DNA of 64,000 nt from Scenedesmus sp. ARA3. Lineage: Eukaryota; Chlorophyta; Chlorophyceae; Sphaeropleales; Scenedesmaceae. The stretch is from the NCBI GenBank assembly GCA_004335835.1, contig RWJK01001528.1, positions 1 to 64,000 of the forward strand, in the 5' to 3' direction. The notes below the pieces were generated by a model. The model was not told the origin of the DNA. It made no database searches and was given only the letters and a program-made list of their open reading frames with translations. How positions within the stretch are numbered: position 1 is the first letter of the stretch; every line of letters begins with the position of its first letter. The translations under genes and the position numbers were made by a program. Below, one piece after another: positions 1 through 64,000 of the stretch.

Positions 1-3000
1 CCGCGTAGGCGTGCTGCTGTCTGGCGGCCTGGACTCCTCTCTGGTGGCTGCCATCGCCAGCCGCGCGATCAAGTCAAGCGACAGCGTGTGGGGTAACAGG
101 CTGCACTCCTTCTGCGTGGGCCTGCCTGGCAGCCCTGACCTGAAGGCGGGCAGGGAGGTGGCAGACTTCCTGGGAACAGACCACCACGAGTTCACCTTCA
201 CGGTGCAGGTGTGTGTTCTGTGTGTACGATGGTTTCAATGTGATGCCTTGCTGGCCGGCCTAACTCGTTGCAGCAGGGCATTGACGCCATCAGCAGCGAC
301 ATCCAGCACATGGCAATCACTCGGTCACTGCCGCTCACTGCTTCACACATCACACCTTTGCTGCTCACTTTGATTGTCACTTGCAGGAGGGCATCGACGC
401 CATCAGCAATCTCAGTCAGCACATTGAGACCTACGACGTGACCACCATCCGCGCCAGCACACCATACGTCACTGCTTTTAACAACGTACTGCATGTGCTT
501 GTTTTGGTGGAGGGCATTGACGCCATCAACGACGTCATCCAGCACATTGAGACTTATGCGTCACAACAATCCGTGCACGCTCACACTAATTCCTCACTAC
601 CCGGTCACACTCATTTCTCACTTGCAGGAGGGCATCGACGCCATCAGTGACGTCATCCAGCACATTGAGACGTACGACGTCACAACAATCCGCGCCAGCA
701 CACCCATGTTCCTCATGAGCCGCAAGATCAAGGCGCTGGGAGTGAAGATGGTGCTGTCGGGAGAGGGCTCCGACGAGGTGTTTGGAGGCTACCTCTACTT
801 CCACAAGGCGCCAAACAGGGTGAGCATGTGTTTTGTGACATGTTATGTAACAACATATGTAACAGTGCTGCAAGTTGGTGTGAAGATGGTGCTGTCGGGA
901 GAGGGCAGTGATGAGGTGTTCGGAGGCTACCCGTACTTACAGATAGCGCCAAACAGGGTGCGCGTTGTACCTGTTGTTACCAAGTGTTATGATAGCATCA
1001 CACATGTTGGGCTCTGCTGTAGCGCTAGCTGGGCCTCAAGTAGTACTGAGCGGGGAGAACAGCGGTGTTTGGCGCCTTGTGGAAGTATAGGATGTCTCTC
1101 CAAGTGCCTTTGGAGGATACCTGTACTTCCACAAGGCGCCAAACAGGGTGAGCATAGGTTATGTAACACGTTATGTGACAGTTTGTCGTAACAGAGTGTA
1201 AGTGTGCTGTGAAGCTGGTGCTGAGCGGCAAGGGCAAACTACTTCGTCTTTACTCACTGACATGTTTCATTACATGTTCCCCACTACACTGTTGCAAAAA
1301 CGGTACGCAAGGTGCAGGCACTATCCTAATGCTGGTGTCTCGTGTCTGCACTCAATCATGTTTGGTACTCGTGCTGTTCGCCATTCGTCTCATTCCACTG
1401 CTTGCAGGAGGAGTTCTTCCAGGAGGCGGTGCGCAAGGTGCAGGCGCTGCAAGCTTTGACTGCCTTTGTCTGCACCCACTTACACTAATTCAACTGCTGC
1501 TTGTCTCACTGCATAGGCACCCTCAGGAGGAGTTCTTCCAGGAAACAGTATGCAAGATGCAGGCGCTTTGTGAGTTACTTGTGCCGGAGTTTCACTTGCT
1601 GACACTGTTCCACTGCATGCATTCCTGCAACTGCAGGAGGAGTTCTTTCAGGAGACTGTGCGCAAGGTGCAGGCGCTGTACCAGTTTGACTGCCCCAAAT
1701 CTGCGCCAACTGACGTATGTCTTCTGCTGTTTTTGCACCTTGCACCCACAGGAGGAGTTCTTTCAGGAGACTGTGCGCAAGGTGCAGGCGCTGTACCAGT
1801 TTGACTGCCCCAATCTGTGCCCACTGACGTATGACTTCTACTGTTTTTGTACCTTGCACCCACAGGAGGAGTTCTTCCAGGAGACGGTGCGCAAGGTGCA
1901 GGCGCTGTACCAGTTTGACTGCCTGCGCGCCAACAAGTCCACCATGGCGTGGGGCGTGGAGGCGCGCGTGCCCTTCCTGGACAGGCAGTTCCTCAACGTG
2001 GCCATGGCGATTGACCCGGCAGAGAAGATGATCAACAAGGCCGAGGGTGGGTTTGACTGTGGCTGCTGCTGCTGCTGCTTCTGTCCGGGTGTCTGTCTCC
2101 CAAGTGCGAGCTTGCTGTTTTGTTCTTTGTTGAGTGACCCTGCGGAGGACTTGGTTCACAAGGCAGAGGGTGGATTTGGAACCTGCTGTCGTTGCCTTGA
2201 GTGGTGCCGTGCGCTTCCTGGACAGGCAGTTCCTCAACGTGGCCATGGCCATTGACTCTGCGGAGAAGATGATCAACACGGCCGAAGATGAGCGCTGCTG
2301 CTACTTCCTCACCCTCTTCGTCGCTTTCAATGACTCTTTGCAGTATGAGTTTGCTGCTTAGCGTCTGGGCAGGCTGCCTGGGCAACACATCTTGCTCATT
2401 CAATCCCTTTTAGACCAACCGGGCAGCTGGACACACTGTGCGTCAATGGTAGCGGCAGTCACAAAACCACCGTTTATCTTGGTGTGCTCTTGGTGTGCAG
2501 GCCGCATGGAGAAGTACATCCTGCGCAAGGCCTTTGACACCCCGGAGAACCCCTACCTGCCCGCGCACGTGCTGTGGCGCCAGAAGGAGCAGTTCAGCGA
2601 CGGCGTGGGATACAGCTGGATCGACGGGCTCAAGGACCACGCCAACAACGTGGTCAGCGACCAGATGCTGGCGGCTGCGCAACACAGGTAAGCGAGCCGG
2701 TGGAAGTTGCAAAACCAACTCGTCACAGCTACTGTATCAACTTAGTTCTTTTCTGAAGCACATTCTTGTTGCACAGCTGTGGGTCTCCCTCCTTGTTGCG
2801 CCAGTGTTTTCGTCACACACAAGTGCCATCTGAACAATTCAACCTGAACGCTGCGCAGGTACCTGGACAACACCCCCCGCACCAAGGAGGCCTACTTCTA
2901 CCGCTCCATCTTCGAGAGCCACTTCCCGCAGAAGGCAGCAGCAGACACAGTGCCAGGTGCGGCCAGCGCTGATATGCAGCTGCAGTCCATTGTATATCCA

Positions 3001-3411
3001 GCCATGATGGTGTGTTTGCAGCAGTGCCTGATGTACCCCTGAAGTTCCGCATGTTTGTGCGCATTTGCAGTGTTTCAGGCCCTGAAGCAGCCCTTGCTGA
3101 ACTGGTGCTGGCAGCCAAAAGCTGTAAATGTATAGATGCACGGCTTTCCTGCTGCTGAGCATATGCTGCTGCCTTCTTCGCAAGTACGAGCTACATGTAT
3201 GTCAGCAACTGCTACAAATTTACATGAAATGTCACGCTGACGACCAAGGGTCTGTGTTGCTGCTGCTGCTGCTGCAGGCGGCCCCTCCGTGGCGTGCAGC
3301 ACAGCCACTGCAGCGCTGTGGGACGCAGCCTGGGCAGGCTGCGAGGACCCATCAGGCCGCGCAGTGGCGGGCGTGCACGACAGCGCGTATGAGAAGCCCG
3401 CAGCAAACTGA
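1..3411 (+). CDS. ASN1: Asparagine synthetase (glutamine-hydrolysing), synthetase domain, 5' partial
   Basis: Transfers the amide of glutamine to aspartate, using ATP, to make asparagine in the cytosol. Exons read as join(<1..208, 628..819, 1866..2046, 2501..2687, 2859..2956, 3278..3411); phase closes throughout and gives 332 residues plus a TGA stop. The window opens at the ATP-pyrophosphatase loop LLSGGLDSS; the N-terminal glutaminase domain lies upstream. Further family blocks are [62 protein letters not shown] and the C-terminal [12 protein letters not shown]. The length and C-terminus fit plant-type enzymes. Most introns hold partial copies of the adjacent exon, listed separately, so an automatic gene caller could mis-splice here. 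Family assignment is certain; use of exactly these exon copies is inferred from protein continuity. Confidence 0.95.
271..627 (+). repeat. Three upstream partial copies of asparagine synthetase exon 2
   Basis: Copies near 275-312, 384-465 and 508-573 repeat the start of the exon that begins at 628 ([16 protein letters not shown]), with a CAG acceptor or a close match. None reaches the exon's 3' half or its donor. Confidence 0.85.
860..1235 (+). repeat. Downstream partial copies of asparagine synthetase exon 2, one of them inverted
   Basis: Direct copies of the exon 3' end ([19 protein letters not shown] followed by GTG) occur near 879-960, 1115-1149 and, poorly preserved, 1208-1232. At 1068-1087 there is an inverted copy that pairs perfectly over 20 bp with 1124-1143. 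Confidence 0.8.
1403..1865 (+). repeat. Four upstream partial copies of asparagine synthetase exon 3
   Basis: Copies beginning near 1409, 1524, 1636 and 1750 each carry a CAG acceptor and about 50 nt encoding [12 protein letters not shown] before diverging. Spacing is about 112-116 nt. The complete exon is the fifth and last copy, at 1866. Confidence 0.9.
2130..2290 (+). repeat. Downstream partial copies of asparagine synthetase exon 3
   Basis: A short copy of the DPAE..-NKAEG end lies near 2137-2171. A longer copy of [20 protein letters not shown] lies near 2213-2285. Both repeat the 3' part of exon 1866-2046, and neither has its acceptor side. Confidence 0.8.
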
Positions 3412-3655
3412 ACTGCTGCTGATGCATGCAGCAGCAGGAGCAGCAGCAACTTGGTGCGTGTATGAGAAGCCCGCAGCAAACTGAACTGCTGCTGATGCAT
3501 GCAGCAGCAGGAGCAGCAGCCGCAGCAGCAACTTGGTGCGCGTACGAGAAGCGCGCCGCCAACTGAGCTGCTGCTGATGTTTTGGAGCAGCAGCAGCTCG
3601 ATGTGCGTACGAAAAGCCTGCAGCAAACTAAGCTGCCACTGATGCAGCAGCAGCT
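3385..3655 (+). repeat. Tandem repeat over the asparagine synthetase stop codon
   Basis: Four degenerate units of about 68-80 nt (starting near 3387, 3459, 3539 and 3607) repeat the last codons YEKPAAN, the TGA and the following CAG-rich 3' UTR. The later units are untranslated. Confidence 0.8.
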
Positions 3656-4425
3656 TGGTGCTTGGCGAGCTTGGAGGATTGCTGCCGCACAGCTTGCAGG
3701 ATCAGCTGCAAGCGGGCGCAGGGAGGTTGAGCTGCCGTTTGTGCAGCAGCTGCAGCAGACTGAGCCGTTCCCTCAGGAATTTTTGAGGCGTTGCAGCTTG
3801 GAGGATCAGCCGCGGCAATGGACGGGGCGGCAGGCACTTTTGGAACAGCGGAAGGAGCGGCAACATCAACAGCTGCTGAGAGAGCAGCAAGCTCGGGCGG
3901 CTTTTTTGGATGCAGCAGTGTATTGCAGATGCTGCCGATTGCTGATCTCGGGATTATATGAGTAGCAGCTGCAGCAGAAGCAAGGTTTGTTGCTTGTGTT
4001 GGGCAGCTTTGTGGCTGACAACAGCAGTGGCAGGTGGCAGTGTGTTGTTGCAAGCAGCACACGGGCAGGAAGTGTACAATTGGACGCAGCCTGGGCCTTG
4101 GCAGTTGCCTGTTTGTGTGATACGCATGCGCCCGCCATTGCGGGTGCTGCTTTGTGCACACACGTGATACTTGCCCCTTGGTTGCCAGAATTTGCAGCTG
4201 GTGGCGTCTGCTGCATCGCTGTGCCAGCAGCATGTGTACAGCTTGCATACTGCTGAACTAGCTTGTGGGCAGGGTTTGCACCACTGGCAGTGCGTGGTGC
4301 GGTATGTGGGCTGGCAGCAGAGAGCTAGACGCCAAGTGAAGTGCCCAGTTTTTCATTCTACAAGGTACTGCTTACTACTTGATGCAGCATTACGGGATTC
4401 GCCCTCTGGCCTTTGTTTTGCCTCC

Positions 4426-4578
4426 TGTAATTGTGGCAGATGTTGTGAACGGCAGTGTGCCTGCAGTGTGTGGCAAATACCATGCTGCACATATCAGGCA
4501 GCCGCTGCGGTCCACAGGATCATTTGTTCAGCATTGCTTTGTTGAATTCGTGCGCCATCAGGCGTCGCCTTGTTGTAA
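4426..4578 (+). terminator. Candidate TGTAA polyadenylation motifs for asparagine synthetase
   Basis: TGTAA occurs at 4426-4430 and 4574-4578, about 1.0-1.2 kb after the stop. TGTAA is the usual chlorophycean polyadenylation signal; which one is used cannot be told from sequence. Confidence 0.3.
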
Positions 4579-4587
4579 AGCACAGGA

Positions 4588-4773
4588 TCATTGCATCTGC
4601 AAGTCATAATACATTGGAGCCACAATGTGGCCGGTGTCTGCCTGGCAGGCCTGCCAAGGGACGTCATAGGGGCATACTGCTGCTTTATCAGACGAATCCA
4701 CCCAAAGGTACGCTCTACGGTGCTTGAGATGAGGGAGGCTTGAGCTGTCCTGACCAGCCTGGTCACAAGTCAA
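4588..4773 (-). other. Possible transposase-derived fragment
   Basis: A 61-codon minus-strand reading frame contains a VERTFGWIRL-like string, resembling the C-terminal part of DDE transposases of the IS5/Harbinger type. There are no terminal repeats and no further domain. It sits between the asparagine synthetase 3' UTR and the Lhcb7 start and may be chance. Confidence 0.2.
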
Positions 4774-4994
4774 TAGCTTGTCATGACTAGGGTTAGGTCA
4801 TCCAATACTGCTGCTACAGCTCAGTGAGCACTCTGATTGTTGATGGGTCAACCGATTACCGCCACAGCTCAAGCATCGCTTCATTTCATCGTTCGCCCCT
4901 GCCTCAACTTCAAGCCTTGCTTGCTCAAACAGCAGCATCGCAGAGCGTGGGATCGCTTGTACTGTCCATATATTTGCAAATTCAGGCGTATTAG

Positions 4995-7900
4995 ATGTCA
5001 GCAATGAGGTTGGCTAGTGCGATGCGAGGCCAGTGTGCTTTGCAGCAGCGACAGAGCACTGGTCGCCTGCTAGCCACACGGCCAACTGTCCGGAGAATAC
5101 CATGCAGATATGTGCAGGTGTCCTCAAACACTGAAGTGAGTTTGATTGCACGGCAGCATTGTGCCATCCACGTGCTGAGCAATTGTATGCAAACCGCTGC
5201 TGCAGCTGTAGCTGCCTGCTGTCAGCAGCGGCAGGTTGCACTGTACACCTCCTGCATACTGTATGCAGCAACACTCCAGGCCATTTATGTGTAGCACGCG
5301 TGAGCGATGAATCGCTGCTGTTGTTCTTGCAGGAGCGTGAATCCAGCACAACCAGCACCACTCAGCAAGCACAGCAGCCCCAGCAACAGCCGCAGCCTGA
5401 GAGTCCAGCAGCGCAGCAGGATGTTGCTACAGCTGCTGCCAAGTTTGTGGCTGAAGCCGTTGCATCCCCAATTTTCTATCTCATAGCAGGTGGGTGATTG
5501 CACCGGCTCCTTTAAGCACGACCTTGACGGCATGCAGCGCACTTGCTTGTCTGAAAACATCTGCGCTAGTGCTACGCCATCTAGCAACTGACTGAAAACA
5601 GCACTGCACTGTGACCTGTCTGCAAATGTCGCCTGTGTGTTCTGGTTGCTGCTGTTCCTCAGCAACAGCCGCGCCGCTGCAGAAAGGGACAACTGTCAGC
5701 CGCACACCTGCCCTACACCTGCTCAACACAAGAGTCGCACAGGCTGTCCAAACATACAAACGCATTAGCCACATGTTTAGGGCCACTGACAAACAACGTT
5801 GTGACAAGAATTGTGTTCATTCCGAATATGTTGTACTATGCTGTGTTTCAACACACATGTGTGGTCTTGTGTCTAAACGCACCCTGCTGACCATCAAGCC
5901 CGTGTCCAGCACAGAAGAGCTAAACACAGAGCCATTGACGGTTCACGCGGCTTCACACAACTTATCTGTTGTTGACATAGAAATTGCATCAGTTGCATGC
6001 AAGCAGGCTATTGAAGCATTCAAAGGATTTGAATGTGTTGTGTGTATCCCCCTTCCTCTTTATGTGTGCAGGCCTGCTGACCATCAAGCTGGTGTCCAGC
6101 ACAGGCGAGCAGGCCTCAGGCATCTTGATAGCAGCAGCAGCGCCTGTCACGCTGCTGACAGCACTTTCTAAGAGCAGCCTGGGCAAGCAGGTGCAGCAGG
6201 GGCTTGAAGAGAAGCTGCCGCAGCTGGAGGCAGAGGCGGCAGCGCTGAAGCAGCAGCACGCAGGTGGGTGCAGCATGGTTATTTTAGCATGATGGGAGCA
6301 GCGGCACGCAGGTTGGTAACGTGTATCGTAGTATGTTAAGACGGGGCTCCACCCAAAAAAATTGCAGAAGGAAACCAAGTATAGAACAGTCAGTTCAAGG
6401 CTTGCGTTGTGCAGCAGCAGCAGCATTAGGGCAGCCTGGGCAGGCAGGTGCAGCAGCGGCTTGAAGAGAAGTTGCCACAGCTGGAGGCAGAGGCGGCAGC
6501 GCCGAAGCAGCAGCATGCAGGTGGGTGCAGCATGGTTATTTTAGCATGATGGGAGCAGCCGCATGTAGGTTGGTAATGTGTATCGTAGTATTTTGAGAGG
6601 GGGCTCCACCCACAAAAACCCAGAAGGAAACCAAGTATAGAACACTCAGTTCAAGGCTTGCGTTGTGCAGCAGCAGCAGCATAGGGCAGCCTGGGCAAGC
6701 AGGTGCAGCAGGGGCTTGAAGAGAAGCTGCCACAGCTGAAGGCAGAGGCGGCAGCACTTAAGCAGCAGCATGCAGGTCCGTGCAGCATGTTTGAAACAGC
6801 AGCACGCAGCTGGTAAGAGTGAGTTGTACATGGCGCCGTTAGCCATTTACTGGGTGGCAGTCCAACATGTGGTGCGTGCGCGACATGTTTGACCAGGTGC
6901 GCGACATGTTTGACCAGTTTTGACCTGAACTATGCTGCTGCTGCTGTTGCTGCTGCACACGTGCAGAGGCGCGCAGCCGCAGCCGCTGGTACGGCCCGCA
7001 GCGCCCGCAGCTGCCGGCAGCGCTTGGTGGCTGCCAGGCGCACCTGAGCGGAGCAGTTGCTGGCGACTATGGTTTTGACCCGCTGGGCCTGTCACAGCAG
7101 CAGGAGGCGTTTGACAAGTACTTTGAAGCGGAGCTGTTGCATGCGCGGTGAGTGATGCTCTTGAACAAAATGTGCAATACAGAGCGTGCTGGGCAGCTTC
7201 GAGTGTGCACCGCAGTAGCAGCACAAGACAGTTCAAACTATCTGTTAAAGAGTCTGTCTTGCTCCCTATCTCCCTGCTTCTTTGCTTCTTTGCAGCTGTG
7301 GGCTGCCTCATGCCTGAGGCGCTCAACCTGGGTTCTTTCCTACCCTTCGTGCTGCACGTCACCTTACCGTGTTCTCTTGCTGCTGAATCTCAGCTTTTCC
7401 TTTTTGCATGTGGCAGCTGCGCCATGCTGGCTGCTGTGAGTTGCCTGATCCCTGAGGCACTCAGCCTCGCTTGTGTCTCTGCCTTGCCTATGACACCTCA
7501 TCCCATCAATTCCCCTGCTGATTCTATGCAACTTGCAGCTGGGCCATGCTGGCTGCTGTGGGCTGCCTCATCCCTGAGGCGCTCAGCCTGGGTGGTGGTC
7601 TCTTCCCTACTTGCTGCATATCTCCACACCCTGTGCGCGATGCTTGGTTTAGCTGTACTGACCTCTTTGCGCTGTGCTGTATTTCAATCCATCATGCTTC
7701 TCCTTTTTTGCTTTTGACAGCTGGGCCATGCTGGCTGCTGTCGGCTGCCTCATCCCTGAGGCGCTCAGCCTGGCTGGGGTGGAGCTGGGGGAGCCGGTGT
7801 GGTGGAAGGTCGGTGCTGCCAAGCTGCAGGGCGGCGTGACACTCAACTATGCGGGCATTGAAGGCTTTAGGATAGCAGGTGGGTTAGGTGGAAGCACTTG

Positions 7901-9052
7901 TTAGGGCTTTAGGCAAGCAGATGGGCGGCTGGCTGGGTACATTGCGGGATGTTGTAGGTGAAGCCAGCATGCAGGCATTGAGGGCTTCAAGACATCATAC
8001 ATGTGGCTGAGGGGCTGGGGGGGCTCAATGGCTGGAGTGGAGCTGGGGGAGCCTGTGTGGTGGAAGGTGGGCGCTGCCAAGCTGCAGGGAGGCGTGACGC
8101 TCAACTACGCAGGCATTGAGGGCTTCAGGATAGCAGGTGGGTCAGGTGGAAGCACTAGTCGGGGCTTTGGGATAGCAGATGGGCGGCTGGCAGGGTACAT
8201 TGCGGGATGTTGTAGGACAAGCTAGCACGCAGGCATTGAGGGCTTCAAGACATCAGATATGTGGCTGGGGGGCTGGGGGCCTGGATGGCTGGAGTGGAGC
8301 TGGGGGAGCCTGTGTGGTGGAAGGTGGGCGCTGCCAAGCTGCAGGGCGGCGTGACACTCAACTACGCAGGCATTGAGGGGTTCAGGATAGCAGGTGGGTG
8401 GCTGGGAGCGTTATTCTGGGCTATAAGATGGCATGTGTGTTGCTGGGTGGCTGGGTGGGGCAAACAATTTAGGCAAGCTGCAGGGCGGCGTGGCGTCAAC
8501 TGTGCAAAAGTCCAGGGCTGTAGAGTTTGGGTTGCTGGCTGGGTGGGTGGGGTGTGTGAGTTACACAACCTAGGCAAGCTGCAGGAGGCCAAGCTGCAGG
8601 GAGGCGTGACGCTCAACTACGCAGGCATCGAGGGCTTCAGGATAGCAGGTGGGTTGCCGCGTGGCTGTGTTGAGCGGGTTACGCGCTGTTGTAGGGCAGC
8701 CAGCACATGCTGTGCATGTCAGTGCCTGCTCTCTGTGAGCCCTTAGGCGTCAAGGACTTCAGCATAGCACATGGCTGGCTGGCTGGCTGGATGGATGGAT
8801 GGCTGGTGGTGTGGGTTGCGTGCAGTTGTATAACGCCCCAGCTGGCAGCTGTGCATGTATGAATGTATGTGCTTGACTCCTTTGGGCCTTTCATGGGTGG
8901 TGGGTGGAAGAGATGTTGAAGAGCATGCAAGTGCGTTGCTGTGCATCCATGTGTGTGCCCTGTTTTGGGCCTTTTAGTGGTGCTGGCCATGGATGGGCTA
9001 TCAAAGGTGCCTGCCGGGATTTTTGTAAACCTGTCTGTGCTGGTTCCCGTGC

Positions 9053-9105
<53 letters not shown>

Positions 9106-10367
9106 GGGTGTGCAGGCAAGCAGGGCATTGGCATCATTGCAGCATGCCAGGCAGTGCTGATGGGAGGGCCGGAGTACGCACGGTGAGCTGAAAACCCGAC
9201 AAAACCCCAAACATGGCTGGTCAACAGCAGAGCTGCAGAGCTCTACAGCTGGAAGACGCAGCTATAGCTTTAGTCAGAAGCTGCAGATGGTGAAGGCCGG
9301 GAGATGTGTGGTGTGTAGCAGCGTCAGTATGCGCCGGCAAGGCTGACTGCAGCATCATGCATGCAGGGCTGCTGCAGCCTCCTTTGTAGCTGGCAGCTGA
9401 CTAAGAAGCTGAACACCTGCTTACTGCTGGCTGGTGTTTGCTGCTGCTGCTGCTGCCACCTGCTACTCCTGCCTCCTTGCAGGCAAGTTGGCATCAAGAG
9501 TTTGGAGCCCGTGGGAGTGTTCCTACCAGGTGTGCAACTTACTGTGAAATACTGTTTTGATGCGCTGTGCGTCACTGGCCAATTGCTGGATGTTGTTGTC
9601 CACTGGCAAGCACTGTCCGAGCACACTTGATAGCTAATGCACGATTGGAAGCTGCAGCTTCAAGCCCATTGCTTACATGTATGTAAACTCTCTTTTAACA
9701 GTAGTATGTCTTGTACGGTGCGTACTGCACACGCACCACCATGTGCTCTGACTGTTGCTTACGGCTTGCTGTGAAGCGGTGAACTGCTCCTCCTGACTGT
9801 CCGCCTGCTGCTACGTTGTTACTTTTTGATAATGATCACCTGCAGGGGACCAGAGCTACCCTGGCGGCGCGCCCTTCGACCCACTGGGGTTCAGCAGCCC
9901 AATGGCATAGTTGACCAGGGGTCAATATCAGTCAAACATGCCCAGCAGACCAAAGCTAACCAGCCTGGAATAACTCAAGCATATGCCTGGTGCCGAGCTC
10001 CTGCACTTTCCTGCAGGAGACTAGCCTAGTCATCTTCCCGGCAGACTAACGCTTGGCTGGCTATGCAGCAGTCTTCTGCTGTTCTTACTGTGTGTTTCGT
10101 GCTGTTTGTTATCCTGCAGGGGACCAGAACTACCCCGGCGGCGCGCCGTTTGACCCTCTGGGGTTCAGCAGCAAGCCCGACGAGTTTGTTGACCAGGCGG
10201 TCAAAGAGGTCAAAAACGGGCGGCTGGCAATGCTGGCTATGGCTGGTTACTTTGCGCAGGCGGCAGTTACGCGGCAGGGCCCGCTGCAGAACTTGATTGA
10301 CTTTGCAGCTGACCCGGTGCATAACAATGTCTTTGGATATATCACAGGCAACGATGTGTCCCGTTGA
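4995..10367 (+). CDS. LHCB7: Lhcb7-like chlorophyll a/b-binding protein
   Basis: Exons join(4995..5135, 5333..5489, 6072..6263, 6967..7147, 7721..7878, 9116..9182, 9483..9529, 10120..10367) close in phase and give 396 residues. The first ~45 residues look like a chloroplast transit peptide. A Gln-rich stretch and an extra hydrophobic segment ([16 protein letters not shown], then [16 protein letters not shown]) follow. The LHC fold comes next: [10 protein letters not shown], helix [14 protein letters not shown] with its Glu/His/Arg ligands, GEPVWWKVG, middle helix [12 protein letters not shown], the loop [18 protein letters not shown], and helix [19 protein letters not shown]. The GPEYAR and PGDxNYPGG blocks are those I recall for Lhcb7, the rare antenna protein, rather than CP26 or CP29. 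It should bind chlorophyll and carotenoid in thylakoids. Several exons have partial duplicates, so exon choice at 7721 is the least certain. Confidence 0.88.
5878..5920 (+). repeat. Upstream partial copy of Lhcb7 exon 3
   Basis: The sequence near 5882-5918 repeats the start of exon 6072-6263 (LLTIK.VSST) and then diverges. Confidence 0.75.
6360..6780 (+). repeat. Two downstream partial copies of Lhcb7 exon 3
   Basis: Copies at about 6428-6519 and 6688-6776 repeat the exon 3' half ([16 protein letters not shown], then AL/PKQQHAG with GTGGGT or GTCCGT after it). They lie in a roughly 260-nt unit that also repeats the flanking intron sequence. Confidence 0.85.
7290..7720 (+). repeat. Three upstream partial copies of Lhcb7 exon 5
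   Basis: Copies starting near 7292, 7418 and 7538 carry an acceptor-like CAG and encode parts of [17 protein letters not shown]. They precede the complete exon at 7721 with a period near 120-180 nt. Confidence 0.9.
8025..8655 (+). repeat. Three downstream partial copies of Lhcb7 exon 5
   Basis: Copies at about 8030-8134, 8289-8393 and 8588-8649 repeat [20 protein letters not shown] through [12 protein letters not shown], or only its end. Each finishes at the same donor, GCAG|GTGGGT. The protein sequence is nearly unchanged. Confidence 0.9.
8769..8812 (+). repeat. (GGCT)n/(GGAT)n microsatellite
   Basis: Tetranucleotide run in the long intron of the Lhcb7 gene, next to further GGCT-rich sequence. 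Confidence 0.85.
9843..9945 (+). repeat. Truncated upstream copy of the Lhcb7 last exon
   Basis: An acceptor CAG followed by [18 protein letters not shown] copies the start of exon 10120-10367. It then reads PMA and an in-frame TAG at about 9908. If spliced in, it would end the protein before helix A. Confidence 0.85.
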
Positions 10368-11341
10368 CAGCCGCGGAGGTGTTTACTGTACTTGTCTATG
10401 ATGGCGCATCATTGGCACAGCTGTGCCTCGATGAGCCATTTATCGAGCCTTGAGACGCTTGCTGGCTGTTGTGTAGCATGTAGGCTGTGCCACACGGTGA
10501 CTGTTGGTGTTGGAAAATTTGCAGCTGCAGGTTTGGCAAGGCGCTGGCAGCACACGCGGTGCTCCACAGTTTGTGCATGTTCAAGTCACGCGCTCTTGGA
10601 ACCGGTGTTGCTGCGTTCAATCCTTGCTGTTTGCAGCTGTTTGTCGCTTGCTTTGTTGCATTGTTGCAGTTTGGTGCCACTCTATCGGACTTCAGCATCA
10701 TGCACAGCGGCGTGCTGCTGAAACTTGGTGCAACTTGCAGCAACTTGAAGTTTGTTGCGCAGCATGCTGCAGCAGTGCTGCTCCTGCTGAGAGCCTGGGG
10801 CCGGTCACATTGTGTAACCAGCAGGGCAAGCTGTAACCCAATGCCTACATAGAGTGTATTGGCTGCATAGATTTGGGAACCGGCATGCCTGCGCCAACTT
10901 CAACGCATGCCACAAGTTCACTGCATGAAGTTTCCCTGTTACACGCTTGCGCCAGCAGCTGCAGCAGCCTGTTCAGTGCTGCAAGACAAACACCAATGTA
11001 ATGTCTAATTGTTGGTGCAGTTCATCGTGCTGACAGCACTGAATCCTGTGTCCACGCAGGTAACATGAAGTGGTTTCGTAAGACTCAACGTAACAACAGC
11101 ATGGCTGTGTTGCAAGGCACAATATGCCGTCATAGCAACGTTTCGTAAGCCTGGTTGATGCACACTGGTTGCTCCTGCTTTGCTGCCTTCCGTTGACACC
11201 AGCCTGCTTGCAGTGACCATTTGTCATCGACTGAGCCTTGCTGAAGCCACAGCTGAACAGGAGGCTCACAATCAAAAGTTATAAACAGGATCTGGGCCAT
11301 AAGGCAGCCTTTCCTTGATAGTCTACCAGATCACTTGCACC
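10368..11341 (+). other. Lhcb7 3' UTR and SDHB upstream region
   Basis: No convincing coding sequence. TGTAA motifs at 10813-10817 and 10832-10836 are candidate polyadenylation signals for Lhcb7, about 450-470 nt past its stop. The rest would hold the SDHB promoter. Confidence 0.5.
11278..11287 (+). promoter_or_regulatory. TATA-like element upstream of SDHB
   Basis: GTTATAAAC lies about 55-64 nt before the SDHB ATG. That would imply a short 5' UTR of roughly 30 nt. The site is defined by sequence match only. Confidence 0.3.
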
Positions 11342-14187
11342 ATGCTTACGGCAGCAGTGCCACAGCTGCTGCGGGCAGCTCAGGTGCTGCCTCAAGCTCT
11401 TTCGGCAGTATCATTCTTGCATACAACGTCGGAGGTGTCTCAGCCAGTGGCAAAGGCAGCAGAGGCGAAACCAGCTCTCTTCAAGGTATGCAGACTTACC
11501 TGCTGTTGCCGAGCACGGCTTGTGTATTGTATACGTATTCGTTTGGTTGGTTGATCAGAGTGTCGCGCGCAGCAGAGCGTCGTATGGCGGTTGCTGATGG
11601 GGCAACAGCCAGCAGCAGTGTCGGGACCACTGGTCCGGGAACCACTACTGCTCCATGCATTGTGTATGGCAAAACCGTTGACTGCATGTTGTTGACGCTC
11701 TCCATATGCTTTGCTATATATTCAACGCTGGTAGCAGCTGGTGTTCTTCTATGATGAGGCTGGCCCTGTTTTTGCACTGACCACAGTAGCCAGCAAGCTG
11801 CTGCAGGAAACCCCTGCAGCAGTGCAGCAGCACATGCAGCGTCTGGTTGTAGGACATAACACCCAGCATAGGATGAGAGCAGCTAGCTGCAGCAGCAACG
11901 CATGAGAAGCAGCAGCTGCAGCAGCAACAGAGCACTGGCCTCGCACCAGCTGTAGGCTGGGCATGCAGACAGGGCAGCATGCTTCCACAAAGACACACAC
12001 AGCACCACCTGCAGCAGCTCTTACTGTGCACATGCATGGTCTGTCTGTTTCAAGTGCGCAGCAGCCTACAGCTGTGTGTCTCTCTGAGCGGCTACTGCAC
12101 ACACACGGCATTTTCAGCAATCGTCTTTTCAAATGCTTGGCCTGCACGCATGCAAGTCTTCTCCGTGTATTGCTTGTTGCTCTCCCCCACATAATTTGCA
12201 CTGCCATACACACTGTTTCTCTGTAGGAGTTTTAGTGTATTGCTGGAACACGGACGCTCAGTTTGTAAAACACATCTCGACACAAGGTTTTCACTCCACA
12301 TGTGTGCTTTGGGGACTGCTGTCTGTGCTTGCAGGAGTGTCCAGGTGTACTGCTGGAACCACGATGCGCCCGAGGCCCTCAATACCATTAGCAGCCCTCT
12401 ATGTCACAGATATGCCCCTGTTACTCCTCTGTTACTTCACACTGTGCAGGAGTTCCAGGTGTACCGCTGGAACCCTGATGCACCAGAGGCGCCAAAGTAC
12501 GTGTCCTACAAGGTTGACATCAACGCCTGCGGGCCCATGATGCTGGACGTGCTGCTCAAGATCAAAGACGAGCAGGACCAGACGCTGGCACTCAGGAGGT
12601 CCTGCAGGTGCGCGTGGTTTCGTCCTGGCAACAGCAGCTGATGTAGAGAACTCGTATCTGTTTCGTAGCAGCTGTCGACCTGTAGCAGCGCAGCACACCC
12701 AGCGCAGCAGCACGTGGTGTCGTGTGTGTGCACATTTACGCATGGCTGTGGGCCCATGATGCTGGACGTGCTGCTGAAGATCGAAGATGAGCAGGACCAG
12801 ACGCTGGCGCTGCGGCGCTCCTGCAGGTGCGCATGGCTGTTCCTGTGGCAGCAGCTGCCTGTGTGGGGCCAGGGCAGGGGCATTTGTGGCTCCCGCACCG
12901 TCTTCAAACCCGTTTGGTCTTACAACACATGCCTTTCCACCCCACATGCGCGCAGGGAGGGCTTCTGCGGCTCGTGTGCCATGGACCTCACCCGCCACAC
13001 ACAACCTGGCTCGTTCATTACATGACAGAACATCACCTGTAACATCACCTGTAACATCACCTGTCACATCGCATGCATGCAGGAAGGCATCTGCGGCACC
13101 TGCGCCATGAGCATCAACGGCCGCACACAAACGTTTGCGTGTAACATGACGTGAAACAGGTTATCCAGCTTGCATATTATCGCAGGGAGGGCATCTGTGG
13201 CTCCTGTGCCATGAACATCCACGGCAGTACACAACGTGCTAACTCATTGCTTGATATTATAGATGACAAGACTTGTAACACATGTAATTGCAGGGAGGGC
13301 ATCTGCGGCTCCTGTGCCATGAACATCGACGGCCAGGACAACCTGGCCTGCTTCAGGCGGCCATGCAAAACCTGCTTCTGTATTTACATCAAATGTTTGT
13401 TCACCTTGTGTGCCTGCAGGGAGGGCATCTGTGGCTCCTGTGCCATGAACATTGATGGCCAGAACAACCTGGCCTGCCTGAGCAAGGTCAACAGGGACCC
13501 GGCCAAGGCCAGCCGCGTGGCGCCGCTGCCGCACATGTTTGTGGTGAAGGACCTGGTTGTGGACATGAGCAACTTTTACAGCCAGTACAAGAGCATCAAG
13601 CCCTACCTGCAGAAGAAGGGCAGGTGGGCTGCAGGGTTTAGGGTTTTGGGTCAAGTTGCTGGGGTTTTAGCAGTGTTAGGGGTTTGGGCTGCAGGGGTGT
13701 TTGTTTGTGGTCAAGGACCTGGTTGTGGACATGAGCAACTTCTACAGCCAGTACAAGAGCATCAAGCCCTACCTGCAGAAGAAGGGCAGGTGAGGCTGCA
13801 GGGTTTAGGGTTTATTGGGCTTTGCAGGGTTTAGGCAGGGTTTTGGGCTGCAGGGGTGTTAGTTTGTGGTGAAGGACCTGGTTGTGGACATGAGCAACTT
13901 CTACAGCCAGTACAAGTCCATCAAGCCCTACCTGCAGAAGAAGGGCAGGTGGGCTACATGGTTCAGGGTTCTGGGTATCCTTGCCAGGGAATAGCAAAGA
14001 GGGTTACATTTGCTTGCATCACTCTTTGCACTTTCAACACCCTGCAACTTGTGGCATCTCCTTTGCAGTTACCTGCAGCTATGGTCCCACTGCATTGGAA
14101 GAGGAGATTCGAGTCCAGGGACAGCCTCTTGCAAAACTCTCTCAAACTGTTTGTCAGCCAATGCTCCTGTCCACGTATTGGTGGTGG

Positions 14188-14235
<48 letters not shown>

Positions 14236-14344
14236 AGTTCCGACCCCAACGCGCCCAAGAAGGAGATCTTCCAGTCCAAGGACAGCCGCTTGCATCATTC
14301 TTTCAGCATACTGCATGCAACATAACCTCCTGCCAACATAAGTG

Positions 14345-14383
<39 letters not shown>

Positions 14384-14492
14384 AGTTCCGACCCCAACGC
14401 TCCCAAGGAGGAGGTCTTCCAGTCCAAGGACAGCCGCCTGCATCATTCTTTCAGCATACTGCATGCAACATAACCTCCTGCCAACATAAGTG

Positions 14493-14540
<48 letters not shown>

Positions 14541-14649
14541 AGTTTCGACCCCAACGCGCCCAAGAAGGAGATCTTCCAGTCCAAGGACAGCCGCTTGCAT
14601 CATTCTTTCAGCGTACTGCATGCAACATAACCTCCTGCCAACATAAGTG

Positions 14650-14685
<36 letters not shown>

Positions 14686-15585
14686 CGCAGCTCCGACCCC
14701 AACGCTCCCAAGAAGGAGATCTTCCAGTCCAAGGACAGCCGCGCCAAGCTGGACGGGCTGTACGAGTGCATCCTGTGCGCCTGCTGCTCCACAAGCTGCC
14801 CCAGCTACTGGTGGAACCAGGACAAGTACCTGGGCCCCGCGGTGCTGCTGCAGGCCTACAGGTGCGAGGGTTTAGGGTTTGAGCTGCGGTGTAGGGTTCG
14901 AGGGTTTGGCTGTGGTGTTTAGGGTGCAGCTGCCCCAGCTACTGGTGGAACCAGGACAAGTACCTCGGCCCTGCAGTGCTGCTGCAGGCCTACAGGTGCG
15001 CTGCTTTCTGTTTCAACCGTTTGTTTATTGCCTGGTACAACCACCACATGCACCAAGGCAAGTACCTGGGGCCCGTAGTGCTGCTGCCAGGCCCACAGGT
15101 GTGTCTCTTGCGGCATCTATGTCTCCTTCACAATAGCTCCTGTTGAGTTTCAACTGCACCAGCTTCCAGACACTGCCATGTCAGGTAGGCGGTTGGCACT
15201 TAGTATTACCCGTATGCATGCATGGCTGCTTCCTCTGCTGATGCTGCTGTTTGTGCTGCTGCTACTGCTGCTGCTGATGCTGATGCTGGCCAGGTGGGTG
15301 ATTGACAGCCGTGACGACTTCACTGCTGAGCGGCTGGCACACCTGGACGACGCCTACAAGCTGTACCGCTGCAAGGTGAGCCGACAGGGGCTGCTGACAA
15401 GGAGATGAATATTATATCATGTTTAATGAATAGTTGTATGTATTATATATAATATATATGAATATTGTCATCAGTGGTTGAGTCACATCATTTTCCTGAC
15501 GAGGTGTCACGTGCAAGTAGCATGCCAGCAGTCCTGTGCTGGGCCGCATATGTTTTTTTCAGCAGTTGTCGGTTTTGACTTTCTC

Positions 15586-15630
<45 letters not shown>

Positions 15631-15744
15631 CCATCATCATCACAGACCATCATGAACTGCAGCCAGACCTGCCCCAAGGGCCTCAACCCGGGCAAGGCCA
15701 TCGCAAAGATCAAGCAGAGCCTGCACAAGGGCTCTCCGGTGTAA
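11342..15744 (+). CDS. SDHB: Succinate dehydrogenase iron-sulphur subunit (complex II)
   Basis: Carries electrons from the FAD subunit to ubiquinone in the mitochondrial inner membrane. Exons join(11342..11485, 12450..12607, 13420..13623, 14691..14861, 15294..15375, 15646..15744) give 285 residues, close to other SDHB proteins. The first ~40 residues form a basic mitochondrial presequence. The ferredoxin-like domain has [17 protein letters not shown] and the [2Fe-2S] ligands in [16 protein letters not shown]. The C-terminal domain has the [4Fe-4S] motif [17 protein letters not shown] and the [3Fe-4S] motif [16 protein letters not shown]. All cluster cysteines are present. A spurious upstream frame extends the first exon, but ATG 11342 gives the normal presequence. 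Every coding intron carries exon fragments. Confidence 0.96.
12226..12449 (+). repeat. Two upstream partial copies of SDHB exon 2
   Basis: Near 12226-12262 and 12334-12390 the start of exon 12450 ([14 protein letters not shown]) is repeated with an acceptor-like AG and substitutions such as [12 protein letters not shown]. Confidence 0.85.
12744..12832 (+). repeat. Downstream copy of SDHB exon 2
   Basis: Repeats [20 protein letters not shown] through RRSC and ends at the donor CAG|GTGCGC. It differs from the real exon by one Lys-to-Glu codon and a few silent changes. Confidence 0.9.
12952..13419 (+). repeat. Four upstream partial copies of SDHB exon 3
   Basis: Copies beginning near 12955, 13081, 13185 and 13293 each repeat the acceptor and the [2Fe-2S] ligand segment [11 protein letters not shown], then diverge. 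The substitutions [10 protein letters not shown] and [10 protein letters not shown] keep both cysteines. The complete exon is the fifth copy. Confidence 0.9.
13700..13950 (+). repeat. Two downstream partial copies of SDHB exon 3
   Basis: Copies at about 13708-13789 and 13868-13947 repeat [17 protein letters not shown] through LQKKG and end at GGGCAG|GTGAGG or GTGGGC. The intron between them also repeats, with a TTTAGGGTTT-like motif. Confidence 0.9.
14080..14690 (+). repeat. Array of upstream copies of SDHB exon 4 with (CTG)n tracts
   Basis: A degenerate copy lies near 14085. Three good copies begin near 14236, 14385 and 14541, with the true exon at 14691. The unit of about 150 nt is (CTG)n, CAG, the segment [17 protein letters not shown], then a conserved intron stretch ending TAAGTGTG. 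The CTG tract differs in length between units. Confidence 0.92.
14925..15110 (+). repeat. Two downstream partial copies of SDHB exon 4
   Basis: Near 14930-14997 and 15033-15100 the exon end [20 protein letters not shown] is repeated, first nearly exactly and then with substitutions. Each is followed by GGTG. Confidence 0.85.
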
Positions 15745-15754
15745 ACTGGCAGCT

Positions 15755-15764
15755 TGCGACTGCT

Positions 15765-15796
<32 letters not shown>

Positions 15797-15908
15797 GTTT
15801 TGACAAGGCCATTGCAAAGATCAAGCAGAGCCTGCACAAGGGCTCCCCGGTGTAACTGGGTTTTGATTCATCCAGGGATGCAGCGCAGCTGCCTCGCACA
15901 GGCCGGCC

Positions 15909-15943
<35 letters not shown>

Positions 15944-16060
15944 GCCTGTGCTGAGCTCAAGCAGGGCCTGCACATTGGCCTGCGTCTTAAAGAAGCATGT
16001 TGCTGCAGCAGCAGCCGCAGCAGTTGCTGGACAGGGTTTGGCAAGGCCATGGCCATGTGG
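15755..16060 (+). repeat. Copies of the SDHB C-terminus in the 3' UTR
   Basis: After the stop, 15799-15855 repeats [16 protein letters not shown] with its own TAA. A weaker copy lies near 15950-15980. Both are preceded by (CAG)n. Confidence 0.85.
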
Positions 16061-16434
16061 CAAGATCTGCAGTTGCAGGCAAGCAGCCGCAGCTGGTGGC
16101 ACTTGGTGTGAGTCAGCAAGCGCCACTGCAAGCATTCAAGCAGCAACTGCTGCTGGCTGCGGCGCAGGCATGCATCACTATTAGTTGTTGCTGGCAGGCA
16201 TGCACTGTGGCTGGTTTTTGTCTGTGCCTGTCTGGGGAGGTTTCCAGCCAGCTGTGAGCCTGTGGCGTGCTTCATGTGCAGAAGGCGTACACCTCGCTAC
16301 ACTGTGCTGGTGCTGCTGGGCTGCTGCATGTGGTGCCTTGCAGTCTGATGCTGCAAAACAGCTTGACAACGTTTAACTGCGGACTGGGAACTGGCAATGG
16401 ATGTAGGATTGTAGATGTAGACTGTGTATGATGG

Positions 16435-16511
16435 CTGCCTTTAGTAAGCTTGTGTCTCTTGGGGATGGCTTCGGAAGCCATCACCAAGAGACACAAGCTC
16501 GCTAAAGGCAG
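16435..16511. ncRNA. Long near-perfect hairpin, possible small-RNA precursor
   Basis: Arms 16435-16471 and 16475-16511 pair over 37 nt with about three mismatches or wobbles, closed by a 3-nt loop. No open reading frame accounts for it. It could be a microRNA-type precursor, a tiny inverted-repeat element or a transcript-end structure. Confidence 0.45.
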
Positions 16512-16587
16512 TCTTGAGTAAATGAACTGGCAGTAGTGCTGATGTGTCTTCTAATTGTTTTCCGTGCTGCAACTCGCACGTTGAAGT

Positions 16588-16612
16588 TGCTCTCTCTCTC
16601 TCTCTCTCTTTG
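16588..16612 (+). repeat. (TC)n microsatellite
   Basis: About ten CT dinucleotides in the intergenic region after SDHB. Confidence 0.9.
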
Positions 16613-17525
16613 CAAGAGCGCCTGCCATTGGCTGTCCAAGCTGGCGAGCTACCAATGTAACATCAACTTGAAAGGTATGCACGACTGCTGGCAAACTGTT
16701 TCAAAGTTGACATGACAGGTTAGCTGGCGTGGTTAACCATGCCAACGTTGGCTCAGGCGATGCCATCGCAGTGCGATATCTTTAGTCAATGTTACACAGC
16801 AGTGGCACCAGTCAGCAGCTGGCCATGCTCAGCCAAACACCCCAGCCTTACACCACCGCAGCTGACACAGCTGTACACGCGCCAAATGTACAGCACAGTG
16901 TACTGAGTACACGGCAACAACTTATGCAGCCTGGCAGCCTGCCGGCCACTGATGCAGTTACTCACTGCTTGAAGCTGCACGTCCCATCCACATATGCTAG
17001 CGTTACCCAATGCGCGGCCTGTTGCCCAGGTGGGGCGAGGGTACCATGCTCCTGCCGTTACTGGCGGCAGCGGGACCCTGCTGCAGCAGGCGCTGCACCC
17101 GCTGCTCATGCCAAGCTGCTTTGCCGAGCAGAGCACACATCAGAGACCAAGCAACTGCCTGATTCTGGCACCACTTGTAGATGAATAACACAACATCCAT
17201 GAACATTCTATGGTTGTAGTTTATCTACCTGTTTGCTCGCTCAACGTAATGTACAACGCAGCCCAGCTTCTGCAACAGCAGCCTCAAGACCGCATGTCCA
17301 GCACGGCGAAGGCAGCTTCAGCTCGCCATCCAACGCGTCCCGCTGCTGTCATTCTGAAGTGCTCCATGCAACATGCAGCGACAGCAGCGGATGACAGAGC
17401 ACATGCCCAGTGCCACCCCTGCAACCACTGCCAGCGCTGCAGCCGCTGCACATGTCAAGCTGCGGCGCAGCACACACAAACAACGCAGACAAAGCCATGC
17501 AGATGCAGTGATGGACACTTTGTAA

Positions 17526-17743
17526 TCAGAACTGCATGTCCAGTGGCGGGAATGCGCGCAGCCGCAGCTTCAACTCGATCTCCAACAAATCGCCCTCTTT
17601 TGAATCTGAGACATCCCCAGCATGCAGCGACAGCAGCGGCTGCCGCAGCTCGATCCCTTGCAGATCCAACGATAAGCTGCTGAAAAACTTAGCCATACCA
17701 GAAGCCACCATCTGCGCCCCTTGCGGGTCAGTTGCCGGCTTCG

Positions 17744-17782
<39 letters not shown>

Positions 17783-18001
17783 CGGCAGCCTGCGGCGCAT
17801 CACTGCTGCTGCTGCTGCAGATGTGCTGCGCGCCGACTTGCAGCTGCCCCCTCACTCCCCCTGGTCCCACTTTGCCGGGCAGCATGACCAGTCGGTAGCG
17901 CTCCCCGTTGGCTGCCCAGGTGCCGCTGAAGTGCACACTGTTGCTGCTGTGGTTGATCACAACTGAGTCCTTGTCAAAGTGGAATGGGTGTCCCTGTAGA
18001 T

Positions 18002-18048
<47 letters not shown>

Positions 18049-19407
18049 CGGTGTCTTGTTGGTGCCGCTGAAGTGTACACTGTTGTTGCTGTGGTTGATG
18101 ACCACTGAGTCCTTGTCAAAGTGGAAGGGGTGGCCCTGCAGGGTGCAGCAGCAGCAGCAGCAACAGCAGCAGCGGCAGCACTGTATGTCGAACTGAGCTG
18201 CATTGCGGTTGCTACTGTGGTTGATCACGACTGAGTCCCTGTCAAAAAGGAAGGGGTGTCCCTGCAGGGTGCAGCAGCAGCAGCACTTTATGTCGAACTG
18301 AACTGCGTTGCTGTTGCTACTGTGGTTGATCACCACTGAGTCCTTGTCAAAGATGAAGAGATGGTCCTGTGGGGTGCAGCAGAAAGAGCAGGAGCAGTTG
18401 TTTTGCAGGTGGTGCCGCTGAAGTGTACACTGTTGTTGCTGTGGTTGATCACCACTGAGTCCTTGTCAAAGTGGAACGTTTGGCCCTCCAGGACGCAGCA
18501 GCAGCAGCAGTCACAACAGCAAGTGGGACTTTACATACATGACGTTGCTGTTCAAAGCAACAACAGCAGTTGCTACTACGCAGCCTGCCAGCCGTACTTC
18601 CAGCCCCTTTTTCCCTGCAAGCTGAGCTTGGGTCACCTCACATGTACAGCAGTCGCCGCAGCAGCTCGGAACAGTGGGTGGCAGACAAAGTTGCCCATGT
18701 CTTTGCCAGACAGGTGGATGCGCACACGGCCAGCCGGCACGTTGCTCATGCGCACTTTCTGCTGCCACAACAGAGCACTGGTGTCCACCTGCATGGTACC
18801 GATGTCAACCTGCGGCAGCAGCAGCAGCAGCAGTGGACATTGTTCAGTCACGGTTGTGCGCAGAGCTGGGGGTGCCCCTGCTGTCAATATAGCTGTTGCT
18901 GCGTAGGGCGCTCGACATCTCAAACCTCGAGACAGTCAGGACACGTGGCAGCTGCAGTGTCACCACTGCTGCGATGTTACGTATACAGCTGTGCAGAGCT
19001 TGTTGTAGGGAAGCAGTCTACTCCTACAGCGTCACTGCACAGCTCTCACCAGCTGCGTCACTGCACAGCTCTCACCAGCTGCGTCACTGCANNNNNNNNN
19101 NNNNNNNNNNNNNNNNNNNNNNNNNNNNNNNNNNNNNNNNNNNNNNNNNNNNNNNNNNGCGTCACTGCACAGCTCTCACCAGCTGCGTCACTGCACAGCT
19201 CTCACCAGCTGCGTCACTGCACAGCTCTCACCAGCTGCGTCACTGCACAGCTCTCACCAGCTGCGTCACTGCACAGCTCTCACCAGCTGCGTCACTGCAC
19301 AGCTCTCACCAGCTGCGTCACTGCACAGCTCTCACCTCTAGCCGGTGTGCTGTCATGTTGAGAGGCGTCACCCAGTGCCGCCCCTCGATGCTCAGTGCGT
19401 CAAACCT

Positions 19408-19466
<59 letters not shown>

Positions 19467-19611
19467 GCGACCACGAGTAAAACCAGCTGTAGCACAGCAG
19501 CCCAACCTGTGCATGTGTGGAAACTGGCAGCTGGTGGCCTTGTGCTGTGCGCTGCAATAGCTGCTTGCCATCAAGAAGCGCATCGCAGCAGCCCCACTCC
19601 GCTGCTGCTGC

Positions 19612-19660
<49 letters not shown>

Positions 19661-19923
19661 ATTTCTCATCCGCCGTCCCATGCGTCACACGCCACGTCAG
19701 CAGCCACCAGCCGGTACTGCGATAGCGTTCCACCGGCCTTACATCACACTGCTGCTGCTTTTAGTGCTCACCTGCCGTCGAGCAGCCCCAATGCCTCACA
19801 TGTCATGTCAGCTTGTAACCGGTAATGGCAATGCTGCTGCTGCTGCTGCTCTTATCCCTCACCTGCCATCCAGCAGCCCCATTACGTCACAGGCCACATC
19901 AGCAGCCACCAGGCGGTACTGGC

Positions 19924-19961
<38 letters not shown>

Positions 19962-22900
19962 GGATCTCACCTGCCGTCAAGCAGCCCCATTGCGTCACAG
20001 GCCACGTCAGCTTGAACTATGCTGTACTGCGCCAGTCGATTCTTCAGTGACAGCTCCATCACAGTGCGCATGACACTAGCGGTCTGCAGGGCATGGCGCA
20101 GCGCAAGATAGTTTGGGAAATCATTTGAATGACTAGCAACAATTGACAACACATATGAATAGCAACAATATAACAACACATATGCCGAGTTTTGCATGAG
20201 GGTGAATTGGAGGACAGCAGTTGTGCTGTCCAAGACCTGCGCTCACATCCTGCGGGTGACATGTGTCTGAGTCGGCACGGGCTTGCTGATACAGAGTAAT
20301 CACGAAAAACAAAAAGAAATATGTACAGCCGCACAGTGGTTGAAATGATTGCACGACAGCACCGCACAGGATGCTAGCCTTTCTGGCAACACAGCACACC
20401 TACACACCAGCTGCTGGAGTGTCGATCATTCATGCCATGCAGCGCAGGTTGCTGTGCAGAACTCAATGCTCATGTTCACACAGCTGCTCCTGGTTGCGCA
20501 TTTGCCACAGATGCAGGGCTGCAAGGCTGATGTCAGCTGCGGGATGTAGCCAGCTGGACATAGCCAGGTGTGCCCCACTTGTCACGACTTCAGCTCAGGT
20601 AATAGTTTGATGAAATATTGAGATATTCATCGCATCACAAAGCTGCCTCTTACCACATCCTTGGACGGGGGCGCTGCCACATCAGTGCGCAAGCTCTGTG
20701 CCAGCAGGCCTGCGCAGCGCTGCTGCTGCTGCTGCCGAGGTGGCCGCAAGTTGCTGGCTGCTGCTGTTTTGCAAGGCAGGTGCCTGACATTGAGACGGTT
20801 CCCAGCAGTGATGCTGGCTTGCTGTCTTTGCAGCGCTGGCTGCATACTGAAAGGGCGCTGCTGCTGCTGCTGCTGCTGCTCTTGTGTTGCTGAGTCGGCC
20901 TTGAGGGTGCAAGACAGCTAGGCAGCAGGACTAAGTGGCATTATAAACATTATTTTGCTGCTGGGCAGCGTTGTGTTAACCAATGCGCTCGTGAGAGTGT
21001 CTTCACCACACAGAACAGCAGTTGTAGCAACTCAGTAGGGTCACACACATATGAGCTACCACCGAAACTTCTGCTCGGCTACTTATTTATCTGCATATAA
21101 ATATCGTAAACAACCGGGGCCAGTGTGTCTGGCTTCCAAGCGCAAAGGCCGAATGCGATCTTCGGATCTGTCAGGCCGCGTCATCTTGTAACGGTGCTGA
21201 TGCTACCGAAATCAGGATTGAACATCTAAAATTCGCATTCTATAACATAGTACGGGGTAACATGTTTCAAAATGCTGCTCAGAATCGCCTTGCACAGGCC
21301 CTGCACCTGCTGCTGTACTGCCCATGTGTGCAGTGCAGGGTGTGGCTGTAGCTGCACAGCCATCAGCAGCACACAGCTTGCAAATGCTTTTGCTTGACAA
21401 CAAATGTAACAAGCATTCTGATGCTTACACCCTCAGCTTGCCTTCGCCACACGGACCAGCACAGCCAATTCAACTTCAACCAAGGAAGCACACACGAAAA
21501 ATTTGGCTTGCGCTATGCGCTGGCTGAGCTTAATGCAACCGCCTGTTGCTGCGCCGCCCTACAGGGGGCAGTAGTAGCAGTGGGCGGGCAGCTGCTCAGA
21601 CGAAGCCGGCGCCCGCGCTGCAAAGAAAAGCTGGCATCTACCCTGTGACTATGAGCCTGCTGCCGCCACTGCCTCCGCCGCCTTGGCGGGTCATAGCAGC
21701 AGCCAGCGCCTAGCTGCTCAAATGGAGCCGGCACAATTCGGCAGGAAAAAAGCAGGCACTCGGCTTGAAAGCGACTGCCTCTGCTGCTGCTGCGGCCGCT
21801 GCGGCTACTGCCTCCGTCTCCCTGGTGGGTCATAGCAGCAGCCGGCACCCAGCTTCTCAAATGGGCTGGGCGTCATGCTGCAAGGAAAGCTCGCGTTTGA
21901 GATGTAGCTCTGCGCTGCCTGGTCGAGCACGGTGTGGCAGGTGGCAGCATGCAGACTGCACATGCCCAGCGGCAGAGGAGTTTCTCAGCCCCGTGTGTGG
22001 TCCAGATACTATAGTAGCATTACTTCGGCTGCCGAGCAGCACACCAAGCCTACTGCCGCCGCCTGCTATTTCTCCTCCTGCCTTGCGGGTCGCAGCAGCA
22101 GCCGGCACCTAGCTGCTCAGATGAGTCAGCGCCATGCTGCAGCAAAAAGCTGGCAATTGCCTGGAAAGGTTGATGCTGCTGCTTCTGCTGCTGCTTCTGC
22201 TGCTTCTCCGGTGCTGCGGCTACTGCCTCCGTCTCCTGGGTGGGTCATAGCAGCAGCCGGCGCCCAGCTGCTCAAAGGGAGCCGGCACCATGCTGCAGGG
22301 GAAGCTCGCGTTTGAGATGTAGCTCTGCGCTGCTAGGTCGAGCACGATGTGGCAGGTCTGCTTGGCAGTGGAGAACTCCTTGGGAGGCTGCAGGCAGGCA
22401 CAGAGTTGCAGGTGCAGGTACTTGAAAGCGAGTGCAGCTTGAACATCATGTACATTTAGTAGATGGTGCCAGGGCCGGCATGCCGCTAAAGCTCTCTCGA
22501 GCATATAGCCTTTGCGTTGACGATCATCGTAGTACACCCCAATATGCTCATGAATCACACACACACAGCAGCCACCTGCTGCAGGCATTGAGGGCTGCAG
22601 CCACATGCCGCTTTGGGCTGCACAGAAGGGGCATGCAAATGCTGCTGCTGCGGCATACAACCAGCACATAGCTGGCCTGAGTGGGCAAAAGCAAGCCTTT
22701 TCTGAGAGGTGCTGCACCTGTTCAATACCCTATGCCGGAGTGACGCAGCATAAACACAGCGCAAAAAGGCACACGCCCCAAACGGCACTCCGTGAGTCCC
22801 ACCCCAAACAGCAGCCACTCACCGCAGGTAGTGACGGCAGCAGCCACAAGCCGCTCTGCGCTGCACAGCATGGTCACGTCACTGCTGCTGCTGCGACATT

Positions 22901-24360
22901 GTCAGACATACAACCAGCAATTCACTGCTTGCAGAGAGAGGCGCTCACACGGGAAGAACCAACCCTTTGTGGCTATTTCGCCCCTACTCATCATACCAAT
23001 AGCGGACATGCAACACACTCATACAAATTCATAAGTCCCATTCCAAACTACAGCTCAGCTCCCAGTAGTAGTCCTCACCGCTGGTAGTGACGGCAGCAGC
23101 CACAAGCCGCTTTGGGTGGCTGCAGCGCCGCTGCTGCCAGCTGCCTGCATGGCCGCAAGCCCCGCCTGCAGCCGCTGGCACGGCAGGCCTCTCACTGAGT
23201 AGCCGCTGCAAAACAGAGCCGCAGCAAGAAGTAACACATCTTGTTTATGGAGGAGCGTTACATATTGAATGTGCCACGATGATAGCCATTGGAGCTTGTG
23301 TGAGAGGCATGTGTTGAGACGTGTGTTGAGACATGTGGCAAATGCAGCTGAAGCACAGTGCAGCCGCTGACACTGCAGCCCACGCAAGGAGTAGCTGCGT
23401 AGTTGCTGCAGAGCAGAGGTGCTAAGTTCAGGAAGCATTGATCAGTGAAGGCAAATCAGTGTCGTGGGTGTAACTGAAGCAGAGTGCAGCCGCTGACAAT
23501 GCAGCTCACGCACAAAGTAGTTGCTGCTGAGCAGAGGTGCAGGTAGGAGGGGAATGGTTTCAACGCTGATGACATCCGTTGCAGCTTGTCTGGCACAGGC
23601 TCTGCAAATGCGGCTGACGCCCAGTGCACACACTGTTCCTGCTTTTATGCACAACACCTGCAAGAGGCTGCTTATGCTGCTGCTTGCACAGGCTGTTGCA
23701 CCGCATCATAGAACAGCTTCTGCTGCTACAACAGCTGTGGCCCATACGCTGCAATCCAACAAGAAGGCAGTGTCTCGCATGAGCCACTCACTACAAATAG
23801 AGTGGTGGTGAGCGGTGGAAGTACAGGCCCGGGTTTAGGGTTGTCAGGTTGCAGCTGGAGGCGGCAGCTGGAGTTGCAGCACCTGCTGCTGCTGCAAGCG
23901 GGGTGTCTGCCAGTGTGGTGTTCAGAGGAAACACAGACACAGTCGGTGGGTGAGGTGCAGCAAAAGAGCACATCTATTTGCTCAGACACACTGCCAGGTG
24001 ACACCTTCAACACTTGGTACAGTCATCTTGCATTGCTTTTGCAATCGGGTAAGCACTAAACTGCGAAGGATCCTGAAGATTCAACTTGACCCTCCCCTCA
24101 TTCAGCCAGTTTACCTGGAATGCTTGCCCACACATTCACTGCTGGCCCCACCGCCTGCTTTGCTGCTTCACTGCTGCGCTATTAAGCAACGATAGACGTG
24201 AGAACCTCCACAGACCCCTCCACCCAGCATGTCACTTACCTGGTATGCTTGCCCATACATTCACTGCTGGCCCCACCGCCTGCTTCGCTGCTGCACTAGC
24301 CCGGGGCCTGCAGGCAAAGCTGAGCACCACAGCCTCATTAGAGCTGGACACTGCACAGCC

Positions 24361-24415
<55 letters not shown>

Positions 24416-24898
24416 ACAGAGTTGCCAGCCATAGCCATGCTGCTGACTGTACACATTCCATCCTGCAAGCGGGCAGTTGGCCAGCAGTTGCAGGTCAGTA
24501 GCAGCGCTTGGTAGTGCTGAAAAACACACAAGTAGGCGCAGCACAAGATGATGTTGCACATGCATCCTGACAAGATGTGACAATGCGTAAGAACGACAGA
24601 GCGCTGAACACTGGCAGCAGAACCATACAACTCTGCCCAGCACTTGCCAATAGTGCTCTGGCAGGCAGCTCATGATTTGACTTTGTCACCCACCACATTG
24701 CTGCAACCCTTTTTTCAAACCCTCAATTTCACGCCTTACTTGTACCCCTGCTGTGTTTTTTGGACCAAAACCCACCTTGACGCTAAGGGCCATCGAGGGT
24801 GCTGAGGAGACGTGGGCATGCATGTTGCACACATCTAGCTGCACCACTGATGCTGGCACAGCACCAGCCAGCGCCAGCAGCAGGAATAGCCTGAGCAT
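17526..24898 (-). CDS. Unidentified secreted protein, ten exons
   Basis: I do not recognise the family. The model is complement(join(17526..17993, 18642..18809, 19336..19405, 19971..20083, 20654..20917, 22289..22387, 23079..23205, 23792..23891, 24240..24462, 24776..24898)). Phase closes at all nine introns, giving 584 residues. It starts with a clear signal peptide (MLRLFLLLALAGAVPASV). A 15-codon in-frame extension upstream is less signal-like, so ATG 24898 was chosen. The mature part has scattered cysteines, sequons such as NLT, NAS, NMT and NHS, a Ser tract, three Gln tracts and no second membrane segment. The conserved-looking core is KNRLAQYSIVQADVACDAMG, then IEGRHWVTPLNMTAHRLE and FHFDKDSVVINHSSNSVHFS. 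It is probably exported or wall-associated. The weakest junctions are the donor at 22288 (GTGCCG) and the starts of exons 3 and 6. Confidence 0.6.
18055..18510 (-). repeat. Four upstream partial copies of the unknown gene's last exon
   Basis: On the minus strand, copies near 18066-18140, 18205-18268, 18313-18368 and 18410-18492 repeat GHPFHFDKDSVVINHSSN after a (CTG)n or similar tract. They lie upstream, in gene sense, of the true exon starting at 17993. Confidence 0.85.
19015..19335 (-). repeat. 26-bp minisatellite whose unit contains a splice donor
   Basis: Exact 26-bp units run from about 19029 to the exon border at 19336, interrupted by 67 N at 19092-19158. On the gene strand each unit carries the same GGTGAGAGC as the true donor at 19335-19334. 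True copy number is unknown because of the gap. Confidence 0.9.
19092..19158. other. Assembly gap
   Basis: 67 N within the 26-bp minisatellite. Confidence 1.
19660..19970 (-). repeat. Downstream partial copies of the unknown gene's exon 7
   Basis: Copies near 19673-19717, 19767-19817 and 19856-19918 repeat the 3' part of exon 19971-20083 (DVACDAMGLLDG, then GTGAG). They are separated by (CTG)n tracts on the plus strand. Confidence 0.8.
21540..22288 (-). repeat. Degenerate copies of the unknown gene's exon 5 end
   Basis: Four copies near 21560-21640, 21665-21760, 21820-21930 and 22080-22150 resemble the sequence around 22200-22340 (a PAPFEQLGAGCCYDPP-like reading). They are more diverged than other arrays here, and the true exon end among them is not certain. 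Confidence 0.65.
22555..23600 (-). repeat. Copies flanking the unknown gene's exon 4
   Basis: Upstream in gene sense, copies near 23360-23415 and 23480-23535 repeat the exon start (Y.VRGL.CQRL). Downstream, copies near 22570-22625 and 22815-22865 repeat its end (SGLWLLPSLPA). Confidence 0.75.
24107..24190 (-). repeat. Downstream partial copy of the unknown gene's exon 2
   Basis: Repeats the 3' part of exon 24240-24462 (KQAVGPAVNVWASIPG) with its donor side. This follows the same rule as the other genes. Confidence 0.75.
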
Positions 24899-25006
24899 GC
24901 TGCTGCCACTGGTGATAGCGCTTAAAAATGATGTCAACACTTATTCTTTTGGTTTCAATGCACTAAGCAATAATGGTGGTTGCTGGTTCCTGCAATGCAC
25001 AGTGCG

Positions 25007-25037
<31 letters not shown>

Positions 25038-25714
25038 ACAGCATCAGCAGCTCACTGACAGCTATCCCTTTCCTGGGTGCTGCAAGTACATTGCTTGAGC
25101 TTTACATGTTACAACCAGCAAAGCCGGGCCCTTTGTATAGAGCGTTCGGAGCATGCTGCCATCTCCAAGGCTGGCAATGCCCAGGCCAAATGCAGCTGCG
25201 TTACCCAGATGATGCATCGTTAGGCACTAGCAATGCGTAATAGACGTAATGATCATGTTAGGTTCCCCCCATCAGGGCCACGGTGTACCTGAGATTAGCG
25301 ATCGAGAGTGCAGCTGTGTCGTAGATTGTGCAGGGGCTTGTTGCTTGAAATCAGGATGTGAATATATATATTCATGAAAGCTGTAATTTATCACGTCGTG
25401 AACGGGCGCTGATGCATGTCATGCACGCCCGCCAGCAGGTGCGCGGGAGCGGCGGATGACGCTGGCAATCAACTTGAAGAGCTGGCGGTTGCTGTTTTCC
25501 GTCTTTTTCAGAAGCAAAGCTTCACGACCATCCGTTTGTAACTTTTGAAACCTTTTCAAAGGTCGCGGCTGTGACTGATGCTGATGGGGAAGGGCGTACA
25601 GAGTCAAAACACCAAGGCAAGTCACACGGTCACAGAACCACCTCCACCCCGTCCTATCTACTGCTCTCCCCGCCCAGTTTCATCTCTCCCCGCTCCACAC
25701 ACTCCAGAAGAACT
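24899..25714. other. Spacer between two minus-strand genes
   Basis: Holds the ALAD 3' UTR and presumably the promoter of the unknown secreted protein. TTACA at about 25104-25115 would read TGTAA on the minus strand and may end the ALAD transcript. No gene seen. Confidence 0.45.
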
Positions 25715-31014
<5,300 letters not shown>

Positions 31015-33297
31015 GATGCCTGCCTGGGTGTGTAATTGCTGCTGCGTGACCCGATCGACAGCAAGCAAGTCGCGAGCTGGACAAGTTCCACGCCAGAGAT
31101 GATAAAAGGGCAGATAGTGTATAATTGAAGGGTCACGGAAGCCCTATGCTCTAGTTGCACATTACCAGATCGTAACAAGATGACAGCGTCACCTGCAATT
31201 GTGTGCTGCAAGCGCGCGTACAAGGGTTCAAAGGAACGCACGTTTGACACATAAGTCTTTCTGACTCGCAGCAGGCGATGGTGCTGCCTCTTTGACTGTT
31301 CATGAAGTGCTCTGTGCAGGCCCTCACTGCAGCACTGCTGCATGCTGCTGCCAGAGTCACTTCAAATGCCTGCTGGCCTAATCTGTCTCCAGTTGACGCT
31401 GCTCTAGCGTAAGTTCCATCTGCATGCGCTGGCTCGACACTGCACCGCGTGTAGCAGCAGGAATTGCAGCTGCCACAAAGCAGCCTGAGGAGCCTAACTG
31501 GCAGTAGGTAACAGCAGCTGCTGCGGTGACGTCCGTGCTGCAGCAGCGAAGATTGCTGGCTGTTGCTTATTGAGTGCTGTACTGCAAGAGCAAGTTAGAC
31601 CCTGCACTGCACGCCTCAGTTTTGTGCACTGCAAATGTGTTTAGAGTGGGGTGCATGTCGGATGCGCAGCAGCTGCTGTGCCTGCAGGGTGGCACTTCCG
31701 TGCTGCACATCACGTGCCCTTGCAGCAGCTGGTGCTGTTGAGTTCATTCAGCCGCAGAATGTAGAGCAGCAGGAACTCCAGTAGCATCGCTGGCTGCACC
31801 GGCTGCAGCACACCCGCATGCTACGCAGCATGTGCCAGGAGACTTTGGCGGGGGTCTTCTGGCCCAGCATCTCTCGAAGCTGCGCAGCTGTGCCATGACC
31901 AGCGTCCTTCGGGATCCTGGCTTTGTCTAGAATATGTCATTCTATGTCATCTCGTGCTGTGCTACAGCCTGCTGCGCGTCATGGCTTGCACAGCTGCTCT
32001 GCCGCGTCGCCGGCACAGCCAAGTGGTTGTTGCCAGCTGTTGCCTTGCACCATGCATGAGGGTGCACCGCAAATAGAGAGTACCATGTGGCTGGCGAGAA
32101 AGGCATGGCTACTGGATGGCCGTAAGCGCGCAGCAGAGGGCTCAGTTGTGCAACTACCATGCTGAAATCTGTCATATTTTCAAACATAGAGTACCATGTG
32201 GCTCAGCCAGGCTGGCAAGACTCTTCCCTTTGAAAGGCATGGCTACTGGATGGCCGTAGTTGTGCAGCAGCCGATGAGGGTCCTTCAACATCTGCTGGTC
32301 AGTGGGTTGTGCTGCTTACTCCGTGGACAAGCCTTGCTCATCTCAGTACGCCTGTCGCAGACATCTGTTGTCCGACAAGAACAGCCTGTTCTCTAAGAGT
32401 CTGTACTGACCTTCGGTGTGTGGTCATGCTGTCACGTGGTCATGCTGTTCCACCCTCAGGGCCTGTGCTGCATAAACCGTTGTGGTTCCATCCTCAGGGC
32501 GTGCTTCTTGTGTCCAAGCAATTGGTTAGATGCCCAATTGCTGCGTTACCAGATGCCATGTTGGCGTGTGTTGATGCTGGTCATGAGATGAGAATGGTTG
32601 AAAGTCAGAAAGTCAGCTGTCATGCTCAGCAGTGCTTGCCGAGCACCCTGCAGCTGACGGTCAGGGCAGCTAGCTTCGGCAACCCGGTTGCGAGCGATTG
32701 AATCGCTGTTGAAACGCGTTGTTCGACTTATGGATACGATTTTAGATGCGCCATCTCACAGTGTGGTCTAGGAAAGCCTTATTCACGGCAGGTGTTTATA
32801 TTTGGTGTTGTTGTCACTGCCTGCCGAGGGCTTTCTAGGTAGGCCGCATGAAATATTTTGCGAGTTCTACCACTATGTCCACAGTGCAAGCATAAAACCA
32901 ACCCTTGAGGCTGAGCATCGGGCGCGAGGTTCACTACGCACGTCCTGCTTCCTGAGCACGTAGTTGTCACTTCTTCTGGTTTGTGTGACCCTGGGCTGCT
33001 TTTTATTCTGTGGACAAGATACGCATGTCGATGTGTTGGGTTGTATTACAGGATGAGCATGGAGCTTTGTTACTGGCTGGTTGGTCCTCAACTATATAAA
33101 CGAGAAGTTTGCGCGACTGTCAGGTTTCCGCACCCTCTGTTCAGCTTTACCTATACGGCCTGTTCTAAACAACTCTGTTCAGCTCGATACGCGCTCAGCT
33201 AGCATAAGTTCTCAGCAGTCAGAAGAAGCTATGGCAGCTGCTGGCATACGTGCGGACGTTCGACTATAGCAGCACCTTATTCAGCTTTACGGTTTAG
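31015..33297. other. Divergent intergenic region between ALAD and the receptor kinase
   Basis: About 2.3 kb with no convincing gene. A direct repeat of roughly 90 nt sits at about 32067-32160 and 32187-32285 (shared blocks GTACCATGTGGCT and GGCATGGCTACTGGATGGCC). It should contain both promoters. Confidence 0.5.
33093..33100 (+). promoter_or_regulatory. TATA box candidate for the receptor kinase
   Basis: TATATAAA lies about 200 nt before the kinase ATG. Between the two, a TTCAGCTTTAC motif occurs twice (about 33140 and 33281). Confidence 0.45.
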
Positions 33298-35954
33298 ATG
33301 AAAAGTATAGCGTGGGGTGCCGCGGTGCGCGGGCCCCACACAGAACTCCAGACATCCCGGCTTCGTGCTGTTGTGGCCGTGCTGGTTGTGTCGCTTTTCG
33401 CTTTTAGTACGTCAGTTGAAGCTGGAGGCATCGCAATCGTCTCGCAGTCAGCTGAGCCAGGCAGCCGAACGCTGTTGGCAGCACTGCAGGACCCATCAGT
33501 ACAAGACATCGTTGTGCTGCCTGCTGTATACAGCGTGCGAGCTGAATTTGAAAGCTACCAGGGGAAACCAATCTCTCTCAACAGGTGAGCTGTGCGGTGC
33601 AAGAAGCTGGTGGCTGCTGCAGATGCTGCTCACCCTGCTTGTCACAGCTGCTGCTGCTCTTCTAAAAGCAGCAGTGACCAGCGTTCAATCCAAGATTTTC
33701 TGTTTTAAAGGGTGGCATGCAGCAGGGCGTCTCTTGATACCGTTCAAACTTGCTGTAATAGGTTGTTTGCTGCACGTACCTTGATCAAGCAAGAGTCTGA
33801 CAAGCAACCGAGGGCCGGGCACATGTACTGCGCTTGTACCGCGCAGTCAACCAACAGCAAAGCATGAGCGCACACACAACTCTCCGGTCAACGCTGCGGT
33901 CAACGCTGCTTGCAGGAATGTCACCATCACTGGTGCACAAGGCCTGGACACCATACTAGACCTGGACTTTGTTGCTGCAGCTGTGCAGCTGTGCGCCAAC
34001 TGCAGCGTCACTTTCCAAAATATAACAGTCGCAAATGAGCGCCATGGCGTGGGCGAAGCGGTTGACTTTGTAACAGGCCAGCGCAGCAGCAGCAGCAGCA
34101 ATGGTGCAGCAGTGCTGTTTGTGGATGCAAACAAGCTGCGGCTGGCCTGCAGCAATGCTGCTGCTGCGGCAGCAGTGCTGCAGGAAGCGCCGCGCAGCAA
34201 CGGCGACATGCAGCAGGCTTCAGTGCAGGATGCTGCGTTTCAAGTGAGTAAAGTGAAGCTGGGCTTATTACCAAGCCAGGAATCCAAAGGCAGACGCTGG
34301 CAGATGTGTTTGGGATGGTCACAGCAAGCGGCATTTGCTGATGCGCCATATGCGTGTTACACGGCGTGTTCAAAGATTAGGGCGGGTGAACTGTGCAGCT
34401 TCCTGTGTTCCGTGCCGGCATATGGCCGGCAGTTTGCTTCGTCAGCGGTTTTTTCTGAGCAGCAGTGCGCTGTCACGGAAGCCGGCTATGCTATGCGTTG
34501 CGGGGTCCCCCACCACCACACCACCGCAACAGCAATTGACAGTCATGAACTTTGAAGCTACGTTGATGACACCATAAACAACTACTCTAAGATAATGCAA
34601 ACCTTACCCGCATGGTGCTGCCAATGTTATCGGCTGCAGGGCACCCTTTTCCCTGGCTCGCTGCACCTGGCAGATGTCAGCACTGCTGTGCCGTTTGAGA
34701 CAGTGGAGGGATGGAGGGCTGGCTTGGGTGGCTATACAGTGGTGAGTGCAGCCACGCAGCAATGTACGCAGCACCATGCTGCTCCCACACGATAACTGTT
34801 GCTGGTTGCTTGTTTTGTGCTGCATGGAGCCATTCAACCTGGAGAGGAGCTTGCAGGAACAGCAGCGGCAATCACGGCTTGCGCGTGTGCTGCACCACAC
34901 TGCAAAGCATACCTAGAAGTCTGGCCAGCTCACAGAAGCTCTGTACACTGCTGGCAACGCTTCTGGCATTGCTGCACTGCAGCACCATATCTAAATACAC
35001 CCAGCCCACCAACCTGACGCAACACCTGTGCCTTGCTTGCGTGCCATGCATGCCCCACTGCTGCTGTCTAGGTCAACCGCAACGCGACGCGCTTGTGCCG
35101 CAGCTGTGTGGATGCTGCTTGTGTGGCCAAATCTACCCCAGCCGCATGCGTACAGGACGCAATTGATGAAGCGCAGGCAGCAGCAGCAGGCGGCAGCAGC
35201 GCTGCGAAGCCACCTGTCAATGCTGGTGCAGTGGCAGGAGCTGTGGTGGCAGGTGCGTGTTGAGCAGGTGCCTGTCTGGTCAACCCTCGCAGCTGGCTGG
35301 TCAATGCCTGGTCAAAGCCTGGTCAATATTTGGTCAAAACTGTGCAGTACTGCCGTTGTGTGGCCGTGCCGCCAGCAACGCACGCGGGTCTGCTGCTAGG
35401 GGAGGAACCAACCAGCGCAAAGTCGTTACGCTGCTGTTGCTGCTGCTGCTCACAACGCTGCATCCCTGCTGCTGCTGCTTGCACTGCAGGCGTAGTGGCC
35501 ATCACCGCCATCCTCGCCGGCACCTTCTGCTGGTCGCGCCGGCGCCGCCTGCACCAGCAGGAGCTGCAGCAGCAGCACACAAAGCTCAAGCGGCCGCCTG
35601 GGGGGACACTGGGTGGCAGCAAGCCGCATTTGGCCTCTAGCCCTTCTGGCGGTGCTGTGGGCAGCTCTGGGTATGATGAGGAGCTGGCAGTGGATGTGGA
35701 GGCGCTGAGGATGTATGACAGGTAGGAAGAAAGCAACACAAAATTACACAAAGTAACAAAAAACCAAAGCAGCTGCAGAGCCCTGGTTGTGGTGGGATCT
35801 GGGTGCATAATGGGGAGCGTGTTGTGGATGTGAAGGCTCTGCAGATGTGTGACAGGCTGGAGGATGATGTTGCTGTTCCTGCTGCTGCTGCTGTTGCTGC
35901 TGCTGCCGCCACCACCGGCTTGATCGCAGGCTGCAACTGGCTCAGCATGGCCCC

Positions 35955-35988
<34 letters not shown>

Positions 35989-38594
35989 GCAGCTGCATCG
36001 AGGGCTGCAACTTTGTGTGCAAGTTGCTGCACAGCTTACTGTTACTGGGGCCGCTGCTGACGCCGCACTGCTGCTGCTGCCGCAGGTTCATCGAGGGCGC
36101 CTTTGTGCGCCAGCCGATGCACAGCTTACTGCCTTGCTAAGCATTACTGCTCCTGCTCCTGCTGCTGCTGCTGCTGCCGCAGCTTCATCGAGGGCTGCAA
36201 CTTTGTGCGGCAGCCGCTGGGTGTGCGCAAGGGCTGGGAGCTGTCCAAGGTCATGGCCAGCCCTTTCATTGAGGCAATGCCTGCAGAGGACAAGAACATC
36301 CAGCTTGGAACGTTCTGTGGGGCGGGCTCCTTTGGGCGCGTGTACAAGGCCAGGTGGGCACCTGTGGTTTGCTGTCTTGAACTGTGGCTGTCTGGCTATC
36401 TGTCTGTCTGGCTGGCTATCTGGCTTGATGAGTGGCTGGATAGTTGAGTGATATGGCTGGTTTTGTGAGGCTTGTGTGCCAGGGCATGGCCAGCCCCTTC
36501 AATCATTGAGGCCAGCCCCTTGATTGAGGCCATGCCCGCTGAAGACAAAAACATCCAGCTGGGCACCTTCTGTGGGGCCGGCTCCTTTGGGCGCGTGTAC
36601 AAGGCCAGGTGGGTGTGATATGCTTTCTTGCTGGCTGTCTGTCTGTCTGGCTTTCTGTGTGTCTGTTTGTCTGTCGGCCTGCCTGACTGGCTGGATTGTT
36701 GGGTAAATAGGGGAGTGTTTTGTGGCTGGTTTTGTTTGGCTGGGAGCTGTCCAAGGTCATGGCCAGCTCCTTGATTGGGGCCATGCCTGCAGAGGACAAG
36801 AACATCCAGCTGGGCTCCTTCGGGCGCGTGTGCAAGGCCAGGTGGGCCGATGGCGCTATTGCTCTGTCTTATGGCAACTTGGGGATGAAGCCTAGGCGGA
36901 CATGGGGCGGCCATCCTGTGGCATGTGCTTCTGCATATACTCCTGTTTGTTACTGCTGCATGTGCTGCCCATGCTGCTGGTTGTGCGCACTCCTGTTGGT
37001 ACTGCTGCTCCTGCTGCTGAGCTGGTCCTGCTGCTGCTGCTGCTGCAGGTGGGGTGGGCGTGACGTGGCAGTCAAGGTCATCGAGCACAACGCCGACGCC
37101 AGCAGCGCTGTTGAGAGTGAGTGGCGATGCCCCGCGTGCCTTGGTCCATTGCTGCTGCTGCTGCTGCTGCTGCGTGTGTGTGCAGACCTGTTGTCATGTA
37201 AGCCTGGTTAGACTTGCTGCACAAGCAATATATCAAAGTTGCCAAAGAACCTTGGGCCTGCCACTCTCAGCTCCGTGGGCCTCATCAGCTTTTACGCTAT
37301 CCCGCTTGCATGCATTCCCATGCAATCCTCTTAACACCATCTAACATGTGTTACGTGAGTGCTGCTTTGCAGGTGAGGTGGAGCTCATGTTCAAGTTCAG
37401 CAACCACCCCAACATCGTCCGCGCATTTTACGCAATCACCTACACGCAAAACAGCCTACCCTCAGTCTCCCTTGGCGCCAACACCGGCACCAACGGCAGC
37501 ACCAGCAGCAATACCATCCCCAGGGACCAGTTGTCTCAGTCCTGCAACATCACTGCTGTCAACAGCAGCGGTGGCAGCAGCAGCAACAGGCTTGGCGTGA
37601 TCAGCAGCAGCAGCGGGCAGCGGCTATCGCTGGCAAAGCTGCGTGCCATGCCGCTGCAGGAGGTTCTGGTGGAAGGGGAAGGAGGGGATAGCCCAGTTGG
37701 TCAGGCAGCAGTTGAGGCGTTTTGCGCTACTGCTGCTGGCAATGCAGCAGCAGGGGTGTGCACGCCAGAGCAACCATGGCAGGTCGGCAACATCAGCAGC
37801 AGGCACCGGCCACTGGAGCGGATCGACAGCGATCCAGAGCAGCAGCAGCAGCAGCAGCAGCAAAGTCGAGCCGCGTACCAGCAAGCAGGGCTTGCAAAGC
37901 CGACTAGCCCCTTTGCAGGTGCCAGTGCTGCTGCTGCTGACTCAGCGTCAGACAGGGTAGAGCGCAGCGCCGGGGGTTTGACTGGGTCAAACCTCGGGTC
38001 AAACCTTGGGGTCCGGGGTTCTGATCTGGGGTCGACTGACAGCGTCAGCAGGGTATACAGCTGGATGGGCGATGGCGTTGGCAATGGCAATGGCAATGGC
38101 AACGGCAATGGCAATGGCAAAAGGGCTGCTGATGCAGTGGAGGTCATGCCGGCTCGGGAGAAGCGCGCAGAGACGTGGCTTGTGCAGGTCTGTGATGACA
38201 TACGCTGTGTGCGCTGTGCCTGTATCTGCTGGTGTCCGTTATTTTGCGAGGTGTGATATGTTGTAGCCGTGCGTCAGCAAGCGTTTGACAAGTAGCGGTG
38301 TTGCTGCATGTCACCCAGCTAGTTGCACGGCCAGCAAGGTCCTTGCCGGTGCTGCTGTTGCTGCTGTTACTACTTGCAACATCTGCAGCGTGCAGGCATC
38401 ATGTGGTGCTGCTTCTGCTGCTGCTGTTCAGTAGCTTGGAAGCATCACAGCAGCTTGTAGGAGGTGAGGATTGCATGCTGTCCTTGAAAACTGCCTCTGC
38501 TTTTGCTGCTGCTGCCTGCAGGAGTACTGCGATGTGGGCACACTGGGCAGTGTGGCTGCCAATTGGTTGGTAGGCAAGTGCAGATCACATGACC

Positions 38595-38626
<32 letters not shown>

Positions 38627-41600
38627 TACAGGAATACTGCGATGTGGGCACACTGGGCAGTGTGGCCGCGGAGTGGAAGCCTGCGGAGGAGAGTGACGAG
38701 CGCATGCTGGAGCGGCTGCTGCTGCTGAAGGATGCGGCACAGGGCATGAAGCTGCTGCACTCGATGAACACCGTGCATGGAGACCTGGTGGGTGCATGTT
38801 ATATTCCGTCTATTGTAACATTCTTCATGTTCAAAAACATGAAGGCTGGTGTTGAGTATCGTTGTGATTAGCCAAGGGAGAGGCATGCTGCTGATGCTGC
38901 ATGCGTAGCAGCTCTTGCACGTAGCCCAGCAAGTTTTACAGTGCATCCCCTATGCATTTTTACAGTGCATCCCAGATGCTCCGCATGCGCTGTGTTGTGC
39001 ATATGGCGTACCTCTTAGCGGCTCACTCTTGGCGCAGCAGTGCGCTTTCAGTTACAGCAGCTGGCTGCAGCCTGAACTCCGGCTCAAAGACTGCGCATGT
39101 GCGTCGTAGCCCGGGTGCAGTGTGCTAATGTGCATCAGCGTGCTTGTTCCCTAGTGTCCACACTCAAAATCCATGATAATGATACAAATGATACAAACTG
39201 TTTGCCTCCTTTCATCTCTGCTGCAGACGGCGCGCAACGTGCTGGTGTGCAGCAGCCCGGAGGCGCAGTTTGGCTTGGTCGCAAAGCTGGCTGACCTGGG
39301 GTGAGGGCCTGCTGTGACTTTGGTGCACTGCTTGCATGTTTATGAGGCCTAGCAACGCAACCGTGTTGTGTTGGTGTCGTGCATACAGATGCATCAGTCT
39401 GCCAGCGGCATTAGAATCGGTTGCGCCTGCTCCTCTTTACGTGTGCCAAGGAGTGATTAATCCTGCTGCCTAGTTTGCAGCACATACTGCTGACATACAC
39501 TGTGTTTGGTGCTGCTGCCGCAGGCTGTCGCGTGTGATCAAGCTGCACCGCACACACAGGACCACCAACACAGGTATGGCTGACAGCGCAGCTGCGCTGC
39601 CATAGGAACATTTGCAGGAACAGCTGTGCTCGTGCAGGAAGCAATGTTGAGGCCCTAAGGCTCTACTGGCTTTACTTTGCTTTGACATGCTTATGTAATC
39701 AGAAGCGTTGTGTAGCAGGGCTGAATCAACGGATACTTAGGCACATGCACATGCCGGTCCGTGCGCTGACCCTTCTATTCGTGGCCGCTGGTTTCCCTGC
39801 TGCTTGCTGTTTCCTGTCTGCAGTGGGCACACTAAGTCACATGCCTCCAGAGGTAAGGACAGGCTGCACCGTTGCATGCGTCAGATGCTGTCAGCAAACA
39901 CTGGTGCTACACTGGTGCCGAGATGGGTCGAGGCAAATGTTCCTTTCAGTAGCATGCAGCATTGACCAGTGAGGTTTTGCTTGCGTTGTGCGATGGTTAG
40001 AACACGTGCTCGTATGCATGCCAGGTTCACCTGTGCACTCACTGCGCCATCACCTCCTGGTACTGACTAGACTGTGTGTTTCTATCTGCTCAATGCCTCT
40101 GCTGGTTCATCCTGCAGCTGCTGCGCTACGGCCACTGCAGCACCGCTGTCGACATCTACGCTTTTGGAGTGATGAGTGAGTGCCTGCCTCCATCTCTGCA
40201 CCGCTTTTGCACACAAAGCCAGCCGTACATGGTCCTGAATTGCTATGTTGCACAGGTTGTGCATGGGCTTGCTGCCCTGACTATATTGCTTGAACTGCCG
40301 TAGACTGGCCAAGATCTTTAGCCCTGGCATGTTTGGTGGTGATTGATGACACAGGTAGCAACTCCTGACCATGCTGCTGCTGCTGCTGCTGCAGTGTGGG
40401 AGCTGTACACCAACAAGGCGGCCTTCAACAAGCTGCAGTACGGCCAGGTGAGCTGCGGCAGGCGACTTGCACATAATCATTCAGGCACCAGCACCAGCAG
40501 CAGCAACGGCTGCAGCAGTAGCAGCGGCTCGCTCCGGCTGTGCTCATCTGACCCCTTGAGGGCTCCTGCTATACTTGCCAAAGCAAACCAGCCGTTGATA
40601 CAGTATCAACACAACGCTTGAATATGAGTTGCATGCTGGATATCAAATGAACACACCCTGTGCACTGTTGGAGCGTGCGCATCTGTGCACATCCATCTCT
40701 TTCCCTGGCCCTGTTGCTTATCACCGGTTGCGTGTGCAGTTCTACGAGCACGTGGTGCTGCGCAACCTGCGGCCGCTGCTGCCAGTGGGCATGCCTGCCG
40801 ACTACTCGCTGCTCATGCAGCACTGCTGGGCCAGCGACCCCGCCTCACGCCCCAACGTGGACAGGTGCGCACAGTCTAGTCGCCTTATGCTCCCTGTTTA
40901 GTGCTGTTGTGACCCTGCATTTGTCCTCCATTAGTCCTGTGCAGCAGCTGCTCATGCAGCACTGCTGGGCCAGCGACCCAGCTTCACGCCCCAACATGGA
41001 CAGGTGCGTGCAAAGCATCCAGGATGAAGTGGGCATGTGATGTGCAACAGCTGACTTGCGCGCCCCAACGTTGACTGGTGTGTGTTTTAGGCTAGTCAAA
41101 AACCGGCTGGCTGACAGTGTGACCATACTGTTATTCACAAGCTTGCTTGATATCAACACGTCTTTGCTTATTTTGTGTTGCTGACACTGTCAGATGCTAT
41201 TACTGTTACTTTGCAGGGTGCTGCACTGCCTGGGGCTCATGATAGCTGAGCGCCAGGAGCGCCTGGACGAGCCCACAATGGCCAGCCACATTTTTTGCTG
41301 ATCTTGTGTTATTTTCTGTTGTTTCATTGTTTCTTTTGCAGGGTGCTGCACTGCCTGGGGCTCATGATAGCTGAGCGCCAGGAGCGCCTGGACGAGTCCA
41401 CATTGGCCAGCCACATTTTTTGCTGATCTTGTGTTATTTTCTGTTGTTTCCTTGTTTCTTTTGCAGGGTGTTGCACTGCCTGGGGCTCATGATAGCTGAG
41501 CGCCAGGAGCGCCTGGACGAGTCCACAGTGGCAAGCCGCGTACAGTCAGCCCCGCTGCCGCAGCTGCAGCTGCCCCCAAGCTTCCGCCTCCCACACGGCG

Positions 41601-42001
41601 CAGCACCCACGCCAGCAACAGCAGCAGCAGCAGCCGCATACCACATGAGCATGTTTGCGGTGAAACCGGATGGCACGGTGCGGCATGCAAGCTGTCCCGG
41701 CCCTAGCAGCAGCAGGGGGCCGTTCCGCGGCTCTGCGGCTGCTGCAGCAGCAGCAGCCGTCGCGGCGGCAGCAGCAGCAGCGCGCGGGTACAATGACGGT
41801 TATAACGATGATGATGACGAGGATGACGAGATGCGGCCGGCGTGGAAGGAGCCGTCGGTGCGGTTTTCTAGCGTGTCGTGGGGCGACCGCAGCAGCATTG
41901 TGTGCACAACGCCGTCTGTGCCGCTGCGGCCGCTGCGGAAATACTCCAATGAAGACTATGGCACTGGCAATGTCTCACAGGAAGAGACCTGGTTTGTGTG
42001 A
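33298..42001 (+). CDS. Receptor-like protein kinase (TKL-type), single membrane span
   Basis: Exons join(33298..33584, 33916..34243, 34640..34741, 35072..35252, 35490..35721, 36183..36353, 37049..37116, 37373..38187, 38632..38787, 39227..39300, 39524..39573, 39824..39852, 40118..40175, 40395..40447, 40740..40864, 41467..42001) close in phase: 1087 residues. An N-terminal hydrophobic signal precedes an extracellular part with a beta-helix feel (NVTITGAQGLD, NCSVTFQNITVANERHG) and Cys pairs. The span is AGAVAGAVVAGVVAITAILAG, followed by WSRRRR as stop-transfer. The kinase has GAGSFGRVYKA, DVAVKVIEH (Lys), hinge VQEYCDVGTL, catalytic loop HGDLTARNVLV, ADLG in place of DFG, SHMPPE, and VDIYAFGVMMWELYT. 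About 240 low-complexity residues are inserted before the hinge. The tail is Ala- and Asp-rich. Ligand and substrate are unknown. Confidence 0.9.
35812..35862 (+). repeat. Downstream copy of receptor kinase exon 5 end
   Basis: Repeats the end of exon 35490-35721 (VDVEALRMYDR, here VDVKALQMCDR). Confidence 0.8.
35984..36125 (+). repeat. Two upstream copies of receptor kinase exon 6
   Basis: Near 35990-36023 and 36085-36120 the acceptor and the start FIEGCNFVRQP are repeated after CTG-rich sequence. The complete exon starts at 36183. Confidence 0.88.
36480..36845 (+). repeat. Two downstream copies of the P-loop exon of the kinase
   Basis: Copies at about 36505-36608 and 36740-36841 repeat the 3' part of exon 36183-36353, including EDKNIQLGTFCGAGSFGRVY and the donor GGCCAG|GTGGG. 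The second copy has lost CGAG from the glycine loop. If used, they would give variant ATP-binding loops. Confidence 0.9.
38078..38122 (+). repeat. (GGCAAT)n coding microsatellite
   Basis: Encodes alternating Gly-Asn inside the kinase insert. Confidence 0.9.
38515..38577 (+). repeat. Upstream partial copy of the kinase hinge exon
   Basis: Acceptor plus EYCDVGTLGSVAA repeated before the complete exon at 38632. It then diverges. Confidence 0.88.
40946..41010 (+). repeat. Downstream copy of kinase exon 15 end
   Basis: Repeats LLMQHCWASDPASRPNMDR with the donor ACAG|GTGCGT. The original is 40740-40864. Confidence 0.9.
41209..41466 (+). repeat. Two 125-bp tandem copies that form alternative terminal exons
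   Basis: Units at 41217 and 41342 repeat the TTTGCAG acceptor and VLHCLGLMIAERQERLDE of the last exon at 41467. They then read an in-frame stop (MASHIFC or LASHIFC then TGA, at 41299-41301 and 41424-41426). Confidence 0.9.
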
Positions 42002-42429
42002 TGGGGTGTGGCAAGGTGACATGCTGTGGCGTTGTGCCTTGGTGTCGCCATTGCGTTGATTTGAGGCTGCTCGCTGTAGTCTGCTAGCATATGCTTGCTT
42101 CTGCAGGATTTGGCTGTAGGCAGCTGTGCCCCGTGGGGTGCGTAGTATGGCACTGAGAACACCATGCAGGCAGAGACTTGGTATTTTTGATGCACTGTGG
42201 TGCGTGCTGTGCCAAGCCATGCAAATCACTCTGCATGGATAGGGCAGTTCCAACTTGTGAATTTGGGTGCAGCTGGTTCTCGGTCTGTACTCAGCAAAGG
42301 TGTTACCACCTACAGCTATATCCCTGTACCACCTGCACGATTTGCCTGCCAGCTCCGGCCGTTGATACGCTTTAATGCACAGGCCTGGTGTTGGCACGGT
42401 TTGAGCCTGCAGATCCAAGCTGCTGACCC

Positions 42430-42563
42430 GCTGTGATGTGCAGGGCGACTGTGATGTGTGATGCGACTGTGATGTGTGATGCGACTGTGATGTGTGATGT
42501 GTGATGTGTGATGCGACTGTGATGTGTGATGTGTGATGCGACTGTGATGTGTGATGCGACTGC
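42430..42563 (+). repeat. Minisatellite of GTGATGTGTGATGCGACT units
   Basis: Eight or so units of 8 and 18 bp built from GTGATGTGT and GATGCGACT blocks. Confidence 0.9.
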
Positions 42564-43079
42564 CAGTGGCAGATGCCTTGCCTGAGACAGCAGCAGCAGC
42601 AGCAGCAGCCCTTGCACGAGCCTAGCAAGGCAAGCAGTGCTATGGAGGTCTCTTTTGGTGTTATGTGCTGCTGCTGTGTTGCTGCAGTGGCGGGGTGTGG
42701 CTTGGCTCGGGGCACAGGCATGCTGTCAGATTTTTGTGTATTGTGGCGGGGCCCACAGCATTTGTGGCAGGCTCGCTTCAGCTGCTGGGACAGCGCCGCA
42801 GCGGAGTTTGCACTTTGCGCGGCCGCAGCGTTTGAAGTGCAGCTTTTGTTATGATTGTCCCAGCTCGATACTGATTAGTAAGCGGCGAGTGTGGTGTGGT
42901 AAAGCAACCAGGGATGTAGCTCTCGTGGATGTTGCTGTGAGCTGCATGTGAGGTGTTGAGAAGGGCCGGCAACCAGCTGCTTGCCTGGTGTACATCATGC
43001 CATACAGCAGCTGCTGCATGCCTTTGGTGTGGTCCAACTTCCGCAACATTGTTTCACAATGGCTTGCAGAGTTGGGCTG

Positions 43080-43190
43080 GAGGAAGGATAGCAACTAGCC
43101 AGGTTGAGTTGCATTGTGAACGCTGGATGGCAACTAGCGGGATTGAGTTGCATATTGAAGGCCGGATAGCAACTAGCAGGATTGTTCTCA
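43080..43190 (+). repeat. Three ~40-bp tandem repeats
   Basis: Units share GGATAGCAACTAGC..G and GTTGAGTTGCAT or close variants. Confidence 0.8.
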
Positions 43191-43684
43191 GCTGCACTTC
43201 AATGGCAGCCTGCGTGTGTGTCGTAGCTGGCACTTATGTACAGCAGACTTGTCTCGCTCTTGTTGCCATGTCAGCCTTGTGTGAGTTGGTCCTCTTTGCC
43301 AGTCACAGTCCTGACAGCTGTCCGCTTTTGATCAAGCATGTAGCACTATCATCTCGAGTGCCTTGTGCCAGCCCATCGCTTACATATACCGCGTGGGACA
43401 TCTTGCTGTTTTGACCCTTCCTTCCTTGAGTCAGCTTTGAGCCAGCTTTGCCCCCCCGCCTGCTACTGCAGTGTCTGTAAGTGCTGCCAGCGAACTGTTG
43501 TTGGGTGTGCCAGCAGGCTGTGTGGCGGCTGCGTGTGTTACAAGGTGCTGTGTGACCGTCACATGGAATGCGTAGCAGGCATGCCACACCTGCAATCCGT
43601 ATTGTGGGGCCTAGAGCTCAGAGATGCTTTGTTGATGTAAAGTGCCGAGTGTTTTGTGGATCTGGCTGTCTGCTCTCAGGTTTT

Positions 43685-43865
43685 CGTTGTCTGCATTCAG
43701 GCTACGTGCTGCGGGTGGCGGGCTGTAGCAGGGTCTACAGTGCTTCAGGGTTTCGCTTTCTGCATCAGGTGCAGGTGGCGTGCTGTAGCAGGGTCTCAGT
43801 GCTTCAGGGTTTTGCTTTTTGCATTCAAGTGCAGATGGCGGGCTGTAGCGGGGCCGGCAGTGCCA
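43685..43865 (+). repeat. Three ~60-bp tandem repeats
   Basis: Units share GGCGGGCTGTAGCAGGGTCT, then AGTGCTTCAGGGTTTCGC and CTGCAT. Confidence 0.8.
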
Positions 43866-45700
43866 AGGGGATGGGCTTCCATGGATCATTGTTGTGCATG
43901 ACTGGTTGAGATCACTCACTGCATGTGTGTGATGCGCCTACCTTTTTGTATGCGCACACACTTTGTACTAGGATGATGATATGACAAATCATGAGACAAC
44001 ATGTTGCAGCGATGCCTTGCCTGGGAGGGGGTCACATGCTTTCTGCAGAGGACGCACAGCTCCACATCTGCAGCAGCAGCAGCAGCAGCAGCAGCAGCGG
44101 CATGGAGTGTTTTGTGTCACCATTGTATACATCGGCCAGCGCGGCAGCGGATCGCCTGCTTTTCATCACCTTTAGCATACACGCTTGTGCTGGCCGATTG
44201 GCTGCCCGTGTGCCGTTTCCATTGACAGCCATGTCCCGCTGTTGTGCCCTCTTTTGCCATGTACTTGTGCCGCGCTTCATCTGATCAGCTGGCCTATCTT
44301 TTGGATCGGCCATGCACGCCATGGCCATTGCTTTCCCTGTCGAGTTGATGAGATGTGATTTTGGTGTCAAACCAGAGCTGAAGCCTTCAGAGCTCTACTT
44401 GATTTATTGCTGCTGGGCGCTGCAGCAGGTTCTGCAGAGGACATTATCTGGACGTTGAAGTTTGGGTTTTGATGTTGGGATTAGCCCCAACACCCGCATT
44501 GCTTCACTGCATGCCTAGCCTCCTGTCAGTGGCTGCTTGGCTGCAAACCACAACTGCTGCCTGCAAGTAGCGGCAGTACATATGTGTGTGAACACATGTG
44601 TGTTGTGCTTTGCCGTACCAAAGTCACCTTGAAAGTTTGCAGCGCATGACATGCACTGCCGCCGCTTGCTGACACCATCGTTCCCATATGTTCTGAAGCA
44701 CCATGCGCATCACATCTCTCTTCATGCATATGCGCAGCGCTGTCACTGCTGTCTGCAGTGTGCTGCCATGCTGCGGTTGGTGTGGCTATGGGCTGGCAGG
44801 CGATGCACTAGCCTCTTGGCGGTCAGTTGGGGGCGGTGCTACAAATGTAGCTGCCAACCTGATGTGCTGTCCATCCATTGCCTTTGTGCCAGCATTGTGC
44901 AGTCCTATTTCGCCACGGCGTCCATCCTCAGGGTGGCTGGCGTGCATTGCAGTTGATCCCTGCCTGATCAGAGTTGCTCATGAGTTGCTATTACAGGAGC
45001 ACGCCAGGCGTCCGCACACCACAACTTGTTAAGTGCGGCTGTGTGTGTGGCCTGTCATGGCACACAAAAGGTCGTTGGGGAACATGCGCAGGGTGGTCCA
45101 GCTGCTGACCAGAGTCTGGTCAACAGCTGTTCAAACAGCAGCCAGCACACGGCTGGTCAAACACAGCTGGTCAAACACCAGCCACAGCCCTGCAGGGACA
45201 GGTGCTGTGTCTCTTCTGCACTGATGTCGTGAGCATGTTTTGGGATTCCAGTGTGGCTGTCTTCCCTTTCATTCTTGCATGCCTTGCATTCATTTGAGTG
45301 TCTTTTCGCGCGGGGCTGGCAAAATATTGCCGCGGCAGTGGCCACTGTACCACTGTCACAGCTGCCTAAACAGTCATTATACTGTCCAACGCATGTGGCT
45401 TGCGGCGGGTACTGCTTTGGCCTGCACGATGATGTGTGGAAGCTATGGATCAAAGGACAACTGCACCTGTTGTGACTGTTGGCAGCGCATGAGCTGCAGT
45501 ACTATTCCTAGTAGCAGTATTGACTAGTAATCCAGAGCAGCCACGCATGGCTCACTCAGCAATTGCTGTTGCTGAGGCCAAAGGCTGCTACTATCTGTGT
45601 TGTGCATCTCATCTGCATAGCTGCATGTCGTGCAGCGTTTCAGTAAGACTGTTGTTAACAGCAGTACACTGTGGGAGAGCATCAGCTCAAGCTGCAGCCA

Positions 45701-48397
45701 ATGGCGCAGCAAGCTGAAGCATGTATGGACAGCATCGTGCTGACTGTGTCATCTGCAGCTGCAGCGGTGCAGCTGCTGGCACAGGGACTCAAACAAGTGC
45801 ATACAGCCGCATGCATGGACGCAAGTCACATGGTCGCCGTGAATAGTGCACTGTCTATGTCTTTGCGTACTATGCACCACATTGTGAGTGTCTGCTGTCT
45901 GCATGTGTCCTAAGCCAGGCCAGCCTCTGCAGGACCAATGGTCCTGGACCGTGCACACGTCTTGCAATGCGCGAACCCAGGTTACAGCAGCCTTTGTAAC
46001 AAGAGCAAAGCCACGCGGAAAGGCATCTAAATCAACTTGCGATGGACGCATGTGAGCTCTGTGGCGGGGTGAAAACCATGTCGCACCCAGCACGCAGCAT
46101 GAAACAGTGTTCAGCCAAATCCTAACAGAGAGGGGTTTACTACGTGCACGCGGGCTGTTATCGTTCAATGAAAGCATTCGATCTGCTTATGGGTGCTTGA
46201 TACGTTGTTGCCGTCGACAGGCGCGCCACAGTCTTTTGAATTTGATGTGGTCACAAGGCTGCAGGAAACTCTGAAGAACAGTGAGATGACTATTAAACAC
46301 AAACTAATCAAACAATGCAATTGAACAGCTGCAGGACAGCAAGGCAAAGCAAAATGCCCGTTGTGAAGCAGGAGAAGCTTGATGGCAGTGGTCTAGATAA
46401 ATTGCTGGACGACCTGCAAGGTTTACGCTGTGATAGGCATGACAGGTAACCGCCGAGCAGGACTGCATGCTTCCCCTCCCATGCTGCAGTGTTGGCGCTG
46501 TCAGTGCTACTGCTGCTTGGCACCTGCACCTAGCGCCAACTGTAGCAGCGCTGCATGTCCAGACAAATCAACCGAAGATTGTAACATATTTGTTGTCTTA
46601 ATTGTTGCAGGTGGATATGCGAGAGGCTTGCTGCTATCACTGCTGGCGTGCTGGAGCATGCCTCAGGTAGATAGCAGCGGGCTGCATGTTGCATGGCAGG
46701 GTTGGGCTGTGTTGAGGACGCATTCATATGCAGCCCTACGCGGCCATGCCATTATTAAAGCAACAGCCTGTGTGGCAATGGCCGGCAGCAGCAACTCGTT
46801 TGGTAGCTGGATGTTGCAGCGTGCCCAGCACCATGCCCAACAGCATCTGCACACTGCTGCAATTGCTGCTGACCCTGTTTTTTACGCACAAACTTCATCC
46901 CTTCTGCTTGTGCCGACCACAGACCAGCAGACAGCAAGGCTGATAAGCCTCATCACCAAGCAGCTGCCGCTATGCACGTCCCTGCTGCCCTCAGCAAAAG
47001 ACAGCACAGCAAGCACCAGCAGCAGCCAAGCACCGGCCAAGGAGCTCGCCAAGCACCTGCTGCACGTGCTGTGCCAGGTCAGCGACCAGCAGCTGCAGTG
47101 TTACTTTGACCAGTTTGACTTTTCCTGCAAGCGCCCTGCAGGCACTGGGGCGCTGCAGCTGCTGGGCCTGTTGCTGCCGCATCTGCAGTTGCCTCACCCG
47201 CTCAAGTCCTTAACAGCAAGCAGCTTGGCCTTTCAGCTGACAGCAAGGCTGCTGCAGCACATTGCAGCACAGCAGCAAACCTGGCAGCTGTCATGGCAGC
47301 TTGCAGGAAAGTCAACAAGATGCAGCACAGATGCAGATGCAGATGCAGATGCACAACATGATGACAGCCAGACCAGCAGGGATACGCATCCTGCAGGACA
47401 CACAGCAGCTGCCAAAGCTGCTGCAGCGCAGACACAGCAGCACCTGCTGGTGCAGCTGCATGAGTGTGCTGGTCTGCTGTGGCGAGCACGACTGCACCTA
47501 GCTGGGGAGCTGGGCAGTGCTGCAACATGCCGCTTCTCGCTGCAGCTGCACAGCAGTGCGCATGCAGCGCTGCAGCATGTGTATGCATACTGCGGCAGCG
47601 CCGGCATCACCCAGCAGATGCAGCAGCTGCTGCAGCAGCTGCTTGTGACAGGTGTGGCCCCGCCGCTAGCTCTGCAAGAGGGGTTGGAAGCAGCAGCGGC
47701 TGCAGCTCTGCAGCAGAACAGCAAGGCAGCAACCAGAAAAGCAGCTTGCGCTGAGCAGCAACAGCAGCAGCAGCCCTCGCAGCCTCTCCTGCAAGACCTT
47801 AAGCAGCTGCTAGGTGCTGCAAAAGCAGCACAGCAGATAGCCAACACCACCAGCAAAGATACCGCCACAACCAGCAGCAGCAGCGATGCTGCCGCGCTGC
47901 TGCAGGTGGCTGCTGACATTGCTGTGTCTGGGGTTCAGGCCTGGGGCCTAGCAGCGCAGCAGCTGGGCCCGCTGATGCTGGACAAGTCGGTTGGGCAGCC
48001 GCTGCTGACGGTGAGCAGGGTAGCGACACAAAGCCATTTGTGGTGTTGACAGATAGCTTGCATTCGCATGTCAGCGTTTTAGTCATGACATGTCAAACTG
48101 GGATTGACAGACATTGGTTTGCAGAGAACAGAACGATGGTGTGCTGAGCTATTCTATATGGTACAACGCGAACAACCGCTGCTATCAGTGAGCAGTGCAA
48201 GCAGCAAACGTATGCTGGTAAAAGGGTGTGACCTTCCAGGCTGCTGAGCTTCCTGAGCTGTTGCAACATGAACAGCGTGCCTTTGATTTTCTTGCATATC
48301 CATGTAGTATTGAGTGCTGATGCCCACTTGATCTGGCGCCTGCCCGTGTAAAGCACTGACCCACGGTGCCGGCTGTTGTGCCTGACCTGCCTGCTTC

Positions 48398-48444
<47 letters not shown>

Positions 48445-51157
48445 AGCTGCTGCAGGGCCCCTTCACCGCCGCTGACTCCCGCCTGCGCAGGGAAGCATTC
48501 TCTGCGTGGCACTCTTTTGCAGACTGTTGCTGGCGGCTGCAGCAGCTGGTGCGCAAGCGGGGCGTGCTGACTCAGCCGATGCGCTTTGCGCTGCAGCACG
48601 ACGCCAGCAATGCAGTGAAGCTGGCTGCAGTGGGCAGCTGGGGCTGCCTCATGCAGATGCTGCTGGGGCAGCATGGCCTGGACAGCAGCAGCAGCAGCAG
48701 CAGCAGCAGTGGCAGTGGTGTGGCTCTGTGCTGTGCAGCTGCGGATGCTGGCAATGCTGCAGCAGGTGATGAAGCAAGGGTTGCTCCGGGCGAAGACTTT
48801 GCAGCGTGGCTCGAAGCAGCGCCAGCATGCACGGAGCAACAGCAGCAGCAGCAGTGTGAGGCGGCTGCTTCGCTGCCGCTGGTGTTTGATGTTGTGGTGA
48901 AGCCCATTGTGGAAGGCGTCATGGGCAGCTGTCCAGATGCTGTCAGCAGCACGGGCGGCGGCAGCACCAGGAAGAGGCACAGCAGCAGCAGCAGCAGCAG
49001 CAAGGCGGCAAAAGACAACAGCTGCGTTGCTGGGCTGCCTGTTGTGCAGCTGGTGCTGCAGCAGCTGCTGCAGCTTGCACCGACCGCAGCTGCTGCAGCA
49101 AGTGGCCAGCAGCAGCAGCAGCCAGCAACAGCAGCAGGTGGGGTAGTGGTGAAAGCTGAGCCAGGAGCAGCAAGCAGTGCTGCTGATGAGGCTCTTGTGC
49201 CTGTGCTTGTGTGCCGCCTTGTGCACGGCAGCATCTGTGGCAGCAAGCCTGCATCAGCAGTGCTGGCAGCAGCAGCGGCAGGGCTGGCTGCTGCTGCTGC
49301 TGCTGGCCCCTCTGCTGCTGCTGCTGCAGAGCAAAGCCCTTCACCATCTGCAGCAGCATGCAAGACGCCTGCACCTGCAGCTGCTGCTGCTGCTGCTGCT
49401 GTTGATAGTGCAGCAGGGATGAGCTCTTGCAAGCGTGCCTGCATGTCCACTCCGCCACCCACACCGCTGCTATCCCTGCACACTCCGCTGGCGCTAGCCG
49501 CAGCCGCTGCTGGCGGCACGCCTGTGACCCCAGCATTTGGCATGCCGAAATGCATGTCTAGGCTTGCAGCAGAGCAGCAAGCACAGCAGCCGGATGCCAT
49601 GCAGCTGCAGCAAGGAGTGGACAGTGCTGCAGTGCAGGCTGTACCTTCAGCACCCCCTGGTGTTCAGGCTAGGCCGGAGTGGGTGCTGCAGACAGCGCCC
49701 GGGTGGCTGCAGCTGCTGGCTGTTTGCCTCAGGCCGCTGCTGTTGCAGCAGCAGCAGCAGCAGCAGCAGGGTGAGGAGTCATTGACAGAGCAGCAGGTGG
49801 TGCTGCTGCAGCAGGAGTGGCTGCCTGCCTGGGAGCAGCTGCTGATGCTGACCGGCGCAGCGATACAGCTGCAGTTGCAGCAGCAGCAGCAGCAGCAGGC
49901 GCAGCAGCAGCAGGAGCAGCAGCACTTGGTAGTGGTGCAGGCTGCTATGCAGACAGTACATGCAGTGTCTTCTATGCTCAAGGTGAGAGGAGGCAATTTT
50001 GCCTGCTGCTGCTGCTTTTGTGTGCTTTCCTGGTTTGCAACTAGTGCATCTGCTTTCATTTGCTGTGGAGCACGATTGCACCATCCACCAAACACGCTGC
50101 TCAAGTACTTACGTGGCTGCTGTGACCACTACTGATGCTGTGCAGCCCCATCTGCAGAGCAGCAGTGACAGCAGCAGGTATGCAGCAGCAGCGGTCATGC
50201 AGCGTGCGGTTGCTGCGCTGCTGTGGCAGCTGCCACCGCAGCTGCTGGCAGTCTCTTTGCCAGCAGGAGCCAGAAAGCTGCCACTGCCAGTTGATCTGCT
50301 TGCTGCTGCAGCACAGGCGCTGGCTAGGCAGGGCAGCAGCAGTACCTCGCAGCAGCAGCAGCAGCAGAAGCAGCAGCAGTCGGTGTCGCCGCCAAGCAGC
50401 AGCAGACCTTCAAGTAGCAGCAGGCGAGCCTCCACCCCACAGCAGCAGCAGCAGCAGCATGGACAGTTTGATGCAGATGGCATCAGAGGCAAGCCAAGCT
50501 GGCTGGTTATTGCTCAGCTGCTGCTGCAGCTGTTGCAGCTGCAGCTAGCACCTGATATTACAAGCTCCAAACAAACTCCCCATGCGCAGCACAGCAATAT
50601 CCTTGCCATTGCTGGCAGTGGGGCTGCTGCTGCTGCTGCTGCTGCTGCCGGCTGCTGCTGGCTCAGCATCCGGTACGCAGGAAGGGGAGGCGTGTGCTGC
50701 TGGTGCTGCTTGCAACGTGACAGTGCTGGCTTCAATTGTATCCAGCTCGGGTGCTGGGAATGCACTAGAAGAGCTAGGAGCTGCGCTGCTGCTGCCGCTG
50801 AAAGCTATACAGAGCTTGAGGAGCAGCCAGAAGCTGCACGATGCAGCCGAAGGAGGGCCAGCCACTGTGTGTGATGCTCAGCAGGTGCTAGCTCAGCTGC
50901 TGCCGCAGGTCAGCAGCTGCTGGTGTGCGGTGATGCAGCAGCTGCTGCAAGCCGTTGGTCCAGCTGCAGCAGCCGGTGGTGCATCACCTGCTGCAGCGTC
51001 ATCCAGCAGGCCTCTGGTGACGCTGCAGCAGCTGCTGCAGCTGCAGGGGCTGCCTAAGGCACTTGCGGCAGCACTTGCAGGACTTGCAGGACTTGCTTCG
51101 GAAACCTGCGGTCAGGCAAGCAACGCATGTGCTTGGCTGCTTGACCATTGCAAAGCC

Positions 51158-51201
<44 letters not shown>

Positions 51202-51724
51202 GCCTGAGCTGTTCCAAGCTGCTGCCAGCATGGTGATGGCTGCTGGGCAGCTGGCACTGAGGATGTGCCAAGCACTGTCAGAGCAGCAGAGCATCACACA
51301 CACTAAAGCTGCTGGCGCAGGCGCAAGGGCGGGCAAATCACCAGGCAATGCGGCAGCAGCAGTAGCAGCAGCAGCAGCAGGGGTGGCTTTGACTCCACCA
51401 AAGAGCCCAATGCAGTCCCCGCTTGCAGCAGCAGCTGCAGCAGCAGGAGCTTCTGTGCAGCTGGGATCAGTAGCCACTGGCTATACTGCTGGTGTGTTTG
51501 GTACAGCGGCTGCTGGCGGCAGCAGCGGTGCCACTTTGTCTGCTGCAGCAGAGCGTGGGATGGTAAAGGCGGCTGGCAGATTGGCAGTGCAGCAGCAGCA
51601 GGTGACGCAGGTGCTGACGTCATGCCTGCAGCTGCAGCTAGGGCTGCTGTCTGCTGCTGCAGATGCATATCAAGGGCGTGCCGCAAGTGCAGGTGGTAGC
51701 AGCAGTGCTGCGGACTCACCCAAT

Positions 51725-51756
<32 letters not shown>

Positions 51757-52056
51757 CGGCAGCAGCAGTGGCTTGCAGCAGATTGCAGGCCTGTGCTGTG
51801 AGCTGTCTGGCATGGCTGCTGCGTGTCTGTGTGGGCTGCCTGATGCTGACTCAGCAGCAGCACTGCTGCAAGATCAGCTGGTGCCTGTGCTGCTGCAGCT
51901 ACTGGATGGCAGCAGCAGCAGCAGCACCAAGGCAGGTGAAGGTCCAGCTGCAGCAGCAGCAGCAGCAGCGGTGGAAGATGTGCAGCACACAGCAGGAGTG
52001 CTGCCCTCTTTGCTGCCGGTGCTGCTGGAGCGGATGCTGCAGCTGCAAGCAGCAGT

Positions 52057-52091
<35 letters not shown>

Positions 52092-53097
52092 TGGGTGAAG
52101 AGGCGGCAGAGGAGGCTTTGCGTGCTGGGTACGGCACCATCCAGAGGTGAGGCGGTTGCACTACTGCTTCTTCTGCTGTGTTGTCTGGTGTGAGTCTGCA
52201 AGCAAGCTGCGCAGCCGCTGTCGAGGATCTGCGTACCTGCCCGTATGCTCTGTGAAGTTGGGCTTCTGTGCTGCGGGTGTCATTGTTGATGTTCTGTGCA
52301 GCTTTGTGTGCACATCTTGTGGGCCTGTTGTTTACTAGCCTTCTGAAGTACCAAGCTGCAGGCATGTGACCAGCGTGCTGTTTTTTTGTCCTGCTGCCTT
52401 GCTAAACTACAGGTGGTTTGATGCAGTGAGCCCTCTGCTTGTGCGCACCTTCCAAACACCAGCCGCTGACTCAGCAGCAGCCAGCACTGCACAGCAGCAG
52501 CAGCAGCAGCAGCTGCCGCGCGCTGCTGCCTACCAGGCAGTCAACAGGCTGCTGGAGGGCAGCTGCTGCGGTAGGGAGCTGCAGCTGCTGGTGCTGCCGC
52601 TGGCGCTGCAGGACGTGCTGCAAGAGTTGATGCCTGACGCGTGCCTTACAGGTGCGCATGTTGTCAGCTGGCAGTGTGCTCCTTGCAATTGTGGCTGGCT
52701 GGCTGGCTGGCTGCTGCCTGGCAGGCTGGCTGTCTGGCTGGTTGGCTGGTTGGCTGGCTGCCTTGCCAGCTGGCTGGCTGGCTGCCTTGCCAGCTAGCTG
52801 CCCATTTGAGCTGGATTAGAATGCTACTTGTTCGCCATGCAAGGTGCTATTGTGTGCTGCCAATATCTGATGTTGCCTACTGAACAGTTGCTCCGGTAGC
52901 AAGTATTCAAAAATCTGTGCTTGTGCATCGGGTGCGCTGTTACTGCTGCATCTGCAGGCAGCCTGAATCCACCCGATGTTCAGGCGCTCACCCTCCAGCA
53001 GCAGCAGCAGCAGCAGCAGCAGAAGGCGCCCGGCAGCCCTGGACCTGCAGCAGCAGGTGCAGGCCAGCCCAGCAGCCCACTGCCTGCTACAGCCACA

Positions 53098-53132
<35 letters not shown>

Positions 53133-54801
53133 GACGCCAGGGCGTAGTGCAGTCAGCAGCACACCAGCTGGCATGGCGGGTGGCAAGGCGGCCTCCCCCG
53201 CCCCCTCCTTCATAACCAAAATCGCCTCAGCGACAGCGACAGCAGCAGCTGCCGGCAACAGCACCAGCATGCGTGCGCCGGCAGCCCCAGTGGTAAACAC
53301 TACTACTGGCAATCGTGCAAATAGCAGCAAGGCTTTGGCCGGAACTGGCAGCGGCAGCAGCAGCTCGCGCAAGCGCCGCAGCCTGCCTGGGTTGCTTGAG
53401 GAATCACAAACCGAGTATGTGGTGATACCCACTAAGCTGGTGCATGATAAGCAGGCCTCTGCAGAGCAGCAGCATCAGCAGCAGCAGGTGCGTGAGTTTG
53501 TGGGTAAGAGGCGGCGCGCAGCAATGCACACCTACACAGCGCTTGATAACAGCCAGCCTGCAGATGCTTCCCAGCTGGAGGCCTCGCAGGGGCGGGGAGT
53601 GCTGCCAGCAGCAGCAGTGGCTGCAGCAGCAGCTGCAGCGGCGGCAGCAGCGCGGCAGCCGCAGGCGGCAACAGTTGCTGCTGCTGTGAATGAGGACCAG
53701 CAGCAGGAGCGGCAGCAGCGGCAAGGCCTTCATGATGTGCCTGCTGGGGTGGCGCCTGCTCAGGAGCAGCAGCAGCAGCAGCAGCAGCAGGGTGCATGTG
53801 CCCACCCTGACGTTGTTGAAGCCACACAAGAGGATGAGGAGCCGCAGCAAACGCTGCCGGTGCCGCAGCAGCAGCAGCAACAGCAGGCTGACGATGCGCG
53901 GGCAGCAGACAGTATAGTCGCGGCATCACCACCTGCACCACCGGCAGCAGCAGCAGCAGGCCCCAGTGCCGCTGCTGCTGTGGTTACTTGCCAGCTTCAG
54001 CATTCCGAGCTTGAGGCGCAGCAGCAGCCAGCAGCTGCAACAGCAGCAGCAGGTAGCAGCACGCTTCGCCCCAGCAGCAGCTCTGCACCTGCCAGTAGCG
54101 ATGTGGGCACCATTGCACAAGCAGCCAATGTACAGCAGCAGCAGCAGCAGCAGCAGTCACTGCCGCAAGTTGGCAGCTCCTGCCCCCCAACCCAAGTGTT
54201 GGGGACAGCTGGCACAGCCAGCACAGTATTGGTGCCCACTCAGTTGCTGGGAACAGCAGGCACAGTAGGCACAGCACTGCCGCCAACACAGCTGCTGCTG
54301 GGAACAGCAGGCACTGCAGTTGTGCCCACACAGCTGCTAGGCACAGCAGGCACAGTAGGTACAGGGCTGCAGCCTACGCAGCTGCTGCTGCTGGGGACTG
54401 CAGGGGCCTCTGCTGGCACAGGGCTGCTGCCTACGCAGCTGCTGCAGCAGACGCTTGCTTCTGGCACAGCAGATACAGCTGCAGCTGCTGCGGCAGGTGC
54501 AGCGTTGGCGGTGCAAGAGGTGACAGCCAGCACAACAGCTGCTGGGGCTGCTAAGGAACAGCAGCAGCAGCAGCCTTGTCAGCAGCACAGCAAGCATTCA
54601 CGTGCCTCACAGCAGCAGCAGCAGCAGCAGCAAGGCCTGAGCCGGCAAGGCTCTGCAGCGGGAGCTGAGCAGCAACAGCAGCAGCAGCAGCAGGCTGCTG
54701 AGCCGGGCCCCAGCAGGCAGGGTTCTGCGAGCAGTGCAGATCGCCAACTCAACCAGCAGCAACCAGCAGTCAAAGCGCCAGTGGCAGCAGCACCAGCGCC
54801 G

Positions 54802-54833
<32 letters not shown>

Positions 54834-54960
54834 TCACACAGATCTTGAGACAAATGGTTCCCTGCATGATGGTGTGGGTGAGCTGGAGATCTTGCCTAGT
54901 CAGCAGTGGATGCCGGGAGCAGCAGAACCCCAAAACCTGCAGCAACTGAGCCGGCTGGCC

Positions 54961-55000
<40 letters not shown>

Positions 55001-55317
55001 GCGCCCCTTTGGTTGGCAGCAGTGCTGGTATGGCGACAGCAGCAGTTGCAGGGTGTTGCAGCGGCGGTGCTGCTGCATCCGGAGGAGCAGGGTTCAAGCG
55101 GCCGGCATTGGTGCTGAAACGCGGCAGGGACGCACAGAGTGCTGCTGCCGCTACTGGGAGCGGTGCAGCAGCAGCAGCAGCAGCTGGTGCTGATAATCCT
55201 GCAAAGAAGCGGCAGCTGCTTGGGCCTCAGGCTAGCGGTGGTAGCCTCCCAGCTGGTGGGAGGGAAGCTGCTGCTGCTGCTGCCACATCTGTGGCTGTGC
55301 TGCAGCAGCAGCTCGGT

Positions 55318-55355
<38 letters not shown>

Positions 55356-55497
55356 GTCGTTCTCACCTAGCGATGCAGCCGCGGCTGGCATGAGCTCAGC
55401 AGCAGCAGCGGCTTGGCTGCAAGGGCTGGGGACGCGTGAGCTGGCGCAGCTGGTTGCTGCAGCTGGTGCCGAGATGGCTCGCAGATTGACTAGCTGA
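45701..55497 (+). CDS. RIF1-like protein (telomere-associated / replication-timing factor), Gln- and Ala-rich
   Basis: Best model join(45701..45883, 46232..46280, 46340..46420, 46611..48010, 48447..49982, 50146..52146, 52413..52651, 52958..55497), about 2,675 residues. The N-terminal two-thirds is helical and repeat-like. The segment beginning at 48447 has RREAFSAWHSFAD, then LTQPMRFAL and AVGSWGCLMQMLLG. This matches the spacing of the RIF1 N-terminal block as I recall it from vertebrates (AW..LID, then LLMQPL and LEVWWYLL..LG). A later RWFDAVSPLLVRTF is compatible. The C-terminal 846 residues, from 52958, are disordered with poly-Gln and poly-Ala, two basic patches (SSRKRRSLPG, GKRRRAAM) and a TQ cluster. 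RIF1 binds PP1 and controls origin timing and telomere ends in the nucleus. The first three exons are tentative. The frame changes by 1 nt near 50.5-50.7 kb. Coding is sure; the RIF1 identity is a by-eye assignment. Confidence 0.6.
47332..47353 (+). repeat. (GATGCA)n coding repeat
   Basis: Encodes alternating Asp-Ala in the RIF1-like protein. Confidence 0.9.
52690..52800 (+). repeat. (GGCT)n-rich intronic repeat
   Basis: GGCT runs and a twice-repeated GGCTGCCTTGCCAGCT block in the last intron of the RIF1-like gene. Confidence 0.9.
54185..54460 (+). repeat. Intragenic repeat encoding six PTQ(L/V)LGTAG units
   Basis: Six units of roughly 45-50 nt encode PTQ followed by hydrophobic residues and mostly GTAGT, in the disordered tail of the RIF1-like protein. 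They place six TQ sites within about 90 residues. Confidence 0.9.
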
Positions 55498-56023
55498 GGA
55501 TCACATCAGACCAGTGACCTTGCAGAACGAAAGACTGATAACTGCGTACGGAGGAATGCTGTGACATCTGCTGTGAGTGAGCATCATGTCGCATGCAGCT
55601 ATTGCAGAATGTATTGTCTTTTCTGCAATTAGTTATACTGCTGGGCTTCAGGGTTTGATGTCACCCAGCTGTTGCACACTCGGGGGTGGTGTCTGTTCAG
55701 CTGCGCATCTTGCATGACGTGCGTCTGTTTCATCAGGCGTTTCATCCATGTGTTGGCGAGTCTGGCGGACAAGGCCACGCTACACGCACCCCACAGTGTG
55801 CTCAGTAAGTTACTAAATCACAGTAACAGTAACTGCTCAGTTTGAGATGGCCATTTCGTGCATCGTATCGGCGTTGTGGAGCATGTATAAGTACATTATA
55901 CGGTCTTAGATTAGACTCGCCGCAGTCACCAGAGCGGCTCGGCCCATCCCGGTACAGCACAGATACGTTTGCAGACCAGCCTGTTAGCGTGAGCAACCAG
56001 AGCTCTGATTGTTGCCGAGCAAA
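55498..56023 (+). promoter_or_regulatory. Spacer and promoter of exonuclease-like copy 1
   Basis: No gene. GTATAAGT at about 55885 is a TATA candidate about 135 nt before the ATG. A block from about 55920 (CGGAGCGGCTCGGCCCA-like) to the ATG is conserved before copy 2 at about 59430-59523, so it is likely promoter or 5' UTR. Confidence 0.4.
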
Positions 56024-56648
56024 ATGAAACGACGGAATGAAGCTGGCAGCGAGCCTGAGAGCCCGACGCATGCCAGCAAGGTTGCAAAGGGGCTGCACAG
56101 ACGAGGTGCGGCCTCACTTGAAGTTTGAATCATCGATCTTTGCAAAACACGCATGAATGGCTTGTCCACATCATAGCGGTGCCTTGCAGTCACACTTTGC
56201 CCCGGCGCCCCGGCACAGGCTGCTGACGTGGCCCTCTGTTGGTTTCCCTCCTCTTATACCATCCTGCTGCACAGCGGCATCAACAGCAGGGGCAGGAAAT
56301 AGGCAAGCAGCTGTTCTTGAGTCAGCCGCTCTGCCCCAGACAGACAGACAGCCCAATCTGCAGACACCTGACCAGCAGGCAGGCCAGCTGCCGCCGCTGC
56401 TGCCGAGTCAGGATGAGGAGCAGCAGCAGCAGATGGCGGTGACACCAACACGCGAGCCCCCGGCAGGACATCAACAGCAGCAGCAGCAGCAGCAGCAGCT
56501 GACTGAGCAGCAGCAACAGTATGTGGCTGGATCAGCCAGCCAACCAGTTGAGCTGGTCACAGCAGGGCCCCAGCGCCAGGCACGTGCTGCTGCATCCCCC
56601 GCCCAGCCCCACACTGTAGGCAGCAGTCCTGAAATCACAGGCCCTCAG

Positions 56649-56689
<41 letters not shown>

Positions 56690-57845
56690 GCAGCAGCGTG
56701 TAGAACCGGAAGAGGGGCATCAGCAGGCGGAGCAGGTCGCACCTAAGCAGCCTCCTGCTGTGCAGCGGCAGCGGCAGCAGCACCAGCAGCAGCAGCAGCA
56801 AGGCACTGCTGCTTCAGCTGCAGCTGCTGATGGTGCTGGCAGTAGTGCTGCAGCTGCTGCCGCCGCCGCAGCAGCAGGCCAGCAGCAGCAGCAGCAGAGC
56901 AAGCTCAGCATCCCTGGCGATGAGGCCCCACTGCAGCGGCCTACCACCTGCCAGTCCCAAAAATGCAGCAGCAGCTCGGCGCTGAATGCGGGCGACTATG
57001 AGGCACTCAGCCTGCGGGGCGGCTTTTTGCAGTGCATGAACTGCATTGCACGCAGCGATCGTGCGGGTGTACCAGCAGACCGCAGCGAGGGCCAGCGGCA
57101 GGTGGCGGCTGTAGATCATCTGTCAACAGCTGTGCTGGCCAACCTCTTCAAATTCATATTTTTTGATGTGGAGTGTGCATTCGTGCCAAGGGCGGGCCCT
57201 TGGGATGGCACAGCGAGCTGCAATGCAACCGCCCAGATTGCGGCAGCGACAGTGGCAGCGGCGCATGGCGGCGCACAGCGGCAGCAACGGCTCTTTAATG
57301 TGTATGTGAGGACGCCTAGCAACGTAGTAGGCATGCGGGCAGCACCTGAGGAGGCATCAATAGCCGAAGCAGACAAGCTCTCTCCTGCAGCAGCCCTGCA
57401 GAAGTTTGTAGATTGGGCTTTGAAGCAGCAGCGGCAGCACGCAGGGCAGGAGGCAGACCCTTCCCGGCTAGTGCTGGTCAGTCACTACGGCTTCTGCTAT
57501 GCATCCAGCATCCTGGTGCAGCACGCAGAGTGCTGTGGGGTGCAGCTGCCGCCAGTGCGGCTGGCTGATGCCTGCCTATGGACCAAGGCAACATATGGAG
57601 GCAACAAAGAGGCACCGCTGGAAGATCTGGCAGATCTGCTGATGTATGACAGGCAGTGGGATCATTTCAATGATGTTGTCAGGACGCAGCAGCACTACGC
57701 GCTCGCTGATGTGCTGGCGACGAGCCAGGTGGTGCCAATGCTGTATCTAAGAAAGTGCAGGGCGCGGGAGCAACGAGGCAGACCATTAACTCAGCAGCAG
57801 GCGCGAGCTCTGCCGATGCTGACGGTTGGAAGCGGGAGCTGCTGA
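56024..57845 (+). CDS. DEDDh exonuclease-like protein, copy 1, C-terminus frameshifted
   Basis: Exons join(56024..56105, 56326..57845) give 533 residues. The short first exon (MKRRNEAGSEPE, ASKVAKGLH) was recognised by its match to copy 2. Residues ~50-300 are Gln/Ala-rich. The nuclease-like domain has KFIFFDVECAF (Exo I, DxE), LVLVSHYGFCYASSIL (Exo II position, Asp replaced by Ala), VRLADACLWTK and HYALADVL (Exo III, H-x4-D). Relative to copy 2 the end is out of frame: the homologous WKRELLTLSTPLR through FVGRLGLAPDAVV is encoded just downstream in another frame, so a frameshift lies at about 57740-57800. It is either a truncated working gene or an early pseudogene. Substrate unknown. Confidence 0.7.
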
Positions 57846-57847
57846 CA

Positions 57848-58710
57848 CTGTCCACGCCGCTGCGCATGTTTGTGGGCAGGCTGGGGCTGGCGCCTGATGC
57901 TGTTGTGGATGAATGATGTGGTTTGACTGTGGCTGCAGCCGCGCATGTCGCTGTTAACTGGTGCAGCCTGGCTGTCCGCGCCGCTGCGGCACTGCCTGGT
58001 GACCTTGTCCAGGCTGGCGATCCTGCCCATCCGGGTAATGCGTGGCCAGGGTCGTTTGCAGGTGGGTGCAGCAGCGTACCATGCGGCACGTGATTGGTTT
58101 TGCCTAGCTGTCCACGCCGCTGCGGCAGTGTGTGGGCAGGCTGGGGCTGTCGCCAGATGCTGTGGTGCGCGAGAAGTCTGCTTTGATGCGGCTAGAGCCG
58201 GCAGGCAGGCTGCGGATGCAGCAGTAGGCGGTGGTACTGCTTATTGATGCAGCCTGGCTGCGCATGCCGCTGCGCCGGTTTGTGGGCAGGCTAGGACTGG
58301 CGCCTGATGCTGTGTGAGTCGTGCAGGTTGGACTGTGGAAGCAGGCGCAGACGATGGCACCTTTGATCCACAACTGCAACGTGCCTGCCCACACTGCTGC
58401 GGCACTGTGTGGGCAGGTCAGGGCTGTCAGCTGATGGTGTGGTGTGTGAGTAGTGTGGTTTGACTGCGGATGCAGCACTAGATGATGGCAAATGGTGCAG
58501 TCTGGCTATCCATGCCGCTGCGTCGCTGTGTGGGCTGGGTGGGGCTGGCGCCTGATGCTGTGGTGCGTGAGTAGGATGCAGCTGTGGCTGTGTGTGCAGC
58601 AGCGCACTCTGTACTGTGCGGTTCAGTCCCCCCTGGTAACACAATAATAATGATAATATTGTGCGGTTGATGCAGACTGCCAGATGCTGTGGTGCGTGAC
58701 TACTAGTCAC
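57848..58710 (+). repeat. Array of copies of the exonuclease C-terminal segment
   Basis: Copies near 57850-57915, 57970-58035, 58108-58165, 58255-58312, 58385-58442, 58500-58565 and 58675-58700 repeat LSTPLR..VGRLGLAPDAV at about 120-150 nt spacing, with frame changes. They lie beyond the copy 1 stop. Confidence 0.85.
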
Positions 58711-58754
58711 TGAGTGTGCAGCTGCGGCTGTGTGTGCAGCGGCGCACTCTTTAG

Positions 58755-59103
58755 TGCACAGTGCAGCAGCAGCTGGTGCTGATGGTCCTGCAAAGAAGCG
58801 GCAGATGCTTGGGCCTCAGGCTAGCGGTGGTAGCCTGCCAGCTGGTGGAAGGGAAGCTGCTGCTGCTGCCACTCTCTGGCTGTGCTGCAGCAGCAGCTAG
58901 GCCAGCCACAGCAGTAGCAGCAGGAGCAGCAGAAGCAGCAGTTGTCTACTCTGCTGCCCCCACCACCCGGCGATGTGGTTGCAGCTGGAGCCAGCTCAGC
59001 AGCAGCTGCAGCTTGGCTGCAAGGGCTGGGGACGTGTGAACTGGCGCAGCTGACTGCTGCAGCTGGTGCTGAGATGGCCCGAAGATTGAGTGGTCGAGGG
59101 TAG
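58755..59103 (+). pseudogene. Broken duplicate of the RIF1-like 3' end
   Basis: Matches 55170-55497 closely (AAAGAAGCGGCAG.TGCTTGGG, then the WLQGLGT.ELAQL end) but has lost most of the Gln tract. It carries TAG within the CAG run and frame changes. It is part of the segmental duplication that made the second exonuclease-like gene. Confidence 0.88.
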
Positions 59104-59523
59104 CAGGGATGTCATCTTAGCTTTGGGGAAGCCTTTTAGGCATCAAGGAGGGACTTTGGAGGTCTCTGGGCTTCAGGGTTGTTTTGGTGTCACTTGTCAG
59201 GCATCCGTGGTTGTAGTGAGTGCTTTGCTGTGTGTGTTGCGTGATGTAGCAAGCCTCAAAGGTTTTCTTGTCTTCAAAGCGCTTCATCCAGCGTACAAAG
59301 GCAACGCACACTCGCACCCACCATGTGCTGAGTTCACTACGTTCTACCCTGTTTCATAGTCAGCGGCCGCGTGTGTTGGTCATCTGAATGGTTTAAAACC
59401 CTTTTTGCAACGATTTGTCGAACTTCAGCAGTCATCGGAGCGGCTCGGCCCACACAGCACAGCAAGGTCAGCAAACAAGCCTGCTAACGTCAGCATTCAG
59501 AGCTCCGATAGTCGTGTAAGGCA
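59104..59523 (+). other. Spacer and promoter of exonuclease-like copy 2
   Basis: No gene. The part from about 59427 matches 55918-56023 before copy 1. Confidence 0.5.
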
Positions 59524-59925
59524 ATGAAACGTCGCCAAGAAGATGTTTTCGACGGGTCTGACCGTCCGGCACGTGCCAGCAAGGCCGTGAAAGGGCTGCA
59601 CGGACTGCCAGGTGAGACCTCCGCTGAAGGGTGACGCCTTGAAAACTGAAGTATTGCTCATAAATCAGCTAGAATACGTTGATACGTCACACACACGTGC
59701 GTCTCAGCGGCAGCTCTGCACAAGCTCTTTGGCATGTGATGCTGACATGGCAATCTGCTCTCCTATTGTCCTGCAAACTGCCCCTGCTGCACGCCAGACA
59801 AGGCAGAAAGCGCAGCAGCAGCTGTAGCCAAGTCAGCATCACTGCCTCAGATAGGCAGCCAGCCCATTCTGCAGACCCCGGACCAGCAGGCAGGCCACCT
59901 GCTGCCACTGGTGTCGACTCAGGAT

Positions 59926-59973
<48 letters not shown>

Positions 59974-60351
59974 GAGCAGCACCAGCCATTTGCTCGCGTA
60001 GTCGCCCAGTCAGATGAGCTGGCAAATGCAGAGCAGAAGCGCCAGGTACAACAGCAGCAGCAGAAGAAGCAACAGAAGCAGCAGAGGAAGGAGCAAACGA
60101 ATGGGCAGAGAGAACTGCTGGAGAAACGGCTGAAGAAACAGCTGAAGAAGCAGCGGAAGCAGCAGCAGCAACGGCAGCAGCAGCAGCAGCAGCATGATGA
60201 GGAGGAAGAGCAGCAGCAGGAGGAGCAGGCCACACCTCAACAGCCTCCTGCCGTGCGGCGGCAACAGCAGCAAGGCTCTGCTGCTTTAGCCGCAGCTGCT
60301 GATGGTACTGGCAGCAGTGCTGCAGCTGCTGCCGCAGCAGCAGCAGGCCAC

Positions 60352-60382
<31 letters not shown>

Positions 60383-60743
60383 GGAGCAGGCTCAACATCC
60401 CTGCCAGACAAGACCTGCAGGAGCCTGCAACCTGGCAGATCCACACCTGCAGCAGCAGCTCAGCTCTAGATGAGGGCAACTATGAGGCCCTCAGCCTTCG
60501 GGCTGGATTCAGCAGCTGCATGAGCTGCATTTCGCACGGCGTGCCGGCAGCAGTCAGTGAGCTGACTCAGCGGCTGGCTGCTGCAGATGACGTGTCATCA
60601 GTTGATTTGAATGACAGCTACACGTTCGTATTTTTTGATGTGGAGTGTGCATTCGTGCCAGGGGCGGGCCCTTGGGACGGCACGTTGTGCTGCAATGCAA
60701 TTGCACAGATCGCAGCAGTGACAGAAGACACGGATGGCGACGA

Positions 60744-60800
<57 letters not shown>

Positions 60801-61422
60801 CCAGTTTGATGTGTACGTGAAGACACCCAGGCGTGCAGGCATGCGGGCAGCACCAGAGGAGGCATCAGTCAACGAAGCAGACAAGCTCTCCCCAGCTGCA
60901 GCCCTGCAGAAGTTTGTAGATTGGGCTTTGAAGCAGCATCGGCAGCACGCAGGGCAGGAGGCAGACCCTTCCCGGCTAGTGCTGGTCAGTCACTACGGCT
61001 TCTGCTATGCTTTCAGCATCCTGGTGCAGCAGGCAGAGCGGTATGGGGTGCAGCTGCCGCCAGTGCGGCTGGCTGACAGCTGCCTATGGACCAAGGCAAC
61101 ATGTGGGGCCCGGGCAGGGGCAAAGCTGTATGACTTGGCAGACCAACTGCTGTGTAACAGAGCGGCTGGCTACTTTGAGCATGAGATGTGCACGGACCTT
61201 CACTATGCACTGGCTGATGCGTGGGTGATGAGCAGGGTGGTGCCGCTGCTGCATGCACAGAACAGCAGCCAGCATGCAGCAGCAGCAGCAGCAGTAGCAG
61301 CAGCAGGGAGCAGCTCTGGAGACTCTGGCGGCTGGAAGCGGCAGCTGCTGGCACTGTCCACGCCGCTGCGCCACTTTTTGGGCAGGCTGGGGCTGGCGCC
61401 TGATGGCGTGGTGCACGGCTAG
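59524..61422 (+). CDS. DEDDh exonuclease-like protein, copy 2
   Basis: Exons join(59524..59611, 59837..61422) give 557 residues. The start exon reads MKRRQEDVFDG with ASKAVKGLHG. After phase-1 splicing comes ASLPQIGSQPILQTPDQQAG, parallel to copy 1. A long Gln/Lys/Glu-rich, probably coiled region follows, with basic KKQLKKQRKQQ. The nuclease-like domain has FVFFDVECAF, a (Gln)n tract inserted between strands, LVSHYGFCYAFSILVQQ (Exo II Asp again Ala), VRLADSCLWTK and HYALADAWV. The end is intact: WKRQLLALSTPLRHFLGRLG then a stop. A DEDDh fold is inferred from motif order. Loss of the Exo II acidic residue in both copies suggests a non-catalytic or altered enzyme. Basic N-terminal residues suggest the nucleus. 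Confidence 0.75.
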
Positions 61423-61499
61423 CGCATGCTGATGCTGTGGTTCTGCAGCACATTGTGCTTTCTGGCTGGTATGTTCGGTACGGCGGTTTCAGCAGTAGG

Positions 61500-61690
61500 T
61501 TGCATGCCACTGTGTTGGCAGGCTGGGGCTGGCGCCTGTTGGCGTGGTGGCTGAGTCGGTCGGTTTGATTGTTTGATGCAGCAGCAGATGATGGCACTTT
61601 GTTTGGTGCAGCGTGACGGCTCATACCGCTGCGCTGCTTTGTGGGCAGGCTGGGGCTGGCGCCTGATGCTGTGGTGCTGGGCTGGCTCTG
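61500..61690 (+). repeat. Copies of the exonuclease C-terminal segment after copy 2
   Basis: Near 61505-61550 and 61620-61675, GGCAGGCTGGGGCTGGCGCC and its surroundings repeat the end of copy 2. This is the same behaviour as after copy 1. Confidence 0.85.
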
Positions 61691-61917
61691 GGTGCAGCAG
61701 CACGCTTCAGCGCCTTGATTTGAGGTGGATTTTGTCAGACTGCATGTTGTGTTGTTCTGTGCGGAGGCTGCACACTACATACACTGTGAATTTGGCAGCT
61801 GTGCTGCACTGTGCGGGTGATCTGAGTGCCATGCTACGCTGTTGGTAAAGAGGGACCATGCGGCAGCATGCTGTGCTGCCATGCGTGCTGCATGTATGCA
61901 ATCGGCAACTTTCTTTA

Positions 61918-62272
61918 TATGCTGTGCTGTGCTTGTTACAGCTGTTCTGTGCTTGTGGCAGCTGTGCTGTGCTGTGCTGTGCTTGTGACAGCTGTGCTGT
62001 GCTGTGCTGTGCTGTGTTGTGCTGTGCTGTGCTGTGCTGTGCTGTGCTGTGCTNNNNNNNNNNNNNNNNNNNNNNNNNNNNNNNNNNNNNNNNNNNNNNN
62101 NNNNNNNNNNNNNNNNNNNNNNNNNNNNNNNNNNGCTGTGCTGTGCTGTGCTGTGCTGTGCTGTGCTGTGCTGTGCTGTGCTGTGCTGTGCTGTGCTATG
62201 CTGCGCTGTGCTGTGCTGTGCTGCGCTGTGGTGTGCTGTGCTGTGCTGCGCTGCGCTGTACTGTGCTTGCGA
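61918..62272 (+). repeat. (GCTGT)n microsatellite with assembly gap
   Basis: Pentanucleotide array flanked by irregular GCTTGTGACA and GCTGCGCTGT variants. The 81 N at 62054-62134 lie inside, so array length is unknown. Confidence 0.95.
62054..62134. other. Assembly gap
   Basis: 81 N within the (GCTGT)n array. Confidence 1.
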
Positions 62273-63642
62273 CTGCTGAAGGCTTTCTCACTTTCGTGTG
62301 AGCTTATCCGGGGTGTCCTGGCCCATGTAGTGTGATGTACTGAGCTGGTATTTGATGTGCTGTGCGTGATTCCACTTCAAAGGGTGCTGTTGCACGCGTG
62401 GCAAGATCTGTGGCTCTTGACGTGTGACAAAGCCAAGAGTCAACTACAGGCTTGCTACAAGTTGCACCTCATAACGTCTCTAATTAATGCAGATTATGTC
62501 AATAACACCTAATTATGCTGTGCAGTATGCCTGGGACCGAGTAACAACACGAGGCGAGGGTCATATGGGTCAGATCCGGGGTGGCGTCCATGGTGGCGTC
62601 ACGGCAGGTGTGCTGCCTTGAGTTACTTGCTTGCAATTAATGCACTGCTCGATGAAATCGCCTAGTCAATAGCAATCAAATCACAGCATTGTTCACGAGT
62701 TTCCAGGAAGATTGGACAACAAACACTTCCCAGGGTAGGAACCTGTTACCAGGCGTTAGAATGCTAAAAAACATTCATGCTGTTGCCTTGGTAAAGCAGC
62801 AGAGTTGCCCAGAACAAGCCCGATTGATGGACGGCTCACAATCCTTGAGGAGTCTTCAACGCCAGTGCATCATGGGTGGTCCACACTGGCGGCAGCCGCA
62901 AACTCTGCGCTGCATCAGCAAAGCTGCACATGCCTATGCACACATTGCATGTACACACTGAAATCATCAAGGCAATGATTGCCTGGCGTTTATACATGTC
63001 TCCAAGGTGTGCTGTTAGCTAAAGCTATAGTGTTGCAAAAAAGGAAGCACATGAGGGAGCCCAACACGTGCCTGAATAAGACTGAACCATAAAGCCTGTA
63101 GCAAGGTTGTTGACCCTTCACGCAGGAACATCAACACGCAGCCACTGCCACACCGATACTATCATGCTGGCAGCATCGTCACGCCATGTTCTGCAGTGCT
63201 TCAGCCTTTTTTAATATTGTGAAAATCCTGACACACCGGGTCTAGGCCGTCAATCTTGGAAATCTCAAAAACCATACGGAAGACAGAGACCCCAAACACT
63301 TGCAGCTTCTGATGCACAGCAGTGCCTTACCTAGCCGCTCAGCACGATTTTCAACTCAGGCTACTGTCGCCGCTGCTTCTCAAAATGGCTAGTTGTCTCC
63401 CTCCTGCCATTGCTGCTGCTGCTTCTTCTTCTTCTTCTTGTGCTGCGGCTGCATCACGTGATTGCTGCTGCCAATGACAACGTGTACCTGCCAATGCTGG
63501 TGGTGACGTGCTTGCTGCTGCTGCCACCGCAGCATGGCTTCCACACTTGAACTGCCGCGCGCTAGCCCAATGTCTAGCTCACTGTCGAGCTCACTCCCGC
63601 TTCACCATGCCCGTCACTCTCTGACTGACGCAAAGCAGCTGC

Positions 63643-64000
63643 TTATCGCCTGCCGACCTCGAAGTCGACGTTGGCGTTGGTCCCAAGGGCCACGTTCTGG
63701 CTGCGCGCCGCAGACCAGCGTGTAGCTGCCACATAGCTCAGCTGGTCAGAGGCACTGCCTGCAACACCGTAGCACACAATGGGCAAGGTTTCTGCAGACA
63801 GTTGACATGTGTGCTACGATTGAAGATTACATGGTGTTCTTGAGGGAGCCTGGATCGGCCCCAGGGTGTCCGCACAAGCCGTTGTATCTCCCGGTCATCA
63901 CAGGTAGTTGCTTCTACAGCAGTAATGGCTGCGAATGAAGGGCGTTCACCCACCTATCGTGCCGTTCCTGCTGAGCACCGTGCCTGCATTGCCGCTCCTC
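63643..64000 (-). CDS. Unidentified gene, last two exons, 5' partial
   Basis: complement(join(63643..63758, 63954..>64000)). The donor GATAG|GTGGGT at 63953 and acceptor TTGCAG at 63759 join in phase 1. They give a continuous C-terminus: AGTVLSRNGTIG, then DQLSYVAATRWSAARSQN and VALGTNANVDFEVGRR with TAA. The alternating polar/hydrophobic pattern suggests beta strands. No family recognised. Confidence 0.4.

Follow-up and report, generated by a model that had tools for sequence, protein, structure and literature searches.

Sixty-two distinct partial copies of exons lie next to their source exons in five algal genes, at 28 exon ends, and every one of them is on the side that tandem duplication across the edge of the exon dictates: the 30 upstream copies, at 13 exon ends, derive from the 5' part of the exon, the 32 downstream copies, at 15 exon ends, derive from its 3' part, and no wrong-side copy was detected by self-alignment in these genes. 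The junction rule that had been proposed in an earlier note on this DNA thus describes all 62 copies, in modelled genes of both strands. The explanation that we consider best, and to which we assign roughly even confidence, is serial tandem duplication combined with continuing exchange between the copies and the exon, the exchange probably taking place among diverged alleles.

Gene models and the source genome

The window, that is, the whole stretch of DNA analyzed here, consists of positions 1-64000 of a 94,676-bp contig from an assembly of 87.3 Mb in 1,567 contigs. Five gene models with a total of 40 exons and 35 introns were built by hand on the basis of reading, frame, splice sites and homologues: AsnS, LHC, SDHB (succinate dehydrogenase iron-sulfur subunit), PBGS (porphobilinogen synthase; nine exons on the minus strand) and a kinase. 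The AsnS model is partial, being truncated at the window edge, and the kinase model is without its first exons. Open frames and GT/AG introns are common to all five models, and these two features are the basis of the model for AsnS, which we take to be asparagine synthetase, and for the kinase, which presumably belongs to the family suggested by its motif. The other evidence comes from protein alignments: the alignment of SDHB to a solved homologue starts at residue 39 and contains no gap longer than 2 residues, and that of PBGS starts at residue 51 and contains a single 7-residue gap, which lies inside an exon. The PBGS protein is identical to Tetradesmus obliquus OEZ86_004116 in 383 of 383 residues and the LHC-like protein differs from T. 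obliquus OEZ85_002140 in 2 of 387 aligned residues, which, at the level of protein sequence, makes T. obliquus or a very close relative the very probable source of this genome.

Geometry of the exon-end copies

Copies were identified by self-alignment with simple repeats masked, followed by realignment, for the flanks of the 40 exons (Table 1). Upstream copies begin at or near exon position 1 and include the acceptor; downstream copies finish at or near the last exon base and include the donor. A few shortened copies stop short of the exact exon edge (for example, positions 14-53 and 100-132 of 158 in LHC exon 5, and 44-83 of 191 in PBGS exon 6) yet sit on the expected side. The exon-derived part of the copies spans about 25-108 bp, and none of the 62 copies in the modelled genes covers an entire exon together with its two splice sites. 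An intact splice dinucleotide is retained by 54 copies, and one of the remaining eight is a stop-codon copy. As a control for chance, three dinucleotide shuffles of the window yielded 0, 0 and 0 local direct pairs, compared to 136 in the real sequence. All nine examples of partial exon copies that had been given in the earlier note hold on self-alignment, with the boundaries listed in Table 1.

Table 1. Exons with copies of their ends in the window. Up and down refer to the direction of transcription; "noted earlier" marks the arrays given as examples in the earlier note, here with the boundaries found on self-alignment.
Exon	Position	Strand	Upstream copies	Downstream copies	Remarks
AsnS exon 2 of model	628..819	+	3 within 275-596	877-957, 1109-1147	
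AsnS exon 3	1866..2046	+	4 within 1408-1809	2208-2285	up noted earlier
AsnS CDS end with stop codon and 3' UTR copies	3383..3654	+			outside the count of 62
LHC exon 3	6072..6263	+	5883-5920	6428-6520, 6683-6775	unit about 257 bp
LHC exon 5	7721..7878	+	3 within 7292-7595	4 within 8029-8648	up and down noted earlier
LHC exon 8	10120..10367	+	9846-9925		
SDHB exon 2	12450..12607	+	12335-12376	12746-12826	
SDHB exon 3	13420..13623	+	3 counted within 12956-13351	13702-13789, 13862-13948	up and down (13702-13948) noted earlier
SDHB exon 4	14691..14861	+	3 within 14239-14594	14928-14995, 15052-15098	up: unit about 150 bp with CTG runs
SDHB last exon with stop codon	15646..15744	+		15804-15855	copy in 3' UTR
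PBGS exon 3	30367..30603	-		30220-30257	
PBGS exon 4	29960..30064	-		4 within 29492-29867	
PBGS exon 5	29153..29309	-		29035-29076	
PBGS exon 6	28182..28372	-	3 within 28446-28761		up noted earlier
PBGS exon 7	27824..27936	-		2 within 27566-27749	
PBGS exon 8	26881..27015	-	3 within 27088-27343	6 within 26130-26809	down noted earlier
Kinase first modelled exon (presumed family)	36183..36353	+	2 within 35993-36119	2 within 36510-36841	down noted earlier
Kinase exon	38632..38787	+	38522-38559		
Kinase exon	40740..40864	+		40947-41003	
Kinase last exon	41467..42001	+	2 within 41217-41412		up noted earlier; unit 125 bp

Several arrays run head to tail as tandem units. The downstream copies of PBGS exon 8 are nearly equally spaced, with starts 71, 205, 322, 448, 570 and 712 bp away, and the spacing is irregular in some other arrays, such as those downstream of LHC exon 5 and upstream of SDHB exon 3. 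Over all loci examined, in the window and beyond, repeat offsets peak at 100-160 bp. Offsets between exon and copy are often not multiples of three, and the possibility that downstream donors are used in frame was dropped on this ground; at the inner edges of the copies, inspection by eye revealed no consistent partner splice site.

Ends of coding sequences that carry stop codons are likewise copied into the 3' UTR (SDHB, 15693-15859; AsnS, 3383-3654), the SDHB copy being included among the 62 and that of AsnS left out. Therefore the relevant boundary is that between coding and non-coding sequence, and the pattern is not splice-specific. Tandem duplication across a splice junction, as suggested previously, is supported by the geometry and by the head-to-tail arrays, and has to be widened to include stop codons. 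When a tandem duplication crosses an acceptor, it is the downstream copy that stays joined to the exon, and when it crosses a donor, the upstream copy. Given that duplication across the boundary and the preservation of an intact mRNA together force the sides, the observed sidedness must result from any tandem duplication across a coding/non-coding edge, and no separate rule is involved.

Contribution of the copies to intron length

The lengths of the 35 introns, which contain 59 of the 62 copies, fit 287 + 134 x copies (in bp; n=35, slope standard error 14, r = 0.855). The 15 introns without recognised copies have a median length of 250 bp (90-439), and the 20 introns with copies a median of 672 bp (302-1237). 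Intron length rises with copy number, in agreement with the earlier proposal that introns grow by accretion, and exon-end duplication represents a concrete, countable source of intron lengthening. The mean intron length reported for T. obliquus UTEX393 is 462 bp, compared to 230 bp in Raphidocelis, 302 bp in Monoraphidium and 284 bp in Chromochloris, which also belong to the Sphaeropleales, and 270 bp in Chlamydomonas (PMC5966456); exon-end copies may account for the longer introns of T. obliquus.

Among the 152 local direct pairs in the window, 87 fall within the five genes and the other 65 touch unmodelled DNA. The within-gene pairs comprise 62 exon-copy pairs, 19 copy-copy pairs and six pairs between a recognised copy and other intron sequence, the last group probably involving weaker copies; none of the 87 pairs within the five genes is an intron-only pair without copied exon sequence, a count subject to the detection bias that pairs with a conserved exon remain recognisable longer. 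The duplicated parts of LHC and PBGS fall in conserved protein stretches, so that older copies derived from less conserved exons may have escaped recognition; in LHC, 15 of 127 residues in the duplicated parts and 61 of 264 in the rest are changed relative to Scenedesmus sp. NREL 46B-D3.

Exon-end copies elsewhere in the assembly

The sides of exon copies were tabulated outside the window, as had been proposed in the earlier note, for exons of the Pfam chaperonin family PF00118, which was picked irrespective of repeats; 30 of the 59 listed matches, located on eight other contigs, were used. Nearby copies were present for 20 of the 30 queries, and side and part were as expected in 49 of 55 copies. 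Three of these queries are copies themselves; when they are left out, 17 of 27 queries have copies and 44 of 45 copies conform to the expectation, the single exception being a truncated downstream copy. Three 'whole' copies in the chaperonin set all trace back to the same query, which is one of these copies.

In addition, 25 unannotated stretches of the assembly were sampled, two of them adjoining the window on the same contig and the others chosen by contig number. Irrespective of side, local direct pairs occupy 11.2% of these 238 kb and are present in 21 of the 25 stretches; altogether there are 271 near and 71 far direct pairs and 3 inverted ones. One stretch (positions 5001-15000 of its contig) has about 41% of its 10 kb in local direct repeats, with 87 near and 56 far pairs, and this array may be of a different, satellite-like kind. 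Searches of the 87-Mb assembly, which yield lower bounds, found no second site for one AsnS stretch or for single PBGS and LHC exons.

Coding-like divergence of the copies

Across the 62 copies, mismatches with the exon number 54, 32 and 186 at codon positions 1, 2 and 3, respectively, and comprise 178 synonymous and 94 nonsynonymous differences. With expected sites weighted 3:1 for transitions, the omega-like ratio is 0.193 (0.133-0.272 in a bootstrap over exon ends that used average site fractions), and 0.152 (0.080-0.239) for the nearest copies only. Where all copies agree against the exon, the bias is extreme, with 23 synonymous and 2 nonsynonymous changes. Thus, intron DNA here differs from its source as coding sequence does. 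An annotation-free measure, three-base periodicity of the mismatches, lends modest support: at least 65% of the mismatches fall in one phase in 34 of 120 gap-free pairs, compared to an expectation of 13.1 pairs and a maximum of 23 in 500 draws; by set, for which separate nulls were not drawn, the counts are 11 of 29 in the window, 19 of 74 in the sampled stretches and 4 of 17 at the chaperonin loci.

These differences bear directly on the scenario in which tandem duplication produces harmless copies that then simply decay neutrally. This scenario accommodates the geometry and the tandem arrays but appears rather improbable as a full account. A dead copy beside a conserved exon should show an omega-like ratio of at least 0.5, in contrast to the value observed in the 62 copies and, still more, in the nearest ones; the chaperonin copies, with 133 synonymous and 97 nonsynonymous changes once the queries that are copies are left out (188 and 118 before), give about 0.27 by the same site ratio. 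In favor of neutral decay are indels within the exon part of 12 of the 62 copies, several of them of 1 bp, a new stop codon in one copy, and the weaker bias of the changes private to one copy, of which 40 are synonymous and 59 nonsynonymous. The predominance of synonymous differences, the small number of copies with indels and the mostly intact splice dinucleotides do not agree with the earlier picture of the copies as invisible, degenerate leftovers; if splicing worked by intron definition, the real acceptor would face competition from upstream copies whose acceptors are intact. That first interpretation is right on tandem duplication and accretion and incomplete in regarding the copies as inert. 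Given the coding-like divergence, the common assumption that exon copies in introns decay freely becomes directly testable. Such copies may also mislead gene finders.

The intron parts of the units differ from the exon parts in a manner that is likewise unfavorable to neutral decay. The exon parts of the copies are 80-98% identical to the exon, whereas the 60-bp flank, compared unmasked, falls below z = 4 in 33 of the 62 copies (z of 4 or more in 29), similarity often ending at the splice consensus. When intron segments between neighbouring units are compared, 10 of the 27 exon-copy pairs and 4 of the 34 copy-copy pairs exceed z = 6, the remaining segments having mostly weak positive z; where segments do align, exon-copy divergence is 0.099 in the intron, 0.189 at S sites and 0.015 at N sites. 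Given that the exon parts are alike while the intron parts are mostly unaligned, something must keep only the exon-derived parts together. Missing flank homology does not by itself indicate that exon sequence alone was copied, as masked triplet runs explain some of the cases (SDHB exon 4, PBGS exon 6).

Another conceivable explanation is direct selection on the copies, which might serve as alternative coding segments or regulate splicing in a way that depends on coding-like sequence. The synonymous bias, the retention of the splice dinucleotide and the near-equal GC3 of copies and exons (0.849 and 0.859) all fit this possibility; however, with a single splice site per copy, no consistent partner site at the inner edges, indels in the same 12 copies and offsets that are frequently out of frame, we consider it unlikely.

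The synonymous distance is homogeneous across the 28 nearest copies (0.197; chi2 22.2, df 27) and unrelated to flank similarity, and the nonsynonymous distance of these copies is overdispersed (chi2 56.3). When the copies are ranked by their distance from the exon, N per site amounts to 0.040, 0.038 and 0.084 on the upstream side and to 0.022, 0.032 and 0.019 on the downstream side, so that ageing with distance is visible only in the third and further upstream copies. The constant synonymous distance of about 0.2 is what would be expected if copies and exons came from two or more diverged genomes, in a hybrid or a highly diverse population with recombination between alleles, and contigs of alternate haplotypes are reported for a related Scenedesmus strain, which is likely diploid (PMC7955037). 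However, S between copies is 0.17 in 30 unaligned pairs and 0.106 in 4 aligned pairs, against 0.19 between copy and exon; given that divergence among the copies is almost as large as their divergence from the exon, two genomes are insufficient. Moreover, tandem units require duplication in place, and we regard this origin of the copies as doubtful, to about the same degree as direct selection. Stitching of pieces from another haplotype or strain into one contig during assembly is very unlikely: it would fit the synonymous-type differences, the many unit sizes close to short-read length, the 148 N in the window, the irregular spacing of some arrays and the lack of a downstream ageing trend, but near-equal unit lengths recur within several arrays and differ between arrays, and the AsnS stretch and the single PBGS and LHC exons, within the bounds given above, have no second match in the assembly.

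Proposed duplication followed by exchange with the exon

Under serial tandem duplication with continuing exchange, segments of about 100-260 bp spanning a coding-block edge (an acceptor, a donor or a stop codon) are duplicated in head-to-tail fashion. Whichever copy stays attached to the remainder of the exon is kept as exon, and the other turns into intron or UTR, so that each copy adds about 134 bp to the intron; the geometry and the length relation show this much. Following duplication, the intron portion of the unit would drift, and the exon-derived part would be spared from free decay through homogenization with the exon. Gene conversion or unequal exchange would bring this about, probably acting on the matching part only. 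The synonymous excess might then arise from allelic differences among lineages in the exchanging exons and copies, with selection cleaning the exon.

The allelic component is included because exchange alone fails to yield the observed bias: when simulated within one lineage, with six rate settings and two tract lengths, it produced omega of 0.51-0.83 and never 0.19. Exchange alone is therefore not enough, and as a full explanation the one-lineage version was rejected. If alleles mixed in a diverse or a hybrid population, synonymous differences would increase and the constant distance would be accommodated; vegetative cells of T. obliquus have been judged haploid (PMC5966456), which we count against it. 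The four-gamete test found an incompatible pair in 2 of 10 arrays, with only 0-3 informative sites per array. The irregular spacing of some arrays and the confinement of ageing to the outer upstream copies also speak against the proposed scenario. GC3 reaches 0.851 in the duplicated exon parts, compared to 0.774 elsewhere in these exons and 0.719 in exons that lack copies, and in each of the five genes it is higher in the copied parts than at all other sites, barely so in AsnS (0.871 vs 0.862); this elevation would fit GC-biased conversion and may instead reflect which exons duplicate.

More tentatively, introns could be living reservoirs of exon ends that engage in two-way exchange with the exons, each duplication lengthening the intron. 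If so, intron DNA would be tested by protein selection and would return synonymous, rarely amino-acid, variation to the exons. Intron growth across the genome would then be coupled to exon evolution, which could explain why the introns of T. obliquus are long compared to those of related algae.

Comparison with known systems

Literature searches, which covered listings and left most subscription journals outside their coverage, found no published description of exon-end copying into introns. In the AGGT model of intron gain by exonic tandem duplication, the 5' end of the intron equals the start of the downstream exon and its 3' end equals the end of the upstream exon. That process likewise involves tandem duplication of exon sequence and splice signals, but none of the 62 algal copies is on that opposite side and it is existing introns that are lengthened. 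Tandem exon duplication, including mutually exclusive exons, also places exon sequence in the neighbouring intron, whereas the algal copies are partial, with one splice site and no whole exon among the 62. Concerted evolution by gene conversion keeps duplicate genes and pseudogenes alike where homology persists; in this alga, if it operates at all, it does so within one gene, on exon ends of the small size given above. Introner elements, which are dispersed in genomes, resemble the algal copies in that intron sequence is multiplied within a genome, but the AsnS array stretch and the two tested exons with copies match their own locus only. Minisatellites and intronic tandem repeats are similarly local, head to tail and variable in copy number; in contrast, the local pairs in the modelled genes all involve exon sequence or exon copies.

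Other repeats in the window

A 26-bp minisatellite with perfect copies is broken by a run of N at 19029-19336 and is possibly an unresolved longer array. CAG/CTG triplet runs are very common among the 126 tandem-repeat rows, and some lie in duplicated units (for example, 14188-14685 and 28385-28587). More local direct repeats, perhaps of the same kind as the exon-end copies, are found in unmodelled DNA at 17919-18492 and 21654-24297. Two neighbouring similar blocks about 3.5 kb apart at 55185-61677, with about 69-94% identity in pieces, are probably a tandem gene duplication, and additional short repeats of the local kind lie at 57848-58606. Two inverted repeats, at 16435-16511 (77 bp) and 1066-1145 (80 bp), are possible hairpins; apart from these, the window has few inverted repeats.
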